Of a stretch of DNA of 64,000 bases, positions 1 through 64,000 are shown in pieces. Numbering within the stretch: position 1 is the stretch's first letter; each line of letters begins with the position of its first letter. This stretch comes from Saccharomycopsis phalli (Eukaryota > Ascomycota > Saccharomycetes > Ascoideales > Saccharomycopsidaceae). The DNA lies in the NCBI GenBank assembly GCA_020342235.1, contig CP073216.1, forward strand, positions 930,001 through 994,000, given 5' to 3'. The translations under genes were made by a program, and so were the position numbers. The notes beneath the pieces were generated by a model. The model was not told where the DNA came from. It saw only the letters and a program-made list of their open reading frames with translations, and did not search any database.

Positions 1-1
1 A

Positions 2-3000
2 CCTTCCTTTACTTCGCCATCCTCTCAGACAGAATTCACTCAGTCTTCTGCCTCTCTGGAATTCTCAGTGTCCCCAACATCTTTTGCTACACTGACTTTT
101 GCTTCCTCATCTGAAGCTACTAGTGCGTCGTCGAGCATCCCTTCTCCTTTTGCAAAGGCCGTTCTCCCATCACTTTCAAGTGAGTCTTCCGCGTCATCTC
201 AATCGGAAACTCCTACTTCTACGGTCCTGTCATCTGCAGTTTTTTCACAAAGCTCATTGACTAGTTCTGCTCCAGAAAGTTTGTCATCTAGTTCTGCTTT
301 GGAAAGCTCGTTAACCAGTTCTGCTTTGGAAAGCTCGTTAACCAGTTCTGCTCCAGAGAGTTTGTCGTCTAGTTCTGCTTCAGAGAGTTTGTCAACCAGT
401 TTGTCATCTAGTTCTGCTCCAGAAAGCTCAGCCAGTTCTGCTTCGGTTACACTGACTTTGGCTTCTCTGACTGAATCCACTGGCTCATCTTCAAGCTCCC
501 CTGATCCTATTGGAAAGGCTGTTCTTCCAACACTCTCAAGTGACAGAACCACCAGTTCTTCCGAGGTTAGCTCGTCTGAGAGTTCTGCGACTCCTTCAGT
601 CACACTGACGTTGGCTTCTCTGACTGAAAGTACAAGTGCATCTTCAAGCTCAATTGACCTGTTTGAAAAGGCTGCTGTTCCTTCATCCTCAAGTGACCAA
701 ACCAGTAGTCATTCAGAGAGTTCTAGTTTCACCGAGGTTTCTCCTTCGGGGGCTTCTTCTACAGCTTCTTCAGAGAGTACTACTTCCTCAGAAGCTTCAG
801 TTACACTGACTTTGACTTCTCTGACTGAAACCACTGGCTCATCCTCAAGTGACCAAACCAGTAGTCATCCAGAGAGTTCTAGTTCTACCGAGGTTTCTCC
901 TTCGGGGGCTTCTTCTACAGCTTCTTCAGAGAGTACTACTTCCTCAGAAGCTTCGGTTACACTGACTTTGACTTCACTGACTGAATCTACTGGCTCATCT
1001 TCTAGCTCTCCTGATCCTTTTAGAAAGGCCGTTCTTCCAACACTTTCAAGTGACAGAACCAGCAGTTCTTCCGAGGCTAGTTCGTCTGAGTCTCCTTCAG
1101 TCACACTGACTTTGGCTTCGCTGACTGAAAGTACAGATGCATCATCAAGCGAATCTTCTGACACCAAACATGCTTCAGAAAGTTCCGCTTCTACCGAGAG
1201 TCCTTCAGCCACACTGACTTTGGCTTCGCTGACTGAAACCACTGACTCATCTTCGAGCTCAACTGACCTTTTCGGAAAGGCAGTTCTTCCAACATCTTCA
1301 GGTGATCAAACCAGCAGTTCTTCCGAGGTTAGCTCCTCTGAGACTCCTTCAATCACTCTGACTCAAACAGATGCGTCATCAAGCTCGATTCTTAGTGTCG
1401 GTAAAGCTGCTATTCGTTCAACCACATCTGGTGATCAAGGAAGCAAATTTGGTTCAGAGTCTACACAAAGCTCTACCAGCGATGATTCTCAGGCTACGAG
1501 TTCCAAGGATAGTGATTCTACAGATTCTGCTACCATTTCTGGTTCAGCCGTTCATAGTGACACTCCAGATGACGATAAACTGTCCAGTGCTGACTCTACT
1601 TTAGGACATACTACTGTGAGTGGCTCTTTAACCACATCGCTCCTGAGTACTTCGGATGGATTCTCTGATGCACAATCTACCACTAGTGGGGAGACCACCA
1701 CCGTGTTGCCTTCCAGCACTAAGCAGGATGGAGGCTTGTTGGGCCAATTGACCTCACTTGGAGATTCTTCTGCTTTGGAAAGTGTTTCTTTGGCAGGAGC
1801 CTCGGCACTTTCGCAGCTTATTTCTGCAGCAGCACCTGTGACTTCAGCAGCTGGTTCAGATGTTTCGAAGATTGGTTCAGAAATTTCGGGTGTGGCTTCT
1901 ACAGTTGCGTCTGCTGTTGACTCAGATGTATCAGGTGTTACTTCAGCAGCTGAGTCGGTTATTTCAAAGGCAACTTCAGCAGTTGCTTCAGATGTATCGG
2001 ATGCTACTTCAGTTGCTGGATCTGTTATTTCCAAGGTAAATTCAGCAGTTGCTTCAGATGTATCAGATGTTACTTCAGCAGTTGCTTCAGATATATCGGA
2101 TGCTACTTCGGTTGCTGGATCTGTTATTTCAAAGGCAACTTCAGCAGTTGCTTCAGATGTATCAGATGTTACTTCAGCAGTTGCTTCAGATATATCGGAT
2201 GCTACTTCGGCAGCAGGATCAGTTATTTCGTCAGTTACTTCAGCAGTTGCTTCGGACGTCTCAGATGCTACTTCAGTTGCTGGATCAGTTATTTCAAAGG
2301 CAACTTCAGCTATTGGTTCAGATATATCGGATGCTACTTCGGTTGCCGGATCAGTCATTTCGTCAGTTACTTCAGCTGTTGGTTCAGACGTTTCAGCAGT
2401 CACTTCAGCGGCGGAATCGGTTGTTTCGTCAGTTACTTCGCAAGCTGCTTCAGTCGTCTCAGAGGCCACTTCAGCGGCGGGATCTGTTATTTCAGCAGTT
2501 TCTTCTGGTGTTTCAGGTGTGGCTTCTACGGTTTCATCTGTTGTTAGTTCAGATGTTTCAGCAGTTGCTTCGGATGTTTCGTCAGTCACTTCGGCAGCAG
2601 GGTCAGTTATTTCGTCAGTTACTTCGGCAGTTGCTTCTGATGCTTCAGCAATTACTTCAGCAGCAGAATCAGTTGTTTCGTCAGTTACATCAGCAGTTGC
2701 CTCTGATGCTTCAGCAGTTACTTCTGCAGCAGGATCTGTTATTTCTTCAGTTACTTCTGCAGTTGCTTCTGATGTTTCTTCAGTCACTTCTGCAGCAGAA
2801 TCAGTCATTTCGTCTGTTACTTCTGCAGCAGCTTCTGACGTTTCCTCAGTCACTTCTGCAGTTGCTTCTGATGCTTCAGCAGTTACTTCTGCAGCAGGAT
2901 CTGTTATTTCTTCAGTCACTTCTGCAGTTGCTTCTGATGTTTCTTCAGTCACTTCTGCAGCAGCTTCTGACGTTTCCTCAGTCACTTCTGCAGTTGCTTC

Positions 3001-4792
3001 TGATGCTTCAGCAGTTACTTCTGCAGCAGGATCTGTTATTTCGTCAGTTACTTCGGCAGTTGCTTCTGATGCTTCAGCAATTACTTCTGCAGCAGAATCA
3101 GTTGTTTCGTCAGTTACATCAGCAGTTGCCTCTGATGCTTCAGCAGTTACTTCTGCAGCAGGATCTGTTATTTCTTCAGTCACTTCTGCAGCAGAATCAG
3201 TCATTTCGTCTGTTACTTCTGCAGTTGCTTCTGATGCTTCAGCAGTTACTTCTGCAGCAGGATCTGTTATCTCTTCAGTCACTTCTGCAGCTGCTTCTGA
3301 CGCTTCCTCAGTCACTTCTGCAGTAGGATCGGTCATTTCAGCAGTCGCTTCAGATGCTTCAGCAGTCACTTCAGCCGTTTCAGCACCTTCAGCTGCTACT
3401 TCGACAACGAGCTCCGGTGCCTCTGCCGCTTCATTCTTGTCTGATCTCATCTCGGCAGCAGCACCTCAAACCTCAGCCGTGTCGTCTGCTACTTCAGGCG
3501 CTGGTTCGACCGTCAGCACTGGCATCTCGGTCCCAGTTTCGGCTACACCAGCCAGCCCAGTGTCTGGCTCTGTGACTTCACAGACATCTGAACCAACAGC
3601 TTCTGGCAACTCGCCAGCGGCTACTACATCGACGCTTGCGCCTTCCAGTTCGTTCTCTGTGCTTGTGGGATTCACCACCGACACCAACGGAGTGGTTTCT
3701 ACCACCTCAGTCGACGCAAGTGCGTTCCGGTCGTCGCAGATTGCTGCTCTTTCCCTGGTAACCGCCTCCTCCACGTCCCCGACCTTCCTTCCATTGCAAA
3801 TTTCCACGTCGCCAGCAACAATTACGTCGTCCAGTTCGGCAGCAGGGTCCAGTGTGGCGTCGACGGTATCTTCTTCGGCAACACAAAGCTCTGCTGCGCC
3901 GCTTCCAAACGCAATTGCACCAGCCAGCATCGTCCAGCCGTCGGAGAACTACACCGTCATCACCGTTGGCTTCAAAGCGGGGTTGAACTACCCATGGGTC
4001 GCGGCAAACTCGTTGACGTCCGCCCAGATCTTCGAGTACTTGCCAAAGGCACTCACATACCCATTCTCCGCCGACCCGTCGGTCCAGGTGATCCGTTTGG
4101 TGCCGTTCCAGTCGTCCTCGTTGGACTACATTGTCACAGTCGCAGAGGTGTACTTCCGCAAGGACTGGGTCTCGGACCTCTCGACCGCGATCCAGACACC
4201 AAACAACGTGTTCTACTTCAACGTCGACCCGACGGAAAACTCCTTGGCCAACTTGGTCGACCCTAGTATCCCATTGGTCGGTCTTGAGTCCAGTGGTGCC
4301 CTCAAACCAAAGGATGGTACCCCGTCTGGTTCGACGCCGGCAAGCGGAGGTTTGGCCAACAGTAACAGTGGTTCTTTTGACAGTTCGCAGGGCAACACCT
4401 CAAAAGCCGCAAATCCAACTGCTACAAAGGCCAGTATCGTATCCAGTGCGTCTGCTGTGGCATATGTGTCGCTTCTTTTGGTAGGCTACAAGGTATACAA
4501 GAAGAAGAACGCCACAAACTTTGCTGCCGACAAGGATGGCACCATTGTGTTGCCTATTTCCGAGCGAGGCGTGGTTGATCCAGAGAACCAGCAAGAGCCA
4601 CAGGTGTTGATCAACCCGGTGTACATGGATCCAGCGATGCTGCGACGTATGAGTTATCAGAGTTTCCATTCGCTGGATGGATATCCAGTGTCGAGTGATG
4701 TTTTCCTGATTGACGAAGCTGATGAGATGGAAGAGGTGGAACTGATTATTCCGGTGATGAGTAACGTGGGTAGTGTGAGAAGCTGGTTATAA
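2..4792 (+). CDS. MSB2: MSB2-type signalling mucin, 5' end outside the window
   Basis: The frame is open from the first bases of the window, so the start and signal peptide lie upstream; about 1,596 residues are visible. The first ~1,250 are almost entirely Ser/Thr/Ala, as expected for an O-mannosylated mucin. A folded region follows at about residues 1310-1440 (starting near ENYTVITVGF), matching the extracellular Hkr1-Msb2 homology domain next to the membrane. One membrane segment lies near residues 1477-1496, followed by a KKK stop-transfer and a tail of about 97 residues. That tail length fits Msb2 rather than Hkr1, and its end (IIPVMS) recalls the conserved Msb2 terminus. The family senses osmotic, cell-wall and filamentation signals at the plasma membrane and acts through Cdc42/Ste11 MAPK modules. 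CTG codons in the VT-CTG-T repeats should be read as Ser, which raises the Ser content further. Confidence 0.85.
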   Translation, partial: PSFTSPSSQTEFTQSSASLEFSVSPTSFATLTFASSSEATSASSSIPSPFAKAVLPSLSSESSASSQSETPTSTVLSSAVFSQSSLTSSAPESLSSSSALESSLTSSALESSLTSSAPESLSSSSASESLSTSLSSSSAPESSASSASVTLTLASLTESTGSSSSSPDPIGKAVLPTLSSDRTTSSSEVSSSESSATPSVTLTLASLTESTSASSSSIDLFEKAAVPSSSSDQTSSHSESSSFTEVSPSGASSTASSESTTSSEASVTLTLTSLTETTGSSSSDQTSSHPESSSSTEVSPSGASSTASSESTTSSEASVTLTLTSLTESTGSSSSSPDPFRKAVLPTLSSDRTSSSSEASSSESPSVTLTLASLTESTDASSSESSDTKHASESSASTESPSATLTLASLTETTDSSSSSTDLFGKAVLPTSSGDQTSSSSEVSSSETPSITLTQTDASSSSILSVGKAAIRSTTSGDQGSKFGSESTQSSTSDDSQATSSKDSDSTDSATISGSAVHSDTPDDDKLSSADSTLGHTTVSGSLTTSLLSTSDGFSDAQSTTSGETTTVLPSSTKQDGGLLGQLTSLGDSSALESVSLAGASALSQLISAAAPVTSAAGSDVSKIGSEISGVASTVASAVDSDVSGVTSAAESVISKATSAVASDVSDATSVAGSVISKVNSAVASDVSDVTSAVASDISDATSVAGSVISKATSAVASDVSDVTSAVASDISDATSAAGSVISSVTSAVASDVSDATSVAGSVISKATSAIGSDISDATSVAGSVISSVTSAVGSDVSAVTSAAESVVSSVTSQAASVVSEATSAAGSVISAVSSGVSGVASTVSSVVSSDVSAVASDVSSVTSAAGSVISSVTSAVASDASAITSAAESVVSSVTSAVASDASAVTSAAGSVISSVTSAVASDVSSVTSAAESVISSVTSAAASDVSSVTSAVASDASAVTSAAGSVISSVTSAVASDVSSVTSAAASDVSSVTSAVASDASAVTSAAGSVISSVTSAVASDASAITSAAESVVSSVTSAVASDASAVTSAAGSVISSVTSAAESVISSVTSAVASDASAVTSAAGSVISSVTSAAASDASSVTSAVGSVISAVASDASAVTSAVSAPSAATSTTSSGASAASFLSDLISAAAPQTSAVSSATSGAGSTVSTGISVPVSATPASPVSGSVTSQTSEPTASGNSPAATTSTLAPSSSFSVLVGFTTDTNGVVSTTSVDASAFRSSQIAALSLVTASSTSPTFLPLQISTSPATITSSSSAAGSSVASTVSSSATQSSAAPLPNAIAPASIVQPSENYTVITVGFKAGLNYPWVAANSLTSAQIFEYLPKALTYPFSADPSVQVIRLVPFQSSSLDYIVTVAEVYFRKDWVSDLSTAIQTPNNVFYFNVDPTENSLANLVDPSIPLVGLESSGALKPKDGTPSGSTPASGGLANSNSGSFDSSQGNTSKAANPTATKASIVSSASAVAYVSLLLVGYKVYKKKNATNFAADKDGTIVLPISERGVVDPENQQEPQVLINPVYMDPAMLRRMSYQSFHSLDGYPVSSDVFLIDEADEMEEVELIIPVMSNVGSVRSWL
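1840..3400 (+). repeat. In-frame 33-bp (11-residue) repeat array in the mucin
   Basis: This stretch codes for dozens of degenerate 11-residue units of the form TSAVASDVSxV / TSAAGSVISSV. The 33-bp period keeps the frame. The array is so regular that the opposite strand is also open for over 600 codons; I regard that as a by-product. Copy number is expected to vary between strains. Confidence 0.85.
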
Positions 4793-4940
4793 TTTTGTTA
4801 ATTCTTTCAAGTAGTGTTATTATTAGATTTTTTTACAACTCCATAGTAGTTAAGATACCTTTAGACCTTTTGTAATGCGAGGCTGAGTGAATGGTAGGCT
4901 TGATGTATTTGAGGTAAGGTTGATATTACTATTTGAAATA

Positions 4941-5074
4941 GTAGATGGTAATAACTACTTGATAAAACTAGATGGTAATAACTACTTGATAAAACTAGAT
5001 GGTAATACCTACTCATTGATAATACCTACTCATTGATAATACCTACTCATTGATAATACCTACTCATTGATGGA
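4941..5074. repeat. Two adjoining tandem arrays, 27-bp and 17-bp units
   Basis: About two and a half copies of a unit with GGTAATAACTACTTGAT are followed by four copies of a 17-bp unit GATAATACCTACTCATT. The shorter unit looks like a shortened derivative of the longer one. Confidence 0.85.
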
Positions 5075-5880
5075 TATCATTATGTGTTGCTCATAACTAC
5101 CCACATTAAACTACTACGCCATCTTCTACGCGAGACTCAACGTCTCATGAAATTTCACTACACAAATGCTTGTCTCACCCATTACCGTTTCCTCCTTGTC
5201 TCATCCAGTTGGCCAGTTTTGCCCAATTGTATTGTCCAAAACTTTACATCCCATTTAGCCCAAGCGGGGACATTGTTCGCTTCTGGGTTTTTCATACTTG
5301 CTTCCAGACATAAAACCTTGCTGCAAAGTATGGAATTTGCGCCATAGTGAGACATCTCTTTGATGCGGTCGCATGTTAATACTCAGTTGTCATGTGAATC
5401 TTAAAATCGCATTCAATGGCTTCCTCAACCGATTACAATCTATTTATCCACCCAGCAGTTCCAACGCAGATAATTCCAAACGTGCCTAGCACAAGTGGGT
5501 TTCATCTCCATTCCGTGAAAAGCTTACTTGTGCTGCTCGTTTGAATCTACAGTATCCGTTTCCAGATTCTATTTCTGGTCTCTCCTTTGTATTCTTGCAC
5601 TAGTGTATCTATATGCAGATTCGGACTATTGCCCCCTGTTTGGTCCATCTGGTATTAATGCTCACGTCTCGACTCGGGGAATAAAAGGTCATGCCACAAA
5701 TTACGTTTCATGATAGCAAACGTAAGGCGTAATTATTTGTCCGCATCGAGTATGATGTTGAGATTTGCGGTTCCAGGACATAATGAATATTTGAATGATG
5801 TATTGTTCTTTCATGATGCCATGGTCTAGGTGTGATTATACACCAAGTCGTAGAATTTTATTGTACTTGAAGTAATCCAA

Positions 5881-5964
5881 AAGATGACCATAAGATGACC
5901 ACAGATGACCATAGATGACCATAGATGACCATAGATAACCATAGATAACCATAGATAACCATAG
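5881..5964. repeat. 11-bp tandem array
   Basis: About eight copies of AGATGACCATA, the last three changed to AGATAACCATA, with decayed units continuing to about 6012. Confidence 0.85.
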
Positions 5965-6832
5965 GATGATCATAATCAAGAAAATCCATAGATAACTATA
6001 GGATAATCATCACCAAACACGCCTTAATTTCTTGGCAGCCTGTCCAACAAATCACAACTCCCATGGCCTAAATAAAGAATCTTGCAATGATGTAGCAAGA
6101 CCACTATCCAAGCCATGTGGTCCACTCCTCATTACTCAATGGGTCTGTATCTGTCACGCAATATTTCTCTAAAGTAGCTCGTAGTATTCTGTACGCGAAT
6201 GAAAATTAAACGGGCATTTCATTAGATAATACCAATCATGGCATGTCAATATTCAAAGGAAAACCTGTAATCATCATTCTTTGGGAGGTGTTCCATTTCC
6301 CAGGAGAGAAAACGCAAACCAGACCAAAGTCTTTGACCAAAAGAATCATGATCCATTTTGAAATTGAGTAACATTTGCCCTATTCACATTGACCGAGGAC
6401 TGGAATGTACGGAAGATTACTCTGCTGCTTTGTGCTTTTGTGATGGAATACAGAGGCCCACATTATCATTTGATGTGTAAAAGCGTTCAGGAGGTTCTCC
6501 ATCAATGAGCCATGTCTTGTGGAATCCATGTCTTGTGGAATTGTTAGCCAAAAGACAAACTGGCATTGACAATTCTATGTTTGTCGTTTAGTCAAACAAA
6601 AACAAACCGGATATACAGTACACAGTACTATTGCAATAATACAATCTGTAAATGTAACCGAGTAGCGCTCACGAGAAGTAATTGGATTCCTGAGATACCA
6701 CATCATGTTATGATTTTCCAATGCAGTTGATGGTTAGTAAATCTGTTGAATGGGGGTTTGGATTCAACTGTATTGTGCATTATCCATCCACTGGAGAATT
6801 GCGCCGTTCACTAAAGAGTTTCACCATCAACT

Positions 6833-6957
6833 GAAGATGTGTATTTCAGAAATGGCCACAAGACCGAAGATGTGTATTTCAGACATGACCACGAGACTGA
6901 AGATTTGTATTTCAGACGTGACTACAAGACTCTGAAGATTGTACTTCAAGACATGTC
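6833..6957. repeat. 33-bp tandem array
   Basis: Three full copies and one partial copy of a unit starting GAAGATGTGTATTTCAGA. The period is a multiple of three, so the plus strand stays open, but nothing else suggests coding. Confidence 0.8.
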
Positions 6958-7192
6958 CATTTGAAATACAAGCACAACAGGTAATCAATCAGCTATTCAC
7001 TTTAGTTTGGGAAATTAAACCAGAGCCAATTGGCATTTTGCTCTTTAAATATGTTCATCCAAGCCAATGCCATGAATATATTACCTGCAAAAAGCCATTG
7101 TGCACTTGTATTTACCAAGTGGATTTCGCCAGGTGCCATCAAACCCAGGGCACTTTACGTTTCAAGTGATTATGAGAGTAGACATAGTATCA

Positions 7193-7268
7193 TATAGGCA
7201 AAGGCATGGGTAAAGGCATAGGCAAAGACATAGGTAAAGGCATAGGCAAAGACATAGGTAAAGACATA
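7193..7268. repeat. 12-bp tandem array
   Basis: Alternating GGCATAGGCAAA and GACATAGGTAAA units, about six copies. Confidence 0.85.
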
Positions 7269-7324
7269 TGTGCTGGCTGAGATGTACAGTTCTTGAATTG
7301 ACGGAGTTGATGTTCCAAGAAGGA

Positions 7325-7486
7325 GTCAGATTAATCAGATTGATTAGAATCAAAATCAGGTCCAACATTAGAGTCAGATTAATCAGATTGATTGGAATCA
7401 ATAACAGACCAACATCAGTCAAATAAATCAGATTGATTGGAACCAAAACCAGATCAACATCAAAGTCAACATCAGATTGATTAGCC
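7325..7486. repeat. ~54-bp tandem array
   Basis: Three degenerate copies of a unit containing AATCAGATTGATTAGAATCA and CCAACATCA. Confidence 0.75.
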
Positions 7487-7924
7487 AAAATCAGAGTCTA
7501 GTGATCATTTCACCAGACCTTTGTATCACCCAGTCTGACTTCATTAACATCACGTCCTTAAGCCTGTCGCACGTTCTGAAATTGGTAAATTCATGTTTGA
7601 GATATAAAAGCCAATGCCAAAGTTTTACTGATTGCGCACATGCTTCTGATGTAAGAAATAATCTTTAGGTCCTTGACAAACCCAACTCGGACGATTTCCA
7701 AAACTTTACTCTTGCTTCATTAACCCTATGATTTGGCAATTCTTGATTCATACACATGACTGTTGATTCCCAAATCCTGACTATTGTATTTGACTACTAC
7801 AGCTGACCATTATTTTTGACAATACTTTGACAATACTTGACCATTGAGTGACACTCAACATTGGTACGATATACATTCACGTGACGCGTATATCAGTGAA
7901 AAATATTTCAGCCCTCGGTACAAC

Positions 7925-9025
7925 ATGACGACTGTAGAAAAGATCAAGGCCATCGAAGATGAGATGGCCAAAACCCAGAAAAACAAAAACACCGAGTTCC
8001 ATCTTGGTCAGCTAAAAGCGAAACTCGCGAAACTTCGGCGTGAGTTATTGACCCCTACGGGCGGTGGAGGTGGACCTGGGATTGGGTTTGACGTTGCGAA
8101 AACCGGGATTGCTAGTGTGGGATTTGTGGGGTTTCCGTCGGTGGGCAAGTCGACGTTGTTGTCGAAGCTCACTGGTACCCATAGTGAAGCTGCTGCGTAC
8201 GAATTCACCACGTTAACCACGGTTCCTGGAACCATCAAGTACAAAGGTGCAAAGATCCAGATGCTTGATTTGCCGGGGATCATTGAAGGTGCAAAGGACG
8301 GCCGGGGACGTGGTAAGCAGGTGATTGCGGTCACGCGGACCTGTAACTTGCTCTTTATTGTGTTGGATGTGAACAAGCCGCTTAAGCACAAGCAGATCAT
8401 TGAGTACGAGCTCGAGGGGTTTGGAATCCGCATCAACAAGACCCCGCCGGACATTTTGTTGAAGAAGAAGGAAAAGGGCGGCATCAACATCACAAACACT
8501 GTGCCATTGACCCGGCTTACCAAGGACGAGATCCGGGCGGTGATGAGCGAATACCGGTTGAATTCCGCTGACGTGCAGTTCCGGTGCGACGCGACTGTGG
8601 ACGATTTGATTGACGTCATTGAGGCGAAGAACCGGAAGTACATTCCTGCGGTGTATGTGCTAAACAAGATCGACTCGTTTTCGCTCGAGGAGTTGGAGTT
8701 GATGTACCGGATCCCCAACGCAGTGCCAATCAGCTCGGGCAAAGGCTGGAACTTGGACGATTTGCTTGAGATGATGTGGGACCGGTTGAACTTGGTGCGG
8801 GTCTACACCAAGCCCAAGGGCCGTCTTCCGGACTTTAACGAGCCGGTGGTGTTGCGGAACGACAGCTGTTCGGTGGAGGACTTTTGTAACAGTATTCACA
8901 AGAGTTTGGTTGAGGATTTTAAGACGGCGATGGTGTATGGAAGCAGTGTGAAGCACCAGCCGCAGTACGTTGGGTTGAGCCATGTTCTTCAGGATGAGGA
9001 TGTGGTGACTATTTTGAAGAGATGA
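7925..9025 (+). CDS. RBG1: DRG-family GTPase Rbg1
   Basis: The protein has 366 residues, against 369 in S. cerevisiae Rbg1. The start is the first ATG of the frame (MTTVEKIK), as in the family. It has an N-terminal helical region, then an Obg-type G domain with G1 GFPSVGKST (about residues 69-77), G3 DLPG, G4 NKID and an SSGKGW G5 region, and a C-terminal TGS domain ending [21 protein letters not shown] GTPases work with a DFRP partner (Tma46 for Rbg1) on translating ribosomes in the cytosol. The last 16 codons and the stop belong to a unit that recurs twice downstream. Confidence 0.97.
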
Positions 9026-9613
9026 ATGTTGGTGAGTTATGTAGTAGTGAGTAAATTTATCAGCCGGCCAATGCGATATTATAGTTGTCATGAGTTTTCC
9101 ATAGTATTATCATGAGTTTTCATGTTTACATGAGTGATCATGTTATCATGTTATAGTGTGTTATCCTAGTTATCATATTATCACGAGTTATCACGAGTCA
9201 TCATGGTTATAATGTGTTATCATGGTTATAATGTGTTATCATGGTTATAATGTGTTATCAAGGTTATAATGTGTTATCATAGCTATCCATAGTATTATCA
9301 TAGTTATCCATGTTCTTTAGGACGAGGATGTGGTGACTGTTTTAAAGAGATGAATGTTGGTGACTTATATAGTAGTGAGTAGAATTCATCAGCCGGCCGA
9401 TGCGAATATCATAGTTATCATGTTGTCATGTTGTCATAGTTATCCATAGCATTATCACGAGTTTTCATGTTATCATGTTATCATGTTATCATAGTTATAC
9501 ATGCTCTTCAAAACGACAATGTGATGACCATGTCAAAGAAATAACCAATGTTAGTGACTTATATACTACCAAATAGTATTCATCTACAATAGCCAGGCAA
9601 TGCGCATATCATG
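8981..9613 (+). repeat. Threefold tandem copy of the RBG1 3' end with AT-rich filler
   Basis: Copy 1 (8981-9092) covers the last 15 RBG1 codons, the stop and about 65 bp downstream, including CAGCCGGCCAATGCG. Copy 2 (about 9309-9421) repeats this with roughly 10% change and keeps GATGTGGTGACT and GAGATGAATGTTGGTGA. Copy 3 (about 9500-9613) is more diverged. Between copies 1 and 2 lies an array of GTTATCATGGTTATAATGT units (9181-9300). Copies 2 and 3 lack the upstream gene and are not genes. Confidence 0.85.
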
Positions 9614-9637
9614 TTACCATAAACTATCACGTCATAT

Positions 9638-10192
9638 CTATATATTCCACGCAGCAATGACAAAACTGAGGAAAAAAGTCATCTTGAAACTTGGATTTTC
9701 CAACAACAACGATTTCAAGTTCACAGTTTGCTTACCCAAACTCACCATGCCATTCCACGGGATCTTCACAATCCCACGCAGCTCCAAAAACTCCAAGGCC
9801 AAGAACCCGCCAAGAGACAAGAGCCCAATGATATACGAGAGCTTGCCAATGATAACCCCCAAAAACAAGCCGCAGATCGACCCATATGTCAAGTCCTGGT
9901 AGTCCAATGTCTTTTTGACCTTGGGCAAGCCAACATCGTTAGCTCCTAGCCGGTACTTTGGAGCACCGACTGCCTCGTTAGACACCTGAGAATTAGTACT
10001 AAAATAAACCCCCGAGGCCAAAGAACCAGCCAACAACAACGCAAACTTTGACACTCCTGGAGGAGACACGGCCTTGGATTTTACAGCGACCTTTGGAAGA
10101 GCAGTGCGGGTAAAGCTCTGGGTGCCGAGCCGCCTGGCTCCAAGTCTTAAAGCGGAAAAAGAATTTGAAAGTAAGCCAACACGATTAAACAT
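9638..10192 (-). CDS. FUN14: FUN14-family mitochondrial outer-membrane protein
   Basis: The protein has 184 residues from the first ATG (MFNRVGLL). A basic, Ser-rich N-terminus of about 60 residues precedes a C-terminal FUN14 domain with DLTYGSICGLFLGVIIGK, then LGGFLALEFLELRGIVKIPW, matching the glycine-rich G-x3-G-x3-GK pattern and the paired membrane helices of the family. Human FUNDC1 and FUNDC2 are mitophagy-related relatives; the yeast protein is mitochondrial and its role is not settled. The gene converges with RBG1, and its 3' end lies 25 bp from the last decayed RBG1 copy. Confidence 0.85.
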   Translation of the reverse strand: MFNRVGLLSNSFSALRLGARRLGTQSFTRTALPKVAVKSKAVSPPGVSKFALLLAGSLASGVYFSTNSQVSNEAVGAPKYRLGANDVGLPKVKKTLDYQDLTYGSICGLFLGVIIGKLSYIIGLLSLGGFLALEFLELRGIVKIPWNGMVSLGKQTVNLKSLLLENPSFKMTFFLSFVIAAWNI

Positions 10193-10321
10193 CTCGCAAA
10201 CACTCCACAAATTGCGGCCCGACAGCAATCACTCACCGCGTCTTACCCGGCTGCATACAGAACAGGACCAGAGTATTGGGCTGAGTCTACAGAGGGCAAT
10301 TAAACCTCTATTGATACATAC

Positions 10322-11080
10322 TTATTTGGCAACAGTCAAGTAGTCAGCGTACTCATCAAATGGAGAGGCAGTCAAGGCGTTTTCCTTCCACAAGTTTGGA
10401 GTCAAGAAACCGTAGGTGTTACCAATGGCAGCAAAAGCAGCCTTCAAGGTGTTCTCGGTGGTTCTTGTGGATCCAGAGGAGGAAGTGTAGGCATCTTGGA
10501 TACCAGCCAACTCCAAAAGTCTCTTGACGGCAATGGAGGCAACCAATCCAGAACCTCTTGGGGCTGGAATCAATCTAACAACAACAGATCCACACTTACC
10601 GGTGGTCTTGTTGGCCAACGAGTGTGGCTCACCCAAGTTGGATCCCCAGTAACCTCTTCTGACTGGAATGATCGACAACTTGGCGATGATGATAGCAGCT
10701 CTGATGGCAGTAGCGACTTCCTTAGCGGTCTTGACACCCAAACCAACGTGTCCGTTCTCGTCACCAATGATGACAACGGCCTTCATTCTGGTTCTTTGAC
10801 CGGCTCTGGTCTGCTTTTGGACAGACTTGATCTTGGTCAATTGGTCCTTCAATCCTGGCAAGATTTGGTCGACAATTTGGTACTCCTTGACTGGCAAAGA
10901 GTGCAAGTAGATCTCCTCCATGGTGGTGATCTTACCAGCCTTCACCAATCTTCCCAACTTGGTGACTGGAGTCCATCCCTTTTCTCCATTGTCTCTACCT
11001 CTTCTTCCTCCTCTTCTACCCTTGAATCCTCCTCTACCTCCTCTTTGAGGTCTCTCTTGTGGCTTAGCTTCAGTGGACAT
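10322..11080 (-). CDS. RPS2: 40S ribosomal protein S2 (uS5)
   Basis: The protein has 252 residues, close to S. cerevisiae Rps2 (254). It has an RG-rich N-terminus ([13 protein letters not shown], a likely arginine-methylation site), then the S5 double-stranded-RNA-binding fold ([16 protein letters not shown]) and the C-terminal S5 domain with PRGSGLVAS. It belongs to the small subunit near the mRNA entry site. Leucines are almost all TTG, typical of a highly expressed CUG-Ser yeast gene. No intron is needed. It is divergent from OM14 across about 565 bp with several CACGTG boxes. Confidence 0.98.
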
Positions 11081-11645
11081 TGTTTATTTCGTCGGAATTT
11101 AATTCGTGGAAGTGCGGGTTGTTGCCTTCAGTCGACGGTATAATATATATTCTCGAGCCGCTGGAGAAAAAAAATGTCTGCATCCCATTGACAAATCACG
11201 TGAGTGAGTGGTCACATTGTGCACGTGCACTAGCACGGGGCAAGTGTACAGGGTAAAGAGAGCAAACAAGGATCAGCAGTCACACACGTGATTGCGGAAA
11301 TATGCATGTGTCAAATGCGGGGACGTAGCCCAGACGTTCTTCAAAGCAGTGTCCAACGCTTGTCTAGTACAAGCAAGATTGTGGAGTGTGTCTGCTCCAG
11401 CTATTTCAACTGAGTTTTCAAAGTGTATAGACGAATAGCGAAAGAGCCAGTGAGAGTTTGCGCATATGCACGCCGACCCATGCGTGATGGTGCTTTGACG
11501 TGGGAGCAAAGCATAGGTTGCTTGCACCAACTACTTATAGATAAGGGTTTGCCATTGCTTTGAAACAACACACTGGTACATTTTCCAAAACACGATTTTT
11601 TTTGATTGCCGAGTCTAATTTTATTGTTTGTGGTTAGTTGATATA
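11081..11645. promoter_or_regulatory. RPS2/OM14 divergent promoter with CACGTG boxes
   Basis: CACGTG occurs at 11197-11202 (within a perfect TCACGTGA), 11222-11227 and 11285-11290. Cbf1 and Tbf1 are reported as major regulators of ribosomal protein genes in Candida albicans, so the boxes nearest RPS2 are good Cbf1 candidates. The assignment is inferred from the motif only. Confidence 0.5.
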
Positions 11646-12215
11646 ATGAGGTGAGTAGTCTGTGATAGTCTGTGATTATAACCACGATGAGCTAACTGTA
11701 GTTACGCCGAGAAAGCAGCTGAAAAGGGATCATTGGGAGCGGAAATCGACCTTGATAAGCAGGAAGTTGACAAGGAGGTCTTGGAGGCCAAGGCAAAGAT
11801 TGAGGAGGAGTTGGAGGACGCAGAGAAAAAGGCCAGGGAGGTGATCAAGGAGGAGGGCAAAAAGGCCGAGAAGAAGCTCAAGGAGATGGAGAAGAAGGTT
11901 CACGAAGCCGAAAACAGCTTGATTAAGTTGCTCAAGAAGATTGGCGGGGCTATTGGGTACTACACCGAAGTTGCTGCCGAGAAAACCGGGTCAGCTGCCT
12001 ACTGTGTTACCGAGGAATTGAAGAACCCAGTGGTGGCTACACAAACTGTAGTTACTGCCACTGCAATTGCCGGGGCTGTATGCGCGTACCAAGAGAGACT
12101 CAAGTTGCGGAAGCTTCCAGAGGAGACGTTGTACATTTATGCGGCTGTGGCGACTGGTTTTGTTCTTTTGGACGGCTATGTGTTTAGCAAGTACTACAAA
12201 AAGTGCGGGAAATAA
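11646..12215 (+). CDS. OM14: Om14-like mitochondrial outer-membrane protein, one intron
   Basis: Exon 1 is ATGAG (11646-11650), the intron is 11651-11701 (51 nt, GTGAGT, GCTAAC, TAG), and exon 2 is 11702-12215. The join reads MSYAEKAAEKGSLGAEID and gives 172 residues. A long, highly charged coiled coil (about residues 15-80) precedes three hydrophobic stretches. ELKNPVV and the end LLDGYVFSKYYKK match S. cerevisiae Om14 (LQNPVV, LTLDGIISKKYY). The N-terminal coiled coil is absent from the 134-residue S. cerevisiae protein. Om14 sits in the outer membrane with porin and Om45 and has been proposed as a receptor for the nascent-chain complex on ribosomes. Confidence 0.85.
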
Positions 12216-12301
12216 AGATGTCGTGGAAGTTGGTGTGGGAATTGGGCAAGAAGTGCCCGAGGAATAATCTACTGCAAGGTGTTTCATTTTGTTAGGAATG
12301 A

Positions 12302-12393
12302 TATTCATGATTCGCTTTATTTTATTCATGACTAGCTTTAATTTATTCATGATTAGTTTTAATTTACTCATGATTAGCTTTAATTTATTCATG
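12302..12393. repeat. 21-bp tandem array
   Basis: About four copies of ATTCATGATTAGCTTTAATTT, starting some 87 bp after the OM14 stop codon. Confidence 0.8.
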
Positions 12394-12859
12394 ATGTGGT
12401 TGTATTGTACTTTTCCTGTGGATCTATCATAGCCTGTTTCACAATGTATTGTACTCATATTCCTCGGTGAAATATTCATGTGCTAGTTCCATACGCTTGA
12501 TTGTGGGGTCATCAGTACCTCCAGACTGGTACAACGCTAGCAGGTCATCATGTGATGTAGTGTATACGGTTATTCGCTTGTGGGTGCAACATTGAGCTAA
12601 AAATTGAAATTTAAAAGTTGGACTTGAAAAGACCACGAGCATGGGGCATTTTGCTTGGATTTTGTAACCGAATTAGAGCTTCAGAGTGTCGCTACATCAA
12701 CAATAATTTAGAGACCAGAATATTGTATTTGCGCCGTGGAATAATGTGTTTGGATTGATGGTAGTTTCACCAATACTATGGTCACGTTATTCAAATTCAG
12801 GACATGCAGCTGCACAATGTCTACATATAAAACTGCAAGTATTATTATTTAATGGTGTT

Positions 12860-13210
12860 CTACAGTTATACTAGGACTCAAAGAGATTGGTATTTCACCG
12901 TCAAAAAAGGACAGCGCCGCTAAATGGGGTCGAGAGCAAACCCTGGAGCGAGACTTTATGTTTAATCGTAAAGTTGAGCTACAGTCATATCTAACAGAAG
13001 ACAGAATTGCCCGTCCTATTTTAAAATTGCATGATTAGAGCCGTCGTCATTAATCATGGAAAATTTCTAGTGAGAAATTATCGTAACTGGGCACTTGGGG
13101 TCACATGCTGGATTCAATTATGTCCCAAGAGTACTTGATCCAAGCTTTTTCCACCAAGTTGGCTAATTATACTTGGAATTTTCCTTGAGCTCAAAGCATC
13201 ACTTTCGCAT
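12860..13210 (+). repeat. Dispersed repeat, copy A
   Basis: Shares the anchors GAGATTGGTATTTCACCGTC, TAAATGGGGTCGAG, ATGATTAGAGCC and AGTACTTGATCC...CCAAGTTGGCTAAT, in the same order, with copy B (15650-15990). The first half also matches copy C (55385-55750). It may be a relic of a solo LTR or a small transposon; terminal repeats and target duplications could not be fixed by eye, so the family is unassigned. Confidence 0.6.
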
Positions 13211-13590
13211 AACGATTTATGTTTGATATGTTACGCACATTTTAACAATTCCAAAGATCTCTCAGATGAGAGAATTTTTCAGGTTGGTATTGATAAACAA
13301 TCGTACACACTTTTCTACGGCAAATCGTTTCAGCTCGCTCCAATAGCTTCAAATCGAGTTCTTGTCAATTCATTATAGAAGATTTCTAGTCCATGATAAG
13401 GTGTAGCTTACAGGTTTTGAACAAAATTAGCGTGATTCGTCCCCCGGTTTCGTCCTTCATTGACTCATCTGGGAGATGGAGAAACGAGCCTCTGATTTTT
13501 ACAAAGAGTCAAATTTACTTTGGTGTCATACAATAGTACATTTCAGAAACTTCCCGTATATTTAGACCAGCCAATTTTATTTTCTCTATA

Positions 13591-14625
13591 TTACATACAA
13601 TCCATTTTATCATTGAGAAAACAGTATTCCATTTCATAATTTACCTCAACATTAGGCGAACACATGAGAGGTATTGGTAAGAATGTTTGGGCTGGTTGGG
13701 AAACTATACCAAAAGATTTGCTCGACATAATTGATGACATGTCGTGGACCGTGTAGAATGCCTTCATTTCATTTATAACGCAGCGACGCTTTTCGCCGGG
13801 GTTCTGTGTGATAGTTCCCAAAAAAAGAACATATGGCATCTGGGCCATTCTTTGTTGAATTTCATCAAAAGAATATAATTTTCCCATCGTGAAAACATCA
13901 TGGAAGAAATCTCTATCTCTGAGTTTACCGTTTTGAATAAAGAAAGAATAGACTGCCCTCAAATAGTCCATAACGATACTTCGCTGAATACCTTCAAATG
14001 TGCCTTGTTTTATTAAATCATTCATCTGTTTAATCTGTATTTTACTGAGATTCTTTTCTTTCTTGAGTGCATCCAAGTCTCGGTAGTGACTACTTCTCTC
14101 CCATGTTTCTTGCGGGATCTCATAGCATTCTGGACTGAGGGACGAAAAATCTCTAGCATATTTCATGACTGCATACTCTGGTGCATTTTTATTGACTTTC
14201 GTCCAGACATCTGGTATCATTCCTTCGTTCCAAGTAGGGGAATCTTCGGGAAACAATGACCTGACTTCATCTACTGATTTGAAATCAGCAGAAGGTAACG
14301 TTGACTTCAGAATGCCGTCCTTGTATTTATTTGGCGCTAAACTTTCAATAAAAATGTCCTCATGTTTGGGCAGATAAGTATAGGAAAGAATGACCTCTTT
14401 TACATCCTCATTGAAACATGCTTCATGATCAATATCTTCCTTTACTCTAGACAGAGGAGGGGTGTTTGGTTTTGTGCACCATGATCCACGAAGTAATTCG
14501 TCAATATTATTCTCATTTCTGGTGACGAGATGTGGTGTCTCATTAGATAAATTAACTGGGCTTGCAGCAGTAAAGTCCGAAAAGAGCAAGACTAAAAGGA
14601 TATTGAAAATGGCTGATAAATTCAT
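13591..14625 (-). CDS. Orphan secreted protein
   Basis: The protein has 344 residues from a clear ATG. The first ~22 (MNLSAIFNILLVLLFSDF, then TAASP) form a classical signal peptide with a plausible cleavage site after AAS. The mature part is not repetitive, has seven cysteines (SWC, EAC, PEC, RRC, LMC, EYC, MDC), ends in MDCM, and has sequons near the N-terminus (NLS, NET). There is no transmembrane helix or GPI signal, so it is probably secreted or vacuolar. I do not recognise the family. It sits alone, with copies A and B of a dispersed repeat in the same orientation on either side, which suggests an accessory gene. Codon use is more AT-rich than in the neighbouring housekeeping genes. Confidence 0.6.
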   Translation of the reverse strand: MNLSAIFNILLVLLFSDFTAASPVNLSNETPHLVTRNENNIDELLRGSWCTKPNTPPLSRVKEDIDHEACFNEDVKEVILSYTYLPKHEDIFIESLAPNKYKDGILKSTLPSADFKSVDEVRSLFPEDSPTWNEGMIPDVWTKVNKNAPEYAVMKYARDFSSLSPECYEIPQETWERSSHYRDLDALKKEKNLSKIQIKQMNDLIKQGTFEGIQRSIVMDYLRAVYSFFIQNGKLRDRDFFHDVFTMGKLYSFDEIQQRMAQMPYVLFLGTITQNPGEKRRCVINEMKAFYTVHDMSSIMSSKSFGIVSQPAQTFLPIPLMCSPNVEVNYEMEYCFLNDKMDCM

Positions 14626-15649
14626 TTAAGAATTGGAAATGATTAGGGGTTTATAAGTCCGTGGCCGTGAAATATGGATAGACCTAGTGCCTAGTGCCTT
14701 GTGCATATCACATGTATGGCATTCCACTTTGCCTTATTACTATGTATACTTGCTTCCTGAATTTTTATATACCCCTCATTTATTGCAATGCCGCTTCTTG
14801 GTGTTTTTTTTCCCCCTAGGAATTCCTTTTACTATTCTGTCACAGTTTATCGAGGCAAATGTTAGACTGAAACCATGCAGGAAAAGTGCCATTCATACCA
14901 AAATGAAGATTTGCACTACCGAAAATAACTCAATGATGAATATACATATTGATATTTCCAAACTCCAAAAAATATAAAAGCAACATGTTACGGTTTGGCT
15001 TATATCTAGAGTAGCCAATGTATACCTAGTTGTGCGACTAACAGAAGGAAATAGGTCTGGTACAATAGGCTATGACTATTGTTATCAGCCTGTGACTATT
15101 GCTACCATAGGCCTATGACTATCATTAGGATCGCCCCTTGTACGTCTAAAAGCCATTGGATGATGATACAAAAGAGACAAGCACATGGCAGATTTGGCTT
15201 GAAGGAATCATCAAACTCGTATTATAGATTTCAGTGCATGACTGTACAATTACCTACTCCTTCTGTTATTCAGCACAATAAGAACAAAAAGATCTTGTAG
15301 TTTATTCAATTTCTCTCATCGATAATGGATAAATCAGGTGGTAGCTTTAACTTTCAACTGTCTCTGATTTAATAAACTTGTGCAAACACTAAACCAGTTT
15401 ATAAATCTAGGAAAAACAGGGCCTATCAAAATCACTAGTTGTAATGACTATTGAGTATATGGTCATGTACCATATAGATCCTTGTGTTTTTAATCACTAG
15501 AAGAAGAATGAGCGCTACTTTTGGAATCAGTGTAATTCAAAAGTGTAATGGTCAGACTTGCCAATTGGATATCTAGTCATGTAATTAGACCTGCGTATTT
15601 GCAAGCAGTTTTAACGAGAATTAGGGAAATTAATATAATGATATTTACT

Positions 15650-15990
15650 TCTATAGCTATATTATTCTAGGGGAGATTGATATTTCACCGTGTAAAATGG
15701 CTTTCTAAATGGGTCGAGAAAAACGTTAAGATAAACTTTTGACTAGATTTTATGAAATTGTAATGATAATTAGAGCCATAGGCCTCACTTGGGCACCGGA
15801 GCTCTTGTTTTGTTGTAAAAAATTTACTTATTCGGCACTAGTTTTTAGAATCATCCGAGTGAGTAAATTGTCTCCCGAGGGTACTTGATAGTAAACTTTT
15901 ACCAAGTTGATTAATCAGGCTTACAGAGGCGATACAAGTACAAAGCATCAACAATATAGCTAAATACAAGAATAAATATTATTATTAAAG
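15650..15990 (+). repeat. Dispersed repeat, copy B
   Basis: Same anchors and order as copy A (GAGATTGATATTTCACCGTG, AAATGGGTCGAG, AATTAGAGCC, GGTACTTGATAG, ACCAAGTTGATTAAT). It ends in ATAGCTAAATACAAGAATAA followed by ATATTATTATT. Versions of that terminal motif also occur near 37950, 39945 and 51250. Confidence 0.6.
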
Positions 15991-16261
15991 CATCTCCGAA
16001 GTTATAGAACAAGTTGCAGGCAAGTTTGAGCTATGCCGTGTCATGTAGTATGGAGGGCGGCTTATCGCACGGCCAAGATACGATGCCGTTTGATTATAGT
16101 GAAAGATTGTACAAGGCGAGCTACGAACCTGGGAATGTATTGGATAGTCTGATTTTGTCGAGTTAAATGGGTTGAATTGGGTTAAACTTGTCAAAGTATA
16201 TACTTTGCCAGTGGACTGGCTAATTTCAAATTTTCCATGTATCAAGTACAATTCTAGTTAT

Positions 16262-16600
16262 AATTTGGATAGCATTCCTGTCAAACACAATTCTGCCACT
16301 TGAATAGTTTTCCTACTAAAATGCAATTCTGGTCATGGCTTGAATATCTTGTTGAAATGCAATTCTGACCATGACTTGAATATCTTGTTGAAATGCAATT
16401 CTGACCATGACTTGAATAATGTTCCTGTTAAATACAATTCTGACCATGACTTGAATAATGTTCCTGTTAAATACAATTCTGGTCATGGCTTGAGCTTTCC
16501 TATTGAAATACAATTCTGGTTATAATCTGAATAGCATCCTGTTAAATACAATTCTGGTCATAATCTGAATAGCATCCTGTCAAATACCACTATACCGCTT
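16262..16600. repeat. ~26-29-bp minisatellite, about 12 copies
   Basis: Degenerate units built from AATACAATTCTGGTCATGAC and TTGAAT, with spacers such as ATGTTCCTGTTA. It lies about 60 bp from the small array at the PYC stop codon. Confidence 0.85.
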
Positions 16601-16662
16601 CGTCTCAACCATCTCACTACATGACCACTGCACAACTGCATTTATTGGCAACACTATACAAC

Positions 16663-16709
16663 AGCATCACTTCCCGGCATCACTTCCGGCATCACTCCCG
16701 GCATCACTT
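16663..16709 (-). repeat. 12-bp array starting at the PYC stop codon
   Basis: On the coding strand the last codons AAGAAG and stop TGA run into GTGATGCCGGGA units, four in all with one-base length changes. The TGA is inside the first unit. Confidence 0.75.
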
Positions 16710-19700
16710 CTTCTCCTCGGCAATCACCTTGCACACCAAGTCCGCCGAATCAACATTGTCATTCTCCTTCACCGACAAATCGCCCACAGTCCCCTCGTGC
16801 GGCGCGCTAATGACCATTTCCATCTTCATGGCCGACAACACACACAATGGGTCGCCCTTTTTGACTGACGACCCGTTGTGCACCTTGACTTCGACAATGA
16901 CACCAGCCATTGGTGTACCGACCTCCTCTGGCTTGTGGGCGTCGGCCTTCAACTTTGCCGGCTTCTCGACCTTGATGCTGCGGTCCTCGACTGTGACCTT
17001 ACGATGTTCACCATTCAACTGGTAGTACACGTCCTTCTTGCCGTCGGAGGCGCCCGAGATGGCGGTCATCTTGAAGATCAAGATCTTGCCCTTTTCAATC
17101 TCAATGGAGATCTCCTCGTCGATCTGCGGCGGCGCAAGGAAGAACCGCGTTGGGATCACCGACAAGTCGCCGTACTTCTCCTGGACCTTGTGGAAGTCCT
17201 CGTACACCTTTGGATACATGTTGTACGACGCCACGTCGTCCTCAGTAATGTGCTCGTACCGGCTGGCCAAGTCGTGCTTGATCGCCGCCAAGTCAAATGG
17301 CGGCAACTCCAAGCCCGGCCGGACGTCCAACTTCCGTCGTTTGCCCTTGAGAATGTCGGTGCGCAACGGCTCCGGGAATCCGCCGTACGGCTGGCCGATT
17401 TTGCCCTCGAAAAAGTCCAACACCGAGTCTGGGAAGTCCAACGAGTTCGCGAGCCGCTTGACGTCGTCTCCAGTGAGCTTGTTGGACACCATAAACTGCG
17501 CCAAGTCGCCCACAACCTTCGAGGTCGGCGTCACTTTCACAATGTCGCCAAGAAGATAGTTGGCCTCGCGGTACGCGGCCTTGGTTTCCGCCCACTGGGC
17601 GCCCAAGCCGACCTGTTGTGCCTGGAAGATCAAGTTGGTCAACTGGCCTCCCGGAATCTCGTGCGAGTACACCTCTGGGTCTGGTCCCTTCAAGTCGGCC
17701 TCAAACACCGAGTACAACAACCGCATCTGCGCCCAGTACGCGTCGACCTCGGTCAATTGCGCCGGGTCCAACCCGGTGGAGATGCCGTCCAACGAGGCAA
17801 TCACCGCGTTGATGGATGGCTGCGACGTTAATCCCGAGAGCGAGTTCGACGCGCAGTCGACCGCGTCGGCTCCGGCTTTTGCACACGCGACCATTGAGGC
17901 TACTCCTGTGCCGGCAGAGTCGTGGGTGTGCACGTGGATCGGCAAGTGCGGGTACTTTTTGCGGATCGCGCCGACCAACTTCGTGGCTGCGGATGGTCGT
18001 AAAGTTCCAGCCATGTCCTTGATGCCCAAGATATGGGTGCCCATTTTCACAACCTCGTCGACAAAGTCCAAGTAGTATTGCAAGCTGTACTTCTTGCCCT
18101 CTTGCAACATGTCGCCCGAGTAGCACACTGTGGCCTCAACCACTCCGCCAGCTTTTTTCACGGCGCTGACACCGACTTTGAGCTGCTCGAGGTCGTTCAA
18201 CGCGTCAAACACCCGGAAAATGTCGACGCCATTCTCCTTGGCCTGCTTCACAAAATGGTCAATGGCATTGTCTGGCAACGACGAGTACGCGACTCCATTC
18301 GCCCCACGCAACAACATCTGGAACGGGATGTTTGGCACCGCCTTCCGCAACTTGCGCAAACGGTCCCATGGGTCCTCATACAAGAACCGCATAGCCACGT
18401 CGAACGTGGCGCCACCCCAGCACTCGAGCGCAAACGCGCCCTTTAACGCGTGCGATGTCGTTGGGGCAATCGCCAAGAGGTCGTAGGTACGGACACGCGT
18501 CGCGAGCAACGACTGGTGCGCGTCTCTCCAGGTGGTGTCCATGATCAAACACCCGTCGTAGTCGCGCACCGCCCGGGCAAACGCCTCAGGACCCTTTTCA
18601 AGCAAGAGCGGCCGCCAGCCGTCTTTTGCCGGATGCGACACGTCGACGACCTTGCCGTGGTCGTGCAAAACCGGAATCGTCGGCTCGGTGACAAGCTTTG
18701 GCACGCCGACCTGGCCCTTGATGGAGGAACCGTTGACGGCAAGATCGGCTAAGTACGCCAAGATCTTCTGGGCACGGTTCCGCGACTCGACCATCTCAAA
18801 CAACTGCGGGGTGTCGTCGATGAAGGTGGTCCAGCAGTCGCTCGAGATAAACACCGGGTGCGTGAGCAACGTCAAGAGGAACGGGATGTTGGTCTTGACG
18901 CCCCGGATCCGGAACTCGATCAACGCCCGGATCATCTTCCGCCGCGCAATCTCGTACGTGCTCCCTGAACACGAGCACTTGACCAACATCGAGTCGTAGT
19001 GCGGCGAAATCACGCTGCCTGCGAACCCGTTGCCTCCGTCCAACCGCACTCCGTTTCCTCCCGCCAGACGGTACACCTCGATCTTACCCGTGTCTGGAGC
19101 AAAACCCTTGGCCGGATCCTCGGTGGTGATTCGGCACTGGATCGCAAACCCACGCGTCGTGACCTTGTCCTGCAACAAGCCAAGCTCCTCGAGCGAGGCT
19201 CCAGCAGTGATCTGGATCTGCGCGCTGATGATGTCGACGCCGGTGATTTCCTCGGTGATGGTGTGCTCGACCTGGATCCGCGGGTTGATCTCAATGAAGT
19301 AGTGGCGGTTCTGCGCGTCGACCAAGAACTCGGCGGTTCCCGCGTTGACGTAGTTGGCGGTTTTGGCGAGCTTCACCGCGTCGGTCAAGATCGCGTTGCG
19401 CACGTCCTTCGGGAGCGTCTTTGCCGGCGCGATCTCCACCACTTTCTGGTGTCTCCGCTGCACCGAGCAGTCGCGCTCAAACAAGTGGATCACGTTGCCA
19501 TACAGGTCCGCCAACAATTGCACCTCAATGTGCTTTGGCTTGTCCAAGAACCGCTCCACAAAACACGTGCCGTTGCCGAAACTCGCCTTGGCCTCCGAGG
19601 TTGCCCGGTTGAACGCGTCGGCAATGTCGTCGCCCTCGCGCACCACGCGCATCCCGCGTCCGCCACCCCCAAACGCGGCCTTGATGATTACGGGGTACCC

Positions 19701-20228
19701 GTACTGCTCCACAAACGCGACCGCCTCCTCGGCGCTCGAAATCGGGCCCGGCGTCCCGGGAACGGTAGGCACCCCGGCCTTGTCGGCCAAGACCCGGGCG
19801 CTCACCTTGTCGCCGACGGCGTCAATGACCTCGGGTGGAGGCCCGATCCACCGGATACCCGCGGCAATCACCTTGCGGGCAAACTCCGAGTTCTCAGAGA
19901 GAAACCCGTACCCAGGATGGATCATGTGCACCCCGTGCTCCACCGCAATGTTGATGATCTCGTCGATTTGCAAATAGGCCTGTACCGGCGAATACTGGCC
20001 CTTGGCGCCAATGGCATACGCCTCGTCCGCCTTTAGCCGGTGCATCGAGAGCCGGTCCTCGTGCGAATAGACCGCCACCGTGAGCATCGACAACTCGTGG
20101 GCGGTTCTGAAGATCCGGATGGGGATCTCGCCTCGGTTGGCCACCAAGATCTTGTTGAGCGACCCCAACACCGAGTGGCCCTCACGGATCTCGTTGATGT
20201 TTGGCTTGCGCGCTTTAACTGTGGTCAT
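16704..20228 (-). CDS. PYC1: Pyruvate carboxylase
   Basis: The protein has 1,174 residues, the same size as S. cerevisiae Pyc1/Pyc2, and is cytosolic (no presequence). It carries a biotin carboxylase domain (NKILVANRGEIPIRIFRTAHE near residue 28; ATP-grasp loop FGGGGRGMR; ERDCSVQRRHQKV; EINPRIQVEH), the carboxyltransferase TIM barrel (DTTWRDAHQSLLATR, with the catalytic DMAGTLRPSAA region and metal-binding HVHTHDSAG), and a C-terminal biotinyl domain with LSAMKMEM. It converts pyruvate, bicarbonate and ATP to oxaloacetate for anaplerosis and gluconeogenesis. The serine of EVYRSAGGNG is a CTG codon (19065-19067), which shows the genetic code. Its stop codon lies in a small tandem array. Confidence 0.98.
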   Translation of the reverse strand: MTTVKARKPNINEIREGHSVLGSLNKILVANRGEIPIRIFRTAHELSMLTVAVYSHEDRLSMHRLKADEAYAIGAKGQYSPVQAYLQIDEIINIAVEHGVHMIHPGYGFLSENSEFARKVIAAGIRWIGPPPEVIDAVGDKVSARVLADKAGVPTVPGTPGPISSAEEAVAFVEQYGYPVIIKAAFGGGGRGMRVVREGDDIADAFNRATSEAKASFGNGTCFVERFLDKPKHIEVQLLADLYGNVIHLFERDCSVQRRHQKVVEIAPAKTLPKDVRNAILTDAVKLAKTANYVNAGTAEFLVDAQNRHYFIEINPRIQVEHTITEEITGVDIISAQIQITAGASLEELGLLQDKVTTRGFAIQCRITTEDPAKGFAPDTGKIEVYRLAGGNGVRLDGGNGFAGSVISPHYDSMLVKCSCSGSTYEIARRKMIRALIEFRIRGVKTNIPFLLTLLTHPVFISSDCWTTFIDDTPQLFEMVESRNRAQKILAYLADLAVNGSSIKGQVGVPKLVTEPTIPVLHDHGKVVDVSHPAKDGWRPLLLEKGPEAFARAVRDYDGCLIMDTTWRDAHQSLLATRVRTYDLLAIAPTTSHALKGAFALECWGGATFDVAMRFLYEDPWDRLRKLRKAVPNIPFQMLLRGANGVAYSSLPDNAIDHFVKQAKENGVDIFRVFDALNDLEQLKVGVSAVKKAGGVVEATVCYSGDMLQEGKKYSLQYYLDFVDEVVKMGTHILGIKDMAGTLRPSAATKLVGAIRKKYPHLPIHVHTHDSAGTGVASMVACAKAGADAVDCASNSLSGLTSQPSINAVIASLDGISTGLDPAQLTEVDAYWAQMRLLYSVFEADLKGPDPEVYSHEIPGGQLTNLIFQAQQVGLGAQWAETKAAYREANYLLGDIVKVTPTSKVVGDLAQFMVSNKLTGDDVKRLANSLDFPDSVLDFFEGKIGQPYGGFPEPLRTDILKGKRRKLDVRPGLELPPFDLAAIKHDLASRYEHITEDDVASYNMYPKVYEDFHKVQEKYGDLSVIPTRFFLAPPQIDEEISIEIEKGKILIFKMTAISGASDGKKDVYYQLNGEHRKVTVEDRSIKVEKPAKLKADAHKPEEVGTPMAGVIVEVKVHNGSSVKKGDPLCVLSAMKMEMVISAPHEGTVGDLSVKENDNVDSADLVCKVIAEEKK

Positions 20229-21013
20229 GTTTTCAATCGTGTGCTACCAAAAAGGTGAATTCTCAAACAAAAACCAATGTGAGAATTCCGGCATGGGTCG
20301 TTGCTTATATAGCCAATGAACTCCAGGCGATAGGAAGAACGCAGTGCAGCAGAGTGCATGATGTTGCATAGACCCCCTTGGCCGTACCGACTCTAGACAT
20401 TTCCGTGGCATGAGCCCAATCTGGACTCAAGGTCGAGTGGAAAAAAAAAACTTGGCTATCCAGCGAATCGCTCGCAGGCAATTAGTGCCAGGACTCGATT
20501 CTGCACAGGCACGTGATGCTGGAGTGACTCTTGTCGGAGCTTGTTGCAGTAATATACTGGCCGGGACCCGGGTCTGGCTCGGAGATGGTCCGATTTTTCC
20601 CTCGGGCTAAAAAAAAAAAAAAAGCCCCGGGCACCGTCTCTACGCTTCGCCATGGTGATTTTGAGTGTGTTTTTTTATTTGCCTTCGCCAGTGTGTCGCT
20701 TAGTTAGTCTCGAGATTCCCGTACTAGGTGACATAACAACTGTCGCAGCAGGGTGCATGGATAAGAACTAGACATGTTTTTTTTTCACCAGCGTCGCCAG
20801 CTGCTCAGCCAGTGATGGAATTCTTTTTCCGGAGCAATTGGCCAGTGGTGCTGCTCAATTCGGGCTTCTTGCTCGGAGATTTTCGTCCAGTTGCTGCTAA
20901 TAAAGCTGTATCCCGGCAAATTCCAGCCTGCAATTCGGGGCTCCAAAGGAACTAAACCCCGGAAGTCATCTCTGCAAGTTTCGGGCCGCACACTGTGGAA
21001 ATTGAGTGATTAC

Positions 21014-21021
21014 TATAAAAG
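21014..21021 (+). promoter_or_regulatory. TATA box of the small gene
   Basis: TATAAAAG lies 127 bp before the ATG at 21148, a normal distance for a regulated yeast promoter. Confidence 0.6.
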
Positions 21022-21065
21022 CACGACATTTCCACGTATTGGATAGAGCTGTTGAATTACAATTT

Positions 21066-21146
21066 ATTTGAATTACACTACACTACACTACACACTACAC
21101 TACACTACACTACACACTACACTACACCACACTACACTACACACAT
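21066..21146 (+). repeat. CACTA repeat in the 5' leader
   Basis: ACACTACACTAC units almost without G fill the predicted 5' leader of the small gene, leaving an unstructured leader that ends in ACACATC before the ATG. Confidence 0.8.
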
Positions 21147-21147
21147 C

Positions 21148-21330
21148 ATGCCTCGATCTTTCTTGACCTTGACTTCTGAATTGTCCGAGCCATTTGTCCC
21201 AGTATTAAGCGTGGGAGAAAAGAAGGAGCCTAAATTGTCTTCCGTCAAGGTGGTGCGCTCCGACTCGACCAGCAGCACTGGATCGGATGATGTGCTCAAT
21301 GCTGCTTCTGACGCTACCATTGTGGTATAA
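21148..21330 (+). CDS. Small orphan protein, 60 residues
   Basis: Starts MPRSFLTLTSELSEP and ends DATIVV. It is Ser/Val/Asp-rich and probably disordered, without signal peptide or membrane segment. Support comes from context: a good TATA box, an unstructured CA-rich leader, an ATG in a normal context (ATCATG), and preferred yeast codons (AAG, GTC, GAC, TTG). Small, strongly transcribed, stress-induced proteins in yeasts look like this, but I do not recognise the family. It is divergent from PYC. Confidence 0.55.
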   Translation: MPRSFLTLTSELSEPFVPVLSVGEKKEPKLSSVKVVRSDSTSSTGSDDVLNAASDATIVV

Positions 21331-21887
21331 AGCGATGGTAGTGCCTTGCCAATGTATAGTATATAATTAATGAATAACGTGACATTTGTAGTGGATGGAT
21401 TAATAGTGATGGATTAATAGTGATGGATTAATGAGTGGCAGGGATTCATGATGTTTATCTACATCAGGCAGGGATTCATAATGTCTATCAGTACATGTAT
21501 CTATTGGATTGTCCATGAGGGATTGTCTTGTATTTTTACATATGAATTGTCTGTTGTATATTACATATGGATTGTCTTGTATATTACATATGGATTGTCC
21601 TCTGGTGTATTACATCACAATGATTGTCCATGATGTATTGTCCATGATGTATTATCTCGCTGAATCTACTATTATTGTGTCGTCATATTCCATGCGTATT
21701 ACACTGCTATATCATTTGTAATCCCCGTTCCATGCTATTTCAAATCTCACTTGGCATTATTAATCCACTGACGTAATCCCTTTTTCGTGCATGTGTAATC
21801 CATTTTTCGTGCATGTCTGCAGCCACTTGTGGGGGACATCCCAGAAAAATAATACTTGTGGGGGCACCCAATCCAGTCTCAACGTGT
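21331..21887. other. Spacer with short arrays
   Basis: Holds a 15-bp array (TGGATTAATAGTGA, 21391-21431) and a degenerate run of TTACATATGGATTGTC units (21535-21660). No gene seen. Confidence 0.6.
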
Positions 21888-22745
21888 CTACTTCTCCAAC
21901 TCTCCATCCAGGGGACCCTGCAATCTGCCAGTGGCCTCATTCTCTGGTAAATCCTCATTGTCTCCATCCCCATCAACCCCCTTATCCTCTCCTCCCTTGT
22001 TCTCTCCTTCCTTCTCTCCCTCTTGCTCCTCCCCATCTCCTTTCCTCTTCGCCTTCCGCTTCCGCTTCCGCTTCTGTGGCTCCACCGCCTCCTTCTTCCG
22101 CTTCACACTAAGCGGATTCGGCTCCTTGGGACCACGTCGTTTCACCCCCTTCACCTCCTCCTCCTGCGGCTTGCTCTTGCCCGAATCAACGTCATTCAAC
22201 CCCTGCCGGAGCTTCGACCGCTCAAACTCCTGCTGGGCGCCCTGCGTCGCGTCGCTGAGCGGCTCAAGCACCATCACCGACCGGTTCATATATATCAACG
22301 GCACCCCAGCCACTTTCCGGAGCTTTCGCCGCAACTCCACGTCCTGGCTCGCCACAACATACCGGTGCTTGTTTTTTCCGCCAATATTCACAATCGACTC
22401 GATACATTTGCTCGGCTCGAGCGCATGGTCTTTATGTCCGCAGCGCCGCCGCTCAAAGCTCTTTGCAAGGGCAATTGCCAGCTCGTTTTTCGTGTCATAG
22501 AGTGCATAGATGGCACACTGCGAAATCACTAGTTGTTAGATTCGCTTCGCGTCGGAATACTACTTACTCGGCTTGACTTCGTCCTGCAACGTCCGCTTCA
22601 AGTACTTGACAAGATCAAACTTGGCAGTCTCCGAAAGCATGACAATCTCATGGTCCACAACCACCTGGTACGGCGCCCGGAACCGGAACGCGTGATCGTA
22701 CACGATCATCTGCTTCTTGTACGACTTGGCCCGTTTTTGTCGCAT
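21888..22745 (-). CDS. UTP23: rRNA-processing protein Utp23, one intron
   Basis: Exon 1 is 22745-22568 (starts MRQKRAKSYKKQMIVYD), the intron is 22567-22529 (39 nt, GTAAGT, CTAAC, TAG), and exon 2 is 22528-21888. The join gives VKP-MISQC, matching S. cerevisiae Utp23 LKPMITQC; total 272 residues. It is an Fcf1/Utp23-family PIN-like domain with a Cys/His zinc-binding region (QC, ERRRCGH, SKC) and the conserved HRYVVASQDVELRRKLR and PLIYMNRSVMVLEPLSDA. The last ~100 residues are a Lys/Glu-rich disordered tail. It is an SSU-processome factor needed for release of snR30 in 18S rRNA maturation in the nucleolus. It is divergent from the GEP7-like gene across 102 bp. Confidence 0.95.
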
Positions 22746-22847
22746 GGTTGGGTTATGGACTGGACCAAAATATTTTTTTTTTCCACCACATCAGTTACCC
22801 GGCCGACTATACCTCTGTGAAATTTCCAGCGTACCAATGTGCAAACA

Positions 22848-23597
22848 ATGGCGTGGAGATGGGCTGGACGGCGATTTTTCCAGTCTCGAGGTGCCCCGTG
22901 GCGGCAGGACGACGGGATAATTGACCTTGCGAAAAAAAAGCGGCTCACGCCGATGCAGAGGCGGAAAAACGCCGCGGAATTGACCAAGGTCAGCGTGGGC
23001 GATATTTTCAACTTTGTCGCGGCCCCAGACGAAGAAGTGGCCAAGGAGCCGGTGGATCTCGCCGGGGTGGTTGAGAATCCCCGGAGGTTTGCTGGACTTT
23101 CGTTTTGCCAGCGCGAATCGGTGGTGGAGGCCGTGGACCATTTGAAGTACGACGACTGGCAGATGGCGACGCAGGGCGAGCGGAGGTTGCTCTACTACAT
23201 TTCATATGGCAACTGGGGCCCGCGGAAGCTGTTCCAGGACCCGCTTGAGCCGGGATACGTGCCAGAAGACTTGCCGTTTGACGGGCCCGGCATTAGGTCC
23301 AGGGTCGCGCACCGGCTCCCGGGCAAGAATCTCCGGCTCGTGACGGAGGAACGACGCAAGGAGTACAACGACAACGTCCGGAAGTTGGATCCGATGAGCC
23401 AGGCGGTGATGATTGCTGCGCTCCTAGTGACTGTAGCTGCGGTATACCGCGACCGGACGACGACTGAGGTGGACGGGTGCGGATTACAAAGCACGGTCGA
23501 CAGCATCGAGGAGCCAGAGACGCAGCGGTGGATCCAGGACGTCGAGGAAGCAAGAAACCATAGTGAAAATACAATGACACGCCGGCTGCGGGACTGA
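22848..23597 (+). CDS. GEP7: GEP7-like mitochondrial protein with COX4/5-type motif
   Basis: The protein has 249 residues from ATG (MAWRWAGRRFFQSRG). The N-terminus is basic and aromatic without acidic residues for about 20 positions, a typical mitochondrial presequence. A central region (LKYDDWQMATQGERRLLYYISYGNWGPR, written in two parts: LKYDDWQMATQGE and LLYYISYGNWGPR) resembles the W-x-L-x3-E-K-x6-ISYG-x-WGPR signature of yeast Cox5a/b. A linker of ~70 residues precedes one membrane segment (AVMIAALLVTVAAVY). It is too long for Cox5 (about 150), while Gep7 (287 in S. cerevisiae) has this general plan. The assignment is moderate; a diverged cytochrome oxidase-related protein is the alternative. 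Confidence 0.55.
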   Translation: MAWRWAGRRFFQSRGAPWRQDDGIIDLAKKKRLTPMQRRKNAAELTKVSVGDIFNFVAAPDEEVAKEPVDLAGVVENPRRFAGLSFCQRESVVEAVDHLKYDDWQMATQGERRLLYYISYGNWGPRKLFQDPLEPGYVPEDLPFDGPGIRSRVAHRLPGKNLRLVTEERRKEYNDNVRKLDPMSQAVMIAALLVTVAAVYRDRTTTEVDGCGLQSTVDSIEEPETQRWIQDVEEARNHSENTMTRRLRD

Positions 23598-23657
23598 GGC
23601 ACGTGACCTGCGTTTTATTTTTCGTAGCTCCCGTGAGTCGCCACTGAGTTGGGGACA

Positions 23658-23665
23658 TATATAAA
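23658..23665 (+). promoter_or_regulatory. TATA-like element upstream of RAD6
   Basis: TATATAAA lies 47 bp before the RAD6 ATG. The GEP7-like gene ends 114 bp before that ATG, so the promoter is compact; a CACGTG box also occurs at 23601-23606. Confidence 0.4.
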
Positions 23666-23711
23666 CGGTGTGTGTGCGCATTATCCAGCCGGTACAAAAC
23701 AACACAGAAAC

Positions 23712-24261
23712 ATGTCGACGCCTGCCCGAAGAAGATTAATGCGTGATTTCAAGGTGAGTGCAGTGCGTTCCTTACATTTCCAATGCTAACCGTAGCGAAT
23801 GCAACAGGACGCTCCATCAGGGCTCAGTGCCTCGCCATTACCAGATAATGTTCTTGTGTGGTAAGTATTATCCCCCCACATGCTTAGCAGATTCTAATCC
23901 CAGGAACGCGGTGATCATCGGGCCTTCGGACACGCCGTTTGAGGACGGGACGTTCAAACTCCGCATGACGTTTGACGAGCAGTATCCTAGCAAGCCGCCG
24001 GCCGTGAAGTTTATCAGCAAGATGTTCCATCCGAACGTGTATGCGAGCGGCGAGCTTTGTTTGGACATTCTCCAGAACCGATGGTCGCCTACATATGATG
24101 TTGCCTCGATCTTGACGTCGGTGCAGTCGCTCTTTAACGACCCGAACATTTCGAGTCCGGCGAACGTGGAGGCGGCAAACTTGTTTAAGGACCATCGGTC
24201 ACAGTATATACAGCGGGTGAAGGAAACGGTGGAGGAGAGTTGGGAGGATGAGTTTGATTGA
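23712..24261 (+). CDS. RAD6: Ubiquitin-conjugating enzyme Rad6/Ubc2, two introns
   Basis: Exons are 23712-23753, 23796-23860 and 23904-24261; introns are 42 nt (GTGAGT, GCTAAC, TAG) and 43 nt (GTAAGT, CTAAT, CAG). The spliced product has 154 residues and aligns with S. cerevisiae Rad6 without gaps: [38 protein letters not shown]. The HPN motif ([10 protein letters not shown]) and the active-site Cys88 ([12 protein letters not shown]) are present. The E2 works with Rad18 on PCNA, Bre1 on histone H2B and Ubr1 in the N-degron pathway. It ends ESWEDEFD and lacks the long poly-acidic tail of S. cerevisiae Rad6. Confidence 0.98.
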
Positions 24262-24284
24262 ATGTATGTGATTTACCATTGTAG

Positions 24285-24438
24285 CACGTGATCACGAAAT
24301 TGGTCACGTGACAATCGACTTGAATCACGCAAATTGATGGTCGTCTGAGCTTGCAGAAATTGTAGTCAGATCACGTGAATAAATCACATGACACAAAATC
24401 ATATAATGTATCACGTGATATATCATGTACTACACGTG
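24285..24438. promoter_or_regulatory. Cluster of five CACGTG boxes
   Basis: CACGTG at 24285, 24305, 24372, 24412 and 24433, most extended to TCACGTGA, plus one CACATG at 24385, within 154 bp upstream of SLM5. Candidate factors are bHLH proteins such as Cbf1. Confidence 0.6.
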
Positions 24439-24477
24439 ACTACACCTTTTTTCAGTTGCCCATTGCAAAATCACTTT

Positions 24478-25983
24478 ATGCAACCAATCCAGAGGGCCGG
24501 TGCGTGCATTTCCAGACTCGCAGGAATAAAATTCCATCCTCTCCTACCCCATTCTTTCTCATATCGTCTCCCATTCCATTCTCTTTCATCCCACTCTCCT
24601 CCATCTCACTCCCATTCCACACTCCACTTACCCCAGGATATACGCTCGCTAAGCCTAAACCCTTTGGAAAACTCCCTGGTAACCACCCAAGGATGGATCA
24701 AGAGCGTCAGAGTACTAAAAAAAGTCGCATTCATCGACTTGCACGACGGGTCCTCCTTCAAATTTCTACTGGTTGTCACCACCCCCGAGACTGCGTCGCG
24801 TCTCCAGACCGGATCGTCGGTCCAAATTGCTGGAACTTGGCAGAAATCAAAGGGTAAAGACCAGTATGAAATCAAAGCCACTGAAATATCGCTCCTTGGA
24901 CCTGTCCTGGAGACGTACCCGCTCCAGAAAAAGTACCACACTGCCGAGTTTGTACGGTCGCTCCCCACCCTCAAATTCCGCACCTCGAAAATCGCATCCA
25001 CCACCCGGTTCCGCTCGTTTCTCGACTACAAGCTCCACGAGTTTTTCCGCCAGCAGCATTTCATCAAGACCGCTCCTCCCGTGATCACGTCGTCGGACTG
25101 CGAAGGTGCAGGCGAATTATTTCAGGTCGAGGCTGCGCTGTTGCTCCACCAGAAACAGCACTTTTTCAAGAAAAAGACCTACTTGACGGTATCGGCACAG
25201 TTGCATCTCGAGATCTTGTCCCAGTCGTTGAACCGTGTCTGGTGCTTGAACCCCGCCTTTCGTGCCGAGGCCAGCGACACAAATCGCCATTTGGCTGAGT
25301 TTTGGATGTTGGAGGCCGAAATGTCCTTCGTCGATGACGTCACCCAGTTGACGCGGTTTTGCGAGGCAATGATCAGGCACGTTGTCACCGCGCTTTTGAG
25401 CAACCAGGACCAGGAGTTGGACAACTTGTTGGTCAATTCCCGGAGATCACCAGACGAATGTGCGGAAATCGAGTCGCGTCTCCAACTGCTAAACGGCCCG
25501 TGGCATCAGATCACCTACTCTGAGGCAATATCCATCCTTCAGCTGGCAAACCACCACTGGAATTACCTTCCTCCTACTCTTGGCAAAGCCTTGTCCACTG
25601 AACATGAAAAGTACCTCACCAATGTCGTGTTTAAAGGCCCGGTGTTTGTCACCGACTACCCAAGAGACGAAAAGTCATTCTACATGAAACCCAACCCTGA
25701 TAACAAAACAGTGGCCTGCTTTGATCTCTTGTTTCCAAATATCGGCGAGCTTATTGGCGGCTCTCTCAGAGAGCATCGTTACGAGCCCTTGCGCGCCGAG
25801 TTGGTGCGTCGCGGTATTCTGGCCGAGGATCTTTCTTGGTATGTTGACCTTCGTAAAAACGGGACTGTTTCTCATGGGGGGTTTGGAATGGGGCTAGAGA
25901 GGTTGGTGAGTTATCTTTGTAATGTGGATAATGTCAAGGACGTGATTCCGTTGGCAAGAACCGTGGGGAGTTGTGACTGTTGA
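24478..25983 (+). CDS. SLM5: Mitochondrial asparaginyl-tRNA synthetase
   Basis: I start at the ATG at 24478 (MQPIQRAGACISRLAG), which gives 501 residues and a good presequence; S. cerevisiae Slm5 has 492. An earlier in-frame ATG at 24388 would add 30 residues encoded by the CACGTG cluster and is less likely. The order is an OB-fold anticodon-binding domain (TQGWIKSVRVLKKVAFIDLHDG, i.e. GWIKS then FIDLHDGSS), then the class II core with motif 2 (NPAFRAEASDTNRHLAEFWMLEAE: FRAE and HLAEF) and motif 3 (GFGMGLERLVSYL). It charges mitochondrial tRNA-Asn in the matrix. Confidence 0.95.
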   Translation: MQPIQRAGACISRLAGIKFHPLLPHSFSYRLPFHSLSSHSPPSHSHSTLHLPQDIRSLSLNPLENSLVTTQGWIKSVRVLKKVAFIDLHDGSSFKFLLVVTTPETASRLQTGSSVQIAGTWQKSKGKDQYEIKATEISLLGPVLETYPLQKKYHTAEFVRSLPTLKFRTSKIASTTRFRSFLDYKLHEFFRQQHFIKTAPPVITSSDCEGAGELFQVEAALLLHQKQHFFKKKTYLTVSAQLHLEILSQSLNRVWCLNPAFRAEASDTNRHLAEFWMLEAEMSFVDDVTQLTRFCEAMIRHVVTALLSNQDQELDNLLVNSRRSPDECAEIESRLQLLNGPWHQITYSEAISILQLANHHWNYLPPTLGKALSTEHEKYLTNVVFKGPVFVTDYPRDEKSFYMKPNPDNKTVACFDLLFPNIGELIGGSLREHRYEPLRAELVRRGILAEDLSWYVDLRKNGTVSHGGFGMGLERLVSYLCNVDNVKDVIPLARTVGSCDC

Positions 25984-26001
25984 TGGGGAATGATTATAAG
26001 T

Positions 26002-26210
26002 GAGTGGAATATTTTTGAGTGGTATATTTTTGAGTGGTATATTTTTGAGTGGTATATTTTTGAGTGGTATATTTTTGAGTGGTATATTTTTGAGTGGTAT
26101 ATTTTTGAGTGGTATATTTATGAGTGGAATATTTATGAGTGGAATATTTATGAGTGGAATATTTGTGGAGTGAAATATTTATGAGTGGTATATTTATGGA
26201 GTGATGTATC
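26002..26210 (+). repeat. 15-bp tandem array
   Basis: About 14 copies of GAGTGGTATATTTTT, the last five changed to GAGTGGAATATTTAT. It begins 20 bp after the SLM5 stop codon. Confidence 0.95.
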
Positions 26211-26317
26211 CGTGAAAATGGTATACATAGTCTACATTCGTGGTATACCACATCACATGACCACTGTCCACCCGTGTGACTGGTATATTCCGTGGCATGC
26301 CATATATTTTGTAAATA

Positions 26318-27271
26318 ATGAACTTCAAATTAAAACCCAAAGTAGATGGTAAAAAAAAAAGGGTAAATAGAAAAGTCTTTGGCCAGATCGATAGTGACGA
26401 CGACAACCTGGAACCTTCAGTAGGACAAATCATCAAACAGCAACAAATATCGGTCGAGAAGCAAGCCCAGCAAGAACTACAAGAGGAAACGGTTTATCAA
26501 TATGACGAGGTTTATGACGAGTTAAAAGCACGCAAAGCCCAAAAAGACCATGAGCGCCAGACGTCTGTCAAATATGTTGAAGGATTGATCAAGGCCAAAC
26601 AGGAGAGGAAGAAACGGAACATGGTGGTTCAAGACATGCGGGTAAAGCAGGAATTGCAGAATGAGGACCAGAGCGTCAAGGAAAAGTACAAGGATAAGGA
26701 GGTTTTTGTCACTAGTGCATACAAAAAACATCAAACTGAGGTGGAGGAATTGGTGGCTAACGACAAGTCTGCAGGGGAAAGGAAGGAAGGGTTGACGAAG
26801 CGATTTTATTCAAATTTTTTGGAAGGCAGTGATGATGAGAGGGGTGAAGAGCATGGAAATGAGAAGTATGAAAGTGAGAAATCTGGAAATGAAAAGTCTG
26901 GAAATGAAAAGCCTGGAAACGAAAAGTCTGGAAATGAAAAGTCTGGAAATGAAAAGTCTGGAAATGAGGCAGAAAGTGGAGGAGTAAAGACCAAAAATGA
27001 CCTGGGACTAAATGAATTGGAAAACTCTAGCAAGGCAAAAAATATGATAAATAAACCCACAAGTTCACACCAAAGTCCTCGGAGTAAACAGAGTGTCAAA
27101 CCCAGCAAAAAGCTCGGAGCCGGATTAAACATAATGGAAAGTGAACCGGAGGTTGAAGCATCGTTATTATCCATGCAAGAATTGGCCACCAGATTGTTTA
27201 AAAGCAAATTGACAGAACAAGAAATCAATGCAGCCAAGAAACGTGCCGCACAACGACTTGGGTTGTCGTAA
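26318..27271 (+). CDS. NSRP1/CCDC55-like nuclear splicing-related protein
   Basis: The protein has 317 residues from a clear ATG. The N-terminal half fits the NSRP1 (DUF2040) family: KKRVNRKVFG with a following DSDDD, YQYDEVYDELKARK, KYVEGLIKAKQERKKR and KEVFVTSAYKKH. Human NSRP1 is a nuclear-speckle splicing regulator; a role in splicing here is inferred from the family. The second half is disordered and carries six to seven five-residue repeats (KSGNE), then a basic stretch and a conserved-looking helical end. The last codons are part of a 39-bp duplication. S. cerevisiae has no obvious equivalent that I can name. Confidence 0.8.
   Translation: MNFKLKPKVDGKKKRVNRKVFGQIDSDDDNLEPSVGQIIKQQQISVEKQAQQELQEETVYQYDEVYDELKARKAQKDHERQTSVKYVEGLIKAKQERKKRNMVVQDMRVKQELQNEDQSVKEKYKDKEVFVTSAYKKHQTEVEELVANDKSAGERKEGLTKRFYSNFLEGSDDERGEEHGNEKYESEKSGNEKSGNEKPGNEKSGNEKSGNEKSGNEAESGGVKTKNDLGLNELENSSKAKNMINKPTSSHQSPRSKQSVKPSKKLGAGLNIMESEPEVEASLLSMQELATRLFKSKLTEQEINAAKKRAAQRLGLS
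26866..26970 (+). repeat. 15-bp in-frame coding repeat
   Basis: AAGTCTGGAAATGAA repeated six to seven times, giving KSGNE units in the NSRP1-like protein. Confidence 0.9.
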
Positions 27272-27340
27272 TATAGTAAGGTAATGGCAAATGGATATGC
27301 ATTGTTGTAATATAGCAAGGTAATAGCAAATGGCCATCAA
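27263..27340 (+). repeat. 39-bp duplication containing the NSRP1-like stop codon
   Basis: Copy 1 starts TTGTCGTAATATAGTAAGG at 27263 and includes the last two codons and the TAA. Copy 2 starts TTGTTGTAATATAGCAAGG at 27302. A shorter repeat (AATGGCCATCAATAC) follows to about 27362. Confidence 0.85.
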
Positions 27341-27468
27341 TACAGAAATGGCCATCAATACTGAAATGTCGTAATTAATCATTAGAATTAAGCAAACTTA
27401 GTAAACAGTAAACAGTACAGTACTGCACCAAAACAAACAAGAAAAAAAAAACAGCTCCAACAACAACA

Positions 27469-29340
27469 TCAAGACCGGCTCTTCAACCACTGTTTCCAGA
27501 AAAGAAGCGTCATCTGCCAGCCCATCAAAAGAGCCACACAGCCAACACTAACATTCAATGTAAACATTGGCGTCAAGCCACGATATTCAAGAGCATTGAC
27601 ACACTGGTCGGTACTCTCCATGAAGATCAAACCGCCACTGAGCAAAGCACTGGAGACAAGCAACTCGCTAAATGGCCGAGAAGGCTCGTGGACGGACTGC
27701 TTCGACTCGTACTTTGAAGGCTTGGTAAAGAGACACAATGTGTATGTCAATAGACGGAAAAGCGACCCAAAGGAGAGCAAGTAGCCCCATTGTTGATGGA
27801 TGCGGGTAGAAACAGGCGATGCCTGTGCATGCTGGGACATTAAGATTCCTGTCCAGAAGATGGTAAACACTGGAAAAGGGTTTGGCGAAAAGCCAGGCGT
27901 GGCATAGTGGATTTGTTTGTTTGGGTGACGGTTGTTGTCGAAATTCTGCATCACCTTTCTGAACCGCCACTGTGACAAGCTGAACTCGGTAATGAGCCCA
28001 CAAAGCCCACCACCAATGTACATGAACGCAATGGAAACGTGCTGGAGGTCCTTGGCGGCCCATTCGCCGTGGGGATTGGCCAAGTGCTCCATGAACACGT
28101 TGGTTGACCCGTAGAAGAAGATCAAGAAACTCTCGATAAACTCCATGGTGAAGAGCCCCTTTGGCCCGTGGCGGATCAACCAATGTCTGTTGCGCTTCTT
28201 GTCGTCGTCGCCGAGCTTCACAATGTTCCACGCCAATCCCTGTTCTTGCCAACAGCCACAGTACCGGGCCAATGACACGAGTCCAATCAAGAAAAACACG
28301 CCGCCCTTGATGAAATGCGCAAGCAAGTTGAATACCTTGTTGCTCTGGCCCATCATGTTGCCCACTGCGATTCCCGTGGCGGAATAGATGAGGTAGAAGG
28401 CAAAGATTCCGTAGTTGAGGAACCGGAACACAAACGACGCCACGCTGCCAAAGTGGGTCAAGCCACTAAGGACAAACCGGTTGCGGAAAAGACGTCCGTA
28501 GACTCCGTCTCGCGCGGCGCTGAGTTTGCTCTGTTTGTGGGCCACCAAGCCTGCCAATTCGGGATCATCCAAGTCATCAGAGAAATGGACCTCTGTTTCT
28601 GGGACAGGGTGGGCGGAGCTGCCAATGGTGGCCTCGGAGTTTCTGCTCGTGATCTCGGAGCTTCTTGGATTGTACTCTGGACTTGTTGGATGGTACTCTG
28701 AGCTTCTTGAGTCGCGGTACCCATTGAGGTGGTTTGCCTCATGGTTAAAGTTCTGAAAGTCAAAGAGCGTCGACGATGGCGAAAGCGAGGAGCCGCTTTG
28801 CTTGTGGGTCTTTAGAGGGATAAAGTCTGGTCCCGAGTCGTCCTTGGAAAGCCACTTTATCCCAGTGGAGAGAACCGCACAGACATAGTGCACGGTGACA
28901 AGGATTAGAAGCACATACGACATTGGGGCATATGCGTTATGCGGATACAAGTCCGGCACCGAGCCGCTGAAAATCGCAAGGCAGAGCAACGACACGAGCA
29001 CTGAGGCCAAATGGAGGGTCAATGCCGGCAAATACCAGCTGGACTGGACGTTGTGCAACACGAGAGCCACTGGGTAGAGGAAAACCACAGCCGCGCTAAT
29101 TAGTGAAACATGGCCCGCAAGCGCGCTGCGGTTTCCACCAGCCACGTTGAAGAAGGTGGTGGTGTTGTATGCCTCCCAGAATTTTCGCTCCTCCGGGTAC
29201 AATTCGGTCTGGAGAATCGGAACCCCGTGGTGATGTGCTCGGTGAGGCACTGGCTCGAGATTGGATGTGTTGGCGGCCATGTGATGGACGTCCATGGCGA
29301 GAGCGGTGGAAATGAGCGATGCAAGTGTGCAAATTTTCAT
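27469..29340 (-). CDS. YTP1: YTP1-family multi-spanning membrane protein
   Basis: The protein has 623 residues from ATG. A signal-like N-terminus (MKICTLASLISTALAMD) and a short lumenal stretch rich in His (HRAHHHG) precede an N-terminal group of four membrane helices (DUF2427-like). A disordered Ser-rich loop of ~110 residues (about 190-300) and a larger C-terminal group of about seven helices (Ytp1 C-terminal domain) follow. HLANPHGEW and the His-rich DLQHVSIAFMYIGGG are typical of the family. The biochemical role is not established. The central loop makes it longer than S. cerevisiae Ytp1 (459). Confidence 0.8.
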   Translation of the reverse strand: MKICTLASLISTALAMDVHHMAANTSNLEPVPHRAHHHGVPILQTELYPEERKFWEAYNTTTFFNVAGGNRSALAGHVSLISAAVVFLYPVALVLHNVQSSWYLPALTLHLASVLVSLLCLAIFSGSVPDLYPHNAYAPMSYVLLILVTVHYVCAVLSTGIKWLSKDDSGPDFIPLKTHKQSGSSLSPSSTLFDFQNFNHEANHLNGYRDSRSSEYHPTSPEYNPRSSEITSRNSEATIGSSAHPVPETEVHFSDDLDDPELAGLVAHKQSKLSAARDGVYGRLFRNRFVLSGLTHFGSVASFVFRFLNYGIFAFYLIYSATGIAVGNMMGQSNKVFNLLAHFIKGGVFFLIGLVSLARYCGCWQEQGLAWNIVKLGDDDKKRNRHWLIRHGPKGLFTMEFIESFLIFFYGSTNVFMEHLANPHGEWAAKDLQHVSIAFMYIGGGLCGLITEFSLSQWRFRKVMQNFDNNRHPNKQIHYATPGFSPNPFPVFTIFWTGILMSQHAQASPVSTRIHQQWGYLLSFGSLFRLLTYTLCLFTKPSKYESKQSVHEPSRPFSELLVSSALLSGGLIFMESTDQCVNALEYRGLTPMFTLNVSVGCVALLMGWQMTLLFWKQWLKSRS

Positions 29341-30044
29341 GGCGCTAGACTGGTTGCTAGAGTCCCTTTTCGGTATGTGTGTTCTGGGTAGTTTCTCGGG
29401 GTTTTGTGGTGTGGTGTAAAAAAAAAGGGAACAAGTGTCTTGCAGTAATTATGAGGGAATCACCAAGCTTAAATAGCCCTGAGATGGGTATGTGAAAATG
29501 TAAGTATACCTTATGCACACGCATGCACCGCCCAAGCCTTCGGAATCTACGGGCTGACAAAGGGCTCAATTACTAATTAACACGCCAATATATATTGAGA
29601 CGGGTACAAATTGAGACGTGGGGATCGTCTGCTGGGATGGGCGATGATTGATTGGAAAACACCTTTATTTTTTTTTGGCGGAATTCCGTGAGCGTGACCA
29701 TTGGCAGGACGATGAAAATCCCTGGCTTGCAAATGAATGACATCTCGGAACTATCAAACCCATCTATTTCCAGCCGGACATATAGTTGCCTTGATTATTA
29801 GCCCATCTGAGTACATGGCAAGGGTGGAAAACCCTGTACGGCAAAATAAACGGCCCGGTCAGGGTTGTCTCAATTACCGGAACAAATTACCATACGCGGC
29901 AACATTGACGTTCAATTATATATACATACCCCCGATCCATCCGTCATACCACCCAATTGCTTGCCCATTGTCTTTTGGCCAAAGGGCAGCTGCAGTTACC
30001 CGGACGTGGACATATTTTCAGGCAGCACGAGGCAATTTGACGAC
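29341..30044. other. YTP1/MPP6 divergent intergenic region
   Basis: Contains two poly-T/A runs and ATATATA stretches near 29590 and 29920 that could serve either promoter. No conserved frame seen. Confidence 0.5.
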
Positions 30045-30575
30045 ATGAGTGGGGTCAATGTGTCGTCGCGGGTGCTTAACATGAAGTTCATGCGTGCTGC
30101 TGTGAGCAAGGAGGAGAAGTTGAAGAAGGAGGAGCAGCAGCAGCAGCAGCGTGACAAGTCCCAGTGGAGTCTTGGCCAGCAAAGTCGCATTGTGCAGCCA
30201 GTGAGCAGTGTTGGGTATTCTTCCATGAGGGAGTTTTTTGAGGATGATGAGTCGGATGAGGAGATTGTGGGGCGGCGGGTGTTGGGTGCGGCTGAGCCGG
30301 AGCCCGAGGAGGAGATATTGGAGACGAAGATTGTGAAGGAAAAGAAGCAAAAGAAGCAAAAAGGCAAGAGCAAGAAGTTGGTGCAGGCCAAGTCTGGGAT
30401 TCCTTCGGTGGAGGAGTTTATGCTGGGTGGGATGGAAGAGGGGGGTGAGCGAAAGATGGAAGGGACAAGAGGTCAGCGAAATATGGAAGGGACAAGAGGT
30501 CAGCGAAATATGGAAGGGACAAGAGGTAAGCGAAAGATGGAAGAGAAAGGAGGTAAGCGAAAAAGAAGTAAGTAG
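30045..30575 (+). CDS. MPP6: Nuclear exosome cofactor Mpp6
   Basis: The protein has 176 residues from ATG (MSGVNVSSRVLNMKFMRAA). The start SSRVLNMKFM is nearly identical to S. cerevisiae Mpp6 SSRVMNMKFM, which binds the exosome. A W-containing motif (SQWSLG), VGYSSMREFF and VGRRVLG follow in the same order as the WDL, VGYSELR and GRKTFG of Mpp6. The tail is Lys-rich with a nuclear-localisation-like KKQKKQKGKSKK, then four nine-residue repeats (MEGTRGQRN). It helps the nuclear exosome and Mtr4 degrade and trim RNAs. Confidence 0.88.
   Translation: MSGVNVSSRVLNMKFMRAAVSKEEKLKKEEQQQQQRDKSQWSLGQQSRIVQPVSSVGYSSMREFFEDDESDEEIVGRRVLGAAEPEPEEEILETKIVKEKKQKKQKGKSKKLVQAKSGIPSVEEFMLGGMEEGGERKMEGTRGQRNMEGTRGQRNMEGTRGKRKMEEKGGKRKRSK
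30457..30560 (+). repeat. 27-bp in-frame repeat at the MPP6 3' end
   Basis: Four copies of ATGGAAGGGACAAGAGGTCA-type units, the last diverged (MEEKGGKRK), followed five codons later by the stop. Confidence 0.85.
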
Positions 30576-30679
30576 ATGAGTGTTGGACATGATGTAGTGG
30601 ATGATGTGGTGGTGGATGATTAATATGTATGATTAATATGTATGATTAGATGTATGCTTATATGCTGCGTAATGTATGC

Positions 30680-30860
30680 TTGGTATAAATGATAATATTG
30701 ATACATGATAATATTGATATTTGATAAATGATAATATTGATATTTGATAAATGATAATATTGATATTTGATAATTGATGAATGATAATTGATAAATGATA
30801 ATATTGATAAATGATATCATCCATATTGATATCATCGATATTGATATCATCAATATACAT
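30680..30860. repeat. AT-rich GATAATATTGATA array
   Basis: Degenerate 20-23-bp units of GATAATATTGATATTTGATA, changing into GATATCAT-rich units at the right end. Confidence 0.85.
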
Positions 30861-31634
30861 CAATAATCCATCACCATACATACAACACTACTTTGTTAAT
30901 TAATATTCACCACAGCCACTCCTCCAATGTACCTTCTTGTATAGCCAGCGTCACGAAACTCCGCCACTTGCCTGCTCTCGTCATAAATAATCAAATCACA
31001 CCAACTCGGCAACTCCCACCATAACATCCGTCAACATATCCATGCGACTGGCTCGTGAAGCATGACCACGCGTATTGGCTAATATAGAGGATAATTAAAG
31101 TTTTCAAGGTTCAGCAATTTCCGTGTCAGATTTCAATTAATATCCCGGCACAATATAGTTTTCCCCGGAGAGTACCGTGTCTGTTTGGTAATCATCAACA
31201 GTAGTCTACATTCAAGACATGTTATAGTCAAGACCAGCACATGGACGTTTACCAGCACGTTTCGCTTCTCGCCCAAATATAATCCTCTTGTAACCATCTC
31301 TTGTCAACCCCGACCCTGAATTAGTCCCTGTGCATCCCACACTTTTTAGACCCGGGTCCGCGTGCCGCAATGCCTCCGAGTATCACTCTAATTTCACCAA
31401 ACGTCACCTTGCTTTATCTCCCAGGCCGCACATTTTGGTCTTGCAATTCAATCATATGCAAATCTCGGCGTACCAAATCCATAGCACATGCTGTGGCAGG
31501 ATCATATACTGAATGTGCCAAGACAATTCATGACAAGGTATATTTGGCGTGACCAAAGGGGATTCCCAGCCAATTGTGCCATCTGGGGTATTTCTCGGGA
31601 ATGGCTTTTACCGGGTTGTAATTACATGTTTGGG

Positions 31635-31715
31635 TTTGCAAGTGCACCAATGAAGCAAGTGTACTAATGGAATGCAAGTGTACCAGTGGAGTGCAAGTGT
31701 ACCAATGGAGTGCAA
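31635..31715. repeat. 17-19-bp tandem array
   Basis: Four copies of GTGCAAGTGTACCAATGGA. Confidence 0.85.
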
Positions 31716-31914
31716 GGCTTGATATCGTAATGAGTTTCATATGGTGCCTGTCATTAAAGTGTGGGGTCTTGTGCGGGATCTTACAAGTGTAACCTTTGTA
31801 AGGATATGAATATATCTGTGGATTTATGCATTTAATCCGAGCACGTTGGTATGCTCATGAATGCTAAGGATGAGATGAGGAATGGTTGTGAAAATCCAAT
31901 GTGAATAGGGTGTC

Positions 31915-32330
31915 TGATATTTAGAAGTATGAATTAGGCTGTTGATGAACATTAGACTGTCGAAATTAGACTATCTATGGATATTCAGAAGTATGGATTG
32001 ACTATCTATGGATATTCAACATCTATGAATTAGAATACCAATGAATATTAGACTGTTGATGAAGATTCAGATGGCTGTCAATATTCAGAAGTATGGATTA
32101 GACCATCTACCAATATTCAGAAGTATGAATTAGACTACCAATGAATATAAGACTGTCGATGAAGATTCATAATGTCTATCAATATTCAGATGGCTGTCAA
32201 TATTCAGAAGTATGAATTAGATTGTCGATGAATATTAGACTGTCGATGAAAATTCAAAATGTATCGATATTCATATGTCTGTCAATATTCATATGCCCAT
32301 GAATATTTAAAATTTCCATCAATATCAGAC
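31915..32330. repeat. Degenerate minisatellite
   Basis: Mixed units of AATATTCAGAAGTATGAATT and TAGACTGTCGATGAATAT, more than ten copies in various orders. Confidence 0.8.
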
Positions 32331-32344
32331 ACTATGGACATTAG

Positions 32345-32455
32345 GCCCTTGAACATTGACTGTCTTGAACATTGACTGTCTTGAACATTGACTGTCTTGA
32401 ACATTGACTGTCTTGAACATTGACTGTCTTGAACATTGACTGTCTTGAACATTAT
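32345..32455 (+). repeat. 16-bp tandem array
   Basis: Seven almost perfect copies of TTGAACATTGACTGTC; the low divergence suggests recent growth. Confidence 0.95.
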
Positions 32456-32504
32456 ACTGCCTATTTCAAAAAGTCTGTATACATTTGGATATCCATCAAT
32501 ATTC

Positions 32505-32665
32505 AGACTGCATCAAAAAGTCATCCAGTGTATCACTGTATCACTCCATTGCAAGTGTATCAAAAAGTCATCCAGTGCATCACTCATCAAAGTGCATCAC
32601 CGATCCGAGTATATCAAGTATCCACTATATCACTGACCCGTGTATATCAAGTCATTCAGTACATC
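32505..32665. repeat. Degenerate array
   Basis: Units of CATCAAAAAGTCATCCAGTG and TATCACT, about five copies. Confidence 0.7.
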
Positions 32666-32752
32666 ACCCCTACTAATCTACATCAATACAATCCTACCAT
32701 TGTCTATGGACCTAACCCATGCCGACCCAGCCAGCCTAATATACATACCCAT

Positions 32753-33877
32753 TCACTTGCGGAGCGGACTCCCGTCCTCCTCAGTCAATGTCGTGAGGGC
32801 AACTGCCTCCTCGTTCTCGTTATCAATGCTAAACAAGCTGTGGCTGTTGGAACTCACCCGACGGTGGAGCTGCAACGAGCGGCGGATCGAGACTCCGCCA
32901 CCAACACCGTTATCAAACGGGATGTCATTTACGCCCTTGCCCGAGCCAAAAAGATGCTCACCGTCCTCTGTGCACACGGGAAGCAAGTCCTCGTTCTTGT
33001 GCTTTCTGGAGATGTTGAGGAGGTACACGCCCAAGAAGATGATGATGAACCCGCAAATGAGCGAGATGATGTTGATCAACGACGCGGTGTTGAATCCACG
33101 AAACAAGATGAAGGATGCTGCCAATGTGGCGGTGGTGAATGACACATAATAGAGCGGATTCACGATCGAGGTGTCAAACTGGTCCAATGCCTTGTTGAAG
33201 TAGTTCATTTGGGTGAGGATGCAAAAGACCACCACGATCAAAAAGAAGTATGTCGAGAGATGGGTGAACTGGTTGTTCCCCGCAAACGTGAGCTTCAACG
33301 CAATGCCAAATGCCTTGATGGACATTACGGAAATCGATCCCACGGTCGAGCAGATGGAGATGTAAATCACCGGGTTCTTCGACCCGTAGTGCGGTACCAC
33401 TTTGTAGATCATGAAGATGGCAAATATCGCAACCCCAAGGCAGTAGGTGATGAATCCCGGCCGGAGCGCATAGTCCAAAATCTCGTCCACGGTCTCAATC
33501 TCCTTGTCAGGCGGCGCGTGCAACACAATAATCACCGATCCAAGCAAGCAGATGGCACAGCCCATCTTGCCCAACACTCCAAGCTCCTCCTTGAGGAATA
33601 TTGCTGCCAATACCGCACCAATAATCACCGACAACGCTCCGAGCGGTGTGACCAAAATCGCCGGGGCAAACGTGTACGCAGCAAAGTTGGCAATCTCCCC
33701 AATCGCCATGGTGGCTATTCCCGCCCACCAGATTGGGTTCCGCAAATACTCAAAGCCCTTGCCTTGATATCCCTGGTTCTGGGCGTCCATAAGGCCCTTT
33801 TTCGTGATGATGAACGACGTTCCAATCGCTAGCGACGAGGACATGGCTAGCGCAAGTCCAATGTATTTCTCCTCCAT
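32753..33877 (-). CDS. NIPA-family magnesium transporter
   Basis: The protein has 374 residues from the ATG of MEEKYIGL. Nine hydrophobic helices fill residues 5-300 in the DMT/EamA fold. Family landmarks are IGTSFIITKKGL, NPIWWAG, GEIANFAAYTFAPAILVTPLGALSVI and GCAICLLGSVIIVLHAP. Human NIPA1/2 carry Mg2+ across plasma and endosomal membranes, so Mg2+ transport is inferred. The C-terminal ~70 residues are cytosolic and disordered. It resembles uncharacterised fungal NIPA proteins; I give no symbol. Confidence 0.9.
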   Translation of the reverse strand: MEEKYIGLALAMSSSLAIGTSFIITKKGLMDAQNQGYQGKGFEYLRNPIWWAGIATMAIGEIANFAAYTFAPAILVTPLGALSVIIGAVLAAIFLKEELGVLGKMGCAICLLGSVIIVLHAPPDKEIETVDEILDYALRPGFITYCLGVAIFAIFMIYKVVPHYGSKNPVIYISICSTVGSISVMSIKAFGIALKLTFAGNNQFTHLSTYFFLIVVVFCILTQMNYFNKALDQFDTSIVNPLYYVSFTTATLAASFILFRGFNTASLINIISLICGFIIIFLGVYLLNISRKHKNEDLLPVCTEDGEHLFGSGKGVNDIPFDNGVGGGVSIRRSLQLHRRVSSNSHSLFSIDNENEEAVALTTLTEEDGSPLRK

Positions 33878-34629
33878 GTTGCTCAAGATCCGTACAACAA
33901 CTGTGTAGTGCAAGTGCGTGGTGTCTACTTTTTCCCAGGCCTGATTTACCCTATGCAGTAAACACCGGCTGACTCTGAAACAAACGGGTGACTGGTAAAT
34001 ATAGAATAGGTCACGTGTTGGCCAATACTGCAGTAGGCAGTCAAGTCAGTAGACAGTCAGTAGACAAGTACAGTAGACAAGTACAGTAGACAAGTACGAT
34101 ATACAAGTACGGTATACAATTAAACGGTGCGGTATACAAGTAAACAGTATTGTAACGGTACAGTATACAGTAACACATGGTATATAATATCAATCCCTTG
34201 GAATTACATCTGCTTTCCAATTGTCTATGCTGCATTTCAAATTGTCTACACTGCATTTTTCCCGTCTAAATTTCCCGTCTACATTTTCCATCTACATTTT
34301 CCATCTACACTATTTCTCGTCTACATTTTCCATCTATAAATCTCACCACAAATTTCAATCGCCCTCAATTACAAGCATTTCCCATCTACGTACCATGTTT
34401 CACATGTACTCTCCTCTGGTCATGCCATTGTTCACTTTGGTTCCTGCTTGTTTCATGTACTCACTTGTCTCACCCGAGTACCTCATGAAACCATGCGCAA
34501 AATGCCCAGAGAAGTCGTGATGAATCTGTGAATTTAAACTGTCAAGTGCTGGAAGAGTGAGGTTCTCGATTGTATGGCGACTGTGATTAATTTCCTGTAG
34601 GTACAATACTACAATTGCTTTGAATTACC

Positions 34630-34850
34630 TTGAGTCACTTTTAATTACCTTGAAGTACCTTTAATTACCTTGAATCTCACTTGGAATGTCATGAATCTCC
34701 TTGGAATGTCATGAATCTCACTTGGAATGCCTTGAATCTCACTTGAGATGTCATGAATTTCACTCGACATGTTACGAATCCCACTTGAAATGCCTTGAAT
34801 TTCACTTTGGATGCCTTGAAACGCCTTGAGTTTTACTTGAATCTCACTGC
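34630..34850. repeat. ~18-21-bp array
   Basis: Degenerate units of CCTTGAATCTCACTTGGAAT and GTCATGAATCTC, about ten copies. It is open on the minus strand with SEIQGI/SEIHDI repeats. Confidence 0.85.
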
Positions 34851-34854
34851 TCAC

Positions 34855-34945
34855 TCATCTCACCTCACTTCTCACTCACCTCACTTCTCACTCACCTCAC
34901 TTCTCACTCACCTCACTTCTCACTCACCTCACTTCTCACTCACCT
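34855..34945. repeat. 15-bp tandem array
   Basis: Six almost identical copies of CTCACTCACCTCACTT. Confidence 0.95.
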
Positions 34946-34984
34946 CACTTTATATTCCCTGCTCTAACCTGTACTCATCCATAC

Positions 34985-35105
34985 CCACCTCCAACTATAC
35001 ATCCTTCTCTCATCTCATTTCGTATTCTCCAACTATACATCCTTCTCTCATCTCATTTCGTATTCTCCAACTATTCATCCTCCTCTCATCTCATTTCGTA
35101 TTCTC
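34985..35105. repeat. 38-bp tandem array
   Basis: Three copies of a unit with CCAACTATACATCCTTCTCT and ATCTCATTTCGTATT. Confidence 0.95.
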
Positions 35106-35478
35106 CGGCCTTTTCACCACATCATACCCTTGCCTTTCCAAAACCACCACTTGCTGCAAAACTCCAGCTCAATCCCTGCTATTAATCCTCAAAACGCCCA
35201 TCAAAATTTGCTTACAAAATCTCCCTACGCCTTTAATAATTTCATAATCACAGGCATTCTATGCCATACCCAGTCATTTATCACAGCGTGATGTGCAACT
35301 AGAATACGAGTTTGTGAAATGGCTAAATTTGCTCAACTATTGCAAGTCTGGCTAAATTTGCTCGACTATTACAAGTCTGGCTATTATAATTAAAGGGAGA
35401 CACGTTGTCTCTGTAGGAATGGACTTGGCTAGACCATACCTTGTACAGATGCTTGAATAAGAACTATATGCAAGGCAA

Positions 35479-35550
35479 GCCGTAGAAATATATAAAAGAT
35501 AGCCGTAGAAATATATAAAAGATAGCCGTAGAAATATATAAAAGACAAGC
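35479..35550. repeat. 23-bp tandem array
   Basis: Three copies of GCCGTAGAAATATATAAAAG plus three bases. Confidence 0.95.
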
Positions 35551-35834
35551 CGTCAATGAAATGGACTTGGCTGGACCATACCTTTCTGACAAGATTGGGC
35601 TAGCATAGAGTCAAGTAATCTCTCATTTCATTACAACTATACCAGTGAACCATTTCTGTGAATCAAAATATACACCCATGGACGTATTTAGATTGAGCAA
35701 TATTCCAAGGCTCGTATGATAAATTACAAGATGGTTGTAGAATCTCATTGTAATAATCTCTATACTCTGCATCTCTAATTTCACTCTCAGCTTTCCACCC
35801 ACTCCACAATCCCACTCCACAACTCTCACACCAT

Positions 35835-37166
35835 CTACTCCAACATCCCAAAATCAACTCCATCCGCGTCCCAGCCATCCACCGGATCAGTCAAGTTCCG
35901 CGAAATCTTCCACAACTGAATCATATTATTATCACTCACACTAGACAACAACCACTTCAAGTTCTCGTCAGGATGCCACGACAAGTCCGTCACCAAACTT
36001 GTATGTCCAGCATGCATCATAAACAACTCCGGTGCACCATCGTCCGCATCATCCTGGTTCTGCTCCTCACCAATCCGCGAAACGTCCCAGATAATCACCC
36101 GTCGATCCTCTGAGCCAGAAGCAAGAAACCCATCTTGATGTGGCGACCACTCGAGCGTGGTCACCGACTCAGAATGGCCCATCATGGAATGGAGCTTGGA
36201 GCCGATATTCCGAAGATCGTGCAACGCCACAATGGAGTCCGACGACCCGGTGGCTAGCAAATTGCGCGAAAATGGCGAAAATGACACGCTATTCACCGAT
36301 TTCTCGCTCACCGACGCCAGAAGCACCGCCCGCGAAGGGTCACGTGTGTCATGAATGTGGAGGCACGTGTCGTCCGAGACCGAGGCAAACACCGAGGCAT
36401 CAAACTTGTGCCATTTGACGTCATTGACAATGTCCGAGTGGCTCGTGATCACGTGGAGCGGGCTCGCAGTCTGCTGGGCCGATTCTGTGTCAATTGTATA
36501 CTTGATGCTTGAAATGTCCCACTGGCAGATCGAGTGGTCATCTGACCCGGTGACCAAAGTGCCCTCATGGAAACTGTTCCAGTCCAATCCGTAGGTGTTC
36601 TGGTCATGGTGCTGCAACCGGATCACCGGAGCCCGGTTGACTTTCTTCGACTCTGCCTGGACGTAAATATACCCCTCTCCCAGTCCCGACACCGACGCCA
36701 AAACTTTCGGGTTTTGCGGCATGTATCTTGCCCGGTTCACCTCCGACTCGTAGTGCTCGAGCTTCCGCTTCACCTTTAGCCGGGTGCTGTTTTGCACCCG
36801 CTCACTGTCCCTTTTATACTGCTGGGAAATGTATTCTGGAAGATTCGCACCAACCACCTTGACCTGCTCCTGCTCAGACCCCGAGGTGTTTGTGCCCAAA
36901 AGAAGACTCGACTCAATGGAATGCTCCAGAGTATGGCTCCCAGGGAACCACTGCACCGAAAGCGACGGCCATTTCAAACTCGACTCGTAGACAAAGTCAT
37001 ACATGTAATGGCAGTTCTTTTTCCATAGCTCATATTCCTGGTCAACAGTTAGCTCCTGCTGCGCTTCCAACTCCGCGTCGCGCTCGGCCAGTGCAGCCAA
37101 CGCCTTGATATTCTGCAATTCGTTCTGCGCAGTCTTTAGCGACTCTTCATCAAATGTCACTGGCAT
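35835..37166 (-). CDS. HAT2: Histone acetyltransferase type B subunit Hat2 (RbAp46/48 family)
   Basis: The protein has 443 residues from the ATG of MPVTFDEE. It has an N-terminal helix and the CAF1C/H4-binding segment (YELWKKNCHYMYDFV, SSLKWPSLSVQWFP), then about six WD repeats (GSDDHSICQWD, HSDIVNDVKWH, DTCLHIHDTRDP, GSSDSIVALHDLRN, GSEDRRVIIWDVSRIG, SDNNMIQLW). RIGEEQ-DDADDGAPELFMMHAGH matches S. cerevisiae Hat2 QIGAEQ-DDAEDGVPELIMVHAGH more closely than Msi1. It binds histone H4 and partners Hat1. The N-terminus has a ~40-residue extension relative to S. cerevisiae. Confidence 0.93.
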   Translation of the reverse strand: MPVTFDEESLKTAQNELQNIKALAALAERDAELEAQQELTVDQEYELWKKNCHYMYDFVYESSLKWPSLSVQWFPGSHTLEHSIESSLLLGTNTSGSEQEQVKVVGANLPEYISQQYKRDSERVQNSTRLKVKRKLEHYESEVNRARYMPQNPKVLASVSGLGEGYIYVQAESKKVNRAPVIRLQHHDQNTYGLDWNSFHEGTLVTGSDDHSICQWDISSIKYTIDTESAQQTASPLHVITSHSDIVNDVKWHKFDASVFASVSDDTCLHIHDTRDPSRAVLLASVSEKSVNSVSFSPFSRNLLATGSSDSIVALHDLRNIGSKLHSMMGHSESVTTLEWSPHQDGFLASGSEDRRVIIWDVSRIGEEQNQDDADDGAPELFMMHAGHTSLVTDLSWHPDENLKWLLSSVSDNNMIQLWKISRNLTDPVDGWDADGVDFGMLE

Positions 37167-38427
37167 GGTTTGACATGACAATTACGCGTAGGTAATTTGT
37201 ACTGGAGTCACGTGTTGAGCGTGACTGATAATTGTCGCGGTGCAAATCATTGCATGTTATAGACATTGACCGATGAACAATCATGTAGTTCCAAATGTAA
37301 TGATATTTATTTGAATTTAGTTATTGTCTTTGGACGGTGATTTGTCAAGTATATTTACTCGGGAAAATCCGTGGCCATTGTTGAGAAAACCTATCCATAC
37401 TCGGCCACCTTTACAACCTCTCGATATCCCACCACTATTGAGAAAAATTCTCGATATCCGACCACAGTTGAGAAACCTCTCGATAATCTATCACTGTTGA
37501 GAAATTATATACCCACTCTAAAAATGTCTGGGAACAATTTCAAATCACTTTTGGTACTTCACTACCAAAGAGTCGTAGCAATTTGCTGTACTCGTAGACA
37601 GTCATGCCTTGTTCATTACTCATGCCTTCTTAAAGCATCTGAGTTCGTGTTGTAGCTTCTGTGCCAAAAGAGATCCGTCAAGGTTGGCATGTACATCACC
37701 AACAGCATCTCAAGCTTGAGTTGAACATGTCCGTCACTTGACCCACTGGACTAATTTCAGACAACAAAGCACATGGCTATAAATACTGTATCAAATCAAC
37801 GTCAATTCTTGCAATTTACGTCCCTGGCTCTTCACTAATTCACTTACAACAGTACAGCTCCATATAAGTTCTAATTCCGGTCACAAGTAATCTGACACTG
37901 GGTTTTGCTCCCGTTTTCTGATTAAGAATATTCTTCTTCTGGAGATGATATAGCTAATACAAAATACAGAATATTATTAGCTTTCAAGTCACCTTGGATG
38001 TCCAAGATACAGCACAACAGGCTGCACAATCAAATAATGGGAAATGATTACGTTGTGTGTGAAAACCTACAGAGTCACTAGGAGCCCGAATTCTTTTGAA
38101 AATAGATGAAATACTAGATTCAGCAAAATGCAAAACATATTTGAGAAATCATTGTCAACTACAAACCAGTACATTGAGTTTTTCAGAACGTGATGGAGAG
38201 TGGCTGTTCCTACAGGCTTTGGGATTTCCAAATAAAACTATATTAAATCATCACCCAGAGGCAATAGAGCCAAACAAAAAATAATCATCATCATTTCCAA
38301 CACCAAATCCCTTGCTCCATCCCTTGCTCCATCCCTCGCTCCATCCCTCGCTATATCCGTCTCTCAGACCCAGCGCACATAACCACAACAACTTTGGTGA
38401 AGCATCTTTTCATTGGTGCTACCATAC
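37167..38427. other. HAT2/SWIB-gene divergent intergenic region
   Basis: Contains a ~30-bp degenerate array (37378-37505, TTGAGAAACCTCTCGATA units) and a short copy of the dispersed terminal motif near 37950-37980 (GATATAGCTAATACAAAATA). CACGTG occurs at 37210-37215, upstream of HAT2. A small CATCCCTCGCTC array lies at 38310-38355. No convincing gene. Confidence 0.55.
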
Positions 38428-39639
38428 ATGAACAACGCACCACCAGCGACGACGCTTCCGAATCCCGTCGTGAGTCTTCGGCCGACGGACTTTACGCTCC
38501 CAAAGAGCCTTGACACATTATTTCCCGAGGTGGAGATGGTGCGGAAATTGCAGGACGCCGAGAAGCGGATCGACGTGTTTGCGACGCGCAAGTGGCTTGA
38601 GCTCCAGGAGTCAATGCAGTTTGTCGATAAGGAGAGCGCGGTTTTGCGGATATTCATATACAATACCTGTGAGAACCAACTGTGGCAAAAGGACGCGGCG
38701 CGTAGCCAAGGAAAGGAGGTGGATGAAAACGCGCCGCCAACATGGACATTGCGAATCGAGGGCCGGTTGATCGAGAAGAAGCTGGAGGACGAGCGGAAGT
38801 TTAGCAATTACGTAACTGGAATTGCAGTGGAGCTTGATACTGGAGCAAAATTCGAGAGCATGGACCCCGCGACTCCTAACCGAAACATCATTGAATGGCA
38901 CGAAGTTCCACGTGGCAACACTGCGGCGTTTGACGGGCTCGATGTGAAGCGCAAGGGCTCGGAAAAGGTCAAGTGCAAAATCATTATCCAGCCGAAGGAG
39001 TACCCGGCCAAGTTCCAGCTAGTTGATGGGTTGGCCGAGCTTTTGGGAGCCTCGGAAATGAGTGAGAAGGACGTGGTGTATTCCTTGTGGCAGTATGTGC
39101 AGATCAACCGGTTGCAGGACCAATCTGACAAGCGGTTGGTGAACTGTAACGAGGAATTGGAGGCAGTGGTGGGGTACAAGCAGATTGTGTTTCCCGAGTT
39201 GGTGTTGCTTGTCAAGAAGTTTCTCAAGCCAGTGGAGCCAATTCGACTCGAGTACGAGATTTCCACCGACCGCTCCTCAACGCTTGGCGACTTGGTGCTT
39301 GATGTGAATGTAGAGACCCGCAAAGTCGTGGCTGATGACAGCACCAAGGAAAAGGAATTGTTTTTCAAGAACGAGTCCGCTGTCAAAGAGTTGGAGAACA
39401 AAATGGCGCTCGACATCCAGGCTTTGAACCAGTCGCGCACAAAGTACGAGTTCTTTAAAAAGTTCTCCCAGGACCCAGTCGGGTTTATGGAAAAGTGGAG
39501 CGAGTCGCAGGCCAAGTCGTTGAAGATCTTGACCGGGGACGAGGGGTATACCGAGGAAAATGCCCGGAGAAGCGAGTTTTATAGCGATGAATTGTTGGAC
39601 AATAACATCGACTTGTTGTTTAACAGCAATAGGATATAG
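38428..39639 (+). CDS. SWIB/SMARCD-family chromatin remodeller subunit (Rsc6 or Snf12 type)
   Basis: The protein has 403 residues from the ATG of MNNAPPATTLPNPVV. The N-terminal helical region (FPEVEMVRKLQDAEKRIDVFATRKWLELQESM in part: KLQDAEKRIDVF) resembles the SMARCD start of the conserved domain. TWTLRIEGRLI and the segment before SWIB follow, then a SWIB/MDM2-like fold at about 195-275 (KFQLVDGLAELLG, VVYSLWQYVQINRLQD). It ends in a C-terminal coiled coil. Rsc6 (RSC) and Snf12 (SWI/SNF) are paralogues, and I cannot decide between them from sequence alone. Confidence 0.85.
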   Translation: MNNAPPATTLPNPVVSLRPTDFTLPKSLDTLFPEVEMVRKLQDAEKRIDVFATRKWLELQESMQFVDKESAVLRIFIYNTCENQLWQKDAARSQGKEVDENAPPTWTLRIEGRLIEKKLEDERKFSNYVTGIAVELDTGAKFESMDPATPNRNIIEWHEVPRGNTAAFDGLDVKRKGSEKVKCKIIIQPKEYPAKFQLVDGLAELLGASEMSEKDVVYSLWQYVQINRLQDQSDKRLVNCNEELEAVVGYKQIVFPELVLLVKKFLKPVEPIRLEYEISTDRSSTLGDLVLDVNVETRKVVADDSTKEKELFFKNESAVKELENKMALDIQALNQSRTKYEFFKKFSQDPVGFMEKWSESQAKSLKILTGDEGYTEENARRSEFYSDELLDNNIDLLFNSNRI

Positions 39640-40263
39640 CCAGGTGGTCTGGGTTCTGACACTTGTGCGGCTGTCTTGCGGATGGATTTGGTAAATATAC
39701 GTGACTAGACACTTTGTGAAGCTGTATACCCTGGTATTTTTACCATGTGGCGTAGTGGTACCAGATGTTGGTTTTACCATTTTTAAATCACATTCCCTTG
39801 CCTCAGCCCGTTGAAAATGGGTATACGGCTTTGTTATCGAGTCTTTCCAAGATCTATCACGTCAGAAACAATGTCATTTCTCTTGTCTCTGTATTTTCCA
39901 AAGTAAAAGCACACTTGTCAAGTCATTGTCCAGAGACAATATAGTTAGATGCAAAAATAAATATTATTATTATACCTAAACACATGTCTGCCTAATTTCA
40001 GATTAACACGCCACAAGGTTGTATGTCAATCTCATGGGCTTTGTTAATGATAAATGGCAGGTATCAAACATTGAAATCTACTTTACGAGTATACAAAGAG
40101 ATGAGATAGTGTATATAGGAATGTAAATAGAATATAAATGGGAAACATGAAATATAAAATAAAGTGCTCACAATGTCTAGTGTCCAATAGTCACCAGTAA
40201 ACATCATGTGAGTCTAATGCAACTATGAAATAGTGTAAAATGAGTCGAGAATTCTCAACATTT
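39640..40263. other. Spacer with a short dispersed-repeat end
   Basis: At 39938-39985 the terminal motif seen in copy B recurs (ATATAGTTAGATGCAAAAAT, AAATATTATTATTAT). The rest is AT-rich and featureless. Confidence 0.5.
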
Positions 40264-41584
40264 TCAGGCACAAACCAATTGAATCGAATCAGCTGGAGAA
40301 TCAATGCTGGAAACTTGAAAAGACTTGCTAGAGGAGTAAAGAATCGTAATGCCAGGAAAAACACTGGCAATTCCATCACTCGACTTTCTGTCCATTTCAA
40401 GTTTCCGCTTCTTTTCTAACTTCTTTTTTCGATATCGTCTCTTTGCACCAGCTTTCTTGGTCTTGGCTCCAGCGGTTTTAGCCATTGATTCAATCGCTAG
40501 TTTGCCTGAATTTTTCTTAACATTTTGTTTCTTAAATGATTTTGTCTCTGCAGACATCTCAACAAGTTGATTGGCAAGTTGATTAATCTTTTTCGCTTTA
40601 TTAATCTTGTACTGTTCCAATAAATCGGTGGCTTCTGAGTAAAATTCTTTGTATTGTGTGATCTGAGTTGACACAAACTCTTCTTGTGAATCAGTCAATT
40701 TGATATCCTTGGCATTTGGCTTAATCAAGGAGAAAACCAAGTCAAAACCTGCCTTTAAAGCAAGAGCAAGAAATGTTCCAATGATAATTCCAATCATCAT
40801 AGCTACGAAAGTTTCATGGATTACTAGTCCCTCAAACTCGATTTTCTGAATGTTTTCCCGCCAGCGATTTCTCCCAACCTTATAGATTTCGGAATAGAGA
40901 GTTTCAAATGTCTTAGCATATTGTTGAATTTCATTTGTCCAATAACTGGTCCACTCAGAGTTGAGCAACGCAGTTTTTTGAGTGTCTATGATCTCAAAGA
41001 GTTGTAAGTCAGTGAGATTAAACACATAGTTTCTGAGTCTATCAAAACTGTTGACAATATATTGTTGAATTGCTTCTGCCCAATGACTGGTCCATTCAGG
41101 ATTGAACAACGCAGTTTTTTTAGTGACCATGAATTTTAAGAACTGTGAGTCAGTAAGATAAAACATACATCCTTGGATTGTTTCAAAAGACTTGAAAACA
41201 CATTGACGAATTTCATTTTTCCAATGACCGGTCCACCCAGAGTTGAACAACACAACTTTTTGAATGTCTATGGTCTTCAAGAGCTGTCTGTGAGTTAGTG
41301 AGATGAAAAATACAATCCTCAAGTGTTTTGAAAGTCTTGAAAATCCATTTTTGAATCTCTTATATCCAATAACTGGTCCATTCAGAGCTGAGAAACGCAG
41401 TTTTTTGAGTGCCCATGAATTTAAAGAGTTGTGAGTCGGTGAGACCAAACACCCAATATTCGAGTGTTTTTGATAAAACAAGTTGGATTCTGCAAGTAAG
41501 TTGAATGAAATGAGTAATTTGAAAGAAACGAGTCATTTCACGGAGTTTAAGCATCATAACTGTGATTTTAGCAAAGTAGTCCAT
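40264..41584 (-). pseudogene. Four-repeat membrane protein, reading frame interrupted
   Basis: The minus strand codes for four copies of a ~47-residue unit with LTDSQLxK, a TQKTALLNSEWTSYW core and a spacer, at DNA spacings of 141, 141 and about 145 bp. The first copy follows a good ATG at 41584 (MDYFAKITVMM) but lies in a different frame from the other three, and an in-frame TAA follows its SYWI. Copies 2-4 continue openly into a membrane helix (VAMMIGIIIGTFLALALKA), a helical region and a very basic tail (AKRRYRKKKLEKKRK), ending at 40264. So either a young pseudogene, a sequencing error, or a gene starting elsewhere. I do not recognise the family. It is AT-rich and isolated, which fits a lineage-specific gene. 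Confidence 0.5.
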
Positions 41585-42038
41585 TTTGATCAGTCTGGTT
41601 TCAAGCGCTAGTTAGCTTACTCAATACGCAAAGGTGCACTTTCTTATATAGTGTGCTAATGTCACAAACAACACTTGATAGACACAAACAATATTTAATA
41701 GACACAAGCATTTGATAGTCACAAACATTTGATAGTCACAAACATTTGATAGTCACAAACACTTGATGTTGGTGTTTCATTAGCATCAAGGAACACTGTG
41801 CATAGTTAGTGGTACTTGTGCATGTGAGAAATGCTTCAAGGGGTTTAAATATCATTATTATAATTGCATAAACGGCTTTCATTCCACATTATAGTTCATT
41901 ACTCTTTTGGTGTTGCATGGTCACCACTTGTGTCAGGTAATTACATCATTGGACCCAGTGATTCGGCCAAGGACTCAAAAGACAGTCATTGGATATACAA
42001 TTAATGTCACAATATACAGCTTTTATTCTATTTACATG
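41585..42038. other. Spacer with an 18-bp array
   Basis: Four to five copies of ACAAACATTTGATAGTC occupy 41694-41765. Otherwise AT-rich without features. Confidence 0.6.
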
Positions 42039-42665
42039 CTACTTTTCCTTGACAACCACTCTGACTGTTTGACGGTGACCAACCATTCCAATGGAATAAT
42101 TACCAACTGCTGCAATCTCATCAACCTCCTGCTGGCTTTTACCCTCCTGAACCAACTTCAATTCGCTAGCTTGGAACTCGTAGCCAGTCAATTTATGTAA
42201 CCGGCCAGCAATCTGCTGCTTGGTGATCTTGCCATCCAAAGCAAAACTGACAATCAGCAGAATCGATTGCAACGCCTGAACCTTGTAGAAACTCTCGTCT
42301 GAGGCCATATCGACTTCCGTGACGTTTGCGAAATCAAAGTTAAGGTCTCCCAAAGATTTCAATGGCTGTGGTTTCTCCTTGACAGGCTCCTGTTTCTTGA
42401 CCACTTGCTCAACAATAATCGGCTCAGGGACAATTTCCAGAGCTTTTACAACTGGAATTTGAGGAGGTTGCCCTGGCAAAATGTAGGCTGCCCCGTTGTT
42501 TATATGCAACTGGTTCATCATTCTGCTTGGTAATACTTTGACGATTTCTCCACGCTTGCCCAACCCTTGGAAATCTTTCAATAGCTGGACCTCAATCTTC
42601 TTTTTGACGGCAAAGATTCCGTGAGTCGCACTGAAACATCGTCTTGTGGTAATTTGGCGGATCAT
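42039..42665 (-). CDS. MRPL50: Mitochondrial ribosomal protein bL9m
   Basis: The protein has 208 residues from ATG (MIRQITTRRCFSATHGIFAV), a basic presequence. The bL9 N-terminal domain follows: IEVQLLKDFQGLGKRGEIVKVLPSRMMNQLHINNGA (VQLLKDFQGLGKRGE then VKVLPSRMMNQ). A Pro/Glu/Lys linker and a C-terminal domain with KITKQQIAGRLHKLTG come next. It is a large-subunit protein of the mitochondrial ribosome. Confidence 0.88.
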   Translation of the reverse strand: MIRQITTRRCFSATHGIFAVKKKIEVQLLKDFQGLGKRGEIVKVLPSRMMNQLHINNGAAYILPGQPPQIPVVKALEIVPEPIIVEQVVKKQEPVKEKPQPLKSLGDLNFDFANVTEVDMASDESFYKVQALQSILLIVSFALDGKITKQQIAGRLHKLTGYEFQASELKLVQEGKSQQEVDEIAAVGNYSIGMVGHRQTVRVVVKEK

Positions 42666-43110
42666 GGTGGATTGAAGAGCGTGAAAATTTTACACGTTTC
42701 CGTCCAACATGCATGACCAGAAAAGGCAAGTGAAGATATACATCTAGTGTCAATTGCCGTTGTTTCTGGTCAATATCTCGTCAGAGAATATCTTTTAAAA
42801 AAATAACAGCCCCATAGAGCATCACCTCAAAGAGCTATGATCCTCTCTTTACTGTCATACCTATTGACGATCGTTGTATGAACACATGGTCTTGCAACCA
42901 ATATATACAGATTTCTAGAACATCACAACTCTGAAATCCTCTGTTTTACATATTAGCTTATCATTCCCAAGCTTCTTATTTTATATTTGTCCTTGTGTAG
43001 CTCTCTGTGTCACATTTACTTCTGGAAAAAATCAATTGTAAAAAATCCTTGACCCAGCTTGTGTTTGTGGCTGCACAATTTATTTTGCTTCACACCGTTT
43101 TTTTCTTTAC
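42666..43110. promoter_or_regulatory. MRPL50 / glucan synthase divergent promoter
   Basis: Both start codons point away from this 445-bp AT-rich region. I see no strong TATA box or known operator. Confidence 0.4.
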
Positions 43111-46100
43111 ATGACAAAACTCAAACACACGAGCGATTCCAACAGCAGCTTGGGATATTACTTTGAAAATCCGAAACCGGGTTCTTCGGGTTCGTCAAAA
43201 TACACAGACTCGCCCGAATATCAAGACCAGGATAGTAAGTGAGCCAATCTTTGGCGCTTAACTAACGTTAGCATATAAAGTGAACCTTGTGACCTCAGCA
43301 ATTACCGAAAAAGCGTCTCCGTCACAACTTTTCAGCGGATTCAAAACCCCAAACATTGCCTCCAGTAGATGGAAAGAAATCAAAAACTACAATCACATCT
43401 TGGAGCATAGCCAAAGAGACGCCCTTGCAGAAAAGGGAGTCTACAACACCTTTGAAAATTATCATGACCCGTACCCTAGCTGGAACCAAGAAAGTCAGGT
43501 GGAAATCACCAGACAAGAAATTGAGTCGATATTCATCTCCCTAACCGAAATATTCGGGTTCCAAATGGATAACACAAAGAACATGTACGACTACTTGCTC
43601 CGGTTGCTTGACTCACGTGCGTCAAGAATGGGATCCGTCTTTGCTCTCAAGTCTTTATATGCAGATTATATTGGTGGCACAAATGCCAATTTCAGAAAAT
43701 GGTACTTTGCCGCGCAATTGAACCTCGAAGAAGCTGACCCCCAGATAAGTTTCCAGGAATCAGAAAAGATGTGGAAGCAAAAAGTCGCTAATTTGCCTCC
43801 AAAAGACTGCATCCAGCAGCTTGCACTTTATCTTCTCTGCTGGGGTGAGGCAAACAACATTAGGTTCTTACCTGAATGCCTTTGTTTTATTTTCAAATGC
43901 TGCCTTGACTACTTCTACTCGTTGGATCCTCTCAGCCCTAATCCTGCCCCCCCAAACTCCTTTTTAGAGCACATGATCTCACCATTGTATAACTATTATC
44001 GTGATCAAAACTATAAATTAGTCAATGACGAGTATCTTTTACGAAACCAGGACCACGCTAAAACAATTGGTTACGACGATATTAACCAACTATTTTGGTA
44101 TAAAGAAGGCCTTCAGCGTATTTGCTTGAAAGATTACAAGAGAAAGTTGATGGATCTTCCTCCAAATGAGCGGTACCTTGGGTTTGGGGACATAAAATGG
44201 ACCTCTGCGTTCTACAAGACTTATAAAGAATCGCGGACATGGGCTCACCTTCTCGTCAATTTCAACAGAATCTGGATCATACACTGTTGCGTGTTTTGGT
44301 ATTATATCGTATACAACTCTGGTCCGTTGTATACTAGAAAGTACAAGATCCAATTCGACACTCAGCCGTCTGCCCAAGTACAACTAACTGTGATGTCACT
44401 CTCTGGGTCAATCGCTTGTTTGATAAACCTAACAGCAAGTTTCATTGAACCAATCTTTGTTCCTCGGAAATGGTCAGGTGCCGAGAGTCTATTCAAACGA
44501 ATTTTCTTGTTGATAATATTGCTTCTGGTTAACCTTGCGCCTTCAGTCTACTTGTTGGCATCTCAATCATTGACTGTCCCAACAAAAAATGGTTTGATCA
44601 TCTCTGTGATTCAATTCATCATTTCAGTTGTGACAGTATGCTATTTTTCTCTCGTACCCTTGGGGAAATTGTTCGGATCGTATCTTGACACAAAATCAGG
44701 AAAATACCTCCCTAGCATATCATTCAGTGCTTCTCTCGACAAGTTGAAAGGCCGAGCAGCATTGTCATCATATGGATTGTGGATTGCAGTGTTTTTCTCC
44801 AAGTTTATAGAGTCATATTTCTTCTTAATCTTGTCCATCAGAGACCCAATCCGGGAATTGTCCATCATGAAAATCGACAATTGCGCCAATGATTTATTAT
44901 TTGGAAGACTAATATGCCGTCATCAACCGATCATCTTGCTATCCATAATGTGCGTGACAGACTTGGTTCTTTTCTTTCTAGACACATACCTCTGGTACAT
45001 TATTTGGAACACTTTCTTTTCGGTATGCCAGTCTTTTTACATGGGTGTGTCCATTTGGACTCCTTGGAAGAACATATTTTCTCGGTTGCCAAAGCGAATT
45101 TTTTCAAAAGTTATCCACTCATCTGATAAGACCTTGAACCCTAAGTCAACAGTATCCCAAGTATGGAACTCAATTGTTATCTCAATGTACCGCGAACATT
45201 TTCTAAGCATTGAGCATGTGGAAAAGTTAATATATACTAGGGTTCCAGGCGAAAATATCTTGAAGGAACCTATATTTTTTATTTCTCAAGAAGATCGCTC
45301 AGTCAAATCCTCGCTATTTGACCAAAATACCGAGGCTCAACGGAGAATCACATTCTTTGCCCAGTCATTGTCCACACCTATGCCAGAGCCCATGTCCATT
45401 GAAAGCATGCCATCATTCTCCGTATTTATTCCTCACTATAGCGAAAAGATTTGTTTGTCTTTGAAGGAAATCATCAAGGAAGAAGATGAGCATGCCCATG
45501 TTACTCTCTTAGAATACTTGAAGCAGTTGCACCCTCTAGAGTGGAATTGCTTTGTCCAAGATACCAAGCTATTGGCCGAGGAAATGGAAGGTACGAGTTC
45601 TGAATCTGCAGCATCGAGCAAGGCCAAATACAACGACTTGCCCTATTATAGTGTTGGATTCAAATCAGCAACTCCTGAGTTTATCTTGCGGACAAGAATA
45701 TGGGCTTCATTAAGAGCTCAGACGTTGTACCGAACTATCACGGGATTCATGAATTATTCACGAGCCATCAAGTTATTGTATGATATTGAGAATCCTTCTG
45801 ACGCCAAGGAAGATAAAACTTCAGAGCAAGCGGCAGTTATGGCGTTGAGAAAGTTTCGACTAGTTGTGTCAATGCAGAAATTAACCGAGTTTGATCAAGA
45901 GGCAGAAGAAAATAAAGACTTTCTATTGCGGACGTATCCTGAATTGCAAATTGCTTACTTAGAGAAGGTCATTGACGAAAAAAATGCCACTTACTACTCA
46001 TGTTTGATTGATGGAAGCTGTGAGATTGATGAACAAGGAAAGCGAGTTCCTAAATACCGCATCAAGTTGTCTGGAAATCCGATACTTGGTGATGGAAAAA

Positions 46101-48340
46101 GTGATAATCAAAACAGCTCATTGATATTCTGTCGGGGTGAGTACATCCAGTTGGTTGATGCTAATCAAGATAATTATTTGGAGGAGTGTTTGAAGATCCG
46201 TAGTATCCTTGAAGAATTTGAAGAGAGAACGTACTACCCCGAAGATACCAGGGCACCAATTGCTATAATCGGAACCAGAGAATATATTTTTTCAGAGAAT
46301 ATCGGGATTCTTGGAGATGTTGCTGCAAGCAAAGAGCAGACGTTTGGTACATTATTTGCGCGAACCTTGGCTGAAATTGGTGGGAAATTGCATTATGGAC
46401 ATCCTGACTTTCTCAATGGAGTTTTTATGACCACTAGAGGAGGTGTCTCCAAGGCCCAAAAGGGGTTGCACTTGAACGAGGATATATATGCAGGAATGAA
46501 TGCTGTTTTAAGAGGAGGCAGAATCAAACATTGTGAGTATATGCAATGCGGCAAAGGAAGAGACTTGGGGTTGGCATCAATTTTGAACTTCACCACAAAG
46601 ATTGGAGCTGGAATGGGCGAGCAAATCCTTTCAAGAGAGTATTTCTATTTGGGGACACAATTACCCATGGACAGATTTTTGTCCTTCTATTACGGTCATC
46701 CGGGGTTTCATCTCAACAATGTATTTATTATCTTGTCTGTGAAATTATTGTTGTTGGTTGCTATTAATGTGACTGCATTAACACACGAAACTGCCATTTG
46801 CGAATATGATAAGCATGTTCCATTCACAGACCCAAGAAAGCCTGCTGGATGTACTAACATTATTCCAATTTTGAGCTGGTTGAAACGATGTGTGATGTCT
46901 ATATTTGTGGTGTTTTCTTTTTCTCTTATTCCATTGGGAGTCCAGGAGTTGACTGAGCGTGGTATTTGGCATGCATTGACACGATTGAGTAAGCATTTTG
47001 CATCATTATCGCCGCTATTTGAAGTTTTTGTATGCAAAATTTATTCTCAATCAGTCATTAATGATTTGACCGTTGGCGGTGCTAGATATATCGCTACCGG
47101 AAGAGGATTTGCCACGGTTCGCTCACCATTTCACTCCATATATTCGAGATTTGCTTCTGAAAGTATTTATTTTGGAGGATGCTCGGTGTTGTTGATATTG
47201 TACTGTACCTTTGTGTCATACAATTTTTCGTTAATTTGGTTCTGGTTCACAATTGTGGGGATATGCTTCTCTCCGTTTTTGTACAATCCAAACCAGTTTT
47301 CTTGGAACGATTTCTTTTTGGATTACAAGAGTTTTCTATCATGGCTCTCAGCAGGAAATAGCAAGGGTGAGAAGGATTCGTGGATCTTGCATATCAAAAA
47401 CATGAGATCACAATTAACAGGGTCTAAGCAAAAGTTAAAGTTCAATCCAGGTGACAATTTGTCATCAAGTTTCAAGAAACCGTCGACAATGAATATTATA
47501 TTGTACCAAGTGTTTATGAATTTATTGAACATGATCTTCACTTTAACTGCTTATATTTTTGCCAATAGTAAGAAAAGAGGTCGGAAAGCAGAACCATCCA
47601 GTGCGATTTTGCGATTGGTAATTGTATCATTTGCACCAATTGTGCTAAATATGGTTGTTCTTATTATTGGATTTATAATATCATGCTTGTTCGGTCCAAT
47701 TCTAGGGATGTGCCTCACCAAGTTCCCCACTGTGATTGCCTTTATCTGCCATGGATTTGCTGTTGTGAATCATATATTCTTTTTCGAGTTGTTGTGGTTT
47801 ATGCAATACTGGAGTTTCAGCAAGACAGTGTTGGGATACTCGATTGTGATCATGGTGCAAAGTTTGCTTTTCCGAATCATCACTACTGTGTTTCTCTCCA
47901 AAGAAATTAAGAATGATACCATTAATAGGGCATGGTGGTCAGGAAAATGGCTTACCAAGGGAGTTGGGCTCTATATTTTCACACAGCCGTTTCGGGAATT
48001 TATTTGCAAGATCATGGAGCTCAGTCAGTTTGCAAACGATTTTGTCTTGAGCCATATCCTATTATTTATCCAGCTCCCGATATTGTTGATTCCTGGGATT
48101 GATAAGTGGCATTCTTTGATGTTGCTCTGGTTGAATCCCAGCAGACAAAGCCGAACACGGTTGCTAACAGTGAAACAAAGGAGAAAGCAGCGCATAATTG
48201 TGGTGACATATTTCTTGGTGTACATGGCATACTTTGCCGGGTTCATTCTTTGTTTCATGGTACCATTTTTCATTGAGAAGGTGTTCAAGATTGACTTATA
48301 TGAGTTTGTACCGGAGTCTATGGATATACTATTTAAATGA
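43111..48340 (+). CDS. 1,3-beta-glucan synthase catalytic subunit, FKS3/GSL-type, one intron
   Basis: Exon 1 is 43111-43234 (MTKLKHTSDSNSSLGYYFEN), the intron 43235-43271 (37 nt, GTAAGT, ACTAAC, TAG), and exon 2 43272-48340. The product has 1,730 residues, against about 1,876-1,900 for Fks1/Gsc1; most of the shortfall is a very short N-terminal tail. It has the Fks1 N-terminal domain (YLLCWGEANNIRFLPEC), about six helices, the cytosolic GT48 core (GTREYIFSENIGILGDVAASKEQTFGT: TREYIFSENIG; GHPDFLNGVFMTTRGGVSKAQKG; CGKGRDLGLASI; GAGMGEQ) and about eight C-terminal helices. It makes 1,3-beta-glucan from UDP-glucose at the plasma membrane with Rho1. The hot-spot equivalents read FLILSIRDP and LSWLKRCVM, unlike Fks1. 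Confidence 0.93.
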
Positions 48341-48525
48341 AATGGAAGTGTTGCTAGCAACGTAGAACATTGTATTCATGGTAGCCTGAGTGTAGTAGAG
48401 CAGACATGGAAATAAATATGAAATCAAGTACTCTCCTTGGCTTGTGAAACCGGTAATTGAACACCTCTTCAATGTCTTTCCGCGCAATCACTAGCCAATA
48501 TGGTCTCTATATTTATTACCACTGC

Positions 48526-49299
48526 CTACTTCTTTGTTGCAAAACCACCACTCAAAATCGCTTGTCTTGCCGAGGAGTTGATGTGCTTGAACCGATCTGG
48601 ACCAATGTGCACTCCGCCAAACCACCTGACATCCACCACAAGACAGTTCCAGACACCCATCAAGGTCATCAAATGCAACAAACGGCCCCCAGCAGCGGAT
48701 TCACCATCGTCATCTGAGTCCTGGATTACGATTCCGTCTGGGGTTTTAATTCGCCATGCACACATTGCATGGGCAGCTTTGGCGATTTTGCGGTCGGACT
48801 TGAGCTGAGAAAGAAGCTGGGAAATGTCGTCTTCAGATTCAATCATGTGAGCATATGCAATGAACGTCGAGTGCCTGTCAACAATGGGGTCTGAAACAAA
48901 CCAGCTCTTGTCTAATTCGGCGTCCGTTTGCGGGTCTGTGACGGTATCTTTTGCAGCAGGAGGGTCTGGATGAGAGTCCAAGAATTGGGACAAGGCGGAT
49001 TCCAAGTCGGAGATGAAATCAAACAAGCAAACTTGTCCTGGAAGGTAGCATTGTGTGATTGTATTTGAAAACAATTCTAACAAGGCGTCGTTGTGATATT
49101 TGTCCGATTGCCTTGACGAAGAAACGGTTAGAATGGAAGGCGGGGTCGCCTCTTCTGGATAAGAGTCGGAGAAGGATATTCTGACTTTGAACTGGTCAAA
49201 GTTGGGAACAATCAATTCGACGAGATTGTCGTTTATTTGGTGTATTGAACCGGGGAATATTGCATCGATGGTTGATATTTCTTCGTTGAGGTTGGACAT
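48526..49299 (-). CDS. YIH1: Yih1/IMPACT, inhibitor of Gcn2 activation
   Basis: The protein has 257 residues, as S. cerevisiae Yih1 (258). It has an N-terminal RWD domain (about 8-110, with FKVRISFSDSYPEEATPP) and a C-terminal IMPACT/UPF0029 domain (about 135-245) with HSTFIAYAHMI, AAHAMCAWRI, DSDDDGESAAGGRLLHLM and VVDVRWFGGVHIGPDRFKHI. It competes with Gcn2 for Gcn1 and binds monomeric actin, dampening general amino-acid control. It is divergent from TAH1. Confidence 0.95.
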   Translation of the reverse strand: MSNLNEEISTIDAIFPGSIHQINDNLVELIVPNFDQFKVRISFSDSYPEEATPPSILTVSSSRQSDKYHNDALLELFSNTITQCYLPGQVCLFDFISDLESALSQFLDSHPDPPAAKDTVTDPQTDAELDKSWFVSDPIVDRHSTFIAYAHMIESEDDISQLLSQLKSDRKIAKAAHAMCAWRIKTPDGIVIQDSDDDGESAAGGRLLHLMTLMGVWNCLVVDVRWFGGVHIGPDRFKHINSSARQAILSGGFATKK

Positions 49300-49576
49300 G
49301 ACTTTTCCAATCGCTGCACATGATTTTTACCTGCATAAATTTCCAGTGCAAGTTGGTAATCAAGATGAATTTGCCCATAGCCATTTACAACTTTTTATCA
49401 CCATTTATAAGTCTTCAGAACATTTATAACCTTTGAAACATTTACAATCTTTATAGCCTTTCCTACCCTTTCATTGAAATTTTGTTAAATTTTTATAATT
49501 TGCTTGGTTATACAAGTTTATCATACACTCATTTTTCCATTGGACATCTCATTCACTTCAACTTTTTCAACTCAGC

Positions 49577-50509
49577 ATGAATCAATTAAGAGAACGCGGA
49601 AACAGCGAATACAAGGCTGGAAACTACAAAGAGGCCTTGCAATATTACCAAGTTGCCATAAATATCAACCAAGCTGGGCCCGAGACCGCAGTTTTATTGT
49701 CCAACAAGGCCATGTGCTATAGCAAACTCAATCAATGGGACGAGGTTCTCCAGGAATGCACAAAAGGAATACAATTGGTTGATCAAACTGGAGAGGGCGA
49801 AAAAAAAATATTGGTAAAGTTATTATATCGGAGAGGCATGGCACTTTTGCAATTGGGCCAAGATTCCAAGGCAGCTAAACGAGATTATACTCGAGCGCTT
49901 GAAATCGATCCGAGTAACGTGTTGGTAAGAAAGGAGTTGGAGAAGCTCAATGGGAAGATGACGAGCGACAAAGATGGGATATTGAGGGATATTGAGGTTG
50001 TCATGGTGGACGAATTGCCCAAGAAGTATCAAAAGCTACTTGGTCAAGAGACTGAAGATGTGGAAATGGCCCAAGAGGGAAATGAAACCAGTGAAACGAA
50101 ACAGATGGGTGACGTGAAACAAGAAAGTCAAATACAAGAGAATCAAATGCAAGATAGTCCAATACAAGAAGAAAGTTTAGGGCTTGGCTCCCATTTGAAT
50201 CTTCCCGAGTTGTATTCCTTGGTAACTCAAAATAGGTCCATATCGACATACATGCAATTTTTAGACGTTTCGCCCGCACAATTTTTGCAGATGTTCCGAT
50301 ATGGAGGGTTGGATTCTATTTATTTGGAATTTTTTATCGATGCCAGTATTGCAATGTTGACCCTGGGCCATGAAGAATATCGTGACAAGATCATTCAACT
50401 CGTCAAGACATATCCTAAAATCGGGCGATTTTCACTTTCGCTCATGCTCTGTGATGAGGCAAACGTACAGCGGCTTTTCGAGCTATTAGGGGTTCCTAAT
50501 AGTTGGTAA
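49577..50509 (+). CDS. TAH1: Tah1/RPAP3-like R2TP subunit with an added C-terminal domain
   Basis: The protein has 310 residues. TPR repeats (RERGNSEYKAGNYKEALQYY, then LSNKAMCYSKLNQWDE and LLYRRGMALLQLG) span about 1-115 and end like Tah1, forming the Hsp90-tail clamp. A Gln/Glu-rich linker (about 150-200) leads to a helical C-terminal region (LPELYSLVTQNRS to LFELLGVP) that fits the RPAP3 C-terminal domain, with FLDVSPAQFLQMF and the RFSLSLMLCDEANVQRLFELL end. S. cerevisiae Tah1 (111 residues) has only the TPR part. R2TP (Rvb1/Rvb2-Pih1-Tah1) links Hsp90 to assembly of snoRNPs, PIKKs and RNA polymerases. Confidence 0.8.
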   Translation: MNQLRERGNSEYKAGNYKEALQYYQVAININQAGPETAVLLSNKAMCYSKLNQWDEVLQECTKGIQLVDQTGEGEKKILVKLLYRRGMALLQLGQDSKAAKRDYTRALEIDPSNVLVRKELEKLNGKMTSDKDGILRDIEVVMVDELPKKYQKLLGQETEDVEMAQEGNETSETKQMGDVKQESQIQENQMQDSPIQEESLGLGSHLNLPELYSLVTQNRSISTYMQFLDVSPAQFLQMFRYGGLDSIYLEFFIDASIAMLTLGHEEYRDKIIQLVKTYPKIGRFSLSLMLCDEANVQRLFELLGVPNSW

Positions 50510-51507
50510 GATACTTATAGCTGCCTTACAGATTGTATTGGAGCAATGGCAGGTTGCTTTGTTGTAAAGTGAGGCCATTTGCGAAACATTTTAGAAATTT
50601 ATAAATGAGTGACTTGAGAAACATTCAGAAACGTGAAATGTAAACTATATGGTATCGTGGAGTTTGGTCTACGGTATAATGGGTGTATAGTTATGTGATG
50701 GATATGGTTGGTGCCCTTGGTGGATGGTTTCAATACGTGGATGTATGTGATTGAATTGAATTGGAATATCCAATAGAATTTTGATTTCTGATTATAAACG
50801 TATTCAAAGGTTGAATCAAAGAGATTCGCATAAATCAATGGTTAATAAACACGCTTCAAATATCATATTACCCATTGGGAAAACAGGTATATGCCTACAA
50901 GATACTGCCTGGTTTGGTTGCATGAAGTAATAGGACGATGAATGTAGCTCAAATATTATCAAACGATGGTTTTATGATTTGCACTTCTGTCGACATTGGC
51001 TGTAGGAACCTGTTCAGTTGGGCTATGAAATAAAATTAACGAGTCCATTTGCTAGTGGAAATGTTCCATTTTATCAAGTGTTTATCTGCCTGTCCAAAGA
51101 CGATAATGGAACCTCGAGTCAGGTCCTCCAATGTACCTAATGTACAACATTTCTAGAAGAATGATTAAGCAATGCTTGAACATTTGCTGATAAAACTTTT
51201 GATGGAAATTCCATCAAACACATCTCAACACTGTTGCCGACTGACATTATCTAAATACAAAAATACATGGTATTGTCCTTCGTTCCTTATGACATTGCCG
51301 GAAATCACACGTAGGAGACTATGTAAGTAAACGATAACACACTAAATGGCATACTAATACCACCCATATTACTACCACCCATATTACTACCAGCCATACT
51401 AATAACACCCATACTAACCATACCAGACACATGAGTGATCCAGTGTAATCTAAAAATACCTAGCATTGGAATAGTATACACCCAGGATCCAATAGAGTGC
51501 CCATGCA
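50510..51507. other. Spacer between the convergent TAH1 and CDC73 genes
   Basis: Both flanking genes end towards this 1-kb region. It contains a 15-bp array at 51345-51425 (ACCACCCATATTACT, about five copies) and a terminal-motif fragment of the dispersed repeat near 51245 (TTATCTAAATACAAAAATAC). No gene seen. Confidence 0.6.
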
Positions 51508-52530
51508 CTATTTATACCCTTTCATTATCATCGATCTCTCCAAACTGGCCCAGAAATTGGCAGCAATTTCCTTGTCGTTAAATCTCCGGTTCCGGTCGAT
51601 TTTTATCACCTCCACGTTCCAATTTTGCACGTTGCGGTTCACTGCGTCGCCTTCGTACGTGAGATAGTATCCTTTGTACCGCTGGAACAAGCGCTCTGGC
51701 TCCTTGGAGACGTAGTTTTTAAACTGCCAGAGCTGCCCAGTGGTGAAAATCGCCACCACACGGTTCCAGTACTCTGGCTTGGTAAAGTACTCTGTCGAGT
51801 TGACAATCAAAAACTTCTGGGCACCGATATGGGCCAATGTCTTTTTGATAATCAACAAATTCGAGTTGCTGGCCGTGACAGACTGGTTAGCTGGCGGCAG
51901 AAACGTGCCGGTCTCCAAAAACAGCTTGACGTTCTGCATCTGGAGAAGAGCACTGGTGGACGGCGAAAGAAGAATAATCGGGCTTTCCTTGGGCTTTGAC
52001 TTGACGACAGCCTGTCTTTGCGGCGTCTTGGAGGCCTTTTTCGCTGCCACCTTGAGAGGATTGATGATCTTCAATTGCACGTCCTTGACAAGGTACTTGA
52101 AGTCGGTGACTTTTTCGCCGACAAAAACGTAGTTGTTGTGCAATTCCATCTCCACCGACTCGGCCTGAGGCTCCTGGACCACGGGCTCTGGTTTTTTCTC
52201 TGGCTGGGCCACAAGTTCGCGCTGGGTCCCGTTCAAGTAGCCAATCAACTGGTTCTTGAGGCTGAAATTGACAGTGGCGATGTTGTGGCTCTGCGACTCG
52301 GCAATATAGTCTGCCAGCTTCGAGTCTTTGTGCAACCAGGCGTTGTAAATTGCTCGTAAGCTGAGGGGTTTGGCGTTGGTGCCAAGTGACGTTTCCGAGT
52401 CCAAGTCAAGGCGCGTGTCCTGGATACACAAGGTCGTGGCGGTATAAATGTCGTCGGTATCCTGGTCATTTTTCTGGAGGGATATTGTTTTGTTTTCCAC
52501 AATGGCGTCGCGTAGTTGTTGGAGTGACAT
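51508..52530 (-). CDS. CDC73: Paf1 complex subunit Cdc73
   Basis: The protein has 340 residues from the ATG of MSLQQLRDAI. The N-terminal region matches fungal Cdc73 (SLRAIYNAWLHKDSKLADYI). The Ras-like C-terminal domain runs from about 185 to the end: PIILLSPSTSALLQMQNVKLFLETG, LLIIKKTLAHIGAQKFLIVNSTEYFTKPEYWNRVVAIFTTGQLWQFKNY, and an FND-like stretch (for example PEYWNRVVAIFTTGQLWQFK and YYLTYEGD). Cdc73 joins Paf1C to RNA polymerase II and supports H2B ubiquitylation (by Rad6/Bre1) and H3K4/K36 methylation. RAD6 is also in this window but not adjacent. Confidence 0.93.
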   Translation of the reverse strand: MSLQQLRDAIVENKTISLQKNDQDTDDIYTATTLCIQDTRLDLDSETSLGTNAKPLSLRAIYNAWLHKDSKLADYIAESQSHNIATVNFSLKNQLIGYLNGTQRELVAQPEKKPEPVVQEPQAESVEMELHNNYVFVGEKVTDFKYLVKDVQLKIINPLKVAAKKASKTPQRQAVVKSKPKESPIILLSPSTSALLQMQNVKLFLETGTFLPPANQSVTASNSNLLIIKKTLAHIGAQKFLIVNSTEYFTKPEYWNRVVAIFTTGQLWQFKNYVSKEPERLFQRYKGYYLTYEGDAVNRNVQNWNVEVIKIDRNRRFNDKEIAANFWASLERSMIMKGYK

Positions 52531-52753
52531 TTGATGGATGAAAAACAATGCAAAATCTGAAAAACAAATTGGAGGTTGAGTACCTGATTGTTTGGTATCA
52601 TTGTGTTGATAATCATATTATATTATATTATATAATATTATATGCATATTCATATTCATATTTGATATATCATTCATATTTGATATTTATATTCACATTT
52701 GATATCACTCATTTGATATCATATTTGATATCATATTTGATATCACCCTCACC

Positions 52754-54142
52754 ATGTCCAGAATAAAAACTCTAGCCAGGGTTCAACTACCCTTCAGGCC
52801 TCGCTTCTACTCCAAGAAAAACAAACTCGACCAAACAACCATCGACAAAAACACCGCGCTCAGCAATGCTGCAATCTCACACAGCCAGAGTCTCTATATG
52901 ACGCACAAGTTCTCGCCTGGGCTGGTGTTTTTTCTTCCAAACGGCGCCAAGATCTTCAATAAGCTTGTGAGCTTCATCAAGGTCCAAGAGACAGAGAAGC
53001 TAGGGTTCAGAGAGGTGCTCACCCCGCTCATTTACAAAAAAGAGTTGTTTGAAATCAGCAACCACTGGAAATACTACCAGGAGGACATGTTCAAAATCGA
53101 ACGGCAGAGCCATGGCGAGGAGTCAGAGACATATGGCTTGAAGCCCATGAACTGCCCAGGACACTGTCTTGTCTACAAGCAGCTTCCAAAAAAATTTGCC
53201 GAACTCCCATTCAAGCTAAGCGACTTTTCGTCACTCCACCGTAATGAAGCCACCGGAGCGTTGAGCGGCTTAACCAGAGTCCGACGGTTTCACCAGGACG
53301 ACGGGCACATTTTCTGCTCGTTCGACCACTTGAAACTGGAGATTATCGACAATTTGCGGCTCATTCAGCTTGTGTACAATCTCTTTGACTTGGGCGACTT
53401 CAAGGTGCTTCTCAGCACCCGACCGCTGGAGAATGTCGGCAACGAGGAAGAGTGGCTGAAGGCAGAGACGATTCTCAAGGACATTTTGGAGGAATTTGGT
53501 AAGCCCTGGGAAGTCAATGAGGGCGACGGGGCATTCTACGGGCCGAAAATCGACATCATTCTCAAGGACAAGTACGGAAAGTATCATCAGTCAGCAACTG
53601 TGCAGTTGGATTTTCAGCTTCCAAAGAGCTTTGACTTGACGTTCCAGCGGCCAGATGGAGCAGTGGAGACCCCGATTATCATCCATCGGGCGATTTTCGG
53701 GTCGGTTGAACGGTTCATGGCGATTTTGTTGGACCATTACCGTGGAAAATGGCCGTTTTGGCTCAACTGCCATCAGGCAAAAATCGTCCCTGTGCTGCCA
53801 GAAAAGCACTTGAAGTACTGCCAGTATGTCGAAAACTATCTCAAGACCAACAGCTCTTCCAGCGTGCCATTTGAGCAGTTTCAGGTGCCAGATAAGTTTG
53901 CCAGCTTGAGTCCCTTGACTGTGTATGATTTTAGTATCGAGATCGACTCCCGCGCAGAACCACTTGGGAAGCGGATCAAGGATTCATTCAAGCGATCGTT
54001 TAATTATTTGATCACTGTTGGGGATGAGGAAATGGAGTCAGGGACACTTGCAGTGAAAAACTTGTACACCAATGAGACTGAGAAATTGACCAAGGAACAG
54101 TTGTTGGACAAGTTCATTGACCTTGAGCGGAACTACAAATAG
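52754..54142 (+). CDS. MST1: Mitochondrial threonyl-tRNA synthetase
   Basis: The protein has 462 residues, the same as S. cerevisiae Mst1, from ATG with a basic presequence (MSRIKTLARVQLPFRPRFYS). The class II catalytic core includes GLKPMNCPGHCLVY, the motif 2 arginine (SSLHRNEATGALSGLTRVRRFHQDDGHIFC: HRNE and RRFHQDD), and motif 3 (RAIFGSVERFMAILLDHY). A C-terminal anticodon-binding domain follows (WPFWLNCHQAKIVPV). There is no N-terminal TGS or editing domain, as usual for the mitochondrial enzyme. The serine of SPGSVFFLP is a CTG codon at 52922-52924. CDC73 is divergent, 223 bp away. Confidence 0.95.
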   Translation: MSRIKTLARVQLPFRPRFYSKKNKLDQTTIDKNTALSNAAISHSQSLYMTHKFSPGLVFFLPNGAKIFNKLVSFIKVQETEKLGFREVLTPLIYKKELFEISNHWKYYQEDMFKIERQSHGEESETYGLKPMNCPGHCLVYKQLPKKFAELPFKLSDFSSLHRNEATGALSGLTRVRRFHQDDGHIFCSFDHLKLEIIDNLRLIQLVYNLFDLGDFKVLLSTRPLENVGNEEEWLKAETILKDILEEFGKPWEVNEGDGAFYGPKIDIILKDKYGKYHQSATVQLDFQLPKSFDLTFQRPDGAVETPIIIHRAIFGSVERFMAILLDHYRGKWPFWLNCHQAKIVPVLPEKHLKYCQYVENYLKTNSSSSVPFEQFQVPDKFASLSPLTVYDFSIEIDSRAEPLGKRIKDSFKRSFNYLITVGDEEMESGTLAVKNLYTNETEKLTKEQLLDKFIDLERNYK

Positions 54143-55384
54143 TGGTGGCTACTGCAAATAGATGACTGGTCTTGTATGTTGTGTTAAAGTTATTGACAAG
54201 ACGCAAGAGTATGCTAAGATTATTTCTAGTTGGATTGACCATGATAAATATAAACTTGTATGTAATATAAAGAGGAATTCACTTCTTGAATTTTATTCTG
54301 TTGGAGTCGACCTTCTGTTTCATCCTGTCAAGGTTGTAAACCGTTGTGGAAAGAAATACACGTGTAGACTTGGGTAAAGTATACGCATCGCGCATCTATG
54401 ATTAAATAATTGATAAACTTTGAAACGCTGTCAAACTCTATTGATATTGGTATTAGCACCGTTGTAGTTTTTTGGTTAACTTGCAGTAATCAGTGTAAAT
54501 ATGGGCTGAGCCGATGCCGTTTAAGGGCATGTTAGTTTAAGGATATGCCAGTTTATGGACATGTTTGCGAGCATGAACCAGCTATAGCTTAATCAAAACA
54601 AGTTTGGCATAATAAAAACAAGTTTAGCTTAATCAAAACAAGCTTAGATTCATGAGAATGATCGGCTTTATAAGACCAGGTTTTAGCTTTTTAAGAACAA
54701 GTTTTAGCTTTACAATAGTAGGTTTGCAAGAATAAGTCACTGGGCATTTACTTATGCATTCCAGGGTTTTAAATTGGTCATCAACACATGGACGAAGACG
54801 TATGTGAAATTTGTGCGATAGTAGTAGGAAAAGCAGGATACAAAAAAGTGAACGGGGATTGCGTTTTAATTGTTGTAGTCAGATTGTTGGTTAGTTTTAG
54901 AATTACGATAATTTTGATTATTTCATTGTATCATGTGCACATGTGTGGACGTTTACATTTCTTTTCGTTTCTTTCTTTTTCTTTATATATTCCTCTTGTC
55001 CAAGTCTCACGTATCATCGGGCTAGGGTTTTCCTTTAGCATGTACGCATAATGACGGCAATTTCACCATTACACTAGTAGCATAAATAGTATGACGGCAA
55101 TTTATTCAGAATCACGGGCATGGCACTGACCCACTTTTGGAAAAAGAAAATGACCATCATGGTCTTGGATTCCCAGCTAGGAGAATTTGATATATAAGCA
55201 GTTGGATGTGTTTGGAGATTTAAAATTAAGCATGTCTGCCTTGTATGTTAGATAGTAGACTGTAAACGGAACGCAAAATATACTTTAAAAGACATTGTCG
55301 ACCACAAATTAGACCATTTACTTTTCGAGTTTTGCCAGATGTAATGGAGCGAGCTCCCACCACACGATTGGGTGGTCAGGATGA

Positions 55385-55750
55385 AAAGGAGGTTGGGATT
55401 TCACAGTCGAAAAACAGTGCCGTTTAATGGGATCACCCTAGGATAAACTTTTGGCTTGATTTTAAAATTGTATGATTAGAGCCATGGGCCTTGAGCAACA
55501 GCAAGAAGCGTTGCAGTAAAGAAAAGGAACTACCCATCCAGAAGTGACGAATATGATTTTACGAATAAACTATGTAGGTCTGTAAAGAGGTGGTGAAAAT
55601 GCTCAAGTTGGGTTTTTAATCTCAGGCAGCCATTGAGGGTGGGCAGAGGGTTTTCTTGCCTTGGGATTTTCCAAGTGGAGTATAATTGTCGAATCTGCAA
55701 GTTTTTGGAGTCAGTTTGTGGCTTAATAGAGGATAAATATTATTGAGAGG
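55385..55750 (+). repeat. Dispersed repeat, copy C
   Basis: Matches copies A and B in order: GGGATTTCACAGTCGAAAAA, GCCGTTTAATGGGATC, ATTTTAAAATTG then ATGATTAGAGCC, and the end GGATAAATATTATTGAGAG. It is diverged and partial in the middle. Family unresolved. Confidence 0.5.
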
Positions 55751-56064
55751 CGACAGACCTCGAATTTGCGGGCCACTTTAGGGTGATGGTTGTAGTTTTG
55801 GCAAGGTATTCGTGGGTAATGGCGTTGTATTGATTACAGTTTACTAGTTACTGCTGTAATGTATAATATATATAAATCTGCTCCTCAATTTAGTGGACCT
55901 GGTGATCCTTGAATACTGACTGTATATTTTAGACGTTTGACGGCAATTTATTCCGAATCTTGGGATATTGGTTATTGCATTCTGCTCAACTTATTGAGTG
56001 TATGCGGTGAATGTACGTCAAGAGGTGGGATTTCTGCAATGCTGCGATTTCTAGATTGGCTAGA

Positions 56065-56240
56065 TATGAATATACCAAGCAATAGACTGTATGCATTGTA
56101 GTTGAATATACCAAGCAATAGACAGGTTGCATTCTACTTGAATATACCAAGTAATAGAGCGGATTTGCATTCTACTTGAATATACCAAGTAATAGAGCGG
56201 ATTTGTATTCTACTTGAATATACCAAGCAATTGACTGATG
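56065..56240. repeat. ~36-bp minisatellite
   Basis: Four to five copies of TGAATATACCAAGCAATAGA plus a variable GCATTCTACT part. Confidence 0.9.
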
Positions 56241-56302
56241 GCATTGTACTCAATACACCATGCCGTTGCTTTCCTACTCGATACACACTCGATACTCCTA
56301 CT

Positions 56303-56402
56303 ATACTCCCACTCTATATAGTTGGCCTGGTAATCATTTCCGTCTTGAAGAAATACTCCTACTCTATATACTTGGCCTGGTAATCATTTCCGTCTTGAAG
56401 AA
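56303..56402 (-). repeat. 50-bp duplication of the BUD16 3' end
   Basis: ATACTCCTACTCTATATA-TTGGCCTGGTAATCATTTCC (written in two parts) occurs twice at exactly 50-bp spacing. The right copy holds the last 14 codons and stop of BUD16, the left copy lies downstream of it; they differ at three or four positions. Confidence 0.93.
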
Positions 56403-57282
56403 AATACTCCTTGCTCTGAATCAAGCGCAAATCATTCACTTTGATCCGGTCACCCTGAGCCTTGGCTTGTTTTTTCAACTCGGACTGGTACGACAAGCGC
56501 AAGACTTTGCCCATGATGGTAAGAACCTGGCCGACTGCCGTTTCCAAGGGGTGTTTGGATGAGTCCTCTTTGGACAAGTCCTCCTGTTTAATACAACAGT
56601 CGGCCAAAAGCGCAGTAAACAAGTCGCCCGTGCCGTAAAACGTAGCCGGGATCTTGTCAATGACAAAATATGCCACCTTCCCTCGGGATGAGGCAGCACA
56701 AACAATACTCTGGGGATACTCCTTGACATCCACCGACGTCACTACAAGGTTTCTGACCCTCGGAAACGCATCCAAGAACGCGTGAATCGCCTGGGAAAGC
56801 GACTGCAAGCTGGAGACTTGCACCCCGGTCAAGAGCAGCAACTCAAACTGGTTTGGCGAGGCCAAAAACACGTCCTCGGAGGCGAAAAGCTGCTTGTACA
56901 ACGGTACAACCTCCAGCGGCACATAGAGCCGCCCCAGATCGCCGAGAACCGGGTCGACGAACCACTTGAGCTGCGGGTTCTTTGCCCGAGCGAGCCGGGA
57001 GATGTCAAGAACCGCATGGAGAGAGTCGGCGGAGCCAAGGTACCCGGACAACATTGCGTGGTGCAGCACGTCGGCGATGTCGACCATGGCGGTATATATG
57101 CTGCGGAGCTCGGCGCCAGAGTAGGCAGAGCCGCCGTGCGAGCCGTAAGCCTTGTGGTTCAGGAACTGCACAGTGTTCAACGCGTCGACGTCCCAGCCGC
57201 GGAGCTGGAGCGGGAACGTGGCCGCCTTGTTTCCCACATAGCCGTGGACGACGTGCGACTGGACAGAGAGAAGCTTGGGCAT
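56359..57282 (-). CDS. BUD16: Pyridoxal kinase
   Basis: The protein has 307 residues if it starts at MPKLLSVQSHVVHGYVGNKA, as S. cerevisiae Bud16 does (MPRLLATQSHVVHGYVGNKA); an in-frame ATG seven codons earlier (57303) would add MAPLLPQ. It has the ribokinase-like fold with SHVVHGYVGNKAATFPLQ, DPVLGDLGRLYVP, SPNQFELLLLTG and FYGTGDLFTALL, which carries the catalytic Asp of GTGD. It phosphorylates pyridoxal, pyridoxine and pyridoxamine with ATP in the cytosol to supply PLP. The serine of VQFSNH is a CTG codon (57160-57162). It is divergent from the Zn2Cys6 gene. Confidence 0.95.
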   Translation of the reverse strand: MPKLLSVQSHVVHGYVGNKAATFPLQLRGWDVDALNTVQFLNHKAYGSHGGSAYSGAELRSIYTAMVDIADVLHHAMLSGYLGSADSLHAVLDISRLARAKNPQLKWFVDPVLGDLGRLYVPLEVVPLYKQLFASEDVFLASPNQFELLLLTGVQVSSLQSLSQAIHAFLDAFPRVRNLVVTSVDVKEYPQSIVCAASSRGKVAYFVIDKIPATFYGTGDLFTALLADCCIKQEDLSKEDSSKHPLETAVGQVLTIMGKVLRLSYQSELKKQAKAQGDRIKVNDLRLIQSKEYFLQDGNDYQAKYIE

Positions 57283-57303
57283 TTGCGGAAGCAGAGGAGC
57301 CAT

Positions 57304-57412
57304 GCCGCAGGGAAAAAAAAAACCCCGCGAGATCGCGGCTGCACGCGGCTGCACGCGGCTGCACCGGGCACGCGACCACGATATTGGCACCCTTTGGCGA
57401 TTTTGTAATCCC
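57304..57412. promoter_or_regulatory. Compact BUD16/Zn2Cys6 divergent promoter with 10-bp repeats
   Basis: GCACGCGGCT occurs twice, flanked by close matches GATCGCGGCT and GCACCGGGCA (57333-57372), in a 110-bp GC-rich region with a C/A run. Such direct repeats could be binding sites for a regulator of both genes. Confidence 0.4.
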
Positions 57413-59311
57413 ATGAACCATCCAGCGGGCCTAGGGCGGATAGGCAAGCCCGAACGCACGGTGCAGACGACGCGGGCGACGAAAGCGTGTGCCGCGTGCC
57501 GCAAGAAAAAGACCCGCTGCTTCCCGTCCGACGGCGTCGGCTGTTTGCGCTGCCGGTCGCTCGACTACGTGTGCAGCTTCGAGGACGACGCGCTTTCCGG
57601 CGGGCGCTTCCGGTCGCTCGACCAGATGCGCCGCTGGTCGGACGCAGCGCCCGAGCACGTGCCCGGCCTGGAGCCGGGCGACCTGTTGGCAGCAATCCAT
57701 AACGACATTCGCAAAATCCTCAGCCACTTGGCTCATGACGCTCGCGCGCACGTGCCAGCACCACCTGAGTCACGTGATCACGGCCTGGGGTCGGTGGTTC
57801 CATATGCCCATGTCACTCTGCCGTATAATGTGTTGAAGGAGGGACCCTCCGACGCGCTCTTGCCGCTCTGTGTCACCAGTTTGCTCGAGCCTGCGGTTCC
57901 TCCGCTGGAAATCGACGTCGTGCTGTTGCGGCTTGTTTCCTCCTCAGAGGCCCTTGGGCTTTTGAGCGTGTTTGTCGCAAATTACGGCAAGTGGATCCTG
58001 GTCCGGCCCGGCGTGTCCATCGAGTCGTTGCTAGCAGAGTACCAGAAAAACCTGCCGCTTCTTCTCGACGTGGCTCTTCTTTTGGCCCTCCGCAGCTCGC
58101 AAAACTACTCCCTCCGCAAGAAATTGTCCCCTCTTCTCGTGTCCCGCATCTCCCTGGCAGTGTCCCGGCGCATCCTCAACTGCCCGGCCACCGATTTGTG
58201 CTTCATCATGACCCTCCTCCTCCTCTCGCTCTTTGGCTACTCGCTCTCTCTGCCCGAGTTCGTCGTCGACCCCTGGCTCTACTCCTCCATTGCGCTCTCC
58301 CACTTTATCACCGCCATCAACTACAACCCGCTGTTTGTCAATGCAACCGTCTCTCTGCCAGACGCAGACTCCCAGTTCGACCTCCTCACATACATGCGGG
58401 TCTACGACCACTTGGTCGTCACCCATCTCTTTGCTTGTATCGTCAGTGGAAGAGCGTGCCTGATTGACCGCGAACGGCTCAGCCGCATCCGCGCAAAGTT
58501 GGACATTGTCTACGCAGGAAACTTTGACGGCAAAATGACCGCAGAAATCTACCTCTGCAACATCTTGTACGACTTCTTCTTGGTCCAGTACGAGCCCCAG
58601 GTGCTCAGCCGCACTGAGAAACGCTTGGAGCGTTGGTACACCGCCTGGAGCTACCTCATCGACCCACAAATGCCCCAGATGTTGGACTTTTTTTACCACT
58701 TCTACCTGCTCCTCATGCACTACCATGTGGGCTTCCAGAGCTTCTTTGGCATCTTGCATCACAGCTTGGCTGATTTCCGTGGTGGTTACGAAGTATTCGA
58801 CGGTATCATCCGCCAAGTCACTCTGGAACAGGCCAGTGTCATGCTCTATAGCTGTATCCGCGTCATTGGCGAAATCTTATCTTCGGTGTCCCGCACAAAC
58901 TTGCACTCAAACCCAGATGCACTGGAACTGTTTGAGTACTATTCTGACCAGATCCACTTTGCCCTGTTTTTCACCCTCATTGTCTACATGCGCATCCTCA
59001 ACTCACACTTCTCCTCCGACGCAGAAAAGGACGCATACGTCCAGTACTTTAACATCCAGGGGAAACGCATCAACATCGCAGGCGATCTTCTGGAATATAT
59101 CTTGCGCGAAGACGACTTGGCTCTCCGCAAGACCCTGTTGATTAACGTCTCCAAGGACGACTTTGTCGTCTACCTTACCCAGATTATTCTCTTTGTGACA
59201 AAGTTTCTGTCGCTTTCCACGGGCCAGCCAACCAACTTGTTTTTTCGCTATACTGTGACGTTGCAACAGACTTTGAGGGAGTTGTTTCCAAAGCTCCGCT
59301 ATGATTTGTGA
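57413..59311 (+). CDS. Zn2Cys6 fungal transcription factor
   Basis: The protein has 632 residues from the ATG of MNHPAGLGRI. The zinc cluster is Cys26-Cys29-Cys36 and Cys44-Cys47-Cys54 (KACAACRKKKTRC, then CLRCRSLDYVC), with a basic KKK between Cys29 and Cys36. There is no clear linker coiled coil. The remaining ~550 residues are helical and hydrophobic, as in the regulatory middle domain of this class, with many CTG/CTC codons. The target is unknown. The head-to-head arrangement with pyridoxal kinase allows a role in vitamin B6 or amine metabolism, but this is speculation. Another in-frame ATG at 57302 overlaps the BUD16 start region. The last codons lie in a tandem array. Confidence 0.88.
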   Translation: MNHPAGLGRIGKPERTVQTTRATKACAACRKKKTRCFPSDGVGCLRCRSLDYVCSFEDDALSGGRFRSLDQMRRWSDAAPEHVPGLEPGDLLAAIHNDIRKILSHLAHDARAHVPAPPESRDHGLGSVVPYAHVTLPYNVLKEGPSDALLPLCVTSLLEPAVPPLEIDVVLLRLVSSSEALGLLSVFVANYGKWILVRPGVSIESLLAEYQKNLPLLLDVALLLALRSSQNYSLRKKLSPLLVSRISLAVSRRILNCPATDLCFIMTLLLLSLFGYSLSLPEFVVDPWLYSSIALSHFITAINYNPLFVNATVSLPDADSQFDLLTYMRVYDHLVVTHLFACIVSGRACLIDRERLSRIRAKLDIVYAGNFDGKMTAEIYLCNILYDFFLVQYEPQVLSRTEKRLERWYTAWSYLIDPQMPQMLDFFYHFYLLLMHYHVGFQSFFGILHHSLADFRGGYEVFDGIIRQVTLEQASVMLYSCIRVIGEILSSVSRTNLHSNPDALELFEYYSDQIHFALFFTLIVYMRILNSHFSSDAEKDAYVQYFNIQGKRINIAGDLLEYILREDDLALRKTLLINVSKDDFVVYLTQIILFVTKFLSLSTGQPTNLFFRYTVTLQQTLRELFPKLRYDL

Positions 59312-59500
59312 CGGGGAGGAGTGGTTTATAGTTTTCTATGATTTGACAGGGAGTGGTTTAAAGCTCCATTATGACTTGACAGGGAGTGGTTTAAAGCTCC
59401 ACTATGACTTGACAGGGAGTGGTTTAAAGCTCCACTATGATTTGACAGGAAGTGGTTTAAAGCTCCACTATGATTTGTGACAACGAGGGAGTGGTTTAAA
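59290..59500 (+). repeat. 33-39-bp array growing from the Zn2Cys6 gene 3' end
   Basis: Unit 1 contains the last six codons and stop of the gene (AAAGCTCCGCTATGATTTGT then GA). Five further units with AAAGCTCCACTATGATTTGA and CAGGGAGTGGTTT follow, plus diverged pieces to about 59560. Confidence 0.93.
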
Positions 59501-60897
59501 GTCTTCTATGATTGCAACAGTCGTGAGTGTCTCAATACTCCACTATGATTTGTAGCAGCTCCTGTGGTGTAGTTGTAATATGACAGTGAATACAAACAAT
59601 GAATCCCACATTGTTAGACAAGAGTCAAAAACCCGTGTGTCCTCAAAGACCCTTTTATACCGTCAAATTGTACCCCTGGTCACTGGTTATCATGTATAGT
59701 CAAACTAGTGCTACAAAGTATATACAAGGGATGGAGGACACAATGTGCCAAAAGTATCATCCTGGCATCAATCAATCTGTGATTAGTACTGAATCACCTA
59801 ATAAAGTCGTCCAAGTGCCAAAGCAAAAATTCACATGGTTCCAGAACCAACTTATTAAACCAGCAAAACCATGTACAAGGCTTGAGAATTCTTGGATAGG
59901 ACTGGAATCGAGAATATCAACAACTTTCAAATTGCAATTCTAATAAAAAATTATTATTTAGCTGTCCACATGCCATTTTCAAATTAAAATGCCTTTTCGG
60001 AATAACTACAAAACATATTTACGGCTTGGACTTGGCTCATGGAATATTTTGAATTTAGCAATCAATGGAGTCATTCACTCAGACGATTTAAGCTCCTCAT
60101 TGGAGACATGCGTTTATTAACATACCCATTGGGAATTCCAATCGGTAGCGTGCTAGTTCATTGTATTTAATTTACCTTTTACTGATGTATCAACTAAGGA
60201 TTCAAAGCTTTTGCCAAATGATTGCCCTACGCGCATTACCATCACAATACTCAAATCAACTCTGGCGTTTTTCCACCCATCTCAGGGCTTTGGTAACATA
60301 TATAGCAGCACCTTACTTAGTCGTAGACGATGATCCCTAGAGCCTAGTATAGCTATAGGCTTAACAATAGCAAGTGAACCAATATTCTGTTACAAGACCC
60401 CAGAACAGACAAAAAGGTCCAGAAAAGACATGCACCATAGATTATGGTCTATTGTCTGCTTTATTGCTCATCTCACAGAGTAACTACAAAGTATTCGACA
60501 TGAACAGTAAGAAGCTCGATGCATGTATAGCGAATTCTGAAAAATTTCCGCAGAATCTCCAAACAGGACCTCACAAATAGATACATGGTCCTTGGATCTG
60601 TACAATAAACCTTGGCTTTTGTTGTATAACCCAAAAAATCGAATATACATGGCATCATTTCCCGAGCATGATTTTGATACAGGCAGCCTGTCAAACTATT
60701 GACAATCCGTTAGCTGTCAAGTTCAATCAAGACTCAGCCGAACTACCTTTATTCTCCTCGGTAATTCCACTCCATCTTGTCGAGACATGCCTTGCTTTTT
60801 CACTTTCTCATCTTCTTCCTGTCACTCATAATTCCTCGACATCACTACATGATCAATACTTATGCATTACCTATATCACCTCCCATATTCACTTCCT
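59501..60897. other. Spacer between the Zn2Cys6 gene and COX7
   Basis: AT-rich, with no tandem array except the tail of the previous one. A 114-codon frame with ATG at 59599 has no recognisable features or good codon use, and I do not call it a gene. ATTATTATTT ends of dispersed repeats may be present near 59940. Confidence 0.5.
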
Positions 60898-61126
60898 CTA
60901 TTTTCTTGCGTCTTTGATTCCAAAAATGGCTCTTCCAGTGTAGTAAAGTGGCACGGTAACAGCAACAGCGAACAACCCATAAAATGGATAAAGGTACAAT
61001 CCTGAACGAGGATGCTAAACGTTAGTCAGATATCAATCAAAGGAGTGCACTTACTCTCCACCACAAAGGTTTGGTAGAATGTTGATACAATCTTTGCAAT
61101 TCAATAACTCGGTTCTTAACAGCCAT
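60898..61126 (-). CDS. COX7: Cytochrome c oxidase subunit 7, one intron
   Basis: Exon 1 is 61126-61055, the intron 61054-61015 (40 nt, GTAAGT, CTAAC, TAG), and exon 2 61014-60898. The product is 62 residues, beginning MAVKNRVIELQRLYQ and including STKPLWWR-HPRSGLYLYPFY, and it aligns throughout with S. cerevisiae Cox7 (STKPLWWRHPRSALYLYPFY). A single membrane helix (GLFAVAVTVPLYY) is followed by a basic end. It is a nuclear-encoded subunit of complex IV in the mitochondrial inner membrane. It is too short and too split to be found by simple reading-frame search. Confidence 0.96.
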
Positions 61127-61286
61127 ACTGATGTAAAATGTCGTGATTATTTTCATCCAATAAAACTTGGTCGAATAGTCATGTGATTTGGCACGTGATA
61201 AATATCTCACGTGGTCAGGAGATTTTTTTTATCACGGGCTGCACGTGAGAATATTTAATGTTTCTTGTGCAGATGACTTCTCCATT
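61127..61286. promoter_or_regulatory. COX7/PSH1 divergent promoter with three CACGTG boxes
   Basis: CACGTG at 61192, 61208 and 61242 within a 160-bp region. A short upstream reading frame (61273-61290, MTSPL) ends with its TGA overlapping the PSH1 ATG. Confidence 0.55.
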
Positions 61287-62404
61287 ATGAATGGCAAGAC
61301 AAGTATCTCTGATGGGAGGCTGAAAATCGTAAGTTGGAATTTTTTAAAAGCAGAAACATCTAACAATAGTCCGGCGAAGATGCAGTTCAGGTGTTTTCAG
61401 ACGTACTTGAGCACTTGGTGTGCACAATCTGCCAAGAAGTAGTGGAAGATCCAGTGAATGGCACTTGTGGCCATTATTGGTGCTACCGGTGCATAAAAAT
61501 CTGGTTCAAGCTGAATGCAACATGTCCTATTTGCCGATGCTCATTTTCAGCACCTCCATCGATCAATTTGGGACTCAGAGAAGTGTGTCGGATCTTTCAG
61601 GCACAAGGGTTGAGAGCCGCTGGTAAAACGCCCGAGGAGGTCCAGCAATTGATGGCGGCTAAAAGTGAGTACGAACAGGATAAAGAGGACGGGCAATTGT
61701 TTGCAAAAGTATTCAATAAGAAGCTTGCAATGATTGACTTGGAAGACGGTGTGAAGCGCTGTGGGGGGTGTCACTGGGAAGTCGACGGGTCCTTTTGTAA
61801 TAATTGTGGCGCAGAATTAATGGGAATCACAGACGAGCCAGACGAGTCTGGCTGGGGCGATTCTGAGGAGGAAATGGCAGCAGTTGCACGTGATGCCTTA
61901 GGGGGTACGCGCTGGGATATCGACCAGTACGATTCAAACGACAGTTTTATAGATAACGATAGCAATGGGAGCGAAAATGGTAGTGACTATGAGCTGGAAG
62001 GTGAGGAAGGTAATGGTGCTGTTTGGTCGGTGGATAACCGGAACGAAAATGAGCTTTCAGATCAAAACCTGGATCGAATTGATGACCTGGATCAGAATGA
62101 CAATCGGTTGGATCTGGATCACTGTGATCTGGATCTGGATATTATGCCGCCTCGCAATCAAAATCGCATGCGCAAGCAGATAAATCGGATTCTACGAACA
62201 AGAAAAATCACAGTTAGTGATGAAAGTGACGACGACTTGGGACACCATAATTCTGAAATTGAGTCGATGGGTGGCTCTGAGCGTCAGGAGGACAATTTGG
62301 AGAATGACAGCCTAGATAATGATAGCTTGGAAAATTCGCTGTATGGTGCGTATGATTCAGGATATGAAATGGAAGAAGATGGTTGGGGTGGGTTCCTGGA
62401 CTAG
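61287..62404 (+). CDS. PSH1: RING E3 ligase Psh1 (CENP-A turnover), one intron
   Basis: Exon 1 is 61287-61328 (MNGKTSISDGRSKI), the intron 61329-61369 (41 nt, GTAAGT, CTAAC, TAG), and exon 2 61370-62404. Total 358 residues. A C3HC4 RING lies near 30-75 (LVCTICQEVVEDPVNGTCGH, WCYRCI, CPICRCSF). KVFNKKLAMIDLEDGVKRCGGCHWEVD then CNNCG matches Psh1 VFKNSALAVAD-GITRCSNCHWELD with its second zinc site. The C-terminal half is acidic and Asn-rich. Psh1 ubiquitylates Cse4 to keep it off chromosome arms. It is divergent from COX7. Confidence 0.9.
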
Positions 62405-63653
62405 CATGTTATATTTTTTATAACGTTTTCGCCAGAAAAACAAATTGCCAATCACGTTATTACTGTCGCTTACCAGATCACTTCTTGGCTTACAAACCAC
62501 GTTCCCGAGTTGTATAAATGACAATTGTACCAGGCTGTACCAAGTGTCACTTTTTTTTTTGATCTCTGGTTCACTAATCACATACTTGATAATACTTTAC
62601 GATTCATTCTATTTCTTTGGTCCTTTTTGTACATTGTAATTCATCATTTATAATGCGGCCATGCTATAGATCCTATTGCAGTAGCCAATCGTCAATCTCC
62701 CAACTGTATTTATTACTTTCGCCCAGGATATAACGTTCTAGATTATTATATCGTCTCTTTGATTCAATCTGTTCTCCGCACTTAAATTAACTTGTTTGAG
62801 TCTTCCTTAATATCATTTCTCTCATGCTCAGCTCCACCAACATCCGCTCATTGACATCCACCAAGTATCCACACCACTAAAATACCATTACTACTACCTA
62901 GATCCTAGTCGTCAAATGACATGCTTTAGTTTCATGTGCATTGCACCAGTTGCATCAAAGTTAAAAGCTTGAAGTAGCCCACGATGCCTTACATTCTGGT
63001 AAAAACCTTTCTGGCTCGTTGCATAGCAAGTATTACATTGAATGCAGCGTCCCATGGTAACTGCATTAATCCTATAGATAAATTAACGTCGTATTGGATC
63101 TCTGCCATTATATCAACGGTATCATTCAATCTTAGTTTTAGAAGCTGTGCGTGGCGATATTCATTGGTACGGCATATTACAGAAGAATCAACTATTAGAA
63201 GCCTCGAAGATAGTTACAAGCATTGTACTTCTGATTTATAATTCAAAGTTTTGATGTCATTGTAGGTACCACCTGGTACCACCTGTGGCAAACCTAGATG
63301 CATTCACTCACTTCACACGTTAAACCTACGTCAATTCATACCAGAAATAGCATATATTTGTCTTAAGATGACTTCTCAAAAATAGCTTACAAAATTCCTT
63401 CATTTTTGGCTCTTGCAAATTCAAATTCTTTCAACCTAATTCCCTCAGAAAAACTTAGCCGTGGGTAAGCAAATAATAATATCTGCGTCATCTCCTCGTC
63501 AATATAATTATTGGCTGTATAATTACCAAAAATTTTTAACGACCTAGTGCGGTTAAATTAGGTGTGGCATACAGGATTTCGATCAGATAAACGTTGACTT
63601 CGAAAATTTCTTTATTATCTCTACTCATGTTGTCAAAAAAAATATTTCAAGAA
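62405..63653. other. Spacer between PSH1 and tRNA-Phe
   Basis: AT-rich. An 85-codon frame at 62984-63241 has no features. A GGTACCACCTGGTACCACCT direct repeat lies at 63268-63287. No mobile element next to the tRNA was recognised. Confidence 0.5.
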
Positions 63654-63737
63654 GCGGATTTAGCTCAGTTGGGAGAGCGTCAGACTGAAGTTTAGTTTGA
63701 AATCTGAAGGTCCTGTGTTCGATCCACAGAATTCGCA
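63654..63737 (+). tRNA. tRNA-Phe (GAA) with an 11-nt intron
   Basis: GCGGATTTAGCTCAGTTGGG starts the molecule and TTCGATCCACAGAATTCGCA ends it, almost identical to yeast tRNA-Phe. The anticodon stem TCAGA/TCTGA holds the loop CTGAAG-A with anticodon GAA. The intron TTTAGTTTGAA (63691-63701) sits after position 37, the usual place, but is shorter than the 18-19 nt of S. cerevisiae. Box A and box B are intact. Confidence 0.97.
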
Positions 63738-63739
63738 TC

Positions 63740-63745
63740 TTTTTT
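63740..63745 (+). terminator. RNA polymerase III terminator
   Basis: A run of six T starts three bases after the tRNA-Phe 3' end. Confidence 0.8.
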
Positions 63746-64000
63746 AAAGTGTTTCTGATGCTATCAGGAAAAACCTCTCGTGTATTTGAAGGCACAAATA
63801 ATTTTTTTACTTACAGCGGCTTTAATCTGACCTACTTATAGGCCACTATCTATTGACATTATTTTATCAATATCCATCATTTGTAATCATATTACCCAGT
63901 GTAATATAACAACTAGGATACCAGTTTGTGAATCTGGAAGGAAATAGGACTGTTTAGAAATAACAATAAAAAGTTTAGAGCTTGCTTCAGAATAATAAAA
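63746..64000. other. AT-rich end of the window
   Basis: No feature seen after the tRNA terminator. Confidence 0.5.

Follow-up and report, generated by a model that had tools for sequence, protein, structure and literature searches.

Repeat Arrays at Gene Ends

The analyzed window was a 64-kb stretch of Saccharomycopsis phalli contig CP073216.1, in which 26 stop codons and 23 start codons were counted. Following merging, 54 repeat arrays with an alignment score of at least 50 were obtained. Repeats occupied 24.6% of the intergenic DNA and 4.2% of the coding sequence, the MSB2-like gene being excluded from the latter value. Three starts were omitted from the counts: that of the MSB2-like gene, which is cut by the window, and those of UTP23 and UBC, the N-terminal parts of which seem to lie outside the open reading frame. 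The starts of BUD16 and the Zn2Cys6 gene were shifted by eye to likelier ATGs, and the first ATG was taken as the start of SLM5. The repeats located at or near gene ends were as follows.

8980–9085, + strand: RBG1 copy 1, comprising the last 14 codons, the stop codon (9023–9025) and 60 bp of 3′ flank
9088–9503, + strand: minisatellite between the RBG1 copies, in two blocks (9088–9308 and 9407–9503), period 8–19 bp
9308–9415, + strand: RBG1 copy 2, with 97 identities, 9 mismatches and 2 gaps relative to copy 1
9500–9610 (end approximate), + strand: RBG1 copy 3, more diverged, with 78 identities to copy 1 and 82 to copy 2
16275–16587, − strand: second array downstream of PYC, periods 36–75 bp, clear of the stop codon
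16664–16710, − strand: stop-spanning array of PYC, period 12–13 bp, 3.8 copies
26001–26195, + strand: array of SLM5, period 15 bp, beginning 18 bp past the stop codon
27263–27333, + strand: repeat of the NSRP1-like gene, a pair of copies with 39-bp spacing, of which the first holds the last codons and the stop codon (27269–27271)
30444–30562, + strand: in-frame coding array of MPP6, period 27 bp, ending 11 bp ahead of the stop codon
35798–35834, − strand: short repeat of a WD40 gene, 13–15 bp, directly past the stop codon (35835–35837)
56303–56411, − strand: stop-spanning array of BUD16, period 50–51 bp, 2.2 copies
59276–59513, + strand: stop-spanning array of the Zn2Cys6 gene, period about 33 bp, about 7 copies

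Each stop codon was scored by the self-alignment score of the repeat passing through its middle base, and the background was taken from one Markov-shuffled window, where the 99.9% quantile of this score was 29. A preliminary description had named five genes, on both strands, with a repeat running through the stop codon, and all five were recovered, as were their periods or offsets: RBG1 (score 122; 328 bp), BUD16 (86; 50–51 bp), the Zn2Cys6 gene (77; about 33 bp), PYC (54; 12–13 bp) and the NSRP1-like gene (49; 39 bp). The accompanying statement that the repeat units contain the stop codon applied more loosely to the Zn2Cys6 gene, where one of five downstream matches crossed the stop. Scores of at least 30 were also observed at the stops of SLM5 (39), MPP6 (35) and the WD40 gene (31). 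In a second alignment with different gap costs, the stops of SLM5 and the WD40 gene gave no match, and the matches at MPP6 ended short of the stop codon.

At RBG1, the encoded protein aligned with the Rbg1 chain 4a9a_A (PDB) through its final residue. Because this C-terminus is conserved, the coding copy is the likely ancestor of the three. Copy 2 carries an in-frame TAG at the position of a CAG in copy 1, and downstream of copy 3 lies the stop of a convergent FUN14-family gene (9638). The PYC array overlapped the coding sequence by 7 bp, with the stop codon at 16704–16706. The BUD16 array had the form ABABA, where A is ATACTCC and one A lies within the coding sequence; this form was read at a single locus.

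Most of the best-scoring periods fell between 10 and 100 bp, so that the arrays, with their head-to-tail copies, correspond to minisatellites (unit roughly 10–100 bp). Periods divisible by three were observed in all seven arrays in accepted coding DNA compared with 13 of 43 intergenic arrays. This tally left out three boundary arrays and one coding-sequence entry (24401–24439, period 19), which was set aside since it precedes the likely start of SLM5 (24478); the doubtful open reading frame at 40264–41166 was handled as non-coding. Comparison of the 54 arrays with one another at E 1e-3 yielded just two matching pairs, one of which consisted of the two RBG1 blocks, which have sequence in common. 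This count led to rejection of the idea that the arrays belong to one repeat family or stem from a mobile minisatellite.

Stop and Start Codons Compared with Chance

Chance levels were determined by sliding the repeats inside their own intergenic regions and recounting stops and starts. Within the window, 8 of the 26 stops lay in a repeat compared with 7.5 expected (P = 0.51), so that arrays did not cover stop codons more often than chance predicts. No excess was observed at any of the thresholds tried (25, 30, 40, 50 and 60); at threshold 40, which picks exactly the five genes named above, the count was 5 of 26 compared with 6.7 expected. Since repeats cover 24.6% of the intergenic DNA, stop codons are expected to fall in them often. 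Starts were marginally depleted, with 2 of 23 in a repeat compared with 5.9 expected (P = 0.046), and P ranged from 0.029 to 0.122 across settings. The direct comparison of stops with starts was not statistically significant (Fisher P = 0.08).

Repeat coverage was 0.31 at the stop codon and peaked at 0.45–0.50 at 100–300 bp downstream. The gene-side edges of the arrays, which would be expected at the stop if arrays were seeded there as had been proposed, were spread from 120 bp inside the coding sequence, the limit of the scan, to 828 bp outside, the alignment score widening these edges slightly. They lay inside the coding sequence for 8 of the 26 genes and outside for 9, and no array was in reach for the remaining 9. 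The coding copy had also been described as the best preserved one. Preservation was judged at the Zn2Cys6 gene and RBG1, as the NSRP1-like gene and BUD16 have two full copies only. In neither case did the description hold: when the seven Zn2Cys6 copies were ranked by their match to the consensus, the coding copy (59276–59311) came fifth, and RBG1 copies 2 and 3 resembled one another slightly more than did copies 1 and 3. In this window, the proposed rule of stop-seeded arrays is thus not supported, as stop coverage matches the local density and is exceeded 100–300 bp downstream.

Repeats Downstream of Genes

A difference in repeat content was observed between the two sides of genes. Repeats made up 41.5% of the DNA within 500 bp 3′ of genes, compared with 16.6% of 5′ flanks and 16.8% of deep intergenic DNA, which corresponds to approximately 2.5-fold higher coverage of the 3′ flanks. 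Region bootstraps of this excess mostly gave P values of 0.003–0.04 (0.005–0.016 in the main setting), the weakest, at threshold 60 and 300 bp, being P = 0.063 for the comparison with deep DNA, and shuffling of gene orientation gave P = 0.015. The excess persisted without the doubtful genes or the RBG1–FUN14 region (P = 0.003–0.041). In contrast, simple per-gene tests of the 500-bp flanks were not significant (Mann–Whitney P = 0.21, Wilcoxon P = 0.18). Taken over the 26 genes of this one window, flank coverage, bootstraps and orientation shuffling, though not the per-gene comparisons, moderately support the view that something at gene 3′ ends favors arrays, and a process linked to these ends is possible.

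The 3′-flank repeats were G-rich on the sense strand for 12 of 15 genes (P = 0.035), as were 14 of the 17 arrays located at most 300 bp from a stop. An array shared by convergent genes was attributed to whichever stop was nearer in the array-level count and to both genes in the gene-level count. Non-repeat 3′ flanks were G-rich on the sense strand for 12 of 21 genes, and the last 300 bp of the coding sequences showed the same direction of skew on average (0.18). Given the gene-level counts and the average lean of the coding tails, the sense skew was rejected as proof of R-loops. The sense G excess hints weakly at R-loops acting at gene ends, as suggested earlier.

Origin of the Stop-Spanning Repeats

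The repeats are probably ordinary minisatellites in a repeat-rich yeast, and tandem duplication followed by selection probably accounts for the units that carry stop codons. Short tandem duplications may be frequent, arising most simply when replication or repair slips from one short direct repeat to another (ABA to ABABA), the form seen at the BUD16 junction. Once formed, they would expand, and selection would then sort the arrays. Within genes, only periods divisible by three would be kept, in agreement with the frame rule observed here. Few arrays would be kept across a start codon, because an added upstream ATG would alter translation; the starts were indeed marginally depleted. Across a stop codon any period could be tolerated, because the gene-side copy would terminate the protein as before. 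Stops would therefore act like other intergenic positions, carried as passengers, and they were found in repeats at the local density. Tolerance of stop-spanning arrays with an intact gene-side copy would also place the coding copy necessarily at the array edge. The conserved C-terminus of RBG1, the in-frame stop in its copy 2 and the scarcity of matches between arrays also count in favor of this origin. Slippage itself, and why selection would act in these ways, are inferred.

The excess within 0–500 bp downstream of genes goes beyond slippage and selection alone. The difference between 41.5% and 16.8% counts against selection as the sole filter, because deep intergenic DNA should then be equally rich.

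A process tied to transcription ends, with R-loops or fork collisions at terminators duplicating DNA several hundred bases past genes and sometimes catching the stop, is a possible but distinctly less probable explanation. It would fit the coverage peak at 100–300 bp past stops, the 3′ excess with its orientation shuffle and its persistence after removal of doubtful genes or the RBG1–FUN14 region, and the sense G excess of the 3′ repeats. However, the per-gene tests and one bootstrap (P = 0.063) were not significant, the ends of coding sequences share the mean skew direction, and an array common to two convergent genes must be wrong for one of the pair. In addition, the 9 of 26 genes with no 3′ array include FKS and RPS2, the latter presumably highly transcribed. 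Such a process is compatible with slippage and selection for the stops themselves and adds a 3′ hot zone. In its specific form, termination zones would be tandem-duplication hot spots in this lineage, with arrays arising mainly 0–500 bp downstream on a G-rich sense strand, as R-loops would favor, and extending across stop codons as a by-product; we put this forward tentatively, as slightly less probable still. Should the downstream enrichment extend to the whole genome, this yeast would lend itself naturally to the question of whether transcription ends drive the birth of tandem repeats.

Retention of the downstream arrays for a function, whether as elements of the 3′ UTR, as poly(A) signals or as additional stop codons, appears improbable. 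Their position would suit predicted 3′ UTRs, and surplus downstream stop codons are reported to be selected in yeasts (PMC1088959), but the arrays share almost no sequence, their copies diverge and 9 of the 26 genes have no array in reach. Least probable, to the point of being very unlikely, is the earlier rule of a common gene-end process seeding duplication at the stop or last codons: eight stops score as repeat, five of them strongly, yet 7.5 are expected by chance, array edges do not cluster at stops and coverage is lower there than 100–300 bp downstream.

Relation to Known Systems

In classical minisatellites, local unique sequence is tandemly duplicated, and most units here have the classical size of 10–100 bp, whereas the RBG1 spacing of 328 bp is longer; at BUD16, short direct repeats lie at the unit borders. 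According to PMC5677150, ABA to ABABA is defined in yeast without Rad27 for insertions via short direct repeats, insertions outnumber deletions in rad27-deletion yeast, and one example involves a 16-bp unit between two genes. The ABABA form at BUD16 resembles these events, although the rad27-deletion system is a laboratory mutant. The extra stops past the true stop recall the tandem stop codons of yeasts, which are reported in PMC1088959 as single codons held by selection, whereas in this window entire units are duplicated and subsequently diverge. The megasatellites of Candida glabrata are likewise yeast tandem repeats, described in PMC4556013 as very long, in contrast to the mostly short-unit, intergenic arrays of this window. 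In contrast to the classical minisatellites, the repeats here take up about a quarter of the intergenic DNA and favor 3′ flanks. Among the matches listed for open-licence literature, consisting of titles and abstract openings, there was no report of arrays seeded at stops or concentrated 3′ of yeast genes.

A striking pattern such as stop-carrying repeat units at several genes can arise from high repeat density and selection, and comparison with local density provides a simple control for claims of this kind.

Relatives were sought with the FKS protein as the sole query, which yielded 0 matches in viral_contigs and 6 pattern matches in genome_contigs, 0 of them confirmed. The RNA-family search of the window returned a single match at the gathering score, a tRNA.

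Repeat Detection and Gene Set

Tandem Repeats Finder returned 138 rows for the window, which were merged into 54 arrays (score ≥50) totalling 7.7 kb. Because imperfect and long-period repeats also needed to be caught, a through-base score was used, defined as the best local alignment via a given base to a same-strand site at most 600 bp away and computed at every second base. The null was a single Markov-shuffled copy, sampled at every tenth base, with a 99.9% quantile of 29; repeats were called at scores of at least 30. At this threshold, repeats accounted for 24.6% of the intergenic sequence and, with the MSB2-like gene left aside, 4.2% of coding sequence. This gene, a serine-rich mucin ORF (1-4792, named by eye), contains in-frame repeats whose periods, all multiples of three bp, include 27, 66, 99 and 156.

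The 64 kb window looks like a budding-yeast chromosome segment. Every statistic was based on this one window and on 26 protein genes, named as in the preliminary description or in the present analysis via Pfam and PDB matches. Five lacked a convincing family match and were kept on ORF length or look only: the MSB2-like mucin, a 344-aa ORF, a COX4-like ORF, a 300-aa ORF (40264-41166) and a 250-aa ORF (61652-62404). A search for relatives with one protein found none.

CTG codons were nearly absent from the four coding regions counted (none in RBG1 and RPS2, two in PYC, one in FKS), and one of the two in PYC aligned with serine in the best PDB relative. The scarcity and the serine position are consistent with, and no proof of, a CUG-Ser yeast. 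A tRNA-Phe (GAA) gene at 63654-63737 was the sole Rfam match at gathering score within the window. The UTP23 (21888-22289) and ubiquitin-conjugating enzyme (23848-24261) ORFs apparently lack their N-terminal parts, which suggests 5' introns. The longest ORFs of BUD16 (56359-57414) and the Zn2Cys6 gene (57302-59311) overlap head-to-head; the likely true starts lie near 57282 and 57413.

Repeats Across Stop and Start Codons

Eight of the 26 stops lay inside a repeat at the threshold of 30, as did two of the 23 usable starts. The five loci at which a repeat across the stop had been described were genuine, all scoring above the null quantile of 29.

Through-base scores at stop and start codons
RBG1 stop: 122
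BUD16 stop: 86
Zn2Cys6 gene stop: 77
PYC stop: 54
NSRP1-like gene stop: 49
SLM5 stop: 39 (weaker; second alignment without support at the stop)
MPP6 stop: 35 (weaker; second alignment without support at the stop)
WD40 gene stop: 31 (weaker; second alignment without support at the stop)
Start of the 300-aa ORF (no convincing family match): 52
Start of the aminoacyl-tRNA synthetase gene: 37

The array at 40920-41451 (periods 141 and 286 bp) overlaps the start of the 300-aa ORF, which makes that start doubtful. CDC73 and the tRNA-synthetase gene are separated by a 223-bp divergent promoter that is 73% repeat; an AT-rich array there (52606-52745) stops about 9 bp ahead of the tRNA-synthetase start.

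Comparison with Chance

The preliminary description had proposed, as a rule, that tandem arrays are seeded by gene 3' ends with the stop codon inside the unit. When the repeat mask was slid within each intergenic region, 7.5 of the 26 stops were expected to be covered, compared with the 8 observed (P = 0.51). No stop excess appeared when regions were extended 20 or 50 bp into genes (7.4 and 7.0 expected; P = 0.47 and 0.38), or at thresholds of 25, 40, 50 and 60 (8, 5, 4 and 3 stops versus 8.0, 6.7, 5.0 and 4.2 expected). Starts were covered less often than expected (2 versus 5.9, P = 0.046; 0.029-0.122 across settings), and the direct comparison of stops with starts was not significant (Fisher P = 0.08).

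Repeat coverage was 0.07 inside the gene at 50-200 bp, climbed to 0.25 over its final 25 bp and 0.31 at the stop, remained at 0.30-0.34 over the next 100 bp, and reached 0.45-0.50 at 100-300 bp. The stop codon is thus one point on this slope, not its maximum. Gene-side array edges ranged from 120 bp inside the coding sequence, as far as the scan extended, to 828 bp outside. For 9 of the 26 genes, no array was in reach. With no excess over chance and a coverage peak past the stop, the proposed rule was not borne out: within this window, the stop-codon hits are a chance outcome of dense repeats.

Repeats in the 3' Flanks

Where a stop lay within 500 bp and no start lay within that distance, repeats made up 41.5% of intergenic DNA (8,488 bp). 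They made up 16.6% of it near starts only (7,163 bp) and 16.8% of deep DNA, more than 500 bp from both (11,427 bp), where unannotated genes or promoters may sit. When regions were bootstrapped, P for the 3' excess was 0.013-0.016 in the comparison with 5' flanks (0.003-0.036 across eight settings) and 0.005-0.008 in that with deep DNA (0.005-0.063 across the same settings); random gene orientations gave P = 0.015. The excess was robust to removal of doubtful genes or of the region between RBG1 and the converging FUN14-family gene, and to two added ORFs (P = 0.003-0.041). A plain per-gene contrast of 500-bp flanks was not significant (P = 0.21 and 0.18). The crowding of arrays downstream of genes is a modest surprise, open to testing.

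At 12 of 15 genes, the sense strand of the 3'-flank repeats was G-rich (P = 0.035); among non-repeat flanks this held for 12 of 21, and mean skew in the last 300 bp of coding sequence had the same direction (0.18). This G-richness is a lead toward R-loops, not evidence for them.

Searches of open-licence literature turned up no title or abstract opening that described minisatellites as seeded at stop codons or as concentrated 3' of yeast genes. For human minisatellite VNTRs, enrichment over other tandem repeats is reported in the 1 kb both upstream and downstream of genes (PMC8096271), and tandem repeats of Daphnia, fly and bee have been compared among UTRs, introns, coding sequence and intergenic DNA (PMC3152781). 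The tandem stop codons of yeasts, described as a selected feature (PMC1088959), differ from the present arrays.

A Probable Role of Duplication and Selection, and Individual Loci

The best-scoring period was divisible by three in all seven arrays in accepted coding DNA versus 13 of 43 intergenic ones, a count that leaves out three boundary arrays and, on the coding side, sets aside a row at 24401-24439 (period 19) ahead of the likely SLM5 start. Sequence was common to arrays only in the two short-period blocks between the RBG1 copies and in one AT-rich pair. General local duplication filtered by selection would leave this frame pattern and these unshared sequences as expected leftovers. A duplication across a stop would keep the protein the same at any duplication length, while one across a start would create an extra upstream ATG; the counts agree with both.

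The alignment of RBG1 with PDB Rbg1 reached the last residue, and the coding copy was therefore taken as ancestral. Copy 2, 328 bp away, was identical to the coding copy at 97 positions, with 9 mismatches and 2 gaps, and carried an in-frame stop; copy 3 was more diverged (82 identities to copy 2, 78 to copy 1). In the Zn2Cys6 array of about seven copies, the coding copy ranked fifth by closeness to the consensus, so the earlier statement that it is always the best preserved fails there, and two-copy loci are uninformative on this point. One of five downstream alignment hits in this array crossed the stop.

The BUD16 unit of 50-51 bp has ATACTCC at its borders, one of them within the coding sequence. 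These borders match the ABA to ABABA form reported for insertions in rad27-deletion yeast (PMC5677150) and closely resemble the flanking repeats of 5-10 bp that PMC6947457 cites from Haber and Louis.
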